64,000 nt of DNA from Aporrectodea caliginosa (taxonomy: Eukaryota > Annelida > Clitellata > Crassiclitellata > Lumbricidae). Location of the stretch: positions 230,001-294,000 of the forward strand of contig JACEVL010000807.1 of NCBI GenBank assembly GCA_020284085.1, read 5' to 3'. Positions 1 to 64,000 of the stretch are shown here, in pieces (within the stretch, counting starts at the first letter, position 1; each line of letters opens with the position of its first letter). Made by a program: the position numbers and the translations under genes. The notes beneath the pieces were generated by a model. The model had not been told where the DNA came from. It made no database searches and saw only the letters and a list, made by a program, of their open reading frames with translations.

Positions 1-185
1 CCCAGTGTCACTGGACACCCCGAAGCGTTAAACCGTTCGGCCGTTTGCGTTTTATGCCAAGCATTCGAACATAACAGCACAGCCCTAAGAATTTCTATTT
101 CGGGTCATTCTAGGGTTTGGATTTTCAGGTTTCAATCTTTTGGTAGGACTTCAATCTTCATACAGGGTGGGTGCACGTGGTGGAT

Positions 186-600
186 GAATGAATGACTTCA
201 TAGGTGAATGGGTGTAAGGATTGATGGTTGGATGAATAAATGACCGAAAAACTTGGTGGGTGGATGAATGTAAGGATGGATGAGTGGATGAACGATGAAT
301 GGCTGGATAGTCTGACGGATGGCTGCACTGCTGTTTGGTGGATGGAGACAGACCGATGGATGAATCGATGGATGGAGGGGTGGATGGAGAGCGTCAGTTC
401 ACTCTCAATCTTTGGGCAAGGTTTAGACGTTCAGATAAGGTCTCAATCTCAGGTTACTTCGATAGACAAAATGGATGAATCAATGAATGGAGGGATGGAT
501 GGACGCATAGATGGATGGATACACGGACCAGTTGGTTGGTGTGTGGATGGACGAATGAACGAAAGAATGACTTGATGGATGGATGGTTTCATTCATACAT
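186..600. repeat. Degenerate TGGA/TGAA tetranucleotide tract
   Basis: Irregular runs of GGATGGATGAATG-like units cover this stretch, with short non-repetitive interruptions near 400-470. Open frames across it are Met/Asp/Trp-rich products of the repeat and are not credible proteins. The 185 bases before it show nothing recognisable. Confidence 0.75.
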
Positions 601-1744
601 TCATTTCAAGAACTAACCATAGCACCCCTTCAGGAAACCTACTCAGAGGCGCTCTCAGCCCAACCACGGCAATAAAGACTAGACTTGAGCAAATTGTAAA
701 ACAGTTCTACTGGACCTTGGCATGCAGCAGGCACACCTCCAAAGGGAGTCCATTCCAAATGGAGGGTCCAACAATTGAGAAGGCTATGCGCTGCCTAATT
801 GAGGAGTGAGCCCGAGGGACTAAAAGCTCTCCCCAGCAGAAGATCGGCCAACAATGTCAGAGACTGGGCGGCAAAACAGGTATTACGATTACAAATAACC
901 AGATTACGATTACGAATAACCAGATCGCTCATTGGAGATTTGCTCTTCAGAATAGAAAATGTGTTGACATGAGCTCCTGTTGTCATTTCATATGACGGCG
1001 GGATCTGGTTGCTCGGAACACTTCACAGAGCGAGCATGACATCACTGGAAAACTTGGCCTTGAACTTCATTTCCTGAACGTCAATCATCAACTTGTGAAG
1101 TGTCCAGAAGCTCTGTGGAGTCGTTGAATTTGCTCTGACTAAGCTGACTGCAATTGGAAACAATGACAAACTGATATAATTATATTTTTGAGTCAGCAAA
1201 AAACTGCAATATTATTAATTCACAGTGTATATGCTCTGCGATAAATTGTAGGCTACTGTGATAATATTAAAGAAAATAATCATGGAAATAAACAACCATA
1301 ATTATTGTTATGTCTAGCTTTTCTGACAACATTTAGCAAATACCAAATTATCAGACTTAACTTCGACTTGCATCAAGTGAAAGAAGAAAACATAAAAACA
1401 ATGTGAAGATTTGGTTATCTGTAAGTATAATATTATAATCTTTTAAACAGAAATTCCATAGGCCTACCTGGCTATTGCTCAGGTCTTAGACTGCACTGGA
1501 GCACAGTATGTGGGCATCCTTGCACGACTTGACTTTGGATGCGATATAGTTGCATACTGGTACATCGGCCATAGCCAGGCGTAGCTGTAACTGTAGTTGG
1601 TCTTTGTGAAGATGGAGCAGGTGTCACCTAAATCAATAGCATGTCATCAATTTCATCTTCAACCAATGTTTGCATTGACATGGCATCTACTAATAAAGAA
1701 ATCTCAGATCCTCTGACCGGCTTGACCTGTTTTTTCCCCGGGTT
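601..1744. other. Intergenic, no gene seen
   Basis: No supported exon on either strand. A short duplicated ATTACGATTAC/AATAACCAGAT motif lies at about 882-925; it resembles the tail of the repeat seen at 5213, 27225 and 38214. The rest is AT-rich unique-looking sequence. Confidence 0.6.
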
Positions 1745-2025
1745 AGGACCACAATGGCTCAATCCAGATCCTTTGCCTGCATAGGTACCTCTCTATGGAA
1801 TGGACTTCCTCCTTCTCTACGCCCTACAATCCTCTCTGGTAGCATCTCTACCTCTTTCTCTCACCTTAAAACCTTCCTTTTCTCTCGGAATACCTCGTAC
1901 TGGGAGCGCTTCTAAAAAGCTTATGCTATGCTTTATGAGAAGCAAATACAATACAATATAATACAATACAATGCAATACAATACAATACAATACAATACA
2001 ATACAATACAATACAATACAATAAT
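1745..2025 (+). mobile_element. LINE 3' end fragment with (ACAAT)n tail
   Basis: A short reading frame contains ACAATGGCTCAATCCAGATC followed by a Trp-Asn-x-Leu-Pro pattern and a Leu-Lys-Thr-Phe-Leu segment. This is the usual C-terminal end of a CR1/L2-like reverse transcriptase ORF. It runs into a pentanucleotide tail (ATACAATACA...) from about 1947 to 2022. Close relatives lie at 11643-11900 (+), 28356-28541 (+, tail part only) and 34412-34953 (-). The 5' part is missing, as expected for a truncated copy. Family name is inferred from the protein pattern. Confidence 0.7.
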
Positions 2026-2089
2026 ATGATTGGTAAAATATCACTTAGAGGACGTCTACTCATTACGAGCTCCACTCATCTAGGTAGGT

Positions 2090-2220
2090 ATTCCTGTTTA
2101 ACGACACTGTAGTAACATAGACCATTAGCGTCGTCCTCCTCCTTTATCCAGGCTTGGGACTGGCACCGGCTTGCACTAAGCACGGATGTGCAATGCACGG
2201 ACGTCCGGTGGCGGAGTTCT
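2090..2220. repeat. Dispersed repeat shared with 37095-37190
   Basis: The block around TTTATCCAGGCTTGGGACTG, preceded by TTTAACGACACTGT and CATTAGCGTCG, recurs near 37095-37190 after gene copy 2. Both are non-coding and flanked by unrelated sequence, so this is a dispersed repeat of unknown class. Confidence 0.55.
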
Positions 2221-2224
2221 CCAC

Positions 2225-4287
2225 TCATCTCATGGCAAGTACGGAATATATAATGGCAGCAACAAAATGGCGTCGGAATGGACTTCGATAAATATGACGT
2301 CATAATATGATAGACGACATATCGTTTAGAGACCATCTAAGCTCCTTAAATCTTACCGTATAGCGCCATCTACAACCGAGTTCTCCACTGATCCCAATAC
2401 ATGTAGGTTGTCGAGAATGACCGATTCTTGCTTTCGACTTTCATTCGTCCAAGTTCCATGCATGGATCAAGAAGACTACACGAATCATCGAGGGATCTAA
2501 AATTGAATATAGTTTCGAAGGGCGCATATTGAATTGACCGTTATGCCTATTATAGTCTTGCACTATCTAGCCTGTTAAACCGAGTTGGCCTACACATCTA
2601 TCGTGTATGCCTCAAAGCCATTCCTTGCCTCAAAGCATAGAGAAGCAAATTATATCTAGCTTGGGCCTAATACAATCAGCCGATACAAATTGGCATTGTT
2701 ATCCTACGTTGCATGAACTCAACCCTCTAAAGAATACTGTTGTAAGCCGCTTAAAGTCTAAATTTTAGGGCCTAATCGACCGGTTAATCAAGCGTATAAA
2801 ATCGAATCACATACATTTGAAAATTCATCTTCGTTCTTCCACTTCAAACATCTTCAGAACCTACTCTAATTCTTCTTCGGGTATTTTTCAACTTGTTTCG
2901 GAATGTTTTCTTAAATGAAATAAGTTAAAGCAACGCCCCTGCATTGTCGCTACGCGGCGCTCTCTTATGAGAAATGGTCAAATTATACTATGACGTCACA
3001 ATGCAATTCATTGAAGTTCATTCTTATTTGTCTACATAAAAATGAGTCTATGCATGGACTTCTGTATAATAGCTAGCAATTATATATTAAGACGTCTATG
3101 GTCCATGGTCCATAATATATGACGTCAAATTAGAGAAATCTGCAAGAATGGGTCTATTACGTCTATGAAAATGACGTCATAATGCTTAGACACGGAAACA
3201 GGAGATTAGACACAGACATGCAAACAACGGAAAAGAGTCCCTCTAACTATGTCTTCGTCTGGCTGTTTGTGTTTCTGTTTTTCTCTCGGTGGTCAACTCG
3301 TCTCTCTATCTAGTCTGTCCGTCGGCCATTCGGTCTGTTGCTATAATATGGTTTCGACTGCAGGCTATGTTTGTCTCTCTGTCATCTTCAAGATTTAACC
3401 TTGATAAGGCGATTTGATACTGTTATGTAACCTGAATGGTTGGCTATACTTTCAAAAAGCGCTATACAAATATTTAACAAGCCAAAATCATGAACAACAG
3501 ATGCAGTAAAAGAAGGGAATGCACGCCATAAAATTTTCTTACTTTTATGCAATACTTATTTTTCTCACTAACTTTCTTACTTAGTTCTTAGGCTACTTGC
3601 ATCAGTATAATTTCATGTTTTACCATACTTAGTAGTCATCTATAATTTCATGTTTTACCATACTTCCTTACTTAATTACCGATTGTTTTCGGTCGTTGAA
3701 ATGACGATGAACAAATGTTTGTCATACGTTACGAGTTACTTCTTTTTCACTTCGAGGATCGGCTGCCGCTCAGTTCGGAACTGTTCCTCGTCATCTTCTC
3801 CAACATCTGCGTTTTGTTTTGTAGCATTTTCATCGTCCCCCCCGTCTTTTGGATATCTTTCTTCTTCTCCTGTATCGCCTTCTTCGACGTCTGCTCCCTT
3901 CGACAGAAACTAATGGAATGTGGCCGAAACATTATAGAACAAAGGTAAATTACGTCATTTTGCGATGACGTCAATAGGAGAAAATAAGCTGAGACAGAGA
4001 GGGGTGTTATTATATAGAAATATTTCTATATGTCGAGTATTTAATAAACGTATTTAAATAACCGTGCTGCTTATGCAGTATTTCATACTACACGACAGGC
4101 ACGTAGCGAGACTTAAATTCAAGAGGAGGCAACTTCACAGACCACTGGCAAAATCCTAGTCATTGAAGCCATTAGTCAATCGAAGTTCCAGTAGGCCTAT
4201 ATAAAAAAGCAAGAGGAGGCAACTGCCTCCTCGTGCCTCAATGTAGCTACGCCTATGCATAAATACTAACATAACCAGAAAAAGCGT
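2225..4287. other. Intergenic, no gene seen
   Basis: AT-rich sequence without a supported exon. Overlapping frames on both strands at about 3650-3970 have no recognisable domain, so I do not call them. Several TGACGTCA-like palindromes occur (about 2992, 3173, 3964), too scattered to assign. Confidence 0.5.
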
Positions 4288-4295
4288 ATATTTAT

Positions 4296-4687
4296 TAGGG
4301 TTGGGCAACGATTAAAATTTTTTATCGAAATTAATCGCACGATTAAAATTTCTAATAACGCGATTAATTTTTAACGCATGTCACAATAGATAACAAGTAC
4401 AACTACTCTACCAACTCTGAGTAGTTAGGCTACGTTGAATATTCTCTATATAAATGCTTGCAGTCAATAAACAAAAAGCAAACATGCTTTTACTACTTGT
4501 TTTTACTTTTTAGCTTTAACTTTAAAGTTTAAAGTTTAAACTGAGCGCTTTCATCAAGAATTGTTTTAGCGCATTTCTAGAAATAATTGGGTGCCGTGAG
4601 AATCGCGTTAACTGCGTTAAAAAATGTAATCGCGTTAATTAATTAACGCATTAATCGCGCTAATAACGCGTTAAATGCCCAGCCCTA
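4296..4687. mobile_element. hAT-type MITE with 8-bp target duplication
   Basis: The 392-bp element begins TAGGGTTGGGCA and ends TGCCCAGCCCTA (inverted ends with one mismatch). It is flanked on both sides by ATATTTAT (4288-4295 and 4688-4695), a perfect 8-bp target-site duplication. The interior is AT-rich with many ATTAATCGC/GCGATTAAT palindromic motifs and has no transposase frame. The 8-bp duplication and YAGGG end fit hAT elements (known for the family); the lack of coding capacity makes it non-autonomous. Confidence 0.85.
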
Positions 4688-4699
4688 ATATTTATACTA

Positions 4700-5205
4700 C
4701 TTGTGAAGATGAATGCAAGAGGAAGGTAGAAGCTTCTCCTCCGCATCTTCAACGTCCTTCGATTTCCTCGAATGCGTCCGTTAGCTTGCTCTGTCATTTC
4801 AGCAACTGATTTAAGACTCACTAATTGACCTACTCTCGTTCACGGTACGCAGCCGCCCATCCTTCATACTAAGCCTAGCTTAGGTATGTATACAGGTCCC
4901 CAGGCAAGGTCTTAGAAAAAAAGGCCATTTTGTGACAGCATTCGACGGGAGAATATTTAAACTGAAGAAGAGTGGCTCTATGGGACTAACCTATAAAGCA
5001 AAGTTAACTTTAAGACCTTTGCCGGAAGGATACCTAATGAAAGTGGCAGTGGCTGTGAATGATAAGCTGCAGCTAGTATTGAAAAGGAGTGGGAAGACAA
5101 AACACAAAAAGCATGCATTATAGCGAGCCAACATCTGAAGAGTTTCACAGCCGACAGAATAAGAACAGCACGGTAAAATTATAGCAACGCTGACGTCATG
5201 TGTCT
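4700..5205. other. Intergenic with one unsupported short frame
   Basis: A 63-codon Lys-rich frame lies at 4932-5123 (+). It contains FKLKKSGSMGL and ends KTKHKKHAL. I recognise no domain, and I see neither splice-flanked neighbours nor a promoter. It could be an exon of an unknown gene or chance; I lean to chance. Confidence 0.3.
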
Positions 5206-5212
5206 ATTCTAA

Positions 5213-5320
5213 TTCGATATAACAGTAATCGTAATCGTAAACTCAAGATTTCTAGAGCGCCTTCAAAAGCGAAGTCGCGGGAACCAGCTTATTCACAGGC
5301 GCTTTATCAAAACAAAATCG
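5213..5320 (-). repeat. Short retroposon-like 3' end with (TTACGA)n tail
   Basis: A GTAATCGTAATCGTAA run next to a GCGCC...CAGCTTATTCAC...GCGCT body. Relatives occur at 27225-27300 (+), 38214-38284 (-) and 56675-56750 (+). The fixed body next to a short tandem tail suggests a SINE or LINE 3' end; the orientation is inferred from the tail. Confidence 0.5.
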
Positions 5321-5760
5321 ATAGGCAGAGGTCAAGATCCGGAGAGTCAAGCAGGCAGACAGTCAGACGGCTAAGGTGGATGATGTTTAGAGTTGAAATG
5401 GCGAGGGAGGTGAGGGGACGAGAAGGAATCGGGATAGGATTTGTGAAAAAGTAGTGTTTTTCAGTTTTGAGTGAAAGACCTGTGGAGAGATAGCAAGATG
5501 TGAGGTTTTGGTGAGTTCATGGGATAGGTCGTTTTGGTCTATATATCACCCTTTTAGGCAGACCTACAATTTTCTTCATTTTGCAACAAATCTTCGGCTT
5601 GATCCACTCTATAGACTTCTGAGGTGCGCAAAAAAAAGGCAAGTGAAAGGATAATTACTCCACGATTTGAATGCATTGGCTTACGTAACTTGGAGCCCAA
5701 CTGCAGATTACTCAAAATTTAATGGTAAAAGTTCATACTTCATCAGGTTCTGTGCGTGCT

Positions 5761-5942
5761 CAGTGTTGTAACGAAGGGTGGAGCAGAGGGGTAACCGCCC
5801 TTGGGCGCAGCACAGGGGGGCGCAAAATTAGCTTTCAGTGGTACACCATGACAAGAACGATTAAAAGTCAACAAGAAAATTAAAAACTGGCGCAGTCATC
5901 AACTCTTGCCCCTGGGCGCTGAAGCCCTTCGTTACGACACTG
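5761..5942. mobile_element. MITE with CAGTG...CACTG ends
   Basis: The left end CAGTGTTGTAACGAAGGG matches the reverse complement of the right end CCCTTCGTTACGACACTG with one mismatch over 182 bp. A sister copy lies at 6040-6228 and a more degraded one at about 24098-24275. Interior sequence such as AAAATTAGCTTTCAGTGG is shared by all three. The end type is hAT-like, but no clean target duplication flanks this copy. Confidence 0.7.
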
Positions 5943-6039
5943 GGCATAAACAGAGTCTCACCAACCGAAACTTCCGGTCCTACTAAAAGCCAGAAGGAAC
6001 CTAACAAACATGTCTACAGGAATTTTGACCTGGCATAAA

Positions 6040-6228
6040 CAGTGGCGTCACGACTGACGAAGGGGGCAGTGGGGTCAGCCGCCCCGGGCTCAGCACAAGG
6101 GGCGCAAAATTAGCTTTCAGTGGTACACAGTACTATGACAAGAACGATTAAAAGTCGACAAGAAAATTAAAAATGAGCGCAGTCATCAACTCTTGCCCCT
6201 GGGTGCTGAACCATTCGTTACGCCACTG
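6040..6228. mobile_element. Second copy of the CAGTG-end MITE
   Basis: Begins CAGTGGCGTCACG and ends CGTTACGCCACTG, with the same interior as 5761-5942. The 8 bases before it (GGCATAAA, 6032-6039) are the 8 bases found just after the first copy, whereas its right flank (TGCTTGCGTGCT) resembles the left flank of the first copy. Confidence 0.7.
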
Positions 6229-6447
6229 TGCTTGCGTGCTCCCGCTTTTCAGATACTGGCCAGTGTCCCGCAGCAGCGGACCCTACAGAACCATGCATTA
6301 TGCATAACTATGCTACTGCTTTTTGACGCACAGAAAAATCTAGTGCATTATGACAGATAATTATCTCAGAAGTAAATCGTGATAGTTGTGCGGACATTTT
6401 GCAAAACCTGATGAATTACGATTGAAATTGTAGAAGTATAGCCAATC

Positions 6448-6715
6448 GCCGTCGGGTGAATGGTAACACTCTGGCACGAAGAGCAGAACATCAGCACGGA
6501 CGTAGGATTACTTCCCGCTACCCTCCAAAAGGTCGACTCAGCCTTTCATTCGCTAGGTGGCGTTGGTAAAAGGAGCAGTCGGACGTGATGGGCGCCTTGC
6601 ATGGCTGCCATTCAGTAAAAATCGAATCCTGTAATAATTTGTAATCATCCGTTCATACTATGACTTGTAATCATACTGCGGTTTGTCAGTTTGAATTAAT
6701 AACGATATACGAATA
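6448..6715 (+). mobile_element. tRNA-derived SINE, family 1
   Basis: The tRNA-like head contains GGTGAATGGTAACACTCTGG (A-box-like) and a degraded B-box region near ACTTCCCGCTACCC. It is followed by a body with GGCGCCTTGCATGGCTGCC and a 3' part with TTTGTCAGTTTGAATTAATA. Other copies: 10222-10395 (-), 18185-18425 (+), 19952-20225 (-), 24362-24475 (+, 3' part), 42480-42750 (-). Boundaries are approximate. Confidence 0.75.
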
Positions 6716-7025
6716 ATTATATGTATTTCAGTACTAAAAACTCTGACGAGCGTCTTCACTACAGAGAGTTTGAAGTATGCTAATCATGATCAAGATAATG
6801 TAAAGTAAATACATGTAGAACACGTGAAATTGGAGTAAACGTCCTAAGTGAGTCGTCCATTACCTTGCACGGACTGCTGCTGCCCTTCCGTACATCATCT
6901 CATTGTGCCTTCCCATCATGGGACGTAAGTGAGACGCTTATTCATAATATTCTTTAGTCATGAGCTGGTAACCTACATGTCGAAACTTACGTCGTCGACG
7001 CACTCACCAGAGCATTGAAGGACCG

Positions 7026-7145
7026 TTTATTTCCATTCATTCAATCAATCAATCAATTTCGTTTATTCACAACACCAAGCTGACAGGTCGCAACTGGTAA
7101 CAGTTGACAGATAGGAAAAATTGTCTAAGCTCTGACAGTTAGTTA
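7026..7145 (-). repeat. Retroposon 3' end with (AATC)n tail
   Basis: CAATCAATCAATCAATTTCG, then TTTATTCACAACACCAAGCTGACAGGTCGCAACTGG-like sequence (7045-7145). The same block recurs inside the transposon in intron 3 of gene copy 2 (about 33460-33610). The tail side implies minus-strand orientation. Confidence 0.5.
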
Positions 7146-7744
7146 TTAAATGGGTTGAGATAACAAATATTATCTGTGCTCTAACAGTTAGTTACTAAAG
7201 AAGAATTAGTCTAGTGGCAATGTTAGTTAGGGCAACGAGCGAGGTTACCAATATTGTATAGACCGGAGAGAATGTATTTAGTAGATGTTTTTAGTAATAA
7301 TACACGAGATATGAAATTGCGATCGTACTTGGTTGGGTACATACAACTAATGGAGGATTCAGTAAACGCGACGAAATAATATGATCTCTCTATGGTTTGC
7401 ACGTCTTTAACTGTATATGTAACTACACACGTCTTTCTATAGCTACCATGGGACCTTGATCCCGCTCACTTTACATGCTGACAGTGACACACCTATCGTC
7501 TCTTCTGCAACTGCTCACTGAGTCTTCCATTATCATGACAGTAACAAATATTTATGACCAGCATCGTCGTCATGTATAGTCTATGAGATGGTTGACTGGT
7601 TCAGTACTCGTTGACCTCTCCCTGAGGTGATCACCCTATAGTCCTATACTATAGGAATGTAAAGTAGGCAGTCGAAACTGAATATTGACTCTAAGTCCTT
7701 CCTGTTGTTATCATGTACTGCGATAATAGTAATAACTTAGGTGA

Positions 7745-7910
7745 CCCTAGCTAGCGGGACTATTGTCCTTTCGGGGTTCCCTTTTGTGGCTAGTGATGAA
7801 AAATAATCATGCTGCTACTGTGCTGTGATGTCAACAATGGCAAATAATCATGTTACCTTTGTTTCACTTTAATGGCTTCAATAAAAGAATTGAATTGAAT
7901 TGAATTGTAT
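7745..7910 (+). mobile_element. LINE 3' UTR and (ATTGA)n tail
   Basis: A block with GGGACTATTGTCCTTTCGGG leads to AATAAAAGAATTGAATTGA and a pentanucleotide tail. It matches in layout the 3' end of the LINE in gene copy 3 (about 49630-49770) and the piece at 57885-58050, each with its own tail unit. It is a 5'-truncated copy with no coding part left. Confidence 0.6.
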
Positions 7911-8526
7911 ACAATTGAAAACTCGGTTAGCGGTTGCACAAGTCTGGCACAAGGTGCCGCCAGTATGTAAAGACGTCAAATCTATAATTATTATTAGATC
8001 ATATTATTTTTGTTATTTCCACTGAATTACCCATTCAATAGTGCATGGAGATGACAAACATTGTACATCATGCCTACCGTAACATTAAAGATGCAAATAC
8101 ATATATTTAACTCACATCCACAATTACAAATGTTTCATATATATTTAAGCAAAACTGCAACAGAAAATGTATTTAGTTATATTTCAGCTGTGCATGCATG
8201 TATATATATATGTTTGAAACAGCTCAAATACATGTGTATTCACACGTATTCGCACAAGGGCCATAAATTAAATCGTGAGCCAGTGAAGCGCGTTTCCCGT
8301 ATAATTATGAGACTACTTCAACGGGTAGACCATGGTAGTCGGAGTCAGATGGCGTACTAAAGGTGACGCTTTTCAACAGGTCTTCAAGGGTGGAATAACA
8401 ACAGCTGAAGAGCGTCAAAAGTTTCAACACCCAAAGAGCGTCACAAATTGCAACAGCCGAAGAGCGTCAAGATAAAAGGCTAAATGCGCCCAATGACCCG
8501 CATCTGACGCAACTGTTAACTTAATA

Positions 8527-8775
8527 GCATGACATATACAGACAAGGAAGTAACTGTCGTCCTCCCTCCCCTTCTCCCTTTCATCCCCTCCTCCCTCCTC
8601 ATGCACACATACATACACATATACGTACATGCAAAAATACACACATACATACATACACGTACAGACACATACATACACAAATACATGCATACAGACATGC
8701 ATACACATATAGATACGTACACGTACATGCACACATACATGCATGCATACGTGCGTGTATACATGCATACATACC
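8527..8775. repeat. Pyrimidine tract plus degenerate (ATAC)n, start of duplicated segment
   Basis: CAGACAAGGAAGTAACTGTC and a CCTCCCTCCC tract run into degenerate ACATACATAC repeats. The same order recurs at 25395-25680, and homology then continues on both sides for about 1.5 kb (8530-10215 with 25400-27120). This marks the left part of the segment carrying gene copy 1. Tyr/His/Met-Tyr-Val frames here are repeat products. Confidence 0.75.
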
Positions 8776-9451
8776 TGATTTAGAATGAGGTGTCTGTGCG
8801 AAAAGTATTCGCCGATTCGGACAAAACTCTCACTCACAAAGCGAGTCCACTGTCATGCGCCGTGTCTTGTTATGTTTTCTTAGAACGGTTTAACCGAGGT
8901 TTTTTTCTGCAGGATATAAAATGAATCCGACTTCATACAATTTAATCCTCGATGCCTCATTCACACACTTTTTAAAGACCAATCCTAAATTTAAAATGCC
9001 AGCTGTTCGTGAGCGTGACTACTAGAACTGCTTGTTGGAGGGCACCGTGTTTAGCTTAAAATACAATCAACAGAGGTAGCAACTGAAAATAAACAGACCA
9101 GCCTGACGTCACAAAGGGGAACGTTTGAATTACTGAGCTTACGCTGAGTAAAGACCAATCCCATAAGCAAATCTTGACACACCTTGAAACGCAACAGCTT
9201 ATTCAGTGGGCTGTTGCACTGAAAGTCCGACGAATACCAACTGTGGTGAAAGAAGCAATATAACGCGTCTCACATTCAAATAACAGGACTATAATAGGAG
9301 CGATAGAAAGTCACACCCGCTTCTGTTTACCTATTCGTGTAGTTCAAGTTGTGCTTCAATTCAACATCTGGCTTAGTCACTTACAATGCCTGAATTATAG
9401 AACACATATTGGATTCAAGGTATTCGAAGTGGCATGAACAACTGCTTTGGC

Positions 9452-10214
9452 AGCAGTATTAGTTAAGTTCAGAAAATCATTTTTATTTTAGTATTTGTTT
9501 AGTTCAGTAAATCATTTTTATTTTAGTATTTGTTTAGTTCAGTATCAATCATTTCAGTTTACTTTTAGTTTAAGTTTTATCGCTGATAATCATTTCAGTT
9601 TAGTTTTAGTTTCAGTTTTATTTCTGATAATCATTTTAGTTTGAGTTTAGTTTTTATTCATCGAATCATTTTAGTTTTAGTTTTAGTTCACAATTTCTTT
9701 CTAATTCTCGTTTTCGTTTACGTGATCTTTTTCGTTCTCGTTTCAGTTTCGCTCACGAAAATGTCACTGTCAGCACTCTTCTTATCTTCAGCATTCTCTT
9801 ATGTTTAGCACTCTTCCAATCTATAGCACTCTTTCTTTTTTACAGAACTCTTCTTATCTCCAGAAGTCTGCGTAATTAATTGTACGAAAGTTGATGTCGG
9901 AAGACCCGCCCTTCCCATTCGCTTCTTTATGGCATAAAGAGGCGATCGAGTGGGGTAGGGCGACGGTAATTTTACATGCACGCCGTTCAACTGCGTCGCC
10001 GCCGAAAATTATAACGAAATAGATACTTGTATTTTTTACATAGTTTTCATTCAAGATTTCAATATCGTTCTCGTTTTTATTTCGTTCTACATCAATTCTG
10101 TTTCGTTTTTATTTGGTTTTAGTTCACAGTTTCTTTCTAGTTTTCGTTTTCGTGAACGATTGCCTAGTCTTGTTCGTTCTCGTTTTAATTTCGTTCACGA
10201 AACTAACACTGCTT
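9452..10214. mobile_element. T-rich element with GCAGTxTTAGTT inverted ends
   Basis: Bounded by GCAGTATTAGTT on the left and AACTAACACTGC on the right, with long degenerate TTTTAGTTTTAG / CGTTTTCGTTTT runs inside. The homologous element at 26455-27122 has the same ends. I infer a non-autonomous DNA transposon; no target duplication could be fixed and no protein is encoded. Confidence 0.5.
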
Positions 10215-10221
10215 GGAAGCC

Positions 10222-10395
10222 CTCTTCCTGTTTGGCAGCCTGCAAGGCGCCCATCTGTCCTACTGCTCATTTACAGTTGCCTCCTAGTGAGTGTAAGGGT
10301 GAGTGAACCTTATGGGCAGGCGGATATCGAATCTGCGTCCTTCTGATTTTCGTGCCAGCGTCATACCATTCAACCATCGCCCCGCCACAATCATC
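10222..10395 (-). mobile_element. tRNA-derived SINE, family 1 (5' part)
   Basis: Read on the minus strand, the head has GGCGGGGCGATGGTTGAATG, then GCTGGCACGAAAATCAG and a B-box-like GATTCGATATCC closing against GCCTGCCC. This is the best-preserved tRNA head of the family in the window. The SINE body follows, reaching GGGCGCCTTGCAGGCTGCC. Confidence 0.7.
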
Positions 10396-10433
10396 ATCAT
10401 CATAGTCATCACCACCACCACCATCATTATACA

Positions 10434-10840
<407 letters not shown>

Positions 10841-10865
10841 ATCATCGTCATTGATCGTGTGTGCA

Positions 10866-10985
10866 AACTACTACTACTACCACCACCACCACAACCACAA
10901 CCACCACCATCACCACTACTACTACTACTGCTACTACAACATTGACACGTGTGTGCAAACTACTACTACTACCACTACTACGTCT
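10866..10985. repeat. CTA/CCA triplet tracts
   Basis: Two short triplet tracts (CTACTACTACCACCACCA and similar) separated by a GTGTGTGCAAACTACTACTA motif that appears twice (about 10857 and 10951), i.e. a small local duplication. Confidence 0.75.
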
Positions 10986-11574
10986 TAACAGAAGATGAGA
11001 ATGCAACTTGGAAAGTGTTAAAAGAAATAATGCGACTGCTTGCAGAAAGACTGTTTCAAAGTCATGGATCAAAAGCAGTACAGATCTCGTACAGAGAAGT
11101 CAAGATAGAAAACGTTCTGTACTGTTATTCAAATATGAGTCACGTTTCACGCATGAAATTGATCTGCCATTCGGTTGACCGCTTTTCAAAAGAGCATAGG
11201 CTAACAACGAAGTCAGCTGTGACATTGTTATCACTGACAGTGAGGTGAACGGTGGCATTGTTATCAAGGAAGCTAAGCTCGTCGTCCCAGTATTGCGCCG
11301 ATAGCTACCGTTTACCACCAAACGGCATATCTGACATTTGCAAAACCTTTGTTATATCATAGGCCTACTGTTTGACGTGCTCACAATGTGCAGTCTGCAA
11401 AGGCCCTTTTCACCGACTCTAGATAATAAAAGCTTTGCCAGCCGAGCCCGGCTAATAATCCTCTGTACTTGTACCTTCAGCAAAGTTACCAGTCTATAAC
11501 CTCGAGTAAAAGTGTCAGGTATTTTCTTCACTTGCGCTTTTGAAGAAAAATACTAAAACGTCCCTTTTTAGTTT

Positions 11575-11900
11575 GGATACGGTAGCTGATTGGTAAGAGC
11601 TCTGACCTTGTAAAAAGGAGATCACGGGTTCGAGCCTTCGGTGTGACAGTTACCACAATGGCTCAATCCAGGTCCTTTGTGTGCATAGGTCCCTCTCTAT
11701 GGAATCGACTTCCTGCTTCTCTACGCTCTACAATCCTCTCTAGCATCTCTACCTCTTTCTCTCACCTTAAAACCTTCCTTTTTCCTCGGAGTACCTCGCA
11801 CTGGGAAAAGCACTGGGAAAAGCGCTTTATAAAATTTGTATTGTATTGTATTTGATCATTTAATGATCAAATACAATGCAATACAATACAATACAATATG
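11575..11900 (+). mobile_element. tRNA-like head joined to LINE 3' end
   Basis: At 11575-11640 the sequence reads like a decayed tRNA gene: TAGCTGATTGGTAAGAGCTC as A-box arm and GGGTTCGAGCC as B box. It is joined directly to a LINE-like reading frame (11643-11830) with the SLWNRLPASLRS pattern of a reverse transcriptase C-terminus. The fragment ends in TTGTATTGTATTTGATCA, which pairs with TGATCAAATACAATGCAATA immediately downstream. The tRNA-head-plus-LINE-tail layout is typical of SINEs; whether head and tail moved together is inference. Confidence 0.6.
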
Positions 11901-12620
11901 TGAGGACGGGGACCTTGACGAAGTCTTTCGCTCACAATTATTACTCTGCGACATCGATAGTGTCATTAGATAGTGGCGCTAACTGAATTTATTGAAACAT
12001 TACTATCCACAGGTAAAGTGAAATAAGTAGAAGTTTAGATAAGTGAGTCATCAGATTTACTTGTGCGAACTCATGCATACAGTTGAAAAAATCTCTGGGC
12101 TACTGATCTGATATTATAGCCTATAGGTGTTTCCTCAGGAATTTAACGAAGCAATGCGAGTCTTTACTATTCAGCACAATAACCCTTAGGTCTCGTCGGC
12201 TATAGGCCTAACAATGACGCCCGGCACTGATCTTAGGATACATAATCATGACTGTAATTTCCCTTAATTGATATCCTGTTCGACTTCCGTGATTGCAATT
12301 TATTAGTCTTTTTTATCAAATTATATTATCATCATCAAATATTCGTTTAATAGAAATTCAGGTTGATAAAACCGCAAACTGAAACAGATAATGACAATGG
12401 TAGAGTTCGGTAAGTTCTAGGTCGACAAGCCATGAAATCAAACCGTCAATCCCGCCCAGGTGTTATTCAATATTGTCAATACATGTTCTTGTACAGGAGT
12501 CGTGATATAATATTTTTATTGTCCTTCGGTGGTAGTTTGTACTCATGGGCCCGTGTTCGTAGGTTGTAGGCTAGCTGTGACTGCGAGACTCGGGAAGAAA
12601 TCTTCTGAGCACATGGCTCT
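11901..12620. other. Intergenic, no gene seen
   Basis: AT-rich sequence without supported exons on either strand. Confidence 0.5.
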
Positions 12621-12625
12621 GGTCA

Positions 12626-12896
12626 GATATTATTTGAAGGTCAATCAGTTCTTTTCATAGAAAACTTAGATATTTACAACTGGAACATGTACTGTCCCTG
12701 TTTGAAAGCCTACTTAGTCATATATAATTAAACATATCGGTTCGTATTATGCTACTAACATACAAACGTCAAACGTACGAACCGATATTATATGACTAAG
12801 TGGGCTTTCAAACAGGGACAGAACATGTTCCAGTTGTAAATATCTAAGTTTTCTACGAAAAGAACTGAGTGACCTTCAAATGAGTAATATTATGAG
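12626..12896. repeat. Large near-perfect inverted repeat (foldback)
   Basis: The arm at 12626-12746 is the near-complement of 12776-12896, separated by a 29-nt loop. Matching landmarks are TTTACAACTGGAACATGT left and ACATGTTCCAGTTGTAAA right, and CTGTTTGAAAGCC left and GGCTTTCAAACAG right. Small indels lie near the loop and the outer ends. I infer a foldback MITE; a transcript would form a long hairpin. Confidence 0.85.
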
Positions 12897-13221
12897 ATAG
12901 AGGATTACAACTGCGCCCCCCACATCGTACACAATGCCATACAGAGCTTGCAAAAGTTCATATAGGCTCGATATAAATAATCTGAAAAGATGCGTCAAAA
13001 CTTTAGCTTCAAGTGTTTCTTATGGATCAACGGTAACAGTTTGTGTTTCCAACGGAATTTATAAGATGTCTAATGCAAGAGGAAGGCAGTTCAGAAGTGC
13101 ACACAAGACCATAAGACAGAACATCGATCCATACACACGATGTACACATTGGAGGATTGAAGCTGTACACTTCACGTTACAAGGCGATCGCTCTGACCAA
13201 CCTGTTACCGTGCCCCACATT

Positions 13222-13465
13222 TATGCATGCATGCATGCATACATGCATACATATATACATACATACATACATACATACATACATACATACATACATACAT
13301 ACATACACACATACATACATACATACATACATACATGCATACATACATACATACATACATACATACATACATACACATACATACATACATACATACATAC
13401 ATACATACATACATACGTACATACGTACATACGTACATACATACATACATACATACATACATACT
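13222..13465. repeat. (ATAC)n microsatellite
   Basis: About 240 bp of nearly pure ATAC with a few GTAC and TGCAT variants. It is followed by ACTTATTTCTAAACTGATT, which also follows the degenerate ATAC tract at 42320-42450. The locus is therefore shared between two segmental copies but expanded here. Confidence 0.9.
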
Positions 13466-13504
13466 TATTTCTAAACTGATTTAGTCAATAAACCAATATA
13501 AGAG

Positions 13505-14810
13505 TTATAAAATACGCACAAAATACCGAATGACCTCACTCGAAACACACAATAGGTAAGGCGTTCTATACTGGGCGGAACGACGGCGACATTTCGGCTT
13601 CAATTCGAGCAGAACACCAACAGACTTGAACTTGAACTTAACGACCTTTACCTGCACGGGTGACATAATATTATGGCTTAATAACGGTTCTTCAATATTA
13701 GTCAGTATCATTATAACCTGAGCGTAAAGTTGAATTTCAAAGCATGGGCTCCCTGCCGATGCGTATTTGCAATAGACCCTACTTCCTCTTTGAAAATGAG
13801 GTGTAAAAATACGTTCATTTTTAATGTTCGCTTCGGCCCCTCCAGAATAAAGCCTTTCTGCGCCTTTCTGTCTAAAAATGTGGCTTTCTACACTTGCTTT
13901 GTGCAGTTGCAGTTGTTCCCGTAATGGTTTGTATGTTTAGCCTGTGTTTCGCAACAGTCTTCCACAGTCTTCTCTCAAAGTCTGTTCCTCTGTTTTTCGG
14001 AAAAGATTCTCTGCTGGAGAAACTGTTTCAGAATGTGTGCTACTCTGAGAGTATGTTCCGAAAAAAGTACCCGTTAAGCAATTATTTCATTTCCAGTTGA
14101 AAGAATTCCCTCTACAGAGACGATTCATATAACGGATACAAAGTTACAATTCCATTAAATTAAATTATAAGTTCAAGCAGCTCTTATCTTATAAGTTCGT
14201 TGTAAAACTAGTCATGTGTGACAATAATGTGGAATTTGGGGCAACTTAAAAGAAATTAGTAGTAAATTCCAGTAGCTTCTGGCAGGTTTTTTAGATGTTC
14301 AACACAGAATGAAGCATGCTTCTCTTGTAGACGAGGCCTTCAGAATACTGTACTAGATATTCCTGGATATTCCTTTTGTGTAAAATAAATACATGACTCG
14401 TCATATCTAGCCTACCCCGAAACCAATTTTGAACAATTCCACAAAATCTACTGCTTTATGCAACTAAATATATCTTTTCATAGACCATGACTGTGTAGTA
14501 ACTACTATGCCAACATGCCCACATGGAGCTCACAGAAGACCCATATTTCCAAATGGGATCCGTATCGCCCGCATGCGTCCCATTTAATTCTCTGGGAAAT
14601 GCTGGCAGGGTAATATTAGCGGTTCGTTGAGATCAACTGTGCTTAATCTGAAGTAGGCCTATGCAATAAACATTTTTCTATGGTCTCTTTGAAAATCAAT
14701 GTTCTGGCTTTTGTCACCTATAATTGAGTTAATCCCAATCTAATCCTAGAAAGTCCTTGGTTCGACAAATACTTCAGACGTTGTTAACTTTTCCTAAGAC
14801 AGCATTGGCT
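13505..14810. other. Duplicated segment, non-coding, upstream of copy 1
   Basis: Aligns by eye with 27720-28800 and 42810-43680; landmarks are GGCTTCAATTCGAGCAGAA, TTCATTTTTAATG and AATGCTGGCAGGGTAATATT. Frames here (for example 13730-13924) are interrupted differently in the sister segments, so I do not call them genes. Confidence 0.6.
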
Positions 14811-14815
14811 TCCTC

Positions 14816-14957
<142 letters not shown>

Positions 14958-15089
14958 TCCGCGGCACTTTAGCGGAGCCAGACCTAAGGGAGATGTGACA
15001 CAAACGGCATTTATGACGTTAATTTCAGACGACAGGTTGTCTATTGATGTATTGATGTTGATTGATTGAGAGAATAAATATTGTTGAAT

Positions 15090-15122
15090 ATAATAATAAT
15101 AATAATAAAAAAAAAAAATAAA

Positions 15123-15207
<85 letters not shown>
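15090..15207. repeat. (AAT)n microsatellite
   Basis: AAT run with an A-rich interruption at about 15108-15125. The poly-Asn frame is a repeat product. Confidence 0.9.
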
Positions 15208-15419
15208 GTTCTATCCTTAATTTTTTAAGTCCTCAGATATTACATGTACCCCAGGTAAATAATAATAATAGCGACAATTTTTATATGGTCACTATGCAAT
15301 CTCTTATTTACACTGTTAGGAACTGGCTTTCATTTTATGTATGGATCTTGACTTCTTAAAGTGCTGTTTAGAACTCCTTCAAAGGCGATATATGAAGCAC
15401 CTGAACAGGTGCGTCTTAA

Positions 15420-16368
15420 CCCTAGGGCTACCAAGCTTTTTTGTAACACGGACTACCAAGGGGGTGGTTACCACACGCCCCCTGGATTTCGTGTTTGGTT
15501 TCACATATCATAACTTGTAATATAGCAATGGATTCAGCATTCATTTCTGCACAGAATGGTATATTTAGTTGTACATTATGTGAATGCACCTCGAAATTAC
15601 ATCACTTTTAACAACGGAACCCATTAATTAGCAATATTGTATATTATTGCGTACATTTTGTACTTTTTGGATTAACAAATATAAGATTATGTGTGTTTTG
15701 AAACTAATCTATGTATAAAAGATACACAAAATCATCCCTACACATGTTTATATAGTATAAATGTACATCCATACATATATATCGGTTTACGTTGTAATGC
15801 TGTATTCAGCCATTTTCACACAGATTACGCGTATTATTATTTATTTTGATCACTTCCGGTATTCAAAAGACAAAGATGTAGGTATGCAAATGAAGCCCTT
15901 CATTCCCTCTAAAGAATGGTATCTTTGTTTCTCTTCCAGGAAGACAAATGAATACGCTACAGACAAAAACTAAGGGGAAGTCCTTCCATTCAGCCATTTC
16001 TAACGCATATTACGCGTATTATTATTTATTTTGAGCACTTCCGGTTGCCTCAGGTCAACTCAGTGACCATAGAAATGTAGCCCCACATTCCCTCTATAGA
16101 ATGGTATAATTTGTGTCTCTTAATATTAAATGACGGATAAGATATAGTCGAAAATCTGGGGGTGGTATCCACCCCCCTGGTGCCTCGGGTATATTGGGTA
16201 TAACTTTTGAACGGTGTGAGATATCATCTCACATTTTACCTCAAAACGTGTGTAAATGAACCCCCTACAGCTACCTAAAAGGTCAAAATTTTATTCCATA
16301 CGGAAAAAGTTTGAGATGAAAAAAACCTAGGGGGTGGCAACCACCCCCCCCCCTTGGTAGCCCGAGGG
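15420..16368. mobile_element. piggyBac-type element at TTAA
   Basis: Left end CCCTAGGGCTACCAAG and right end CTTGGTAGCCCGAGGG are inverted copies with one mismatch. TTAA flanks both sides (15416-15419 and 16369-16372). The third segment keeps the empty site (GCGCTTTAACATAATC, about 45071-45086). A TTAA duplication and CCC...GGG ends are piggyBac hallmarks. At 949 bp with no transposase frame it is non-autonomous. A related piece in opposite orientation ends at TTAA 30640-30643. Confidence 0.88.
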
Positions 16369-16372
16369 TTAA

Positions 16373-18180
16373 CATAGTTTGACTTGAGCAGAGTTTAACA
16401 CTAGGCTATAACGACGAGAGTGAACTAAAAGTGACTGGGAAACCAATGCAGCTCGTCTTTAAAATGTTGCAGAGTTTCTTCGAATTTTCCCCGAAAGATT
16501 GTCCTAAATTGATGTAGGCAACTAAACTTGCAAGATTGTACTGTGTTCTCATGTTAGCAGTACGGAAACGAGGGACCAGAAGATCTCCACAGGTAGCCGA
16601 ACGAAGCGACTGGCGATCTGACTACGTTGAATCCGGCACAAAACTGCCCTCGTATGTATGACGGGGCAGAGCCAACTAGCGTAGCTCGTCAAAATAGCCT
16701 ACTTCGTGGCACTAGTTTCTCTAGATGTGATTCTTTCATAAATCTTGCCTATACGACCTTTTAATGCTTGGCCTTATCCTCATCAACAGATCACAAAGAA
16801 GCCGGTGTTCCCTCGTACCAGGAAGCAGATACATTACCAAAACTGTGATCTAACACATTCCGAACGCCGAAAACCTGCCATAACTAGAGAACAGACGTGT
16901 CTTTCAGCGCATTTCAAAGTAGTTTGACATTCAGAGCAGCTGGAGATGTGTGTCATATCAGGGCATTCTTCGCTGAATTCAACTCCAATTGGGACAAGAA
17001 ATCGTAACATTGTTTACTAGACAAGAAAATATACCAAGATGCATATGCACGTGTATTACAGGCTGTCTGTTCTGTTAGTAGTTAACTAGTTAAGATTGTT
17101 TCAATTGCATAACATGTAAATGTACAGCGCAGTGCGTTTGTCAGGCGTTCAATTAAAGAAAAGATATTATTATTATTATTATTATAAACTATTAAATTAG
17201 GTATACCTATATGCATTTCATACCATAATTAATGCACACATAATCTTCATAATATTTATCATACTGCGACACGTAAGTACTTCATCGTGTATGAATACAT
17301 ACATAATGAAGTAGGTTTGCGTCGTCATGACATGTTCATTACATCCTTCTGCACAGTAGTACAATGCCTTTTAGCAATAAAGTAGTCTCGGGTGTGGCTA
17401 TTTGACAATTCAGATACTTGACTTTAAATTGACACGTCTGAACGAACATTATAATTACAAATCGATTATACATACACGAACGTGCTGCTTTCTTATTGTG
17501 CTCATTTTCTGGCTTACGGCCTGCACGATCACCTAATTATCTTACCACAGCTTGGTTTTGGTGAGCCATCATCGGTTGATGCATTGTGCATTAGACGGAG
17601 GCGCCATACAAGTTGCTAATTAACAGTAAATCCCAGTTTAACGCCATCTTGAGCTATAAATTGCATTGCTAGTTCATAAAAGCAAGCACGCGCTTTGGCT
17701 TGCCATCGAACTTACATGTAAGAAGAGCAAGCCAAAGGGCAAACTCAACGAAAGATAATGACACATAGCTGGAGAAACCAGACAGGACAAGAGAAAGAAA
17801 GAGACACAGAACACGTTGATAACCAATTAATAATTCAAATCATCAAAGCGTCGTCCTTTTACGCAGCCGCTCTAACAATCGTGCAAAGCCTTCAACTTGA
17901 GAGTTTTCTAGTCGAGGATTAATGGACCATCCCCATGGACGTATTTAGGGGTGGTTTTACGGGTTCAACCCCCTCCCCCCTTCAAATAAGTTTCCCAAAA
18001 AATCTTAAAACCCCTCCGAAATGTTTTCCTGGCTACGCCGTTGACCCCGCCCCCAGTTTTACCAAATAGGTAAAGTTGAGTAAAATTTAAGTAAGCATAC
18101 TATACGTTGGTTGAACGAAATAATCTTAAACGTGTTTATCATCAAAGACATCAATCATAACCTTTGACCAGAACGGGGCG
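16373..18180. other. Duplicated segment upstream of copy 1, with SINE-2 fragment
   Basis: 16400-17000 aligns with 29130-29800 and 45090-46045 (GACCAGAAGATCTCCACAG, GGGCATTCTTCGCTGAATTC). 17280-17380 aligns with 30660-30760 and 46180-46270. 17055-17185 is the 3' part of SINE family 2, ending in AAGAAAAGATATTATTATT. No supported exon. Confidence 0.6.
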
Positions 18181-18184
18181 GGAA

Positions 18185-18425
18185 GATGGTTGAATGGTAA
18201 CACGCTGGCACGAAAATCAGGTGAACGCGCATAGCCCCATTAGGTTGACTCGGCCTTCCACTCCCTATTGAGCGACTGTAAACTGAGCAGTAGGACAGAT
18301 GGGCGTCTTGTAGGCTGCCATACAGTTAGATTTGACGCCTGTTAAATTGTTAAACAACAATAGGCCTATTCATGGAATCTTACTGCGTACTTGTCAGTTG
18401 GAATTAATAAACGATTATTATTATT
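18185..18425 (+). mobile_element. tRNA-derived SINE, family 1, near full length
   Basis: Head GATGGTTGAATGGTAACACG with CTGGCACGAAAATCAGG, body GGGCGTCTTGTAGGCTGCC, 3' end TTGGAATTAATAAACGATTA running into TTATTATT. It is the most complete plus-strand member in the window. Confidence 0.75.
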
Positions 18426-18427
18426 TT

Positions 18428-18632
18428 TTTTAATGCCCCGAGGTATACAGGATCCCTCAGGGACTTAGAGATTACTATATGATGTAATTTGTCTAGAGAT
18501 GACCCTACTCGTCGTTGTCCTGGTTGGCGAAAGTGCCTCGGAACGCGCATAGCTCTATAGTGTTGTATCGTTAGTGAGATGCGCTGGTAAAGGAAGGATG
18601 TTTCTCGTGGGTCCCCAGTGACCACACTAAGT
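18428..18632 (-). mobile_element. Retroposon with GGATCCTGTATACC 3' region
   Basis: On the minus strand: GGCACTTTCGCCAACCAGGA, then AGTCCCTGAGGGATCCTGTA, then CCTCGGGGCATTAAAA with an AAT tail. The same string of blocks is at 44520-44790 (+), and its 3' part at 40110-40170 (+). Class unknown; the fixed 3' end and tail suggest a retroposon. Confidence 0.6.
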
Positions 18633-19383
18633 TTTTTTATGTTATTATTATTATTATTATTATTATCAACACCTAGTTGTTTACGTAGCCAATAAAAGGC
18701 GTTTAATCGCTCTGTTTTGAAATGAAGTTGCTCAAATAAGCCTTCGGGTTTTAGAACAACGCGCGGTAATTATGTGATATTAGGTTCAATACAATCAAGG
18801 GATGTATAATTATATCTAAGAAATTTCTCACTGCCACACATATTCATTGACGCTGCATCAAAATCAAGTCCACAAGAGCCAGTGGCGTCAGAACTTGACC
18901 CAAACCTGGGTCGAATAGACATTAAACCAAACCTCATCAGTTCCAGTTCCAGTCCTCGGAAACCAAACTCCACCCAACAGTATAGGGGTCTAAAAGCTGA
19001 TACTTGCGAACTTGTATCAATTTCTGCCCCCTTGAAGCGCCGCACGAAGGAACATTGCCGATGCTTGGTCGTGTTACGTAGAAGGGTTCAAACAGTCTGT
19101 TTAATTCAGTACGTGGCTCTGAATAATCTAACAATAAAACTTGACGCAGTTGAAAAACCTGCTTCTCTGCGCGAAACTGATTACATGCTTAGTCAGGGTT
19201 TATGCAACAAGGAAGAAAGGTATTGCACCATTTCACGGACAATAATAAGTTATCCATTTATTAGAACTCAAAAAGGACCTTGACATTGGATGTGTGCCAA
19301 ATGAAGAGGCGCTTAAACTAGCAAACAGTCGACACCTGGCTTCATGCTTCCGCATCGAAAACTTTCTTACCTAAGATTAACTG

Positions 19384-19500
19384 GGTTTTTCCAAACTATT
19401 GAAACACCAAGCACGACTGGCTGAAGAACTTCCTTCTTTTACTGTATAAAAGACCGACTCCGGGCGGCAAAGGACATCGCCAGGACCGATCGATCTACAG
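19384..19500 (+). promoter_or_regulatory. Core promoter of copy 1
   Basis: TATAAAA at 19445-19451 lies about 120 nt before the ATG. The flanking block (CGACTGGCTGAAGAACTTCC upstream, AGACCGACTCCGG downstream) is conserved in all four gene copies, whereas sequence further upstream is not conserved in copy 4. Copies 2-4 read GAATAAAAG at the box. Confidence 0.65.
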
Positions 19501-19565
19501 GTGTTTCCTCCTGCTGTGTGGACAACCGATCTTCTTCAACTGCAGAAAGTCTTGCAAGGAAGGCA

Positions 19566-21443
19566 ATGCCAACACTCTACAAGATGTCGGACGAGAAGAA
19601 CAACGAGATTCCAGTTGTGGTTGCAGAGGTAGGATAACTAACGACTCATTAAAGAAATTACGCTTAAAATCGCATCTTTATTTGCAATCATATTTAGAAT
19701 AGCTATAGACCTAGGCATAATTAAAAATTAAAAGTTAATTTTATAATTTAGCGATAGCCTACATTCACTGCAAGAAACTATAATTTTCTTACTATAAATA
19801 CTTTAATTTGTAAATATAAACTACCTAATTGTAAAGGTTTCAAAAGTCATAATCAATTAAGTCTATAAACTTCAGCAAGCAGTTTTTCACAGGAGTCACT
19901 GTACTCCGCTATTATCTTAAACTAACAGTTTCACAAATTGACCAAGATGCTCTATTAATAATCTTCGTTTATTGCTTCAAACTGACACACCGCAGTTTGA
20001 TTACAAGTCATAAAATGAACGGATGATCACAAGTTATTACAGGAGTCGAATTTAACTGCAATGCAGCCGTGCAAGACGCCCATCACGTCCTACATCTCAT
20101 TTTACCAATGCGCCATCTGGCGAATGAAAGGCTGAGTCGACCTTTGGGAGGGTAACGGGAATCTATCCCGTGTCCATGCTGGCGTTCTGCTCTTCGTGCC
20201 ATAGTGCTGCCATTACCCTAAACCTTCAAAATACAATAGAACGACTTGAACATAATTTAACCTAGCAATCGAGATGTTTTGTAATGCACTAAATGCACTG
20301 TTGCAAATACCTGTAATTATACGAGTATAACGGGATCTGCAAGACTGCAATGAAGTAGAACGTTGACTGTCCTTTCACAAATGTTAAATAATTGCTAATT
20401 CTAGATGGCTTCATCTCCCGCAAAGCCGCGCAACACCAAGAAGTACGTGATCATCGCAGTTAGTGGCATTTTGGCAGCAGCGATCATTCTGACAGCCATC
20501 TTGGTCGGCATGTACATGTTCACCCAAGCGCAGAAGGATATCATCCAGGTAAACTTTCAGTGTTATTTGACATCATAGCATGAAATTCAAACCTAGTCGA
20601 TATAGAATAGCCAATTTGTAGTTTAAAAAGTTGAAGAATAGTTTTTATTACAGAAAGATAGTTTTCTAATAATTAACATGCATGGAAGGGATTTTTCTTT
20701 GATATCTAAATTCTAAAATTGTGATACCCTTACGATAATAATTTCAAAACTGTTAACAGTACACTCTGAAAATGAGCGAAAACATGAAGCAAGACGTCAG
20801 CAGTGACCCGAATGAAAACGTCGTTCAGTACCACATTTCAAACCCAGCTCAAGAGACTTGGATCGTCAACGACTTCGGCAAGGTTAGAAAACGTTCCTCA
20901 TTCGATGTATTCTGCCTCTAGAATCATTAGCGCCTAAATTAATTAACGAACAATTCGATTTTTACCATAAAATTCAGGTTGAAATTGATCATTTAGACTT
21001 CATCGGACCTTCAGGTTACTGAAACTCCGACCTAGGGGGACTTCTCGAAATTTCCTCAACTTTTAATAACACATTTCTTCCGAATAATTATGAGATGATC
21101 AGTTCAGCATTCCGATACGTTTCGAATTCTGTTTTAATAATAGTCTTACAGAATATCTTTTAGAAGTACATGAGCAAAAATTATGTATATTCTTCATTAA
21201 CCAATTGCTAAGCGCACTTTGGTGTGCATACATATAATAGCAAACACGTGGCGCATTGGATAACATCTGGCACACAGACCGAGAGTTACCGAGTTCGAGC
21301 CCCCGTTGGGCGGATATGTTTGTAGGCTGCTATTAGCGCCGTTGTATTGCAAGCTGTCTGTTCTGTTAGTAGTTAAGATTTAAATTGCATAACATGTAAA
21401 TGTACAGCGCAGTGCGTTTGTCAGGCGCTTATTAAAGAAAAGA

Positions 21444-21476
<33 letters not shown>

Positions 21477-23291
21477 AAAGTGTATAATATCCTAACAATA
21501 AACGCTTGGCGCATCAGGCTGTCGGCTGAAAGATTTTGCAGTCATGGGTACGGGGACGGAGGGAGGACCGCATGTATGTACACCTACATGCATGTATCTA
21601 CGGTACTGTTTGGCGCACTTTTGAACCGCTCAAGACGCATCGGCCAAAGTAACAAATGACTGGTAAAATTGTAATTGTAACTGCAAAGTTATATAGTGCC
21701 ATGTCTCAGAGAGTCTCATCAGTGGGGCGACTCAGTTCCTAATAGGCCTATCACATTGCTTCGCAACCTCGAACTGTTTGAATTGCCCAACGTAATATCA
21801 TCGGAAGACGACCTGTTCGAGTTCGAGGCCGCTATCGCATGGTTTTTCGTTTTGCAGGACATTCAAGTAATGAAGATCAAGAGTGATGGCAAGACCAACT
21901 GCTTCGTGTCACCACTGAACAGGACCAACTTACTCGATCCTGCAAAGATCACTGGTCCCGAGTCACCAGTAAAGTCTATCTCTCTATCTTTTACTTCAAG
22001 CTAGAATAACATAACGATGTCCCATCGTTTAATTCAGTAAGGCGACCTCTGCGGCGCTGCAAGCACTTTCATGCACATAGATGGGATCTATATGGGTTCT
22101 GTACGAGTCCCATTCGATAATGTAGGTCCTACATGGACATCATATATATATATATAATATATATACACACGTATATATATATGCGGGCAGGGACGTTAGG
22201 TCTGATTCTTATGTAACCTTCTGAAATAAATCTCTGTTAAAGTTGCTAAATCTAAAATAAAAAGCAATATTTTTAGTTGTTTGCTTAAGATATGGAAATG
22301 GTAATTCCAAATTCATTCAGCGCAACTTCAAAAGAGACTCATCAGAGGCTCTCTATACAATATGATATCTACACAATTTGTCCTTGTATTTCATCAAAAA
22401 GTCACTAACAGTTTGCATTGTAACTCATGTTATTAAACAACGCAACTAAGTTTATGTGCTAATGTTGAGTTTCTCATGTTTAGGACGTGAACGAAGCCGT
22501 ATCCCTGACGTACCGTGCATCTGATACTCCGATAAGCGATACTTCATTCCTTGGAAAGACTGCCAGAGAAACGTGCAAAGGAGTGTCCGTCTACTGGCTT
22601 TATCCTTCCTGCCTTGACAGAGAAACCGGCCCTAAAACAAATATGACTCGTGAGTTTGACCGGGTTTTTCTATACCACAGAAACAACTAGTAGTAGTAGT
22701 GATCGTATCTGAATTAATGAAGTAATACAAGTCAAATTCGATAATCTGTTTTATTACTTGTTTTATCCGTAATGTATTTTATACAATAATCTAAAACAAC
22801 ATTGAAACTTCACTATGGAATTCTATAAATGTCTATCAGCGTGTGTATTCTTAATAAGCTTACAATTTCACCTTAGAAACTTCATTTCTAAATTTGATAA
22901 TCGTGCTTGAATTTAGATTTTAGGATGTGGTTTCGAAAAAGCAATTTGAAACTTCAATTAGAGTATCTTATTTGTAGAAATGGATCACCCAAAATCAAAA
23001 CGCCAGACGACAATTGACTACGCCCCATACTACCTCAGAGCCGATACGTACTACTACAGCTACAATACTGGTACCGCTTACTGGATACCATGCTTCACCG
23101 GTTGCTGTAGGAAGATCTGCGCCTGCGCTATCAGCTTTTCTGCCTACCTTTCCGGTGGAAGGATGTACTGCAGCTGGATCACCTACACCTGTCCACCTGT
23201 ACTCTATGGGAAACTATCGGACACCTGTACCAACGGTCCGAGAGGTCTCACGTGTCCCACTCGCTACCCAGCAACTCCACCAACCTGTTAG
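19566..23291 (+). CDS. BRICHOS-domain type II membrane precursor, copy 1
   Basis: Six coding exons: 19566-19628, 20405-20548, 20760-20882, 21858-21968, 22484-22649, 22978-23291; 306 residues; GT-AG introns, phases 0,0,0,0,1. Exon 2 encodes a basic stretch (KPRNTKKY) and a hydrophobic helix at about residues 35-60 with no cleavable signal peptide, so the C-terminus faces the lumen. Exons 3-5 (about 70-203) form a BRICHOS-like domain: Asp107 in WIVNDFGK, Cys125 in TNCFV and Cys178 in TCKGVSVYW, plus Cys190. N-glycosylation sequons are at Asn131 and Asn200. KSKR (208-211) is a likely convertase site; it would release Gln212-Cys306 (95 residues, Tyr-rich start, 10 Cys). Order of parts and CC..C with SGGRMYC resemble chondromodulin/tenomodulin (family knowledge). 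The start is the first ATG of the conserved frame; ATGs at 20405 and 22980 are Val codons in copy 4, so they are not starts. Function of the peptide is unknown. Confidence 0.88.
19952..20225 (-). mobile_element. SINE family 1 in intron 1 of copy 1
   Basis: A minus-strand SINE-1 copy interrupts intron 1. The sister introns read GATGCTCTATAG then TTCaAAaA-like sequence without it (copy 2 about 32279-32300, copy 3 about 47072-47095). This accounts for most of the extra intron length here (776 nt against 499 and 503). Confidence 0.75.
21241..21475 (+). mobile_element. SINE family 2 in intron 3 of copy 1
   Basis: tRNA head with GTGGCGCATTGGATAACATC (A box) and GAGTTCGAGCC (B box), a body with GTAGGCTGCTATTAGCGCC, and a 3' end TTTGTCAGGCGCTTATTAAA followed by a TTA run. 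Other copies: 17055-17185 (3' part, +) and 56016-56238 (-). Sister introns in copies 2 and 3 lack it. Confidence 0.8.
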
Positions 23292-23487
23292 AATGTTACA
23301 GGATTTTCTATGCACCGAAATTATGCTAAATATGAACTAATTAATTATTGTGCATGTGATCTTGCGTGATTCTTATACCAGGAATATCAACGAGTAGTTT
23401 TTTCCAAATCAGACACTACATAACGTTACTAATACAATGTAGTCGCTTTATTATACACATAGGGCCTAGAAGCATTTATTTAAACGG

Positions 23488-23597
23488 AATAAAATGAACT
23501 TTTGGATGGAACATGGTTGATTGTACTAATTGTTGAGCTTTTTAAATTTGCATTTAACGCTTGTTCAAAGTATAAACGATTTGGTTTCAAAAATAAA
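23488..23597 (+). terminator. Candidate poly(A) signals of copy 1
   Basis: AATAAA occurs at 23488-23493 and 23592-23597, 200-300 nt after the stop. The second sits in TTTCAAAAATAAATTATCAC, conserved after copies 2 (37028-37033) and 3 (51107-51112), so it is the better candidate. Confidence 0.5.
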
Positions 23598-23896
23598 TTA
23601 TCACTCTAATCTGCAGTTTGTTTGAGATCTCTTAGTCTGAAATTCATCCTGTACAATATCTTTAAAACGCCTCGAATTAGTGTATGTTGAAGAAGCGATA
23701 TACAAATGTTTGAGTACTAGGCCTACTACAATTGAGGTAATTTATTCCAGTAACAAGTCAAAAAGTTAATTGTCATAGCCTACTAGTTGAAGTAGAAGAT
23801 TTTATAAACTTCAGTTTGGAATATCCACTTAAATGGAAAGTGCAATAGAAAAACTGATCAAGAAGCTAGGTTGAGATGTTGCTTTAAGTAGACACG

Positions 23897-23992
23897 GTCG
23901 CTTTTGTTTGCCTAAATCTCTGGCACACCTTTCTGGCGCATATGGCTTACATGCACCTGAAAGAGTACCAGTCATGGGCAAACAAAAGACGG
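23897..23992. repeat. Conserved short inverted repeat downstream of copy 1
   Basis: CGCTTTTGTTTGCC at about 23899-23912 pairs with GGGCAAACAAAAGACG at about 23977-23991. The same arrangement occurs after copy 2 (37448-37548), where both arms are kept although the spacer has drifted. It may be a small foldback repeat or an RNA hairpin. Confidence 0.5.
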
Positions 23993-24097
23993 GTTAACAA
24001 CTTCTATTGAGATTTTGACTTCTCATGCTATTCGGGAAGTTTGACACACAAAATTTGAATCTCCCAGATCAAAATTAGGACACCAAATGCGCATCAA

Positions 24098-24275
24098 GGA
24101 CGGGGCAGAGGGAGCAACCGCCCCCGAGCGCAGCACAAGGGGGCGTAAAATTAGCTTTCAGTGGCACTCAGTAAGTTACTATGACAAGAACGATTAAAAG
24201 TCAACAAGAAAATTAAAAATTGACGCAGTCATCAACTCTTGCCCCTGGGCGCTGAAACCCTTCGTTACGCCACTG
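24098..24275. mobile_element. Degraded CAGTG-end MITE
   Basis: Shares AAAATTAGCTTTCAGTGGCA and the right end CTTCGTTACGCCACTG with 5761-5942 and 6040-6228; its left end is decayed. The right flank TGCTTGCGTGCGTGCTCC matches that of 6228, so this is the same insertion as the second copy, carried along by segmental duplication. Confidence 0.6.
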
Positions 24276-24361
24276 TGCTTGCGTGCGTGCTCCTTCTTTT
24301 CAGATACTGGCCTGTGCCGCCCAGCAGCGGACCCTGCAGACCATGCATAACTACGCTACTG

Positions 24362-24475
24362 CTTTTTGACAGTTAAATTCGACTCCTGTAATAACTTGTG
24401 GTCATCCTTTCACACTATGATTTGTTATCATACTGCCGTGTGTCAGTTTGAATTATTAATAAATACGTATAATTA
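24362..24475 (+). mobile_element. SINE family 1, 3' part
   Basis: Contains TTCGACTCCTGTAATAACTT and GTGTGTCAGTTTGAATTATT as in the other family members. The following AACGTCTTCACTACAGAGAG block matches 6745-6790, again showing the segmental duplication. Confidence 0.65.
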
Positions 24476-24551
24476 TATGTATTTTAGTATTAAAAACTGT
24501 AACGAACGTCTTCACTACAGAGAGTTTGAAGTAGGCTAATCATGATCAGGG

Positions 24552-25105
24552 TCCTTAGTCCTTAGTCCTTCGCTTGCAGGACTTCACATGGGGCAACGCA
24601 GTTTTTCCATTCTTCCCTGTCCTCCACCACCTCGACAGCATCCTCCACCGTCAACTCCAGACATCTAAGATCTTCTCGAACAGTAGGCCTAACTGTTCCC
24701 ATCAAGTTCTTTCTTGGCCTTCCTCTTCCGCGCTTCCCCTCCGGAGTCCAGATGATCACTTGCCTGGCTCATCTATCATTATTCATTCTGGCCACGTGTC
24801 CCATCCAGTTCAGTCTTTTCTTTTTAATGATGTTCTCTAGTTTATTTTGTACTGTTGTTACTCTGATGGTTTTATTTGTGATCTTTTCTTTCCAAGAGAT
24901 GTACAGAATTCTTCTTTGCCTCCTGTGATGTGCTGCCTCCAGTTTTTTCCTATTTGCTACCGTCATTGGCCACGTCTCTGCTCCATACATCAGGGTACTC
25001 CTCACTACGGCCTCATGTAACCGGATCTTGATCTTCACGCTGCATCCATTGCTTTTCCATATCTTCTCCAGTCTCCCAAAAGCCGCATTTGCCTTCCCAA
25101 TACGT
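24552..25105 (-). mobile_element. LINE reverse transcriptase C-terminal remnant
   Basis: The minus strand translates to the usual end of a non-LTR retrotransposon ORF2: KANAAFGRLEKIW, LMYGAETWPMT, RRQRRILYISWKEKITN, LNWMGHVARMNNDR, then in another frame VIIWTPEGKRGRGRPRKNLM and DREEWKNCVAPCE. A TAG stop and a frame change between the WMGHVARM and WTPEGKRGRGRPRK parts (about 24758-24772) break it. This is a dead 5'-truncated copy of a different family from the others here. Confidence 0.82.
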
Positions 25106-25394
25106 AGGGGAGGACGGGGCTTGTTGTCTCAATTTTCACTTTTTTGGTTCTGCACACCGTGTCAATAAAGTTATTACCAATCTTAAGAATGTACTGAGAA
25201 GGTATACTATTCCTTGACCAATAAAAGGCAAAAATAATGACCAATATTAAAAAACACTATTTAATCAAATAGTTTAAATATGAGCCCCAACATGTGACAA
25301 CTTGCCCCCACATCGGGGTATGTTTTCTCGCAGATGGGGGCATGTTGTCACAAATAATATCTGACACCGAAGAATAAAACTAGCAATAGCAGGA

Positions 25395-25680
25395 CCTACA
25401 GACAAGGATGTAACTTCCGTCCTCCCTCCCATTCCCCTTCCCTCCCCTCCTCCCTCCTCATACACACACATACATGCATGCACAAATACACACATACATA
25501 CATACATACATACATACATTATACATAAGCTTAAAAACATACACACACATACATACACATATACATATACATACACAAATACATGCATACAGACATACAT
25601 ACACATATAGACACACACATACATACACACGCATACATGGATGCATACATGCGTATATATACATGCATACATACCTCACT
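25395..25680. repeat. Pyrimidine tract plus degenerate (ATAC)n, second segment
   Basis: Counterpart of 8527-8775, starting CAGACAAGGATGTAACTTCC. It is followed by GAATTAGGTGTCTGTGCGAA and further sequence homologous to 8780-10215. Frames of Met-Tyr-Val/His-Thr type are repeat products. Confidence 0.75.
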
Positions 25681-26454
25681 TAGAATTAGGTGTCTGTGCG
25701 AAAAGTATTCCCTGATTCGATCAAAACTCTCACTCACAAAGCGAGTCCACTGCCATGCATTGTCACTACGTTTTCTTAGAACGGTTTAACCGAGGTTTTT
25801 ATCTGCAGGATATAAAATGAATTCGATTTAATACAATTTAATCCTCGAGGCCCCAATCACACACTTTTTAAAACTAATCCTAAATTTAAATGCCAGCTGT
25901 TCGTGAGCGTGACTGTTTGAACTGCTTTTTGGAGGGCACCGTGTTTAGCTTAAATAAAATCAATTGAGGTAGCAACTGAAGATAAACAGACCAGCCTGAG
26001 CGTCGCAAAGGGGAACGTTTGAATTACTGAGCTTACGCTGCGTGAAGGCTAATCCCATAAGTAAATCTTGACACATTTGGGAAACTCGAAAGAAATTAGA
26101 TGTTAAGCCCAGTAGTTGCTGACAGATTTAGTTTATTACCACCTTTTTAGTAGCATTAAACATTAAGCACTTTATACTTTTTTAGCACAGATGTGAAACA
26201 CACAGTTTATTCAGTGGGCTGTTGCACTGAAAGTCCGACGAATAACGCCTTTGGTGAAAAAGGCAATAGCCTATAACAGGTCTCACATTCAAATGACAAG
26301 ACTATAGAAGCGATAGAAAGTCACACCAGCTTCCGTTTACCTATTCGTGTAGTTCATGTTGTGCTTCAATTCAGCGCATGGCTTAGTCACTTACAATCCC
26401 GGCATTATCGAACACATATTGGATTCAAGGTATTCGAAGTGGCATGAATAACTG

Positions 26455-27122
26455 CTTTGGCAGAAGTGTTAGTTAAGTTCAGAAAATCATTTTTATTTTA
26501 GTGTTTGTTTAGTTCAGTATCAATCATTTCAGTTTACTTTTAGTTTCAGTTTTATTTCTGATAATCATTTTACTTTTAGTTTTAGTTCACGATTCTTTCT
26601 AGATCTCGTTTTCGTTTTCGTGATCTTTTTCGTCTGATCGTTTTCGTTCTCGTTTTAGTTTCGCTCACGAAAATAACACTGTTCAGCACTCTTCTTATAT
26701 TTAGCACTCATCCTATCTATAGCACTCTTTCTATTTCCACAACTCTTCTTATCTCCAGCACTCTGCATAATTAATTGTACGAAAGTTGATGTCGGAAGAG
26801 CCACCCTCCCCACTAGCAACTTTATGGCATAGGCCTAAATAAGCCAATGGGTTAGGGTGACAGTAATTTATACATGAGCGCTGTTCAGCTGTATCGCCGC
26901 TGAAAATTCCAATAAATTAGAAACTTGTATTTTCTATAGTTTTCGTTCATGATTTTAATATCGTTCTCGTTTTCATTTCGTTCTACATAAATTCTTTTTA
27001 GTTTTACTTAGTTTTAGTTCACAGTTTCTTTCTAGTTCTCGTTTTCGTTTTTGTGAACAATAATTGCCCAATCTTTTTTCGTTCTCGTTTTAATTTCATT
27101 CACGAAACTAACACTGCTTGGC
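26455..27122. mobile_element. T-rich element, second copy
   Basis: Counterpart of 9452-10214 with ends GCAGAAGTGTTAGTT and AACTAACACTGC. It lacks the tandem duplication of the ATCATTTTTATTTTAGTATT unit seen near 9480-9540. Confidence 0.5.
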
Positions 27123-27224
27123 AGCTCCTCTTCTTCCTCTCACTGGTCTTTCGGGTAACAGGACTCGGATCTTCTATTAACATCATCGGACAACTCTAAT
27201 GACACAATGCAGCGCTCGTGAATA

Positions 27225-27300
27225 AGCTGGTGCCCTGCGCTTAGCTTTAGACTGGCGCTTTAGAGATTTGGAATGTACGATTACGATTACGACTGCCGTT
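27225..27300 (+). repeat. Short repeat with (TTACGA) tail
   Basis: AATAAGCTGGTGCCCTGCGC, a GGCGCTTTAGAGATTTGG body and an ACGATTACGATTACGACT tail. Same family as 5213, 38214 and 56675. Confidence 0.5.
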
Positions 27301-27504
27301 ATCTGCGACATCTGTAGCCTAGCCTACTCTCAGAGTTATTGCTAACCACAGGATGCTTTTTTACAATTTATAATTATATGGCAAAGTAATCTTCGTGACT
27401 GTATTGGGTCAAAGGCATCTCATCTTCCAACAATATTATAATTTTTACCATCGTGTTTTTCGATGTAGCAGATCTTATTTCTTGTTGTTAAATCAAATCC
27501 CATG

Positions 27505-27622
27505 TCATCATAACCATCATCATCGTCGTCGTCATCATCATGATCGTCATCACCACTATCATCGCTGTCATCATCATCATCATCACCACCACCACCACCA
27601 CCATCATAATAATAATAATAAT
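27505..27622. repeat. ATC/ACC/AAT triplet tract
   Basis: Triplet repeats (CATCATCATC, ACCACCACCA, AATAATAATA). Poly-His and poly-Asp frames here are artefacts of the repeat. Confidence 0.85.
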
Positions 27623-27699
27623 ATTCGTTTATTGAATCAAACTGACAAAAACTGACAAGTAGGTACAGTGGTATACTGTAGTAGCACAAATGCTACTAC

Positions 27700-28355
27700 C
27701 ACCACCACCACCACCACCATGCTGGGAGGAACGACGTCAAAATGTCGGCTTCAATTCGAGCAGAAGACCAACAGCCTTGATCAAACAACTTGCCGACCTT
27801 TACCTGCCTGCAAGGGTCAGATGGCTTAACAAGGGGTTATGCTTCTTTTAGTTGTAATCTTACAACTATAAATGTTTCGTCAATATTTGTCAGCATCATT
27901 ATAACCTGATCGTAAAATTGAACAGCCAACGCATAGGCTCTCTGCTGATACGTATGTGCCATAAACCTTACTTCCTCTTTGAAACGAGGTGTCAAAATAT
28001 TGCCTCGTTTATACGAGGCACGTTCATTTTTAATGGACGCTTTGGCCCCTCCATTGTGAGAAGTGTCTTGAATGTGGGGAACTTAAAAGAAATTAGATGT
28101 AGTCCAGTAGTTGTTGGCAGATTTTTTATATGTTCAACGCAGAATGAAGCTGTTTCTCTTGTAGACGAGGCAACTGTCCTTTAGAATACTCTACTAGATA
28201 ATTAATTATTCCTGGAGATTCCTTATTTGTAAAGTAAATACACGCCTCATTGTATTTAGCCTTACCCCGACACTAATTTTGAACTATTCCAAAAAATGTG
28301 TTGCTTTATGCAACTAAATATATCTTTTCATAGGCCATCGATGGTAACTACTAGA
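27700..28355. other. Duplicated segment, non-coding, upstream of copy 2
   Basis: Aligns with 13570-14500 and 42890-43390. Landmarks: AATGTCGGCTTCAATTCGAG and CTTACTTCCTCTTTGAAA. A TACGAGGCA duplication is private to this copy. Confidence 0.6.
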
Positions 28356-28541
28356 GGTGTGATTTACGTTCGCCGTGTACACACGCCAGTGCGTTACTAA
28401 CTGGTGGGCCAACCGGCTAAGTGCCTCTTTTCGTTGTCCCGAGACCTCTTTCCTTTCTCAGGGTCTCTCGCACTGGAAGTGCCTCTGATTGGTTTGCACT
28501 GCGAGAGGCGCTATATAAATTGATAGATACAATACAATACA
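28356..28541 (+). mobile_element. LINE 3' tail inserted in the second segment
   Basis: Contains TCTCAGGGTCTCTCGCACTGG, then GCGAGAGGCGCTATATAAAT and an (ACAAT)n tail. The sister segments read straight through here (GTAACTACTATGCCAACATG in the first), so the insertion is private. The GAGGCGCTATATAAAT block links many short repeats in the window to this family. Confidence 0.7.
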
Positions 28542-28844
28542 ATGCCAGCCTGTCCACATGGAGCTCACATAGGACCAATATTTTCGTATGGGATCCGTGC
28601 AGAGTCCAATGGGTCCCATTTAATATCAGGTAATATTAACGGTTCGTTGACATCACCTGCGCTTAACTGATCATAAGTATGCACATCCAAAAACATTATA
28701 TCAGTGATAATCATTGTTCTGGCTTTTGTTACCTGTAATTGAGTAAAGCCCATTCTAATCCGAATAAGTCCTTGGTTCGCCAAAAATACTTCAGACGTTG
28801 CTATCTTCCACTGGCATCCTCTAATGCTATATCTTAGTTACACT

Positions 28845-29005
28845 CAGTGGCGGCGCCAGGGGGATAGGGGGCTTAGCCCCCCCTTAACTGCGGCTCAGCC
28901 CCTCCCCCAAAAGTCGAAATCACTGCAAATCCTAGGGAAGAGGGGACAAAAGGGAAGGGCTTGGAGCTTTAGCCACCCAAACTTGAAATCCTGGCGCCTC
29001 CACTG
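28845..29005. mobile_element. hAT-type MITE (CAGTGGCGGCGCCAGG ends)
   Basis: 161 bp; left end CAGTGGCGGCGCCAGG, right end CCTGGCGCCTCCACTG. Flanks are GTTACACT (28837-28844) and GTTATACT (29006-29013), an 8-bp duplication with one change. Same family as the longer element 52839-54555. Confidence 0.82.
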
Positions 29006-29507
29006 GTTATACTGATAGGTAATGGCTTTCTTTTATGTGTATGTGGGTGTAGCTGGCCTTTTAAAGGGCATTTTAGGAAACACTCAAAGGCGATGTGTGA
29101 AGGATCTGAACTTGTGCGTCATAACATAATCTTGATAAATAACTTGATCAGAGTTTAAAGAGATTCCTCGAATGTCCACGAGAAGATTGTTGTAGAGTGG
29201 TGTATGCTACCAAGCCTACGAGATTGCACTGTGTTCTCATGTTGACAATACGAAAGCGAGGGACCAGAAGATCTCCACAGACATTCAAACGAAATGACTG
29301 ACTAGGTTAAAACCGACACAAACTGCCCTTATGTGTAAGAAGGGGCAGAGCCCACCAGCGAAGCTCGGCCATATAGCCTACTTGATGGCATTGGCTTCTC
29401 TTCATTTATGAATCTTGCCTACGATCCTTTAGTTTTTAATGCTTGAACAATCCTTATCAACCACTCACAAAGACGCCAGAGTTGCCTCGTTTCAGGAAAC
29501 TGGTACT

Positions 29508-29697
29508 CAGGGATGGGCAAATATACTCGAAAAAATGTAACTGAATTGCAAATTACAAATTACTTTGAGACATTAAATTGAATTTCAAATTACAACACAC
29601 ATGAGAAAATGTAATTGAATCGCACATTACAAATTAGGGCCTACTTAATTTCAAGTAATTTAAATTATTACGTAATTTAAATTACAGCACATCCCTG
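29508..29697. mobile_element. hAT-type MITE (CAGGGATGGGCA ends)
   Basis: 190 bp, starts CAGGGATGGGCA and ends CATCCCTG, interior of AATTACAAATTAC type. Flanks (CTGGTACT/CCAATACT) look like an aged 8-bp duplication. A truncated sister is at 45481-45625 in the homologous place and an intact relative at 58897-59082. Confidence 0.75.
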
Positions 29698-30309
29698 CCA
29701 ATACTTTACCAAAGTCTTAATCTAACACAAGCTGAAAGCCGAAAGCCTGCCATAACTAGCCCTATGACGCACACCTTCCTAGCCAACACATTTAGCACAC
29801 CATTGTATAATAGACCCCGCCGATAACACAGGTGGCATTTATACCATTTTAATAGAAAGTGGCAATGAATGCCCCAAGTTTAGGTTGGACAGAGTGCGTG
29901 CACTTCCGAAAATGTTTGGATTATGATACAATGTTAGATTCACTGTACGAAGCAAAAAATCGTGTATTGTAACCTAAGTAGTCGACACCAGAGTGATCGT
30001 TCTAATGCTTTAATTGAAAGTTCTTGTGATGTCTGTTATAGTCTATGCGTCATGGACCTATCAATGTTACAGCCTGGGGTCTGCTGGACCCCAGGTGTGC
30101 TAAATATGCCCGAGGTGTCTTTATAACTTTTTGCCTGTTTGCAGGAAGCATTCGCACAAAACAACGGGAGTAACTTGCAATAACTGCAAGGACCACCGAC
30201 ATAGTTGACTGCCGTGAACAATAGCCTACCGGTAACGTAAAGCCTTGTGTCATGTTACCTTTACTGCTCCTAACACAAACTATAAACTAGTTGGTAGGCT
30301 ATTGTTACA

Positions 30310-30639
30310 AATGAAGCCTCATTATATTTATAATGTTCTTGGATACATAGATCAGTTTCAAAACACACATAATCTTATATTTGTTTATCCAACAAGTACA
30401 ATGTAAGCAATAATAATAAATATCGCTAATTATGGATGGGTTCCGTTGTTAAAAATTATGTAATTTCGAGGTGCATTCACATAATTTACAACTGAATATA
30501 CCATTTTGTTCAGAAATGAATGGTAAATCAACTGCTGTATTACTTGATATGATATGTGAAACCAAACACGAAATCTGAGGGGTGGTAACCACCCCCCCTT
30601 GGTAGCCGATGTCGCAAAAAAACCTTGGTAGCCTGAAGG
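30310..30639 (-). mobile_element. piggyBac-type element, partial, opposite orientation
   Basis: Reverse complement of the first 300 bases of 15420-16368 (TTTGTTTATCCAACAAGTAC, TTTCGAGGTGCATTCACATA). It ends CCTTGGTAGCCTGAAGG followed by TTAA at 30640-30643. The other end was not found, so the left boundary is approximate. Confidence 0.65.
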
Positions 30640-31717
30640 TTAAGACACACAAGTATTTCATTGTGTATGAATACATATACAATGAAGTATAAGCGTGTCG
30701 TTATGACATGCTTCATAACATAATCATAACATGCTTCTGCGCAGAATAAAACAAGCATTACAACAAGTTCACTGCAGCCAATTTCTGGCTGGTCGCCCGT
30801 CACAGCCTCCAAGAAAGAAGTATGCTGACTCCAATGCAAGGATTCTGCAACGTCACAGTATGAAATAAAATGTGTAGAAGAAAATGTGTTTATTGTTAAT
30901 TAGTTTATTGAACTTAAAACGAAAGGTTGTGAGCTATTCCATGTAGTCAAGACCATTGCGCTCATTGTAGTTGCTAATAACGTCCAGAATCCTTGCATTT
31001 TTAACAAACGCGCGTTAACCTGAACAAATGTTCGGCTCAATACAATCAAGTAAAGTAAATCTAAGAAATTTTTCAATGGTACACATATTAATTGACGCTG
31101 CATAAAATCAAATCCAACAAGAGCCAGTGGCGTTGGAACCTGATCCAAACTCTGGTCGAACAGACATTAAACCAAACCTCATCAGTTCCAGTTCCAGTTA
31201 CAACATCCTCGGAAACCTATCCCCACCCAACAGTATATCGTACCGTATCGTATCTATAGATTTATATAGCGCCTCTCTCAGAATAACTATTCAGAGGCGC
31301 TCTGAATAGTTATATATGGGTCTATGGACCTAATTCCAGGTACTTGCGAACAGGTATCAATTCCTACCTACGTGCAGTGCGACACGAGGGAACATTGCCG
31401 ATGCGATGTCGTGTTACTGAACAGGATTCAAAACAGCCTGTTTCATTCAGTGGCTCCCAATCCATCTAACAGTAAAACTTGACGCCATTAAACATCCCAC
31501 GTCTATGCACTCAACCGATGAATTTCTTAGCCAGGATTAATGCAACAAGGAAGAAAGATATTGCTCCATTTCACGGACACTAACAAGTGAGCTATTTCTT
31601 AGAACTGACAACTCCTTGGCATTGGATGTTTGCTAAACGAAGAGGTGTTGAACTAGCAAACAGTGGACACTTCTTTTCACGCGTCAGCATCGAAAACTGG
31701 TTTAACTGAGATTAGCT

Positions 31718-31830
31718 GGGTTTTTCCTATTCATTGTTGCACCAAGTACGACTGGCGGAGGAACTTCCTTCTTGAACAGAATAAAAGACCGACTCCGGTC
31801 AGCAAAGGACATCGCCAGAACCGATCGATC
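31718..31830 (+). promoter_or_regulatory. Core promoter of copy 2
   Basis: TATA-like AATAAAA at 31780-31786 within GAACTTCCTTCTTGAACAGA / ATAAAAGACCGACTCCGG. Nearly identical to copy 4 over about 70 bp (TTGTTGCACCAAGTACGA...). Confidence 0.6.
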
Positions 31831-31900
31831 TACAGGTGGTTCCTCCTGCTGTGTGGACAACCGATCTTCTTCAACTGCAGAAAGTCTTGCAAGGAAGGCA

Positions 31901-34900
31901 ATGCCAACACTCTACAAGATGTCGGACGAGAAGAACGCCGAGATTCCAGTTGTGGTTACAGAGGTAGGATAACTAACTAATCATAATAGGAATTATGCTT
32001 AAAATCACAATTTTATTTGCAGTCATTTTAAACATAGCTATTGAGTATAGCCCTATGCAAAATTTGAAACAAAAATTAAAATTTCTCAGTTAGCGAAATT
32101 TTCACTGCAAGAACGTATAATTTGTTAACTATATGCTTCAATTTCTAACCATAAGATTTCCTAATTATAAACGTTTCAAAAGTCATAATTGATCAAGTCT
32201 ATAAACTCCAGCAAAGCAGTTTCTTCCACAGGAGACTGTACTCTGCTATTATCTAAAAAAGTATTATAACTTGACCAAGATGCTCTATAGCTTCCAAATA
32301 CCACAGAACAACTGCTAACATCATTTAACTTAGCAACTGAGATATTTTGGTAAGGCGCTAAATGCAGTCGCAAGAACTTATATATGAGTACAATGGTTTC
32401 TACAAAGAAGTGGAACGTTGATTGGTCTTCATAAAATTAGTGTTAAATCTTGCTAATTCTAGATGGCTTCATCTCCTGCAAAGCCGCGCAAAACCAAGAA
32501 GTACGTGATCATCGCAGTTAGTGGCATTTTGGCTGCAGCGATCATTCTGACAGCCATCTTGGTCGGCATGTACATGTTCACCCAAGCGCAGAAGGATATC
32601 ATCCAGGTAAACTTTCTAATTAGTGTGATTTGACATCATAGCATGAAATTCGAACATGGTTGATTTGGAACAGTCAATTTGTAGTTTAAAAAGTTTAAGC
32701 ATAGGTTTAATTACAGAAAGAAAGCTTTTTATATAATTTAACATGCATATCAAAAGGAAGTTTATGTGATCATCTAACTTGTAAATTGTCAATTTGTTAC
32801 GATTATAATTTCAAAACTGTCAACAGTACACTCTGAAAATGAGCGAAAACATGAAGCAAGACGTGAGCAGCGACCCGAATGAAAACGTCGTTCAGTACCA
32901 CATTTCAAACCCAGCTCAAGAGACTTGGATCGTTAACGACTTCGGCAAGGTTAGAAAACGTTCCTCATTGCTCGTTGCTCACTGCCTAAACGTCAACGCC
33001 TAAACTAATTAATAAACAATTCGACTTTAACCTTCAAATTCATGCTGAAATTGATCATTTAGGCTTAGCTAACATCGAACATTCATTTCTTCCAAATATG
33101 AGTAGAAAATTCTAAAAGGCTTAAAATTTTGTTTAGGGGCCGTTCACATATTATATAACGCTCAAGGGGTAGGTGGGTGGGTTCCTGTTTTGTTAGCGTT
33201 ATAGGTTTATGGTGGGTGGGGTAGGTTCAAGGTTTCGTTATATAACAAACTTTTTCAGCTGATGCTATTTTGCTTGTTTGTCTGACCATTTACTTTCACT
33301 GTAATATTTTAATAAATATTCTTCATTACTAATTGTGTTTTAGTTACTTACTCACTCAGTGCTTTGCATAATATGGGATGTGGCTAGCTGGTAGGTAGCA
33401 GCGCTCTATTTCAAACTATTCGAGGGTGGCCATATTGTTCATTTAGGACGCATTCTCAATCAAGAAATCAATAAATTTCGTTTAATATTCAAAGTATCAC
33501 ACTGACAGGTCGCAACTTGTGACAAGTATAAGGTAACAAAATTGTCTTTAATAGCTCTGAGAGTTAGCCATGAATTAATTGGTTTTTATACCATTGACTC
33601 AGTTCTGACAGCTACAAGTTGAAAATAAGATAATTAGAATAGTGGTGTTGTAAGTTACGGCAGCTTAAATGAGGTGATGAATGAGCGAATGAGGTGATAT
33701 TATATGCTGTATTAGTTAGCTTTATTAATGCATCTTGCATTTCTAGTATTAAACGATTAATTTGCTAATTTGCATTAGTCTAGTAACTACATTTAATACA
33801 GTAGGCCTACAAACTTTTAACATAATCCAGTCACTATTAAAGTGCTATTAACTAACATTGTATTGTTATAAATCCTCGACAATATCACCTTGACAGTATG
33901 ATAATAATAATAATGAAAGTTTCCAGTTGTGTAATACAATAAGGTCCACTGTATGTCTTTGAATGTGCTTATAGACTGGGGGTAGGGGGTAGGAAGCATA
34001 TCTGTTATATAATATAGGGGTGGGGGGGTCACAGCTGCTGTTATGTAACGTTATTAGGGGGGGGTATAGGCAAAAAATTGAGATTTTTGCGTTATATAAT
34101 ATGTGAACGGCCCCTTAGTAATAGGCCTAGTCTTACAGGATAACTTTTGGAAACAAGCAAGTAATTAACTATATTCCATATTAACCAATTGCCAATCGCA
34201 CTTTGGTGTAGAGACATCTAAGAAACACCGTTAAAATGTGTATGACATTCTAACAATAAATGTTTTGAGCAGCAGACTGTCGGCTGGGGCATTATGCAGT
34301 CATGGGCACAAGGACGGAGGAAGTAGTGGGTGGGTTTGGTTGGAGGTAGTAGTTGGTGTACGTCGTGGCCCGGGTCCGTCAAAATTCTAAGAAAAGCTGG
34401 ACCACATGCGTATTGTATTGTATTTGTTAATTTATATAGCGCCACTCACAGCAGTGACTGTTCAGTAGCGCTCCCAGTGCGAGAACCCTATAAGGAAGAA
34501 GAAGGTTTTGAGGAGGGAGAGGGCTGTAGGAAGAGACCCAGAAAGAATGGTAACACGTAAAGAGGAAGGAAGGGCATTCCACAGGAAGGGCCCAATAGTG
34601 GCAAAAGATCTAGTTTGGGCCATAGTGGTCCTAACTCGTGGAACAACAAGAGTATGCCTGACCAAGGAGCAGAGAGGTCGATGAGAAACTGAAGAGAGAG
34701 AGGGTAGCGAATTTGATCCTTATGATTTAGGAACAATGCCCAATTTGGATTTAAGGATTAGGACAAGAACTTTGAACTGAATTTGGGCTGTGAGAGGAAG
34801 CCAGTGCAATTGATTGATCATAAACGAGGAGATATGGGAGAATTTAGGAAGGCGAGCAATCAATCTGGCAGCAGCATTTAGAACTGATTAGATAGGGGAA

Positions 34901-36700
34901 AGGCGGACCTTGAAAAGGCCCATAAGAACAGAATTGCCATAGTCAATTCTGGAACATGCGTGTACATGCACTATTGTTTGGCGCACTTGTGAACCGCTCA
35001 AGTAACAAATGACTGGTAAAATTGTAATTGTAACAGCAAATTTATATAGCGACATGTCTCAGAGAGACTTATCGGTGGGGCGACTCAGTTACTAAAAGGC
35101 CTATCACATTGCTTCGCAACCTCAAACTGTTTGAATTGCCCAAAATAATATCATCAGAAGATGACCAGCATTCTGTCTGTCAGAGTTCTTGGCTGCTATC
35201 GCATGGTTTTTCGTCTTGCAGGACATTCAAGTAATGAAGATCAAGAGTGCTGGCAAGACGAACTGTTTCATGTCACCTTTGAACAGGACCAACTTACTCG
35301 ATCCTACAAAGATCAATGGTCCTGAGTCACCAGTAAGTCTGTCTTTATCTTTTACTTCAAGATAAGCTTGGATAACATAACGATGTGGTGTCATCTTTTA
35401 CTTCAGTACGGCGATCTTGCCGGCTATGCCAGCGCTTTCATGGATATTAGATGGGACCCATATGGGCTGCCTGCGGGTCCCATGTGGTAATGTGGGTCCA
35501 ATTTGGACTTCATATGTATATGAATATAATATATATTATAGGGGCCTATATATACATGCTGGCAGCGACCTTAGGTCTGATTCTACATTATGTAGTGTTC
35601 TTAATTAAATCTCAGTTGAAGATACTAAAGTTCAAATAAATGGTAATATTTTTAATTGTTTGCTTAAGATCTGGTAATGGTAGACCTAATTGCAAATCTA
35701 TTTAGAGCCACTTCAAGAGAGACTTATCAGAGGCGCTCTATACAATGTCTAGACAATTTCTTCGTGTATTTAATCTAAAAGTCACTCTTTTGCATTCTTG
35801 CTCGTGTTATTCAATAATTCAACAACGCAACTACGTCCATGTTGTCCTACAATTTGTACTATTTGTTCATGTACTATATGTACTGTTTCTCATGCTTAGG
35901 ACGTAAACGAAGCCGTAACCCTGACGTACCGTGCATCTGATACTCCGATAAGCGATATTTCATTTCTGGGAAAGACTGCCAAAGAAATGTGCAAAGGAGT
36001 ATCAGTTTATTGGCTCTATCCTTCCTGTCTTGACAGAGAATCCGGCCAAAACAAGAATATGACTCGTGAGTGTGACCAGGGTTTTCTACCACAGAAACAA
36101 CTAGTAGTAGCAGTGATCATATCTGAATTAATGAAGTATTGAAAGTTATATTCAATAATCAGTTTTATTACTTATTTTATCCGTAATGTACTTCATACAA
36201 TGGTTTAAAACAACGTTGAAGTACTACAGTAATCTATAATGTCTATCTTCGTGAATATTGTTAATAAGTTCACAATTTCGCCTCATAAGTTTTATTTGTA
36301 AATTTGATAGTCGTGCTTGAATTTGAATTTTAAAATGTGGTTTATAAAAGCAATTTGGAACTTCAATTAGAGACTCTGATTTGTAGAAATGGATCAACCA
36401 AAATCAAAACGCCAAACGACGATTGACTACTCTCCATACTACGTCAGAGCCGATACGTACTACTACAGCTACAATACTGGTACCGCTTACTGGATACCAT
36501 GCATCACCGGTTGCTGCAGGAAGATCTGCGCCTGTGCTATCGACTATTATGCCTACGTTTCCGGTGGAAGAATGTACTGCAGCTGGATCACCTACACCTG
36601 TCCACCTGTACTCTATGGGAAACTATCGGACACCTGCACCAACGGTCCGAGTGGTCTCACGTGTCCCACTCGCTACCCAGCAACTCCACCAACCTGTTAG
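31901..36700 (+). CDS. BRICHOS-domain type II membrane precursor, copy 2
   Basis: Exons: 31901-31963, 32463-32606, 32827-32949, 35222-35332, 35900-36065, 36387-36700; 306 residues; all GT-AG. Domain order as in copy 1: membrane helix in exon 2, BRICHOS-like exons 3-5 (Asp in WIVNDFGK, Cys in TNCFM and MCKGVSVYW), KSKR site and a 95-residue Cys/Tyr-rich peptide with 10 Cys. It is closest to copy 1: the second half of the peptide (SGGRMYC to the stop) differs at one residue, while the first half shows changes such as AIDYYAYV for AISFSAYL. Intron 3 is 2272 nt because it holds a Harbinger-type MITE and a LINE. Reading frame and splice sites are intact, so it is probably functional. Confidence 0.88.
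33136..34114. mobile_element. PIF/Harbinger-type MITE in intron 3 of copy 2
   Basis: 979 bp with perfect 26-bp inverted ends (33136-33161 and 34089-34114; GGGGCCGTTCACATATTATA outward). Flanked by TTA (33133-33135 and 34115-34117). Copies 1 and 3 carry the empty site ATTCTGTTTxAATAATAGTC, confirming a 3-bp TTA duplication. No transposase frame. TTA duplication plus GGG-starting ends point to PIF/Harbinger (family knowledge). The interior includes the 7026-7145 retroposon block. Confidence 0.9.
34412..34953 (-). mobile_element. 5'-truncated CR1/L2-like LINE in intron 3 of copy 2
   Basis: Minus-strand translation gives the usual RT tail: LNAAARLIARLPKFSHI, INQLHWLPL, IQFKVLVLILKSK, then the TMAQTRSFATIGPFLWNALP block. 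There are several stops/frameshifts. The 3' end GGCGCTATATAAATTAACAA plus ATACAATACA tail lies at the left. An 8-bp duplication ACATGCGT flanks it (34404-34411, 34954-34961). Copy 3 has the empty site (CGCATGCGTGAACATG). This is the longest coding piece of the family in the window. Confidence 0.88.
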
Positions 36701-37027
36701 AATGTTACAGGCTTTTCTTGGCACTATTATTATGCACCGCCTGCACTCATCCGAAATTACGCTAAATATGAACTAATTAATTATTATGCAAGTGATCTTG
36801 CTTGATTCTTATACCAGGAATGTCAACGAGTAGTTTGCATCTATAAATTATACACTATATAACGTTACTAATACGATGTAATCGCTTTATTACACACCTA
36901 GAGGCATATATTTAAACGGAAAGGAATGACAACTTGAAACATTGCTTACTATACTAATTGATGTGCTTTTTAAATTTGCATTTAACGCTTATGTGATCAA
37001 AGTAGGCTATAAACGAATTGGTTTCAA

Positions 37028-37033
37028 AATAAA
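37028..37033 (+). terminator. Candidate poly(A) signal of copy 2
   Basis: AATAAA in TTTCAAAATAAATTATCACT, about 330 nt after the stop, in the block conserved after copies 1 and 3. Confidence 0.5.
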
Positions 37034-37447
37034 TTATCACTCTAATCTGCAGTTTGTTTGCGGTCTCTTAATTTGCTGCGAGTAGTAGTAGTTTCAGTTT
37101 AACGACACTGTGTGATAACAAAGATCATTAGCGTCGCCCTCCTTCTTTATCCAGGCTTGGGACTGGCACTGACAGAGTGCAATCAGTGGCGCAGTTTATT
37201 TTGCTGCTCATCCTGTACAATATTTTTAAACGCCTCTAATTAGTATATGTAAGAAGAAGCTCTTTACGAATGACTAATTATTATTACAATTGCAATTATT
37301 AATTCCGGTAACCAATCTTAAGTTAATGGTCATACTAGTTGAAGTAGAATATTTTATCAACGCCAGTTTGGAATGTCCACAAAAATGGAAAAGTGGAATA
37401 GAAAACTTATTAAGAAGTTAGATTGAGATATTGTTTTAAGTAAACAC

Positions 37448-37548
37448 GGTTGCTTTTGTTTGCCTCAGACTCTGAGACTCCTTTATGGTGCATATAGCTT
37501 ACATGCAGCTGAAATGAGTATACCACTGTCAGAGGCAAACAAAAGGCG
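37448..37548. repeat. Conserved short inverted repeat downstream of copy 2
   Basis: GGTTGCTTTTGTTTGCC and GGCAAACAAAAGGCGACC pair across about 70 nt; counterpart of 23897-23992. Confidence 0.5.
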
Positions 37549-37559
37549 ACCATATCCAA

Positions 37560-38260
37560 TTAAAAGAATACTTAATATAACTTACTAATTAGCTTGATTT
37601 TCCACATGTTCATTTGTCCACATTTCCACTTATGTGATATAGGTCCCGGTCTCTTTGCCGTCTGTTGTGGCCGTTAGATCAGGACTAAAGATTTATCTCT
37701 TACTGAAGCATTCCACGTTAGAATCTTCATCTTCTGCACCGACTCTCATACTGGTTTTGCTGTCGGCATTGTATTGAGCCTTTGGTTAACAACTTTTTCA
37801 AGATGTTTAACTTCTCACGCTATTCGGAAAGTTTGACACACAAAAATTTGTATCTCTCGGGTCAAAATTGGAACACCAAGTGCACATGAAGGCTGCTTTT
37901 CTAATGGGAGGGCTACGGCCCTTGGACCACCCTGCGCCGACGCCGTTTACAACGCTACTTTAAAATTCGACATCTTTCAAAAGGGTTGATATATTTTAGT
38001 TCAATTGAGCCAGTCAATTAAAATTATCGAATGAGATCTGGAATCATATATAACAAAATCCTCAAGAAATAGTCTAACCATAGGCCTAACCTCGGTTAAA
38101 GTTCAATATCATTCAACATCGGAACTGGAAAAGGATGGGAGGTGGCAAACAGAGTGGTTCTTGGCCTACTGGAAGCAGAAATATGAGACCATCGTTAAAC
38201 TGGAAGTTACTAATCGTTATCGTAATCGTAATCTCCAAACTTCTAAAGCGCCACTCGAAA
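37560..38260. other. Intergenic, end of second segment
   Basis: Homology to the region after copy 1 continues to about 37890 (TTCTCACGCTATTCGG, TTTGACACACAAAAATTTG), broken by unrelated sequence at 37555-37790. A short repeat with GTAATCGTAATC tail lies at 38214-38284. No supported exon. Confidence 0.5.
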
Positions 38261-38267
38261 GCCAAGC

Positions 38268-38684
38268 TTATTCACGAGTGCTATAATTAACCATCTTAAT
38301 ATAATCGCCCTCTGTATAGTATTTAGAGAAAAATCCAGTTAACGAATTATTCAAATAACGAACCTGGTCGATTTCATCATTCAAAGCATTCGTTACTTCA
38401 TTAAACAATTTCACTGGGTGTGAAGCGTCCTCAATAATTGTTACATCCCGATGGTTCATGGAACATTCAGCCCTGTTAGCATTTCAATTTGATGAAGTCT
38501 CAGACTCTGGCGGATAAAAGAGCAATGCGCGATTTGCACAAACATTACATATACGATTAGTAGAGGTTAATGAGGGCAATAAATTGTTATCTGTACCAGC
38601 AAATTCGCTGCATATGCTATCAGCATTTGATAACATGGCATCGTTGGTGTCAGAAGCCGTCACGTTAGTGTCAGAAGCCGTCAC
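38268..38684 (-). pseudogene. Unidentified ORF remnants
   Basis: Two adjacent minus-strand frames, 38484-38684 (contains RICNVCANRALLFYPPE) and 38268-38459 (contains NHRDVTIIEDASHPVKLF and GFFSKYYTEGDY), read like ordinary protein sequence and not like repeat. They could be exons of one gene or a broken element ORF. I recognise no family. A 21-bp unit (GTGTCAGAAGCCGTCACG core) is tandemly doubled at the 5' end. Confidence 0.35.
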
Positions 38685-39154
38685 GAGTTAACAAAGTACG
38701 TTGCATCGTATAATAACATACTATGTAATCAACCTATTATGCAGGCCTACATCAAAATTTTATATTAATTTAGGCAGATGTTATCTGCATAACATCGAAT
38801 ATTATGCTTATTTAACTAAACTTTCACAATGCAAAACATACCCACAAAACATGTAAGCAGTGCCGGATTAAGGCATAGGACAACTAAGTCATGGCTTAGG
38901 GTCCCACAAGTTCCACGAGGTTTTTAAGGGCCCCAAAATCTGGGGAATTGAATAAAATTCTTGTAGCAAATTCCTAATTTTGAATAATTCTATATAATTT
39001 AGCGCTTTACCCTGAAACTTTTTCAGCGCCAATAATTTTAGTTACTAGCCTACTTACTGAATACTGATCCTATAGTCACAAACTCACACTCACAGTCTGT
39101 ACAGGCCTATAGGTCATTAGAAAAAAAACATAGCTTATCATATACATGTGCCCT

Positions 39155-39425
39155 TAGAACTCTTGTATTGTATTTGTATTGTATTGTATTTGTATTGTAT
39201 TGTATTTGAACACTTGTTATAGCGCCTCTACCAGATTGCCCATTCAGAGGCGCTCCCGACTACTGCGCGGACGCTGAATCGGAGTTTCACGCCGAAGCGC
39301 ATGAGCAATTGCGAGTGAAGGACTTGCCCAGGGTCCCTACGCGGCGGCTTTGAGGTGGATTCGAACCCGCAACCCTCCAGCTGCAAGGCACCGAACATAC
39401 CCCTATACCACCGCGCGCCCCAGTT
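39155..39425 (-). mobile_element. tRNA-derived SINE with LINE-like 3' end (family 3)
   Basis: Minus strand: head GGTGGTATAGGGGTATGTTC (A box) and GCGGGTTCGAATCCACC (perfect B box), body with CCTGGGCAAGTCCTTCACT. The 3' end is GAGCGCCTCTGAATGG...AGAGGCGCTATAACAAGTG with an (ACAAT)n tail. The 3' end and tail are those of the LINE family at 28356 and 34412, the usual way a SINE borrows a LINE's replication signal. Confidence 0.8.
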
Positions 39426-39477
39426 GTATTGTGTTGTGTTGTATAGTGTTGTATTGTACTCCACGTTTATATTGCGA

Positions 39478-39597
39478 CCGAGCCACCCGCAGTAAAGATC
39501 CGAGAAATTAATCTCTGATAAACCGACCGACCGGGAAGCGAACCCGGGGCACCGGCGCGGAGAGCAGGCTACCAACCCACTCGGCCACTCAGGATCC
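39478..39597 (-). mobile_element. tRNA-like SINE head
   Basis: Minus strand: CCTGAGTGGCCGAGTGGGTT, Leu/Ser-type A box, and CCCGGGTTCGCTTCCCGG as B box. It abuts the preceding SINE and continues into TTTATCAGAGATTAATTTCTC. No acceptor stem closes, so I treat it as SINE-derived and not a tRNA gene. Confidence 0.55.
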
Positions 39598-39857
39598 TCT
39601 TGTGTTCAGATACCCGTACTTTGATAATTGGCTATGCTTTGGGGTTAGGGTTATGGCCCCCGGATGTCTTAACCCGACTCTTGGCTTAGGGCTCCCAGAG
39701 GTCTTAATCTGGCCCGGCATGCCAGTATGTGTTACAAAAGCATTCAACCAGAATAAAGTGAAGCAAAAATGAATGTATTATCGCAAATTCCATCGTCAAA
39801 TTGAAGAAAGAAATATAAATAATAACTCTCCAAATAATAACTAACATAACACCAAAC

Positions 39858-40287
39858 GGAAAGTAGGGTTAGCTTATGGAACATCAAATCAAGTCTCAAC
39901 AGTTACTGGGAGATTCGGAGAAACAGTTCTTTTCTTTCCATCCTTGGTTATCTTGTGGCTTGGGTTGGGGTCGCACGCGAGACCACCTAACTGTTTCAGC
40001 GCATGGCTGTGGCGATACAACGATTCAATGCGGTGGCATTCCGTTGTACTTTGGCCGCACTGGATCTCGACGAATAGGTGCCGTTCCAGACCATTTTTAA
40101 CTGTTCTTAGTTAATGTTTAATTCCCTGATAGATACTTTATGGGGCATAAAAAGAAAAAATAATAGGACCTGACATTTCAAGAGTAGGGCCTAGTTAATA
40201 AAGCAGCTGTTGCCATTGTAGCACAATCAATGATCGAAATTGAAAGCGAGTAATGCAAAAGGAAAGTAGGGTTAGCTTATGGAACAT
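39858..40287 (+). mobile_element. Insertion flanked by a 27-bp direct repeat
   Basis: A 27-bp sequence beginning GGAAAGTAGGGTTAGCTTAT is present perfectly at 39858-39884 and 40261-40287, bracketing 376 bp that end in an A-rich stretch. The insert includes TCCCTGATAGATAC...GGGGCATAAAA, the 3' block of the family at 18428 and 44520. It could be a retroposon with a long target duplication or a local duplication. Confidence 0.6.
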
Positions 40288-41450
40288 TCGTCGGGAAAGT
40301 AGCTTTTCTGTAGTATAGTAGGATTTATATGTAGTTCTCATAAACTGCAATGTTTAAAATTATTTGTGAGAGCCCCATAAAAGCCGCTACCCGTAGATTG
40401 AGATGTTTTCAAAAGCCTGCAATGCCCTATATTCACGCTTGGTAAGAAAGCATGCATAATCGGGGCAGTGCTCATCCTTGAAACATTTATTCATTTATTC
40501 AAAAAAATTATATAACGCCACTTCAAGATTCCTTCTCAGGGGCGCTCTCTGCGCAATCCTAAATGATGTTAGAGTCAATATTATGACCAGACAGTCCGTC
40601 GACACGAACACCGCTCAAATAACAGATGACTAGACGAGTCACCACTGGCAAGGTCCCGCAAACACGAAGAGCCCAGTCAACGGATTCTCATCCAGAGCTG
40701 ATGGTAGGCACGTTACTCGAAGTTCCTGGTGGCGGTAGCGTCGAAGAAGAGGAATGACGACAGGCGACGAGGGTCGGAACACACGCACCTCGACACGATG
40801 GTAGTTCCTCGTAGATGGTAGAAGACGTAGCGTCCGGGCAACCCTCCCTCTGGTACTGGATTTGAAAAAGAACGACTTTCTTAGTACCGGTAGTCGGCAA
40901 ATGGTCGAATTTGCTCTATGACGCAGCTAATAGACAGCAGTTAATTTCCCTTGACCTGTAAGCCCGCTTTTGTTCTCAAAGCACAGTTTATCATTTACAG
41001 ATTAAGTCACTCAGAAGCGTGTCAAAAACTAACTTGTCGATTAAATGTGATAAATAAATAAATTATTAGATAATAAAACCCTGATAAGATATAAAAAAGA
41101 CTTTTGCCACTTCCAGCACCCAAAACAGATCTTGAATGTTGTTGATGTGTTTCCTTGTTAAACCTAAGTCCAAAGATATTGAATTTAACCTTAGCTCACG
41201 CACCAAGGGAATACCTAAAGGAATTGAAAGTCTAGGCTTATGGAACACATATCGGAAAACTTGAACTCGCGTCTTAGACTCGTAGAACAATGAGACACTG
41301 AATGACACTGTAGTACATTAATTAGACCTGTAGGCTAGATGTAGTGTTTAGACTCGTTGCCTTAATTTATTGCCTTTGAATGAGTACATACACACTTTTG
41401 CCGCTCTATTGAATCTTGACTTCATTTCTTAGGTTGTCGCTCTGCTGATG
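40288..41450. other. Intergenic, repeat fragments only
   Basis: A fragment of the GCGCC...GAGGCGCTC retroposon end at about 40495-40550. No supported exon. Confidence 0.5.
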
Positions 41451-41458
41451 CGGCAATA

Positions 41459-41783
41459 ATGTCGCTCTTCTGTTATGTATGTATGTATGTATGTATGTAT
41501 GTATGTATGTATGTATGTATGTATGTATGTATGTATGTATGTATGTATGTATGTATGTATGTATGTATGTATGTATGTATGTATGTATGTGTATGTATGT
41601 ATGTATGTATGTATGTATGTATGTATGTATGTATGTATGTATGTATGTATGTATGTATATTATGTATGTATGTATGTATGTATGAGCACTTGTTATAACA
41701 CCCCTTCAAGATTTCTACTCAGAGTTTCTCCCGACTACAGCGCGGACACTGTTGTGTCGTCGCCCTTTCGTTATGTCGCTCTT
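41459..41783 (-). mobile_element. Truncated retroposon whose tail is a long (ATGT)n array
   Basis: ATGTCGCTCTT at 41459-41469 is repeated at 41773-41783, giving an 11-bp target duplication. Between them, read on the minus strand, is a SINE-3 3' end (GTCCGCGCTGTAGTCGGGAG...ACAAGTGCTC) followed by about 210 bp of (CATA)n. The microsatellite is therefore the expanded tail of the insertion. Confidence 0.75.
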
Positions 41784-42305
41784 ATGAACAGATCCCAAAG
41801 ATACTGTCGTCTTTGCGGCTGACATTGCCAACGTAACAAGTGTCCGAATTGAGCGACTGTCTGTGTCTCACTGTGCACGACATTCAATTAATGAAGATCA
41901 AGACTGCTGGCAAGACCAACTGCTTCATTTCTGCGTTGAACAGGACCAACTCACTCGATCCTGCAAAGATCAAAGGGGCCGAGTCACCAGTTAGTCAATC
42001 GCTCTATCTTTACTTCAAGCTAGAATAACATAACGATGTCCAAGCTTTCACTTCAGCATAGCGACCTCTGCCGCTCAGCCAGCATTTCATGGATATGGAT
42101 TAGAGTGGATTCATATGTAGGCTACTCTATACACGAACTCCATGCGGCGATGTAGATCCTAATTATTACCTTCGTAATTATATATATATGCTGGCAGGAA
42201 CTTTGCGTTTGATTCGTATATATACTGTGGAGTCCTTAATCGACTCTCAGTTGAAGACACTGAAGGTAAAATAAATTGAAATTTGTATTGTGTGCTTAAG
42301 ATCTA
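41784..42305 (+). pseudogene. Orphan exon 4 of a BRICHOS paralogue
   Basis: 41879-41989 (111 nt) matches exon 4 of the four genes (MKIKTAGKTNCFISALNRTN), open and the same length. The acceptor AG is AC (41877-41878) while the donor GT is kept (GTTAGT). About 90 nt before it match copy 4 intron 3 (GTAACAAGTGTCCGAATTGA), and about 300 nt after it match intron 4 of copies 1-3. No other exons lie nearby, so it cannot be a working gene. It is a relic of a fifth copy or a partial duplication. Confidence 0.85.
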
Positions 42306-42319
42306 TACAAGTATAGGCT

Positions 42320-42450
42320 TACATATATACATACGTGAATAAATACGTACATACATACAGACATTATATACATGCACACACACATGCATACACATACATA
42401 TCCATATATACATAGGCCTACATAAATACATACATAAATAGTGCATGCAT
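42320..42450. repeat. Degenerate (ATAC)n
   Basis: Scattered ACATACATAC units ending in ACTTATTTCTAAACTGATT, as at 13466-13484. Confidence 0.7.
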
Positions 42451-42479
42451 ACTTATTTCTAAACTGATTCATTAATAGT

Positions 42480-42750
42480 AATAATTAATCTTAATTTATT
42501 GATTCGCTACGCTTTATCTATTCTGTGCGTGAAAGCAGTATGATTGCAAGTCATAGTATAAATGGATGATCACAGGTTATAACAGGAGTCGAATTCAACT
42601 GTATGGCAGCCATGCAAGGCACACATCCGTCCTACTGCTCATTTTACCAACGCCATCTGGCGAATGAAAGGCTGAGTCAACCGTTGGGATGGTAGGCGGA
42701 AACGAACCCGCGTCCATGCTGATCGTCTGCTCTTCAAGTCGAAGTGTTAG
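42480..42750 (-). mobile_element. SINE family 1
   Basis: Minus-strand copy with TATGGCAGCCATGCAAGG, CGCCATCTGGCGAATGAAAG and a head at about 42690-42745. Placed just before the third segment. Confidence 0.7.
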
Positions 42751-42809
42751 TCATTCACTTAAACCCCTCCCGTTCAACCATTAAACCATCATAAAAGAGT
42801 AATAAAAAT

Positions 42810-43679
42810 TATAATGCGAGAAAAATCCCGAATGATATCACTCGAGACAAGGGCAGGTATGGCGTTATATGCTTGGTTGAACGACGTCAACGTGATTTTC
42901 GCTTTCCATGCGGAAGGAACACCAATTAACAGACTTAGTCAAAACAAATTGCCGATCTTTACCTACACGGGTGAAGTGGCTTAACAACGCTTCGTCAATA
43001 TTTGTCAGCACCATTAAAACCTGAGTGTAAAATTGAAGAGCCAACGCATAGGCTCTCTGCTGATGCGTAATATGCCATAAACCTTACTTCCTCTTTGAAA
43101 AGAAGTGTAAAAAATATAGCCTCGTTTATTATGGGGCACGTTCATTTTCAATGGACGCTTCGGCCTCTCTAAAACAGATAATTTCTTTCTTCCGCTGTGT
43201 CTGTCTAAAAACTGGGCTTTCAGCATTTTATGCAGCTGCTGTTTGTATGTTCTTCCTCCGAGCCTGTGTCCCGTTAGAATCTTCTCCTAAAGTCTGTTCA
43301 TCTGCATTCGGCAAAGATTCTCTTCTGTGGAAAGCCAGTGCTGTATGCACCTAAATATTATATTTCCATAGCCCATGCCCCATGTATAGTAACTACGCTG
43401 CCAGCAAGCCAAAAGGGGCTGACATAAGATCCATATTTTCATATCGGATCCAAATGGGTCCCATATAATGTCCTTGGAAATGCTGGCAGGGTAATATTAT
43501 TGGTTCGTTGAGTTCACCTGTGCTTAATCAAAAGTAGGAAGGAACATCTTTTATGGTCTCTGCGCGTGTGATAGTGACAATGATATTTTGTTACCTCTTT
43601 GAGTAATGCCAATTCTAATTATTCGAATAAGTCCGTTCTTCGGCAAAATACTTCTCTGAAGGCAGCGCTGGTTTCCTGT

Positions 43680-43680
<1 letters not shown>
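42810..43680. other. Duplicated segment, non-coding, upstream of copy 3
   Basis: Aligns with 13530-14810 and 27720-28810. Landmarks: CGTTCATTTTCAATGGACGC and GGAAATGCTGGCAGGGTAAT. Confidence 0.6.
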
Positions 43681-43738
<58 letters not shown>

Positions 43739-43912
43739 TGATGATGACGACGACGACTACGACGACGACGACGATGGTGGTGGTGGTGATGGTGGTGGTG
43801 GTGGTGGTGGTGATCATGATGGTGGTGATGGTGGTAGTGGTGGTGGTGGTGGTGATCGTGATGGTGGTGGTGGTGGTGGTGGTGGTGGTGGTGGTGGTGG
43901 TGGTGGTGGTGG
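43681..43912. repeat. Compound triplet array AAT-GAC-GGT
   Basis: AAT run to about 43735, then GATGAC/GACGAC, then GGT/GAT runs to 43912. It occupies the same place as the AAT array at 14816. Poly-Thr, poly-Pro and poly-Gly frames are repeat products. Confidence 0.9.
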
Positions 43913-44229
43913 AAGACCCGTGACTGGTGGACAGATGCCTGGTCTGGGACGCGACCGTGACTGACACCCTGGCCGCGTCTTATTTGTCAGACACCTTCCA
44001 GACAGTCGGAGTGCAGACCGAAAGAGCAGCAGCTCGCAGGCCCGAAAAATATCATCCGATCTCTGCCACTCACTTTTACATCCCTCTCGCTTTTGAGGCC
44101 ATGGGTTCAAAAACAACAAAGGTCGGGTCTTTATCTCTCACCTATAATAGAAAAAAAAACTCAGCACAGCCACGGGGGAACAACGAGAAACTTCCTTCCT
44201 TTGCCAATTTATCCTGTTAACGTTGCAAC

Positions 44230-44509
44230 CAAGAAACGCTTGCAATGACGAGGTGCTACAGGTTGTTGATGGGGAGCGATCGCTGGTGGCAGCAGTGGGG
44301 GAGGGACGGAGGAGCTGGGTGGGGCACGTGTTGGGGGACTCCCTTCTGGGGGTCATGGAGGGGAGAGTGGAGGGGAGGGGGGGCCGGGGAGGGTGATGCT
44401 GGGGTGGATGGCCGACGGATGCAGCGAGTTGGGGAGGGGCACAGCACGGAGGGGAGTGGCGTCATTGGAGGCTGGAACCTGCCGAAGGGCAGAGAACTTA
44501 AAGAAGAAG
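44230..44509 (+). mobile_element. 5'-truncated G-rich LINE 3' end
   Basis: Flanked by AACGTTGCAAC (44219-44229 and 44510-44520), an 11-bp target duplication. The plus strand reads as a decayed ORF2 end (WVGHVL.., EGRVEGRGGRGR, LEAGTCRRAENLKKK) and ends in an AAGAAGAAG tail. About 280 bp, very G-rich. Confidence 0.78.
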
Positions 44510-44520
44510 AACGTTGCAAC

Positions 44521-44790
44521 GGTTTAACACGGTCGCTTTTGGGGCACTTTCGCCAACCAGGATAACGACGACAAACTACGTCGACAGTTCGTAATATCTA
44601 AGTTCATGAGGGATCCTGTATACCTCGGGCCAAAAAATAGTGATGCGCGGTGGCGTTCAGGAGCAATTTCGCCATGCAACCGGGAAATAGACGAATAGGG
44701 TAATTCCGGACAATTCATTTTCTACACTAGTCAATAGTCAAGTCCCTGATGGATCCTGTATATATCGGGGCATAAAATAATAATATTCAT
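44521..44790 (+). mobile_element. Retroposon with GGATCCTGTATA 3' region
   Basis: Plus-strand relative of 18428-18632: TTTCGCCAACCAGGATAACG, then CATGAGGGATCCTGTATACC, and a second round CCTGATGGATCCTGTATATA ending GGGGCATAAAATAATAAT. The doubled GGATCCTGTATA block suggests two copies in tandem. Confidence 0.6.
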
Positions 44791-46530
44791 AATAATAATG
44801 CTGCCCCAATTTTTTAAATCCTGAGGGTTTACATGCACCTGCGGTAAAAACAAATAATACTAATACTAGAAATATCGACAACTTTATGGCGCTGTAACAC
44901 AGCGCTGTTACAATGCAATATCTTATTTACACTGATAGATACTGGCTTTCTTTTATTTGTACATGCGTGTGTGTGCGTGTGCGTGTGTGTGTGTGCATGT
45001 GTGTGTGTGGCCTTTTAAAAGCTCACTTTAGGAATCACTCAAAGGCGATGTACGAAGGATATGAACAGGTGCGCTTTAACATAATCTTGATAAATAACGT
45101 GTGCAGAGTTTAAAGAGATTCCTCGAATGTCCACGAGAAGATTGTTGTAGAGTGGTGTAGGCTACCAAACTTACGAGAGTGCGCTTTGTTCTCCTGTTAA
45201 CAGTACGGAAGCGAAGGACCAGAAGATCTCCACAGGCAGCCGAACGAAGCGACTGGCTATCTGACTAGGCTAAAACCGGCACAAACTGCCCTCCTGTGTA
45301 AGAGGGGGCAGAGCCCACCAGCGAAGCTCGGCCATATAGCCTACTTGAAGGCACTGGCTTCTCTTGATGTGTGATTCATTTATGAATCCTGCCTACGATC
45401 TTTTAGTTTTAATGTTTGACCAATACTTATCAACCACTCACAAAGACGCCAGAGTTGCCTCGTATCAGGAAACTCTTACTCAGGGATGGGCAAATCTACT
45501 CGGAAAAATGTAATCGAATTGCAAATTACAAATTACTTTGGGACATTAAATTGAATTTCAAATTACAAAACACACCAGAAAATGTTATTGAATCGCACAT
45601 TACAAATTAGGGCCTTCTTAATTTATCTCCACAGAACGAAGTGACTGGTGATGATCTGGCTAGGTTAAAACGGGCACAAACTGATGTATGAAGGGGCAGA
45701 GCCGACCTGCAAACTTCGACCATATATATATAGCCTATTTCTTTAGATGTGATTCTTTTTTTAAACTTGCCAGGAATCTTTTAATGCTTGGTCTAATCCT
45801 CAACAAGGAATCACAATGAAGCTAGTGTTGCATCGTGTCAGGAGGCCAGTACTTTACAAAACATTTGATCCAACACATGATGAACGCCGAAAGTCAGTAA
45901 TAACTAGAGAACGAACCTGAATTTCCGCGTATTTCAAGGTAGTTGAACATTCAGAGCAGCTGGAGATGTGCGTTACATCTGGGCATTCTTCGCTGAATTC
46001 AACTCCAATTGGGACAAGAAATCATAACATTGTTTACACGACAAGAAAATATTACAACACCAATAAGCTTTTAAACTGCGTTGGTGGACCTATAGGCCGC
46101 ATTTATTTGCATGCCGTAATGCTCACCTAATGCTTCAAATAATTATGTCATACTACGACACATAAGTACTTCTTCGTGCATGAATAGGCCCCTACATACC
46201 TAATGAAGAAGGATTGTGTCGTTATGATATTTTCATAACATCCTTCTTCGCAGAATTACAATACCGTATAGCCATAAACTAGTCTTGGGTGTAGCAATTT
46301 GAAGATTCAGATACTTGACTTTCAATCAACTGATGATTTTTTGGCCAGGGTTAAGACAACGAGGAAGAACGGTAGTGCAAGTTTTCACCGACAATAAAGT
46401 TGGACATTTCTTAGAACTCAAAAAAGGCAAGGCAATGGATGTTAGCAACATGAAGAGGTGCTTGACCTAGCAAACAGTCGACTCATGGCTTCATGCATAC
46501 GCATCATAAACTTTCTTACCTAAGATCAGC
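44791..46530. other. Duplicated segment upstream of copy 3
   Basis: Aligns with 15290-17400 and 29010-30770. A hAT MITE remnant (CAGGGATGGGCAAATCTACT, 45481-45625) is cut off and followed by a second copy of the CCACAGAACGAAGTGACTGG...GGGGCAGAGCC stretch already seen at 45227-45310. The other half-site (CCAGTACTTTAC) lies at 45848. No supported exon. Confidence 0.6.
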
Positions 46531-46640
46531 TAGGTATTTCCAAACTATTGAAACAACAAGCACGACTGGCTGAAGAACTTCCTTCATGGACTGAATAAAA
46601 GACCGACTCCGACCGGCTAAAGACATCAATCTACAGGTAG
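46531..46640 (+). promoter_or_regulatory. Core promoter of copy 3
   Basis: TATA-like AATAAAA at 46594-46600 within ACTGAATAAAAGACCGACTC, preceded by CACGACTGGCTGAAGAACTT as in copy 1. A short deletion follows (the GGACATCGCCAG stretch of the other copies is shortened). Confidence 0.6.
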
Positions 46641-46701
46641 TTCCTCCTGCTGTGTGGACAACCGAACTTCGTCAACTGCAGAAAGTCTTGCAAGGAAGGC
46701 A

Positions 46702-49700
46702 ATGCCAACACTCTACAAGATGTCGGACGAGAAGAACAACGAGATTCCAGTCGTGGTCACAGAGGTAGGATAACTAACGAATCATGAAAGAAATTACGCT
46801 TAAAATCGCATCTTTATTTGCAGTAATTTTTAGAATAGCCTACGAGAGATATAAAAAAAACAGTTAATTTAAAAAAATTAAACGATACTTTCACTGCAAG
46901 AAACTATTATAATTGCTGTCTATAATACTTCAATTTGTGAGTGTTAAATTCCGTATTTTGTTACCGTTTCAAAAGTCATAGTCGATTAAGTTTATAAACT
47001 TCAATAAGCTGTTTTCTCAAAAGAGTCAGTACTCCGCTATAATCTGAAAATATTAGTATTATAACTTAACCAAGATGCTCTATAGATTCAAAAATATCAC
47101 AGAACGACTTTAACATCATTTAACCGAGCAACAGAGATGTTTTGTAAGGGTCTAAATGCAGTTGCGAGAACGTAGGCCTATATACGAGTATAACGGGATC
47201 TGCAATGAAGTAGAAATTGACTGGCCATTCATTCCCTTTCACAAATGTTAAATCTTGCTAATTCTAGATGGCGTCATCTCCCGCAAAGCCGCGCAAAACC
47301 AAGAAGTACGTGATCATCGCAGTTAGTGGCATTTTGGCTGCAGCGATCATTCTGGCGGCCATCTTGGTCGGCATGTACATGTTCACCCAAGCGCAGAAGG
47401 ATATCATCCAGGTAAACTTTCACTTGATTTGTCAATTTTATAGCATTAAATTCGAACTTGGTTATTTTAGAATAGCCAATTTGTAGTTTAAAAATTTGTA
47501 GCATAGTTTTAATTTACAGAAAGATTGCTTTTTATAAATTAGCATGCTTGCAAAGGAAGTTTCTCTGATATCTAAATCGTAAATTGTGATACTCTTACGA
47601 TAATAATTTTAAAACTGTCAACAGTACACTCTGAAAATGAGCGAAAACATGAAGCAAGACGTCAGCAGTGACCCGAATGAAAACGTCGTTCAGTACCACA
47701 TCTCAAACCCAGCTCAAGAGACTTGGATCGTCAACGACTTCGGCAAGGTTAGAAAACGTTACTCATTGCTCGTTGCTCACTATCTTAGCGTTAACGCCTA
47801 AACTAATGAATGAACAATTCGACTTTAACCTTCAAATTCATGTTGAAATGTTTAATTTAGGCTTAGCTAACATCGGACCTTCATTTCTCCCGAATATGAC
47901 AATAACATTCCGATACGCTTCAAATTCTGTTTAATAATAGTCTTAAAGGATACCTTTTGCAAACAAGACAGTAATTAAGTATATTCTTTATTAACCAATT
48001 GCCAATCGCGCTTTGGTGTATTATAGACATCTGATAGGACTAAACACGGCTCAAAAGTGTATGACGTTCTAACAATAAATGTTTCGCGCATTAGGCTGAC
48101 GGCAGAGGGGATTATGCGGTCACGGGCACGGGGTCGGAGGCAGCAGTAAGTGGATTTGCTTGGAAGTAGGCCTAGTAGTTGGTGCAGGACGTGGCCCGGG
48201 TCCGTCAAAATTCTAAGAACAGTCTTCACAAGGACCGCATGCGTGAACATGTTTTAATGGTTTGGCGCACTTGTAAACCGCTCAAGACGCATCGGCCAAA
48301 GTAACAAATGGCTGGTAGAATTATAATTATTGCAAACAGCAGATTTGTATAGCGCCACGTCTAAGAGAGTCTCATCAGTGGGGCGACTCAGTTCCTAATA
48401 GGCCTATCACATTGCTTCGCAACCGCAAACTGTTTGAATTGCCCAACATAATATGATCGGAAGACGACCAGTATTTTGTCTGTTAGAGTTCGAGGCAGCA
48501 ATCGCATGGTTTTTCTCGTTTTGCAGGACATGCAAGTAATGAAGATCAAGAGTGATGGCAAGACCAACTGTTTCGTGTCACCGTTGAACAGGACCAACTT
48601 ACTCGATCCTGCAAAGATCACTGGTCCCGAGTCACCAGTAAGTCTAGCTCTCTATCGTTTACTCCAAGCCAGAATAACATGTGCCATCTTTAACTTCAGC
48701 ACGGCGATCTTTTGCCGGGTCTTCCAGCACTTTCAGGAAATTAGATGGGACCCATATGAACTCTATACTGGTTCCATGCGGAAATGTAGGTCCTATATGG
48801 ACTTCGTGTATATATACATGCTGGCCGGGACTTTAGGTCTGATTCTTATGTAGTGTCCTTGATTAAATATTAGACCAACATCTATCTTGGAAAGATCACA
48901 TAGAAGCTATTTCCTCTAAAATAGCTAAGAATGTAGGAATTCTAAAACGAGCTTCATACCTACTGCCACCCCATGTTCGGTTAACCTCTATTACACCCTC
49001 ATCTATCCCTACTTCACTTATTGCAATATAATATGGGCTTCTACTTATAAATCCAATCTACAAAGGCTGACCATTCTGCAAAAACGAGCTATCCGTTGCG
49101 TGGCTGGTGTTCCTTACGGTTCTCATACTAGTCAACTATTCCTAGAATTTAAGTTATTAAAAATTGAACAAATTAGGAAGGCACAGATTGGTGAATTTAT
49201 GTATCGTTACGAGCATAATTTGTTACCAGTAATTTATAGACAACTCTTCGTCCGTGCCTCTGAAATTCATTCTTACTCTACAAAAAATTCTAAATTATAT
49301 CGACAACCTTTTGCTCATACAAACACTCGGTTATTTTCTATCAGATTTGCAGGGGCTAACATTTGGAATAGTATACCGTTATCTATTCGTCAACTACCTG
49401 GTCTGCGTATTTTTAAGAAAAGACTACGCCTTTACCTTATTCATCAAAGTACTTGCATTCTTATTTTCTTTTTTATTGGGTGTGTTAGTTAAGTGTTAGT
49501 TAAGTGTTAGTTAAGTTATGTTAGTAATTTTGTTTAATAATTTAGCCATTTTCTGGTCATCAAAGTTTTCGTGTAATCACAAGAACCGACTGTCATGCAT
49601 TATTTCTGTTCTTCACAATTATTAGGTGGCCCTATTAGCGGGATTCTTCATCCCTTCTGGGTCTCCTCCTTGGTATCCACAACTGATGTAATTTACTGTG

Positions 49701-50814
49701 TTTATTGTGCTATAATTGTACTATGCTGGATCAGGAAATAAACTGATTTGATTTGATTTGATTTGATTTGAAATCTCAGTCGAAGATACTGAAATTCAAA
49801 TAAATAGCAAAATTTTGAATTGTTTGTTTAATATCCTTTAATAATGGTTATGGCAAATTCAGATAGCGCCACTTCAAAAGAAAGGCTCTTCAGAAGCGCT
49901 CTATACAATATCTAAACAATTTGTTCCTGTAGGCTATAGCCTATTTCACAAAAAGTCACTCACTTGCATTCTACTAGCTCATGTTATTAAATAACGCAAA
50001 TGAGTCCATGTGCTAATGTTGAGTTTCTCATGTTTAGGACGTGAACGAAGCCGTATCCCTGACGTACCGTGCATCTGATACTCCGATAAGCGATACTTCC
50101 TTCCTGGGAAAGACTGCCACAGAAACGTGCAAAGGAGTGTCAATTTATTGGCTCTATCCTCACTGCCTGGATAAAGAAATCGGTCTAGACACAAATATGA
50201 CTCGTGAGTATGACCGGATTTTTCTACCACAGAAACAACTAGTAGTAGTCGTGATCATTATATAAATTAATGAAGTAATGAATATGAAATTCGATAATCT
50301 ATTTAATTACTTGTTTTATCCGTAATGTTTTTTATATAATAGTTTAAAATAACGTTATAATACTAGGTCAATCTTAATGAGCTCACAATTTCGAATTAGA
50401 CATTTTATTTGTAAATTTGACGATACTGCCTGAATTCGGATTTTAAAATGTTGTTTTGATAAATCAATTTGAAACTTCAATTAGAGTCTCTGATTTGTAG
50501 AAATGGATCAACCAAAATCAAAACGTCAGACAACGATTGACTACTCCCCATACTATCTCAGAACTGATTCGTACTACTACAGCTACAATACTCGTACCTC
50601 CTACTGGGTCCCATGCTTCACCGGTTGCTGCAGGAAGATCTGCGCCTGTGCTGTCAGCTTTTCTGCCTACCTTTGCGGTGGAAGGATGTACTGCAGCTGG
50701 ATCACCTACACCTGTCCACCTGTACTCTACTCGACACTGTCGGACACCTGTGCCAACGGTCCGAGAGGTCTCATTTGTCCCAATCGCTACCCAACATATC
50801 CACCAACCTGTTAG
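46702..50814 (+). CDS. BRICHOS-domain type II membrane precursor, copy 3
   Basis: Exons: 46702-46764, 47268-47411, 47625-47747, 48527-48637, 50038-50203, 50501-50814; 306 residues; GT-AG throughout. Same architecture as copies 1 and 2. It differs in the released peptide: TSYWVPC for TAYWIPC, YSTLSDTC for YGKLSDTC, and an extra Cys (YLCGGR for YLSGGR, residue 261), giving an odd number (11) of cysteines. That Cys could allow a disulfide-linked dimer or re-pairing (inference). Intron 4 is 1400 nt because it holds a LINE 3' end. Intact frame and splice sites. Confidence 0.88.
48869..49770 (+). mobile_element. 5'-truncated LINE in intron 4 of copy 3
   Basis: 902 bp. Broken frames match an RT C-terminus in order: DHIEAISSKIAKNVGIL-like start, then LLQKRAIRCVAGVPYGSHTS-like, FLEFKLLKIEQIRKAQIGEF, NTRLFSIRFAGANIWNSIPL, FKKRLRLYL. 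A 3' UTR follows, ending AATAAACTGATTTGATTTGA (pentanucleotide tail). AAAT flanks it (48865-48868, 49771-49774). Copy 2 has the empty site (CTTAATTAAATCTCAGTTGA). A few residues of the first two blocks are read across frame breaks, so treat them as approximate. Confidence 0.88.
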
Positions 50815-51106
50815 AACGTCAGAGGACTTGATTTTTATCACTATTTGCGCCGCCTTTAATTTTAATCAGAGGATATCACACTAAATAACGAACTATTTAA
50901 TAATGCATGTGATCTTGCGTGATTCTAATACAAGGAATGTCAACGAGTAGTTTTCTTCCAAATCAGACACTATATAACGTTACTAATACAATGTAGTTGC
51001 TTTATTGTACACTTAGAGGCATATATTTAAACGGAAAAGAATGACATCTTGGAACATTGCTGATTGTACTAATTGTTGAGCTTTTTTAATTTGAATTGGT
51101 TTCAAA

Positions 51107-51112
51107 AATAAA
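51107..51112 (+). terminator. Candidate poly(A) signal of copy 3
   Basis: AATAAA in TTTCAAAAATAAACTGTCAC, about 290 nt after the stop, same conserved block as after copies 1 and 2. Confidence 0.5.
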
Positions 51113-51288
51113 CTGTCACTTTAATCTGCAGTTTGTTTGGGATCTCTTAATTTGCTGCTCATCCTGTACAATATTTTTTAAACGCCTCTAATTAGTGTAG
51201 GCCCTACTATAATTTTTAGATATTAGGCCTATGCTGTTTTTAATAAGCGATTGATAAATAAAATACAGCCCGAAAACAAGTTTTTTAC

Positions 51289-51631
51289 TTTATCCATCTA
51301 GTATCCTATCGAAGCAGTTACCTCTACAAATATATAGTCCGCGTTCATTTTACGACATAGCGTGCGTTTAATCAGGCAGCGCCCGTTTTTGTTGCGGCCA
51401 ATGACAACGCTGCGTATCGGGATTCGATTCGAAAAAGTCCCCGATTCAAAGCTAGGGGGGAGCTGAAATTTTTATAGAATGAAGTGTCTGCGAGGGCGAG
51501 TCTATCTGCCAAGTTTCAGGACGATTGAATGATTGTAAGTGATCCGCAAGATTTGACTTTTTAGCCTGTGGCTCAAACAAACAAACAAACAAACAAACAA
51601 GATTTCCGTAAGTTAAACTAGATGGATAAAA
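51289..51631. mobile_element. Short element with TTTATCCATCTAGT inverted ends
   Basis: TTTATCCATCTAGT on the left matches the complement of ACTAGATGGATAAA on the right. The interior is GC-richer than its surroundings (GATTCGATTCGAAAAAGTCC) and includes (AAAC)n at about 51572-51600. AAAACAAG occurs just outside both ends. Class unknown. Confidence 0.5.
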
Positions 51632-51639
51632 ACAAGATT

Positions 51640-52830
51640 TATTTACATCGGAAAAACAATAGAAAGGCGTCTATGCGTTGGTCATTAAAATTCATAGTAG
51701 GCTAAGTAACGTTTCTTCTTGTTCATCCGAGAGAGTATACAGATGAAAAGTTTTATAACAACCAAAATTTCACCCAAGTGTAAATGGTGAATAAAGTGAA
51801 AATGTAAATAAATCTGTTGCTAAAGTAATACATACTTATATATAGCGCTTCTTCTGGAGTCCTTGAGCAGAAAAAAGACGTTTAGATGGGAATGAATTCT
51901 GAAGGCTGAGTTAAGGGAAGCATGAAGAGTCGGAAGAAGAGAAGGAAAGGGAGGAAGAGGAGGATGAAGGGGAGGAGGAAGGGAAGGATGAAGAGAGGAG
52001 GAGTAGGGGGAGAATAAATAAGGAGAGGAGAAGAAATGCTACATAGAAGGAAGAAGTGCGTTTTTGTTTTGCACAATCGTGTGTTTATTAACTCACACAC
52101 TGAAGTTACGATTACTTTGCAAGGAGCGAACATTACTAACGATAGAACGAAAGTAAGGTTTATATAATTTTGATGATGAGCAATAAAAGGTGTCTAAGCG
52201 TGGCCTTAATTTTTGAAGTAAGAAACGTTTCTTTTCCTCTCGTAACACAGTGTACACATCAAATTACAGTGATCTTGTTTACTGCTAACGTAGGCCTAGT
52301 ACATAAATTCATGTAACGCCTCTACTAGACTCTTGAGTCAAACATCCTCTGGCATCTTTTGAAATAGTCCCCGGGGTCAGTCGCTAAGAAATTAGACTTC
52401 GACTTCTTAATTAATATAGTATGTCTAGTAGTTATCTAAATAATCTGGACTCCCTTGCATGTCATTTGTGTGGCGCTGAGGTATTGCGGAGATTCACATT
52501 ACATTAACTGCACAAACACTATCGATCAACTCAAGGACCATTATACACAGGACTGGAAAGTCCTTATGTAGCGTCGTAGACCGATTTTTGGGGCGATAAT
52601 CGGGGTTCCGGAAAATTTCACATCTTGTTTTCATACCAAACGCATGCAATTAGTTATATTTGTAAAGGCAAATTGACGAATAATTATGTTTGCAATATAT
52701 ACAATTGCCGATGGAGATTTAAAACATCATATTTAACATTAGAAACAAAATTTTAAGTGGGGCGACATCTATGTTTAACAGTGAAAAGTATACATGTAGC
52801 CACATTATTTTTGCGAGTAACCATTCCTGT
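51640..52830. other. Intergenic, no gene seen
   Basis: A purine-rich GGAAGAGGAGGA tract at about 51915-52060 and a fragment of the GCGCTTCT...GAGTCCTTGAG retroposon end near 51843. No supported exon. Confidence 0.5.
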
Positions 52831-52838
52831 AATATAGA

Positions 52839-54555
52839 CAGTGGCGGCGCCAGGGGGGGGCTTAGCCCCCCTAACTGCGGCTCAGCCCCCCCAAACAAAA
52901 AGTGGGAAATCTCTGCCAATGCTTACTTCATAATAAGCCAACTGAACAGTGACCAACGGCAACGAAATCATCAACTATCTCAGGCAGTGAGGCAATTATA
53001 TTACTTGATTATGATGGACAGGGTCACAGACTCACAGTGCCTATTTTAATCTTTATCTTTTTGTTATATTTTTATTTTTCTAGAATTTCCAAGTGTTGCC
53101 ATGGATAATAATTCTTAAGTAAAGTGTTTTCAACTTCATGATGTTGATGTTTTAATGGGTTTGGTGTAGTATTGCATGATGGCTTTATTCCAACATGAAG
53201 TATTTCAGACACAAAAGTGTGATTGGGAATGTAAGTTTGTCATCATGTTGTTTGTACAGGAGGCATAGTTGCAGTTCAAATAAATTCATGTTTGAAAGTT
53301 TTCCTGTAGCAAAATGCTGTAATAACTTGTTAGGGATTTTATGTCGCTTATGTACATTAAATTTGTGCTTTACAAGGAAATAAACATTAGGATTTAACGT
53401 GTTTATTGTATAGTTTTCAATCAATCTAAGTGGAGAATAGTAAAACTTGCAAGAACCTGTTTCAAATCAATGCCCAGTAACAGCTGTAAGGGTCTATGAA
53501 AGAAGTAATTTGGGAACATCTTAAAGATTTTCTTGTGATAGAGCTCAAACTTCTGTACAGTATATTGATTCAATTGTCTGCAGGTTTTGTGTCGGGTATA
53601 GAAGAGGGAAGGGATGGAGGCATAGGCGCAACCACCTTATGGGACCCGTAGGACGCGTCCCCCCCAACTTTCGGGCAGGCTTGGACGGTCCCCCAACTTT
53701 TGAAAATTTTGAGGTAAACAAGAGCCCAAAATGCACTCCATTTGGTATTAAATGCTCAAAATTGCGTCGTCGTCATCTGGGGCTCCGCCCCAGACCCCGT
53801 TGGCGGAGCTTACGACGCTCCCCCGTACCCCCTATAGTCGTTAGGGGCTTCTTGCTTTCCGCAATCGCGGCTGTACGTGCACCTTCCGCACTCGCAATTT
53901 CCCCCACTCAACGTTCTAGTAGGTCCGTCCCCTAATCAAATCGCTGGACCTGGCCGATAGAATACAGGGTAAGGCTAAAGCCGCTAACTGAACTGAGTCT
54001 ATAAGAATTCAGTGCAGGATGTTGCTGTATAATTTCACTCTAAACCTGTAGCCTATTTATCACGCTTTAAAATTCTACTAACTTACTAAGGTTCGCGGTA
54101 GAAGCCTAGGAGGACATTTCAATTTTTACTTCTGAGACTGCGAGTGGTATTCTTCTAAAACCTAAAATCTCAGTTTATACATTATAATAAAGTCATATTT
54201 TCACATATCTAGATGGTTTAGGTACTTTTATATCGAAATCATCGGTGAAAAATTTGAGGTAAATTAGAGCCCAAAATGTACTGCATTTGGCATGAAATGC
54301 TCAAAATTGCCCCGATGGGGAGCTTACGACGCTCCCCCATACCCCCTAGTCGTTAGGGGCTTCTTGCCTTCGGCAATCGCAGCTTCGCGCCTTCGGCGCT
54401 CGCAATCCCCCCTCAGACATTCTAGTAGGTCCCCCAACTTCTGGACCGTGGTTGCGCCTCTGGATGGAGGTACAGGAAGGGGAAAAGATGGAGGGGAGAA
54501 AAGGAAGGGCTTAGGGCTACAGCCCCCCAAACCGGAAATCCTGGCGCCGCCACTG
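52839..54555. mobile_element. hAT-type element carrying a nested insertion
   Basis: Starts CAGTGGCGGCGCCAGG and ends CCTGGCGCCGCCACTG, perfect inverted ends. AATATAGA flanks both sides (52831-52838 and 54556-54563), a perfect 8-bp duplication. 1717 bp in total, of which 53621-54462 is a second element. Frames at 53185-53424 (-) are of unknown origin and show no transposase motif. Confidence 0.87.
53621..54462. mobile_element. Nested element with CAxAGGCGCAACCAC ends
   Basis: Starts CATAGGCGCAACCAC and ends GTGGTTGCGCCTCTG. GATGGAGG flanks both sides (53613-53620 and 54463-54470), a perfect 8-bp duplication, hence hAT-like. An internal block (AGAGCCCAAAATG...TTACGACGCTCCCCC) is present twice (about 53712-53830 and 54260-54350), so a relative may have inserted or duplicated inside. 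Confidence 0.85.
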
Positions 54556-54569
54556 AATATAGATTCCTT

Positions 54570-55310
54570 GCGATCAACTCTAACCAGAACTATAATTTTA
54601 TAAGGACGACATGACTAACCGAAATCAAAGTGACTTCATAGCAAAACCCAGATGGGTATATCGTCAGACATACTACGACTAACTAGGACCAAAGTCTAAC
54701 AGTGGTATAACCATCGATAACCTTTAGGCATCGCATACGCATGACAGACTTGTCCCTGGTCCTTAAACAGCTGCGGCTCAAACCAGTTCACTTTCCATAT
54801 CACAAAGGTAGCGCTCACAGCCGCACAATGCATAGAAAGTGAACCGTACCTCGATTAATTTTTTTCCACAGGTTTACTAACTTCCTAGTTAGTAATTTTT
54901 ATGCCATGTATAGTCAGCTACGAATGGTTACTCTCGAGACCGACTCATGCCTGCAACCCTGGCATTCTCTACAATAAATCATCTATTCAGGAATAAATGC
55001 TAATGATGGGTTCTTACAGTCACCCATAGCGTAAGACTATAAATTTAATAAGTTCTGTGATTATGATGTCTCGTTCTGTCCGCTTGTTTGTCTCTCTTGT
55101 TAGATCCGTCCGTACGTCTGTTTTCATCTGTGCTGTAAACCTGTCAGCGTAGCGAGGGTCTGGAAATTCTTGCAAAACACCTTCTTTTGTACGGAAAACT
55201 ATTGTGAACATATATTGTTTTGAATAATTTAGCTAATTGGGAGACCTATTAGATAATAATATATTAGAAAGATCATAATATTATGACCACTATATCATTA
55301 GGCCTATATA
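54570..55310. other. Intergenic, no gene seen
   Basis: AT-rich, no supported exon; a 63-codon minus-strand frame at 55020-55211 shows no domain. Confidence 0.5.
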
Positions 55311-55318
55311 TATATATA

Positions 55319-55655
55319 GTCCTATTGATTTTGTAATTGTCTTACGATGTTTCTACACCGGAGTGCGGCTCTTCTGCAACCGGTTTAATAAGGAATATAC
55401 TCACTTACTTGCTTACGTTACGCTAACCTCATAGCGGAACAATAGGTATGAAATGCTGGCGATTTAAATTTTCTTGAACTTGGCATTTTATGAGGGCGGG
55501 TCGCCAGGCCTTTCGCTCGCCGTCTTATCTTCACGCTGTCAGTGTAAAAAAAGTAAGTAAGTAAGTATTTTCTTCATTAAACCGGTTGCAGAAGAACCGC
55601 ACTCCGGTGTACAAACATCATAGGACAAAACACAAAATCAATAAAATCAATAGGA
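55319..55655. repeat. Foldback element, arms about 95 bp
   Basis: The arm at 55321-55416 (CCTATTGATTTTG...ACACCGGAGTGCGGCTCTTC...) is the near-complement of 55553-55652 (...GAAGAACCGCACTCCGGTGT...CAATAGG). The spacer is about 135 nt and includes a GTAAGTAAGTAAGT run at the inner edge of the right arm. Probably a foldback MITE. Confidence 0.8.
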
Positions 55656-55765
55656 GTACAACATTCGTCCTATAAATGTTTTCCTCATATTATTGTCGAT
55701 AAGAGTCAAGACCCTATCATGAGACCGTGGGCGAAGGGCATAGGTAGTTGATTTCCTTGGTACAA

Positions 55766-55927
55766 ATAAATAAATAAATAAATAAATCAGTGTACAAATT
55801 CTAGCTGTTTAGGAAAGGTGCAAATGGAACTCAATTCTCTAAATAAATTTCTGCCTTGGCGGGGATTTGAAGCCCCGACCTCTCGATTGACAGTGCAGCA
55901 CGCGAACCACTAGACTATCAAGCCCCT
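55766..55927 (-). mobile_element. tRNA-Asp-like SINE with (TTTA)n tail
   Basis: Minus strand from 55927: GATAGTCTAGTGGTTCGCGT, a CTGTCA anticodon-loop-like stretch and GTCGGGGCTTCAAATCCCCG as T arm, resembling tRNA-Asp. About 70 nt of body follow, then TTTATTTATTTATTTATTTG. The acceptor stem is imperfect and a tail follows, so it is a SINE or tRNA retropseudogene and not a tRNA gene. Confidence 0.65.
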
Positions 55928-56015
55928 CGGTTGTACTGAATGGATAAAAGTGAAAACGCAACATGTCCTCTCTAGGCTTCCGTAAATTGGCCAACGGACT
56001 AAGAAGTAAGTATAC

Positions 56016-56238
56016 TAATAATAATAATCTTTTCTTTATTGAAGCGCCTGACAAACGCGCTGCGATGTACATTTACATGTTATGCAATTGAAACAACAAA
56101 TCTTAACTACTAACGGAACAGACAGCCTGCAATACACGGCGCTAATAGCAGCCTACAAAGCATGTCCGCCCCTACGAGACTCGAACTCGGTACCTCTCGC
56201 TCTCTATGCCAGTGTGTTACCCAATGCGCTATCGGGCA
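56016..56238 (-). mobile_element. SINE family 2
   Basis: Minus strand: head GCCCGATAGCGCATTGGGTA with GAGTTCGAGTCTCGTAGGGGC closing the acceptor-like ends, the GTAGGCTGCTATTAGCGCC body and a CAGGCGCTTCAATAAAGAAA 3' end. It matches 21241-21475 closely. Confidence 0.8.
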
Positions 56239-56239
56239 T

Positions 56240-57715
56240 AAAAGTAACGCTTTGCTAACACTTCACATGTCCATAGACTGCACTAGGAATCTTAGGTAGG
56301 CTCTGGTAATCGTAAAACTGTCTACTTCAGTCCATTTACAAGCGATAACTCCGAAAGTGTAGCGCATAAAAGTTTACCTAAGAATTTATGATGCGCCTAT
56401 CCAGAACCTATCATAGACGACATGGAATAAGTTATAACGTGTCTGCAGTTGTTGAAGGCAATAGCGACCAATGCCTTGTAGGCTTTCAATATGTTGTGGT
56501 ACTACATTTTTAAGATCAATAAAATACCTTTTAAGAATTTATCAGAACGGCAGATCTGAAATGGGAAGACCTAGATACGAGGCTGTTAATAAAATAAGCG
56601 GACTCGCTCTCAAACCGGGCTCAGATCTTCATTTTGAAATCTCTTAACAGCACCTGCCAAACGGTGCAACGCCGTTGAATAAGCTGGTGCCCTGTGCTGA
56701 GCTACAGAGTAGCGCTTTATATTGGAGTTTGCGAGGCATTGAAAGTCATGAAAGCTAGAAAGCGACTATAGGCTCAAGCCCCTTGCAATAAATAAGATGC
56801 TATTCTCGCCACGCTTCGAGTCGCAACAACTCTATCAACAATCACCCGAGCCAAAAAGGGGACTTCCTAGGGCAGCGCTTCCCGAACTTTTCAGTGTCAC
56901 GGACCGGCAGGAATTTTATTCCACTGCAGGAGGACCGGTTCCAAATTTCCTAAATATTTCTCTTTTTCGTTTTCGATCACCTAAATTCCTCAAAATGTAT
57001 TAAAATTGATTATTTAAATGCACCATTTAGCCAATTCTATGACTCTATTGTCCTTTAGATGTTAGCTTAAAAAGTGTTTTATGACTTTTAAAAATATAAT
57101 AGCCATTTCTTCATTCCGAGACAATTTGACCAGTTCTTGATTCACTTTGTGGACCGGCAACTGAGGGCTCGCGGACTGGCAACGGTCCGCGGACCACCAC
57201 CTCTTTGGGAAGCAATGTCCTAGAGCATTGCAGACCTCGATAGGCCTACACTTAAAGTCTAGATAGCGTTGCAACCATGTCTGTCAAAGAACTCCAGCTC
57301 CCAGACGTTTACCTCACGCCGAAACCGATCTAACAAGTCGGCTCTTACGGTATTTATTTTATAAATGCCGATGTGAAGCTGGTCTCATTGCTCGCAGCGA
57401 TTGTTTAAGGCTAAGAACTTTCAGAGCTTCACATTGACCACTGTCTATAAGGAAGGTAATAAAGGGAGTGCGGTGCACTGTGCACCCTACACAGGATCAA
57501 AGAGTTGTCCAAATAAATGGCTAACTTTAAGACAAGACCTATGGCACAACTAAACATTTCTCAATAAGAAATAACGAAGCTCTACAAGTAGTTAGAGCCA
57601 TCGACCATCGCGCCTTTCCCAACTTCTTTCTATAATCTAGCAACCTAATCAGGAGCATGCGGCTCAATCTATTACTCCTAATAGAGGATTTTCACACAAA
57701 ATTGAAGTACCACGT
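56240..57715. other. Intergenic, short repeat only
   Basis: A member of the AATAAGCTGGTGCCCTGTGC repeat lies at 56675-56750. No supported exon on either strand. Confidence 0.5.
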
Positions 57716-57721
57716 CTCAGA

Positions 57722-57860
57722 GAATCCATGCATCCATACATGCATGTATGCATACATCATACATGCTTATCTAAATACGTAAGCAAACATAAATACATAC
57801 ATACATACACTCATACAAACACATAGATACGTAGCCTATATACATATGTATACATACGTA
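57722..57860. repeat. Degenerate (ATAC)n
   Basis: CATACATGCATGTATGCATACA and related units followed by ACATACATACATACACTC. Confidence 0.75.
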
Positions 57861-57884
57861 CATCATAGTTTCTGCTGGTAACTA

Positions 57885-58050
57885 AGAGTCCCTAATTAGT
57901 GGGACTTAGGTCCCTTCGGGTCTCCGCATTGTAACCATTATTGGTGACAACGCCCATTACTGAGCATTAGTTCTGAATTGTGAACATGGAACCACTTGAC
58001 TTATGGAATGTTCAGTCTGACTAATAAACTTATGGTTATGGTTATACATG
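57885..58050 (+). mobile_element. LINE 3' UTR with (TTATGG)n tail
   Basis: TTAGTGGGACTTAGGTCCCTTCGGGTCTCC-type block ending AATAAACTTATGGTTATGGTTAT (57890-58045). Same layout as 7745-7910 and the end of 48869-49770, with a different tail unit. Confidence 0.6.
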
Positions 58051-58275
58051 CATGCATAAAAAATAATACATACTATTCGTGCACCATGATGCGAATAAAG
58101 TCAGGCCAAAAGCTTTGTCAAGCAAAAGTTACTAGGAAGTAAAAGTTACAGTTCCTCATGACTTTTATATATTTTGTGGTTCTTCTTTTGTACGCCATTA
58201 TGCTGACAAAACATAAGCGGTAGTGCATAACATCTTAACTCAGCATCGGGAAATTTCGTATTACAGAAGAAAACG

Positions 58276-58390
58276 GTTTTTCCTATTCTTTGTTGCACCA
58301 AGTACGAATGGCGAAGAAACTTCCTTCTTGAACAGAATAAAAGACCGACTCCGGGCGGCAAAGGACATCGCCAGAACCGATTGATCTACA
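58276..58390 (+). promoter_or_regulatory. Core promoter of copy 4
   Basis: TATA-like AATAAAA at 58336-58342 within AACAGAATAAAAGACCGACT. Identity to copy 2 begins at about GTTTTTCCTATTC (58275) and holds through the 5' UTR, while sequence further upstream is unrelated. Confidence 0.65.
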
Positions 58391-58456
58391 GGTGTTTCCT
58401 CCTGCTGTATGGACAACCGATCTTCTTCAACTGCAGAAAGTCTTGCAAGGAAGTTA

Positions 58457-61400
58457 ATGCCAACACTCTACAAGATGTCGGACGAGAAGAACAACGAGAT
58501 TCCAGTTGTGGTCGCAGAGGTAACAAAATTATGGATATTTCACTTGACTGTTCATGACTTTTATAGATTGGTTATTGGCCTATACGTATGAATCTCGATG
58601 AACTATGCCTAGAGGCAAAGTTCACTGTTTTATTAAAAGTCCTTGAAACACTGATTCTATTGCATAGTAAATGTTCTGTTTGCTATTAGATTTTACTCTT
58701 AATCGTCTAATATCTAAAGTTACGACCATATATCCCAAATTTAAAGCTTTAAGCTCTACATTAAATTGATAAACACTGGTATTTCTAAAGAAAATATTTC
58801 ACTTAGTATTTTCAACTTAAAATGAGATAGGCCTAATTAGAACTAAAGTTACATAACTACGTCGCATTCTGTATCACATTCTGTTCTTATAGACGTCAGG
58901 GATGGGCAGTATCTGAAATTACGCAATTAAAATTACTTGAAATTGCACAATTTGTAATTTGTTATTTTGTAATTGAATTACATTTCCCATGTATTTTGTA
59001 ATTTGAAATTACATTTCATGTCCCAAAGTAATTTGTAATTTGTAATTCAATTACATTTTTCCAAGTACTTTGCCCATCCCTGATAGACGTCGAGAGTCTT
59101 GGCCTAATTGCCTTTGTAAGTTAAGCAATGCATCTTTCAGGTTACACCTTCGACAAGAAAGGTCCGTAACACCAAGAAGAACGTGATAATCGCAGTCAGT
59201 GGCATTTTGGCCGTAGCAATCATTCTGACAGCCATCTTGGTCGGCATGTACATGTTCACAGAAGCGCAGAAGGATATCATTCAGGTAGGCCTAAACACAA
59301 AGTATTTGTGACCTATCATTGACCATTTTGATTGTTCTGTTCTACTTTTTAATCTCGCCCAACTTATGCTGCCACTTAATGCCACACTCCAAAATAAATA
59401 GAAATGACTGGTGACTAAAATTCTTAGAACTATCGCAGTTGTTCTCTGCTTGATTAGTAAGCGGTCAGTGACGAAAGGGAAACGAAAGTTCCTTCTGCAT
59501 TTATCGTCATTGTCTTCTTCAGTGTCTGATAAACCTGCGAAACGTCCAGAATTCGCATACTGATAATTGGCAGTCAACTCCGAATGACTGCTCAGGCTAC
59601 GACTAACTCCTCTTGTCTAATTGCTTACAACGATATTAGGTTAAGTTGTTCCTAGTTTATGAGTAGGCCTACTTAGTGGCTCATAATATTGATTCATATA
59701 CCATTACAATGGCTTTGACATTGATCCTCATAAGCGAAGTTGTCAAGTCTTAGCTATGGGAGGGTTTTGCCTGAATCTATTATCCAAGCCACTAAACTTA
59801 GTTCTGCTACACTAGCTCGGCACACAATTGCAATTCCGCAAAAGACAGTTCAAGAAACATTTTGAGCTTATCTTAAGTTGCACCTTCTTATATCTGTTAG
59901 ATAGCCATTTCAGCATCCTTGTAAGATTCTGAAAAGGGGCTATAAAAACAGCCAGCTACATACATATATGCCTGCATACATACAAACATGATTACTTACA
60001 AACAAGCACATACAATGTTCAATATTTTTCTTGTTCTTCTCTTGTATTTCAAATGAACTGGTTTTTTTTTCATTTACTCTTTCACTGATGATTTCAGTTA
60101 CCGTACAAAAACCATTTTGCCTCTTGTTGTTCAACAGTACACTCTGAAGATGAGCGAAAACATGAAACAAGATGTGACTAGTGACCCAAATGAAAATGTC
60201 GTTCAGTACCACATTTCAAACCCAGCTCAAGAGACCTGGATCGTCAACGACTTCGGCAAGGTTAGACAAACTCTTTTTAGAGGAATTATATTGAGATGCC
60301 TAACTCTAAGAAAACACAAATTTTCCAACTTAAATCTAAATGTAATATAAATCTTAACTTTATTTGGCAGCAACCCAGAAACACACAATAAACTACATCA
60401 CCAGGAAGAAAAATAAAACAGAAGTTTATGCATAGAATTCATTGAGAAACACGTAGGCCTACCACATTCTGTCTGTTGCAGAACTGATTCCCGACAGCTG
60501 CATATCCAAACTATGCTACTGAAACGTCCTGAAAATCGATAACTCACTCTAATTATTATTACTAATGCTACTACAAGTACTACTACTGCCATTGTTATTA
60601 TTAGGCCTACATGAAGATATACAAAGCACAAGCTAATATAACTAAATACATTGCAAATGCACACTGTTGAGCCATGTAGGCTTAACCATGCCGCAGCCTA
60701 GTACTTTATATTGGGGTATAAAGATGCTGTAGTCTTTGCGACAGACGTTATCACCGTAACAAGCGTCCGAATTGAGCGGATGTCTATGCTTCACTTTGCA
60801 GGATCTTCAAGTAATGAAAGTGAAGAGTGATGGCAAGACCAACTGCTTCGTGTCACCGTTGAACAAGACCAACTTACTCGATCCAGCAAAGATCAATGGT
60901 CCCGAGTCACCAGTAAGTCTAATTCAGTATGTTTACTCGATTATAACTTCCAAAAGTTTTGCACTTGAGATGCCCTGCATCAAATCTCAGACGAAAGTAA
61001 AGTTCAGAAATAATGGCAATTCTGTAAGTTCTCTTTAGGACTTAGACGACAGATGTCTGTACATGAAAGTCCAATTAGTAATTGGTTAATAAAGAATATA
61101 CTTGTATAGTCTACTTACATGTTTTCCCATGCTAAAATCTCATTCGAGTTATACAAAAACTTAAATAATGTCGTGCTTCATTACTGAGGTTTTTTGAATT
61201 GCTTAGGACGTGAATGAAGCCGTATCCTTGACTTACCTTGCCTCTGATACTCCGGTAAGCGATACTTCATTCCTGGGAAAGACCGCCAAAGCAATGTGCA
61301 AAGGAGTGTCTGTCTACTGGCTCTATCCTCACTGCACTGACAAAAACAGCGGCAAAGACACAAATATGACTGGTGAGTAGCCTAGTCTTGAAATTGAAAA

Positions 61401-61921
61401 TTTGAAAGAAAAAAGAAATTTTTCCTTGTATTAGAAACTAGTTCGCATGAACTTTAATTAAATTTAAATCTGAGTCTTTTAACCTTGGTGTAAAATCACA
61501 TTGAATTCAGTTCGGTGTATTCAACTGAATAGAGTTTTGAATTTAAATTTAGAATCTGAGTTTACGGACATAAATTTTAATATTAATCGGAGTCGCTTAA
61601 TTTCAATTTGTAGAAGTGGATCATCCAAAATCAAAGCGGCAGACTGCAGTCGACTACTCTCCATACTACATCAAGACTTACATTTTCTACACCAGCCCCT
61701 ATACTCGTGCCTCCTACTGGGTCCCATGCTTCACCGGTTGCTGTAGGAAGATCTGCGCCTGTTCCATCTACTACAATGTCTACCTTTCCGGTGGAAGATT
61801 GTACTGCTACTGGATCGCCTACAGATGTGATGCTGTGCGTACACTCTGGGACTCGTGCACCAGTGGCCCGAGAGGTCTCAGCTGTCCCAATCGCTACCCA
61901 GTGTATACGCCAACCTGCTAG
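58457..61921 (+). CDS. BRICHOS-domain type II membrane precursor, copy 4 (diverged)
   Basis: Exons: 58457-58519, 59141-59284, 60138-60260, 60802-60912, 61207-61372, 61614-61921; 304 residues; GT-AG, phases as in the others. An in-frame upstream ATG at 58409, absent from copies 1-3, could add 16 residues. Exon 2 begins with Val (VTPSTRKVRN), and exon 6 has EVDHPKSKR where the others have QMD. Exon 3 (start of BRICHOS) differs from copy 1 at one residue, while the released 93-residue peptide differs at roughly a third of positions yet keeps all 10 cysteines and KSKR. Introns do not align with copies 1-3. This pattern suggests the oldest duplicate, with a constrained precursor and a faster-changing product. 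Confidence 0.87.
58897..59082. mobile_element. hAT-type MITE in intron 1 of copy 4
   Basis: 186 bp; CAGGGATGGGCA to TGCCCATCCCTG. ATAGACGT flanks both sides (58889-58896, 59083-59090), a perfect 8-bp duplication. The interior is made of TTGTAATTTGAAATTACA-type palindromes. Same family as 29508-29697. Confidence 0.9.
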
Positions 61922-62204
61922 AAAGACGCAATACCGTCTTGGCGATGCGGGCCTTAATGCCACCTGTACTCAGAAGAAGACTGAATACAATACGCTCTCT
62001 GACAGTTATTGCAACAACAATTTAGATAGATATATAGATAGAATTTGAACATTAAGAGATTTTTACGCCGAAATAAGTGGCTTCAATTTAAGCATAATAA
62101 CGTTATACGAAACTCTTGCCATATTTTTTTACGAATTAGTTGAAAAATTTAGCTTCAACCTATTAATTAAATAATAACTTTCGCTTTTATGTGTTTTGCC
62201 GTGC

Positions 62205-62210
62205 AATAAA
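62205..62210 (+). terminator. Candidate poly(A) signal of copy 4
   Basis: AATAAA in GTGCAATAAAATTTGATTC, about 285 nt after the stop. Not homologous to the block used after copies 1-3. Confidence 0.5.
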
Positions 62211-64000
62211 ATTTGATTCTGTTTAAGAATGTAGGCCTAGTCGTCTGAATCTCGAGTTAAACCAATGATTTCTATAGGCCTACGCTATTAACAATGAACA
62301 TGATGGCAACAACGTTTCTGCATAATATTCGTCAATTAGACAGGGTCTGAACGTTTGCCAGTGCTGCTGAATCCTCGTATCACACGGTTATGTTTTACCC
62401 TGCCCTGCATAAACGGCTATTATAGAACAGATAAGTTCTCCTTCGTATGTATGCACGTAGCCTATACGTATATATATCTGGCCTCTTGTAAAGCGCCATT
62501 TAAGAATCTCACAATAGCGCCTAAGTGGCAATCCAAAAGATCTGAAGAGGCGAGTCTAAAGATGGTTTGGATGTGTTTCTTCAGCTGTCTGTGAAGAAAT
62601 ACATGTAGTTCGTAAGTTCAATGGTAGACTGTTGAAGAAGGATGGTGCAGTGCTGGCATCGTCGAACTATGTCCATGTCCATAATAGTCCTGACTTTAAC
62701 GAGACTCAGAGTTACTGGACACTTAGAACGCGTCTTTTTGTAAACTGTCAAATACATTTACTGTATGTTCTTTCATAGAATAAATAAAAGCTTCTGTAAG
62801 GCAAGTCAGCTCCAACGATTTGCTTTGACCTACCACAAGATTTCTTATGCTAATTCCTTGAACATGGTGGATTCTTAGGTTACTGACCAGCTTTCATTAT
62901 CCAGCCAACCAGATTCCCGATAAGTCGGAGAGAAGAAGGAAAGGCCATAGGACCCATACGTCTATTTGGGTTCCAGAGGCAGAAGGCTGCATTAACAAAA
63001 CAATATAACAACTCTTTAACCCCAAGTCCTTGATAAAATTTGGTAAAGCTTTATTTCTTCCAAATAGAGTGAGTTGTATTTCAATGACAATAAAAACCAA
63101 TAGGCTACCTACTGCAGGATAACTTCTGCCCCGGTTTTTCGAGTGAAGGCATAATGAATGTGTGTCTTCAAGTCAAGTGTACTTGTGACTATAGCGTGAC
63201 CATTAGTACAGAGAGCTGAAGTTTCTCTCGGAGTTTCATGCGTCAACAAAGCGCATATTAGGCTAAGGAACTATTTCACAGATCTTGCCAGATTCACCAG
63301 CCTGTGTTGCGCAGTAATTAACTACTCTAGTTAGCAACTAATAGTTGAACAATTTCCTTTGAAATGATACTACTAGGCCTACTGATACATGCATGGCTAT
63401 TAGTGGACTAGTTTGCTATCATAAGTCAAGGCCGCATAGCTATTGTTTGCTATAGATCGTTATGAGATGTGCGAAGTTGTAGGCCTACGTATTAGACCTA
63501 GGTCTATATAGTTTAATACTGTCTGTAACACCCACATAATAGGCCAATTGTACTTGTAGATGCTCCTATAATAGATATACCAAGCAGGATGAAAACACTT
63601 AACTCAAGTACTCAAGGGCGATCGAGTTCCTAAGATATTTCTACGAGTTAGTTAGCCTACGCAAGCCAGTATTTTAATTCGATTAACTTTACGTCAAAAT
63701 CGCCTGCATATACAGTAAACAGCAACGATACATACAATTGAATTAGGCTAGCTTAAATAACTATTATTTATATATTAGATTTTTAGATATATTTGTTTTT
63801 GCCTAAATTGTCATGTAATGGAAACTCCATCAATATTCCCTAAAATGTAATAACTACTCCCTATAATAGCAGGCTGACCGACTAGTGGGCCTATAGATTG
63901 TTTATAATGTACAACTGTGAACATTATAATCTGTTTTCTTTTTGATTTTGTTTGTTTGTTTTAAATCTTGTACTGCAATGTTTTGTTATTTAGTTGTTTG
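62211..64000. other. Intergenic, no gene seen
   Basis: A fragment of the AAAGCGCCATTTAAGAATCT retroposon end at about 62490 and a cluster of TAGGCCTA octamers. No supported exon on either strand. Confidence 0.5.

Follow-up and report, generated by a model that had tools for sequence, protein, structure and literature searches.

Gene organization and the annelid BRICHOS precursors

BRICHOS proteins such as chondromodulin/tenomodulin, Bri2 and pro-SP-C possess a membrane helix, and in several of them the C-terminal part is cleaved off; chondromodulin/tenomodulin are type II proteins with a Cys-rich C-terminus. A conserved aspartate and two cysteines are the defining residues of the BRICHOS domain. 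Among annelid peptides, the alvinellacin gene is described with five introns, all of phase 0 except the last, which is of phase 1, and with the peptide encoded on the last exon; the capitellacin gene is stated to have the same number of introns at nearly the same positions (PMC4002450). Tandem duplicates are also recorded among the alvinellacin genes. HfBRI-75 and HfBRI-91 of Heteromastus filiformis have no pronounced cationic character and are given no assignable function by their source, and AmIMP1 and AmIMP2 of Arenicola marina, attributed to Stanovova et al. 2023, are reported to be Cys-rich BRICHOS-related peptides that were named integral membrane proteins.

We analysed a stretch of 64,000 nucleotides from the annelid Aporrectodea caliginosa, here called the window (Table 1). 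The first-pass annotation had described four intact six-exon genes that agree in the lengths of the first five coding exons and in intron phase, and the gene models bear this out: exons 1 to 5 measure 63, 144, 123, 111 and 166 bases in all four genes, the phases are uniformly 0,0,0,0,1, and GT-AG borders flank 20 of 20 introns. The last coding exon spans 314 bases in genes 1 to 3 and 308 in gene 4, which is the most divergent of the four. The predicted exon joins are supported by homologous transcript-like contigs that read through them in a single frame, for example P0001, whose 1290-base contig encodes 305 aa with 84% identity to gene 4.

The phases are exactly those stated for the alvinellacin gene, tandem duplicates occur in both, and preproalvinellacin and preprocapitellacin likewise have six exons, a BRICHOS domain in the pro-region and the mature peptide on the last exon. 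The agreement in phases and in the placement of the peptide on the last exon therefore points to precursors of the BRICHOS-AMP type. The mature peptide of Alvinella and Capitella is a 22-residue hairpin with two disulfides, in contrast to the long Cys-rich tail found here, and the membrane helix of the window proteins is preceded by about 33 residues instead of a signal peptide. Furthermore, the mature part of the window genes changes faster than the BRICHOS domain, whereas the reverse is described for Alvinella.

TATA-like boxes occupy the same place in genes 1, 2 and 4 and lie at -108 in gene 3, in each case inside a block of roughly 150 bases that is conserved. A Rel/NF-kB-type site was found in the 600 upstream bases of none of the four genes, which says little because the chance expectation is also low (<=0.10), and a scan of the same regions for GATA and C/EBP motifs gave nothing useful. 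The relic exon between genes 2 and 3 has an open frame, and no other family exon was found near it.

Table 1. Positions of the genes and other features within the window
Feature	Position	Strand	Length	Details
TATA-like box, gene 1	19445..19452	+		121 bases 5' of ATG
Gene 1	19566..23291	+	306 aa	coding exons 19566-19628, 20405-20548, 20760-20882, 21858-21968, 22484-22649, 22978-23291
Gene 1 exon 2	20405..20548	+		end of short basic N-terminal piece and single membrane helix (hydropathy, sequence); same exon in other genes
Gene 1 BRICHOS domain	20850..22597	+		residues 100-185, over exons 3-5, Pfam PF04089
Gene 1 predicted peptide	23004..23288	+	95 aa	after KSKR; putative cleavage
Gene 2	31901..36700	+	306 aa	coding exons 31901-31963, 32463-32606, 32827-32949, 35222-35332, 35900-36065, 36387-36700
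Gene 2 predicted peptide	36413..36697	+	95 aa	putative cleavage
Relic exon 4 from an additional copy	41879-41989	+		splice acceptor AG lost
Gene 3	46702..50814	+	306 aa	coding exons 46702-46764, 47268-47411, 47625-47747, 48527-48637, 50038-50203, 50501-50814
Gene 3 predicted peptide	50527..50811	+	95 aa	11 Cys; putative cleavage
Gene 4	58457..61921	+	304 aa	coding exons 58457-58519, 59141-59284, 60138-60260, 60802-60912, 61207-61372, 61614-61921
Gene 4 predicted peptide	61640..61918	+	93 aa	putative cleavage

Protein architecture and the predicted cut site

The layout expected of BRICHOS proteins, namely a hydrophobic region, a linker, the BRICHOS domain, a convertase site and a C-terminal client, was recovered in the window proteins, and the separate elements read earlier from the sequence held up. 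Hydropathy indicates one hydrophobic stretch in each protein, with 19-residue windows starting at residues 32-46, as anticipated for a single membrane helix. The BRICHOS domain covers residues 100-185 in all four. The profile search that had been proposed as a check places all four spliced proteins above the Pfam cut-off of 25 bits (37.7, 41.5, 38.0 and 41.4), and as their E-values range from 1.5e-10 to 2.4e-9 these matches are not due to chance; all 39 of the relatives that were aligned match BRICHOS as well. The Asp...Cys...Cys pattern corresponds to D107, C125 and C179 (P0001 numbering), which are invariant in an alignment built without P0034 and P0041 and are the same residues in the window genes. 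Similarity to the Bri2 chain 8rnu was weak (E 0.4), and the SP-C N-terminal propeptide profile scored 13.9-16.4 bits against these proteins, below its cut-off of 25.

The KSKR motif follows the BRICHOS domain in all four proteins, as originally noted, and more broadly 43 of 45 family members have a dibasic site placed after BRICHOS and ahead of the first tail Cys. Gln immediately follows this site in 14 of the 18 members of class A, the subfamily of the window genes, that have it. The class-A relatives P0014 and P0035 are devoid of a dibasic site, and its absence also emerges from translation of their genomic counterpart L002.

The Cys-rich tail and its conserved domain

The tails were predicted to have 93-95 residues with 10-11 Cys and a Tyr-rich start, and this agrees with the counts in genes 1 to 4 of 10, 10, 11 and 10 Cys and of 13, 15, 14 and 15 Tyr, at lengths of 95, 95, 95 and 93 residues; three of them begin with QTTIDY and one with QTAVDY. 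The tail of P0001 has 21 Tyr, and in it and in the window genes about half of the tail Tyr precede the first Cys. The class-S tails of P0024 and P0028 have no Cys. The predicted tails of the four genes carry a net charge of +2 to +6; long and weakly cationic, they are unlike classical AMPs, a point against a role in defence.

Judged by their descriptions, the nearest described peptides are HfBRI-75/-91 and AmIMP1/2. The HfBRI proteins share with the window proteins a dibasic site followed by long tails (75 and 91 residues, 11 Cys), and differ in having N-terminal signal sequences, which are described by exclusion. The typical trait of annelid BRICHOS-AMPs, a short cationic beta-hairpin or helix, is absent from the window peptides; however, since the source lists these non-cationic 75 and 91 aa peptides as BRICHOS-related, a short cationic peptide is no strict criterion.

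All 10 of the 10 Cys columns are invariant among the four genes, as against 39 of the 84 other columns. Every one of the 6 gene pairs shows a higher dN in the mature part than in the scaffold; the bootstrap supports this with at least 1993/2000 in five of them, the difference being unsupported for genes 1 and 2 (1365/2000). As dN/dS is below 1 among the window genes, a claim of diversifying selection would be unsupported.

The 10-Cys domain of class A is homologous to that of a distant second subfamily, class B. It has no Pfam match above the cut-off and no significant PDB match; a match of the mature profile to protein phosphatases (best E 0.27) was judged to be chance. Searching a protein database with the C-terminal region of P0001 alone gave 25 candidates and 3 matches, all previously known relatives. 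Because this search was confined to proteins of about 168-534 residues and failed to recover many known class-A relatives, it leaves room for a standalone 10-Cys domain. When the class-B protein P0036 was compared with the genome of the window, the best E-value among the matches listed was 3.1e-9, at scaffold exons, and no close copy was among them. The viral and genome contig sets yielded 37 and 115 pattern matches, respectively, none of which was confirmed as a relative.

Scaffold copies in the genome and the probable role of the peptide

The first-pass annotation had presented the locus as an array of four genes. Four intact genes are present, but the array is not limited to them and continues outside the window: on the same contig, exons 3-6 of a further long-type gene (L002) were seen upstream. 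On the downstream side, at L001, come exons 2-5 and, after them, a pair of long-type terminal exons. Across 27 contigs of the genome, protein queries located no fewer than 59 exon-5-like places. Twelve terminal exons in it encode the 10-Cys domain, and others encode short Cys/aromatic peptides, which follow a basic site on related scaffolds at 12 of the 22 loci examined; strict short-peptide criteria pick out 11 of these 12, and also 1 of 63 antisense control pieces. The clients of the scaffold range from 18-residue peptides to the 95-residue 10-Cys domain. The short siblings have charges of -3 to +3 and are therefore not strongly cationic either, a further point against a defensive function. 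Terminal exons are tentative at L011, L013, L014, L019 and L029, and were not found or were unconvincing at L012, L018, L021, L022 and L027, the search at L021, L022 and L027 covering about 3 kb only. A PF04089 profile search of the genome gave no match and fired in 0 of 14 controls, single exons probably being too short for it.

At L008 a scaffold of the 10-Cys clade is joined to a terminal exon encoding an acidic 50-residue peptide with 4 Cys. A derivation of this peptide from a shortened 10-Cys domain is unsupported (no blastn match, phmmer E 0.25 or worse). Both trees were computed without P0008 and P0015, whose scaffold is short, and the second also without L004, L014 and L019, each of which has under three exons; L021-L030 are in neither. 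We give an even chance to the reading that the genome uses the BRICHOS scaffold as a general export and folding platform, comparable to the cathelicidins, and that exon 6 acts in it as an independently changing module. This module would be an old, uncharacterised 10-Cys fold in the clustered arrays and short hairpin-like peptides elsewhere, with at least one 10-Cys-clade scaffold, L008, having had its terminal exon replaced by an unrelated one.

For the window genes themselves, we favor, with reasonable though not full confidence, the view that they encode type II membrane precursors belonging to the BRICHOS antimicrobial-peptide class of annelids, with a tail that would be cleaved off and most likely serves in host defence. 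The role had earlier been left open; defence now leads because the AMP-gene layout is shared and short-peptide siblings occur in the same genome. Hydropathy and the basic residues before the helix suggest that the short N-terminal piece would be cytoplasmic, with the helix anchoring the chain in the ER membrane. The lumenal BRICHOS domain probably chaperones the Cys-rich peptide that is later cut off, and would hold the Tyr/Cys-rich chain during disulfide formation (five bonds if all 10 Cys pair). Release of the peptide, as suggested by the sequence, would follow from a furin-like convertase cutting after KSKR, and the N-terminal Gln of the freed 93-95 residue disulfide-rich peptide may cyclise to pyroglutamate. 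The peptide may then act as an antimicrobial or in symbiont control, and tandem duplication, with the scaffold conserved and the last exon changing faster, could furnish a set of variants.

An unlikely alternative is that the peptide is a secreted structural or adhesive material, cross-linked into mucus, tube or cuticle, with BRICHOS blocking early aggregation. The abundance of Tyr, about half of it ahead of the first Cys, the low charge and the known fit of BRICHOS to aggregation-prone clients would suit such a material, but a Cys core conserved in class A and in distant class B alike indicates a folded domain, the tail has no sequence repeats by eye, and other copies of the scaffold carry short peptides after the same kind of cut site. 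Still less probable is a role in signalling or as a tissue factor, like that of chondromodulin/tenomodulin; the general architecture of membrane helix, BRICHOS, basic cleavage site and disulfide-rich tail is shared, but a hormone or matrix regulator would rarely have so many scaffold copies with differing terminal exons, and the tail has no significant match to a known domain in Pfam or the PDB. That the tail stays attached, so that the proteins function on the surface of coelomocytes as integral membrane proteins, is very improbable in view of the prevalent dibasic site and the Gln that usually follows it, despite the naming of AmIMP1/2 and the missing site of P0014 and P0035.

In human disease BRICHOS is studied for its action as an anti-amyloid chaperone, and dozens of scaffold copies with very different clients offer a test of what it recognises and of how one folding module can serve unrelated peptides. 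The 10-Cys domain, common to two distant subfamilies and matching no known domain or solved structure in the searches made here, is a definite candidate for expression, structural and activity studies.

Layout of the four precursor genes

Spliced at GT-AG sites, genes 1-4, the BRICHOS precursor genes of the window, encode proteins of 306, 306, 306 and 304 residues, and we recovered in each the six-exon structure described in the first-pass annotation, with equal lengths of the first five coding exons (63, 144, 123, 111 and 166 bases) and the claimed identical intron phases of 0,0,0,0,1. The last coding exon has 314 bases in genes 1-3 and 308 in gene 4. Hydropathy confirmed the single membrane helix, which follows basic residues in each protein, and the claimed BRICHOS domain was matched by Pfam at residues 100-185 with 37.7, 41.5, 38.0 and 41.4 bits (cut-off 25). 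The KSKR site and the Cys-rich tail, the predicted released peptide, were likewise borne out, the tails having 95, 95, 95 and 93 residues with 10, 10, 11 and 10 cysteines in genes 1-4. Potential N-glycosylation sites occur twice (131 and 200), in the stretch that separates the helix from the predicted cleavage site.

The long tail had no Pfam match above cut-off (best 14.7 bits, Mab-21_C with gene 4, cut-off 24.1), and nothing significant was found in NCBIfam, with the related database protein P0001 as sole query, or in the PDB. A cysteine at residue 190 (191 in P0001), just past the BRICHOS core, is invariant in A2, our alignment of the family without P0034 and P0041. As this third invariant cysteine gives the domain an odd number, it may form a disulfide with the client or with a second chain.

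Several other elements occur in the window. Intron 3 of gene 2 holds a DNA-transposon-like element of 981 bases whose ends are perfect inverted repeats of 27 bases. At 1400 bases, intron 4 of gene 3 exceeds its counterparts in the other genes (294-567); its extra stretch includes a 187-codon open frame with no Pfam match and ends in a GATTT-type repeat, which we take to resemble a LINE tail. Another open frame, with a barely sub-threshold match to DUF6451 (26.4 bits, cut-off 28), is possibly a retrotransposon remnant, and the palindrome TAGGCCTA is found in 30 copies in the whole window, with 0.9 expected from trinucleotide content.

Tail classes on a shared scaffold

Our searches recovered 41 relatives (P0001-P0041), 34 from the first protein search and 7 from a profile search, each with a precomputed BRICHOS entry; direct scans matched all 39 placed in A2. 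Because their contigs, at 0.8-3.0 kb, are shorter than each of the gene spans of genes 1-4 (3.5-4.8 kb), and most carry a single open frame from the N-terminus through every exon join to the stop, these relatives read like transcripts. P0008 and P0015 begin within exon 3. Of genes 1-4, gene 4 is the closest to P0001 (84% identity, against 74-77% for genes 1-3).

Assigned by tail, the 45 proteins (the relatives and genes 1-4) comprise class A (20 proteins including genes 1-4; long tail, 10-12 Cys), class B (7; long tail, 69-79 residues, 8-10 Cys), class S (16; short tail, 17-32 residues, without Cys in P0024 and P0028) and class C (2 with other tails). All but P0014 and P0035 (43 of 45) carry a [KR]R site ahead of the first tail Cys. 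Class B retains part of the class A core C-x2-GCC-x3-CAC, the first or fourth Cys being missing in some members. Profile-profile comparison of the two classes (20 and 7 rows) gave a score of 53.2; the highest among 30 column shuffles with Cys columns kept was 18.7, and the reversed profile scored 14.6. Class S forms one side of a branch in the scaffold tree of 43 rows (support 83/89) and in that of 60 rows with genomic loci (97/89), where the fetched loci from L009 on were pre-labelled S, including L011, L012, L013 and L018 without established tails. Neither tree has a branch that separates class A from the rest (2 and 3 changes).

Copies elsewhere in the genome

The 1.10-Gb assembly (4544 contigs) contains at least 132 exon-level matches to gene 1 (129 of 293 candidates scored). 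Three merged searches gave at least 59 distinct exon 5 places on 27 contigs, hand-picked from merged matches. Pseudogenes may be among them, and some may be uncollapsed haplotypes, since the C370 and C721 pair has equal scores. Terminal exons encoding the long domain number 12, eight on C806, the contig of the window, and four on C397. Their positions indicate that the array on C806 continues past both window ends and that a second array lies on C397. A relic exon 4 shows that at least one further copy once lay between genes 2 and 3.

Coordinates of the features (window positions unless a contig or locus is named)
Feature	Position	Strand	Remark
Gene 1	19566-23291	+	
Gene 2	31901-36700	+	
Gene 3	46702-50814	+	
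Gene 4	58457-61921	+	
Relic exon 4	41879-41989	+	between genes 2 and 3, acceptor lost
981-base element	33135-34115		
Extra stretch, gene 3 intron 4	48880-49770		
DUF6451-like open frame	24769-25128	-	
Long-domain terminal exons, window			four
Long-domain terminal exon	C806:221434		
Long-domain terminal exons	C806:304451 and 308180		
Long-domain terminal exon	C806:115996		other strand
L001	C806:299000-308900		exon 6 copies at 5440-5769 and 9166-9495 of the locus
L011	C888:2000-11000		
L013	C888:19500-28500		

The 30 loci that we fetched make up roughly half of the 59 places. Seven of them (L001-L007) are long-type; no dibasic site was seen in L002. In L001 a single exon 5 precedes two long-type exon 6 copies, between which we detected none of exons 1-5; the two copies may serve as alternative last exons, or one may be an orphan. 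L008 sits within the array on C397, and the scaffold tree places it in the class-A clade (97/92); its terminal peptide is acidic, with 50 residues and 4 Cys, and no similarity to the 10-Cys domain was detected in it.

Among the other 22 loci, 12 (L009, L010, L015, L016, L017, L020, L023, L024, L025, L026, L028, L030) yielded a short terminal exon that we consider convincing (phase-1 join and basic cut site), 5 a tentative one and 5 none, the exons being picked among several candidates per locus by score and by eye. Under a stricter rule that demands R-x-[KR]-R, two or more Cys and a pyrimidine tract, all convincing loci but L026 pass, as does 1 of 63 antisense 3-kb pieces. The 12 peptides, those of L015 and L016 being the same, have 18-35 residues, 2-8 Cys and net charges of -3 to +3. 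Compared with the 16 class-S transcript-like tails, 10 of 11 distinct short tails matched at E <=6e-5 and L025 at 0.0015, with tail and short pro-piece taken together, so that the shared pro-piece aids the match. The L025 peptide (18 residues, +3, two Cys near its ends) would resemble a one-disulfide hairpin. In the tentative terminal exons of L011 and L013, Cys pairs and triplets recur in long series, which sets them apart from the other classes of peptide.

Divergence of the tail and relation to known BRICHOS-AMP precursors

The mature part, taken from its second residue onward in the dN/dS work, had a higher dN than the scaffold in all six (non-independent) pairs of genes 1-4, with bootstrap counts of at least 1993 of 2000 in five pairs and 1365 of 2000 for genes 1-2. 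Two disjoint pairs, with changes rounded, gave a Fisher p of 0.029. The dN/dS values were 0.54-0.85 in the mature part against 0.18-0.26 in the scaffold; as they never exceed 1, we claim no positive selection. Among mature-part columns, all 10 Cys columns are invariant in genes 1-4, compared with 39 of the 84 others. Silent divergence is strongly uneven between exons of one pair (0.00 to 0.31 for genes 1-2, the exons being short); gene conversion among the copies is a possible cause.

According to PMC4002450, the genes of alvinellacin (Alvinella) and capitellacin (Capitella), antimicrobial peptides made from BRICHOS precursors (BRICHOS-AMPs), have six exons and five introns each at nearly conserved positions, the last alvinellacin intron being in phase 1 and all others in phase 0. 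Genes 1-4 share with the alvinellacin gene its intron count, its intron phases and the position of the mature peptide. PMC5431198 describes six or more alvinellacin paralogues, partly arranged in tandem, in which the AMP is monomorphic and BRICHOS diversified; unlike that reported pattern, the mature part of genes 1-4 changes faster than the scaffold.

From the layout of genes 1-4 we infer that their host is an annelid; according to PMC6780910 and PMC9756803, BRICHOS-AMPs were known solely from polychaetes. PMC10745061 reports 13 BRICHOS-related peptides of 18-91 residues from Heteromastus filiformis. Two of these, HfBRI-75 and -91, contain 11 Cys, are not markedly cationic and have AlphaFold pLDDT of 30-60; no function could be assigned to them. 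The paper also mentions AmIMP1/2 of Arenicola and likens the BRICHOS-AMP system to cathelicidins. HfBRI-75/-91 and AmIMP1/2 are the nearest described relatives we found, by description rather than sequence, and the peptide set and cathelicidin comparison mean that the platform idea is already published. In the open-licence literature, covered mostly by title, we saw no description of long Cys-rich BRICHOS genes arranged in a genomic array.

By gene layout, genes 1-4 belong to the BRICHOS-AMP precursor family, and they would work like such a precursor, with chaperone and client on one chain and a convertase site between them; their putative antimicrobial client is atypical in its size and low charge.
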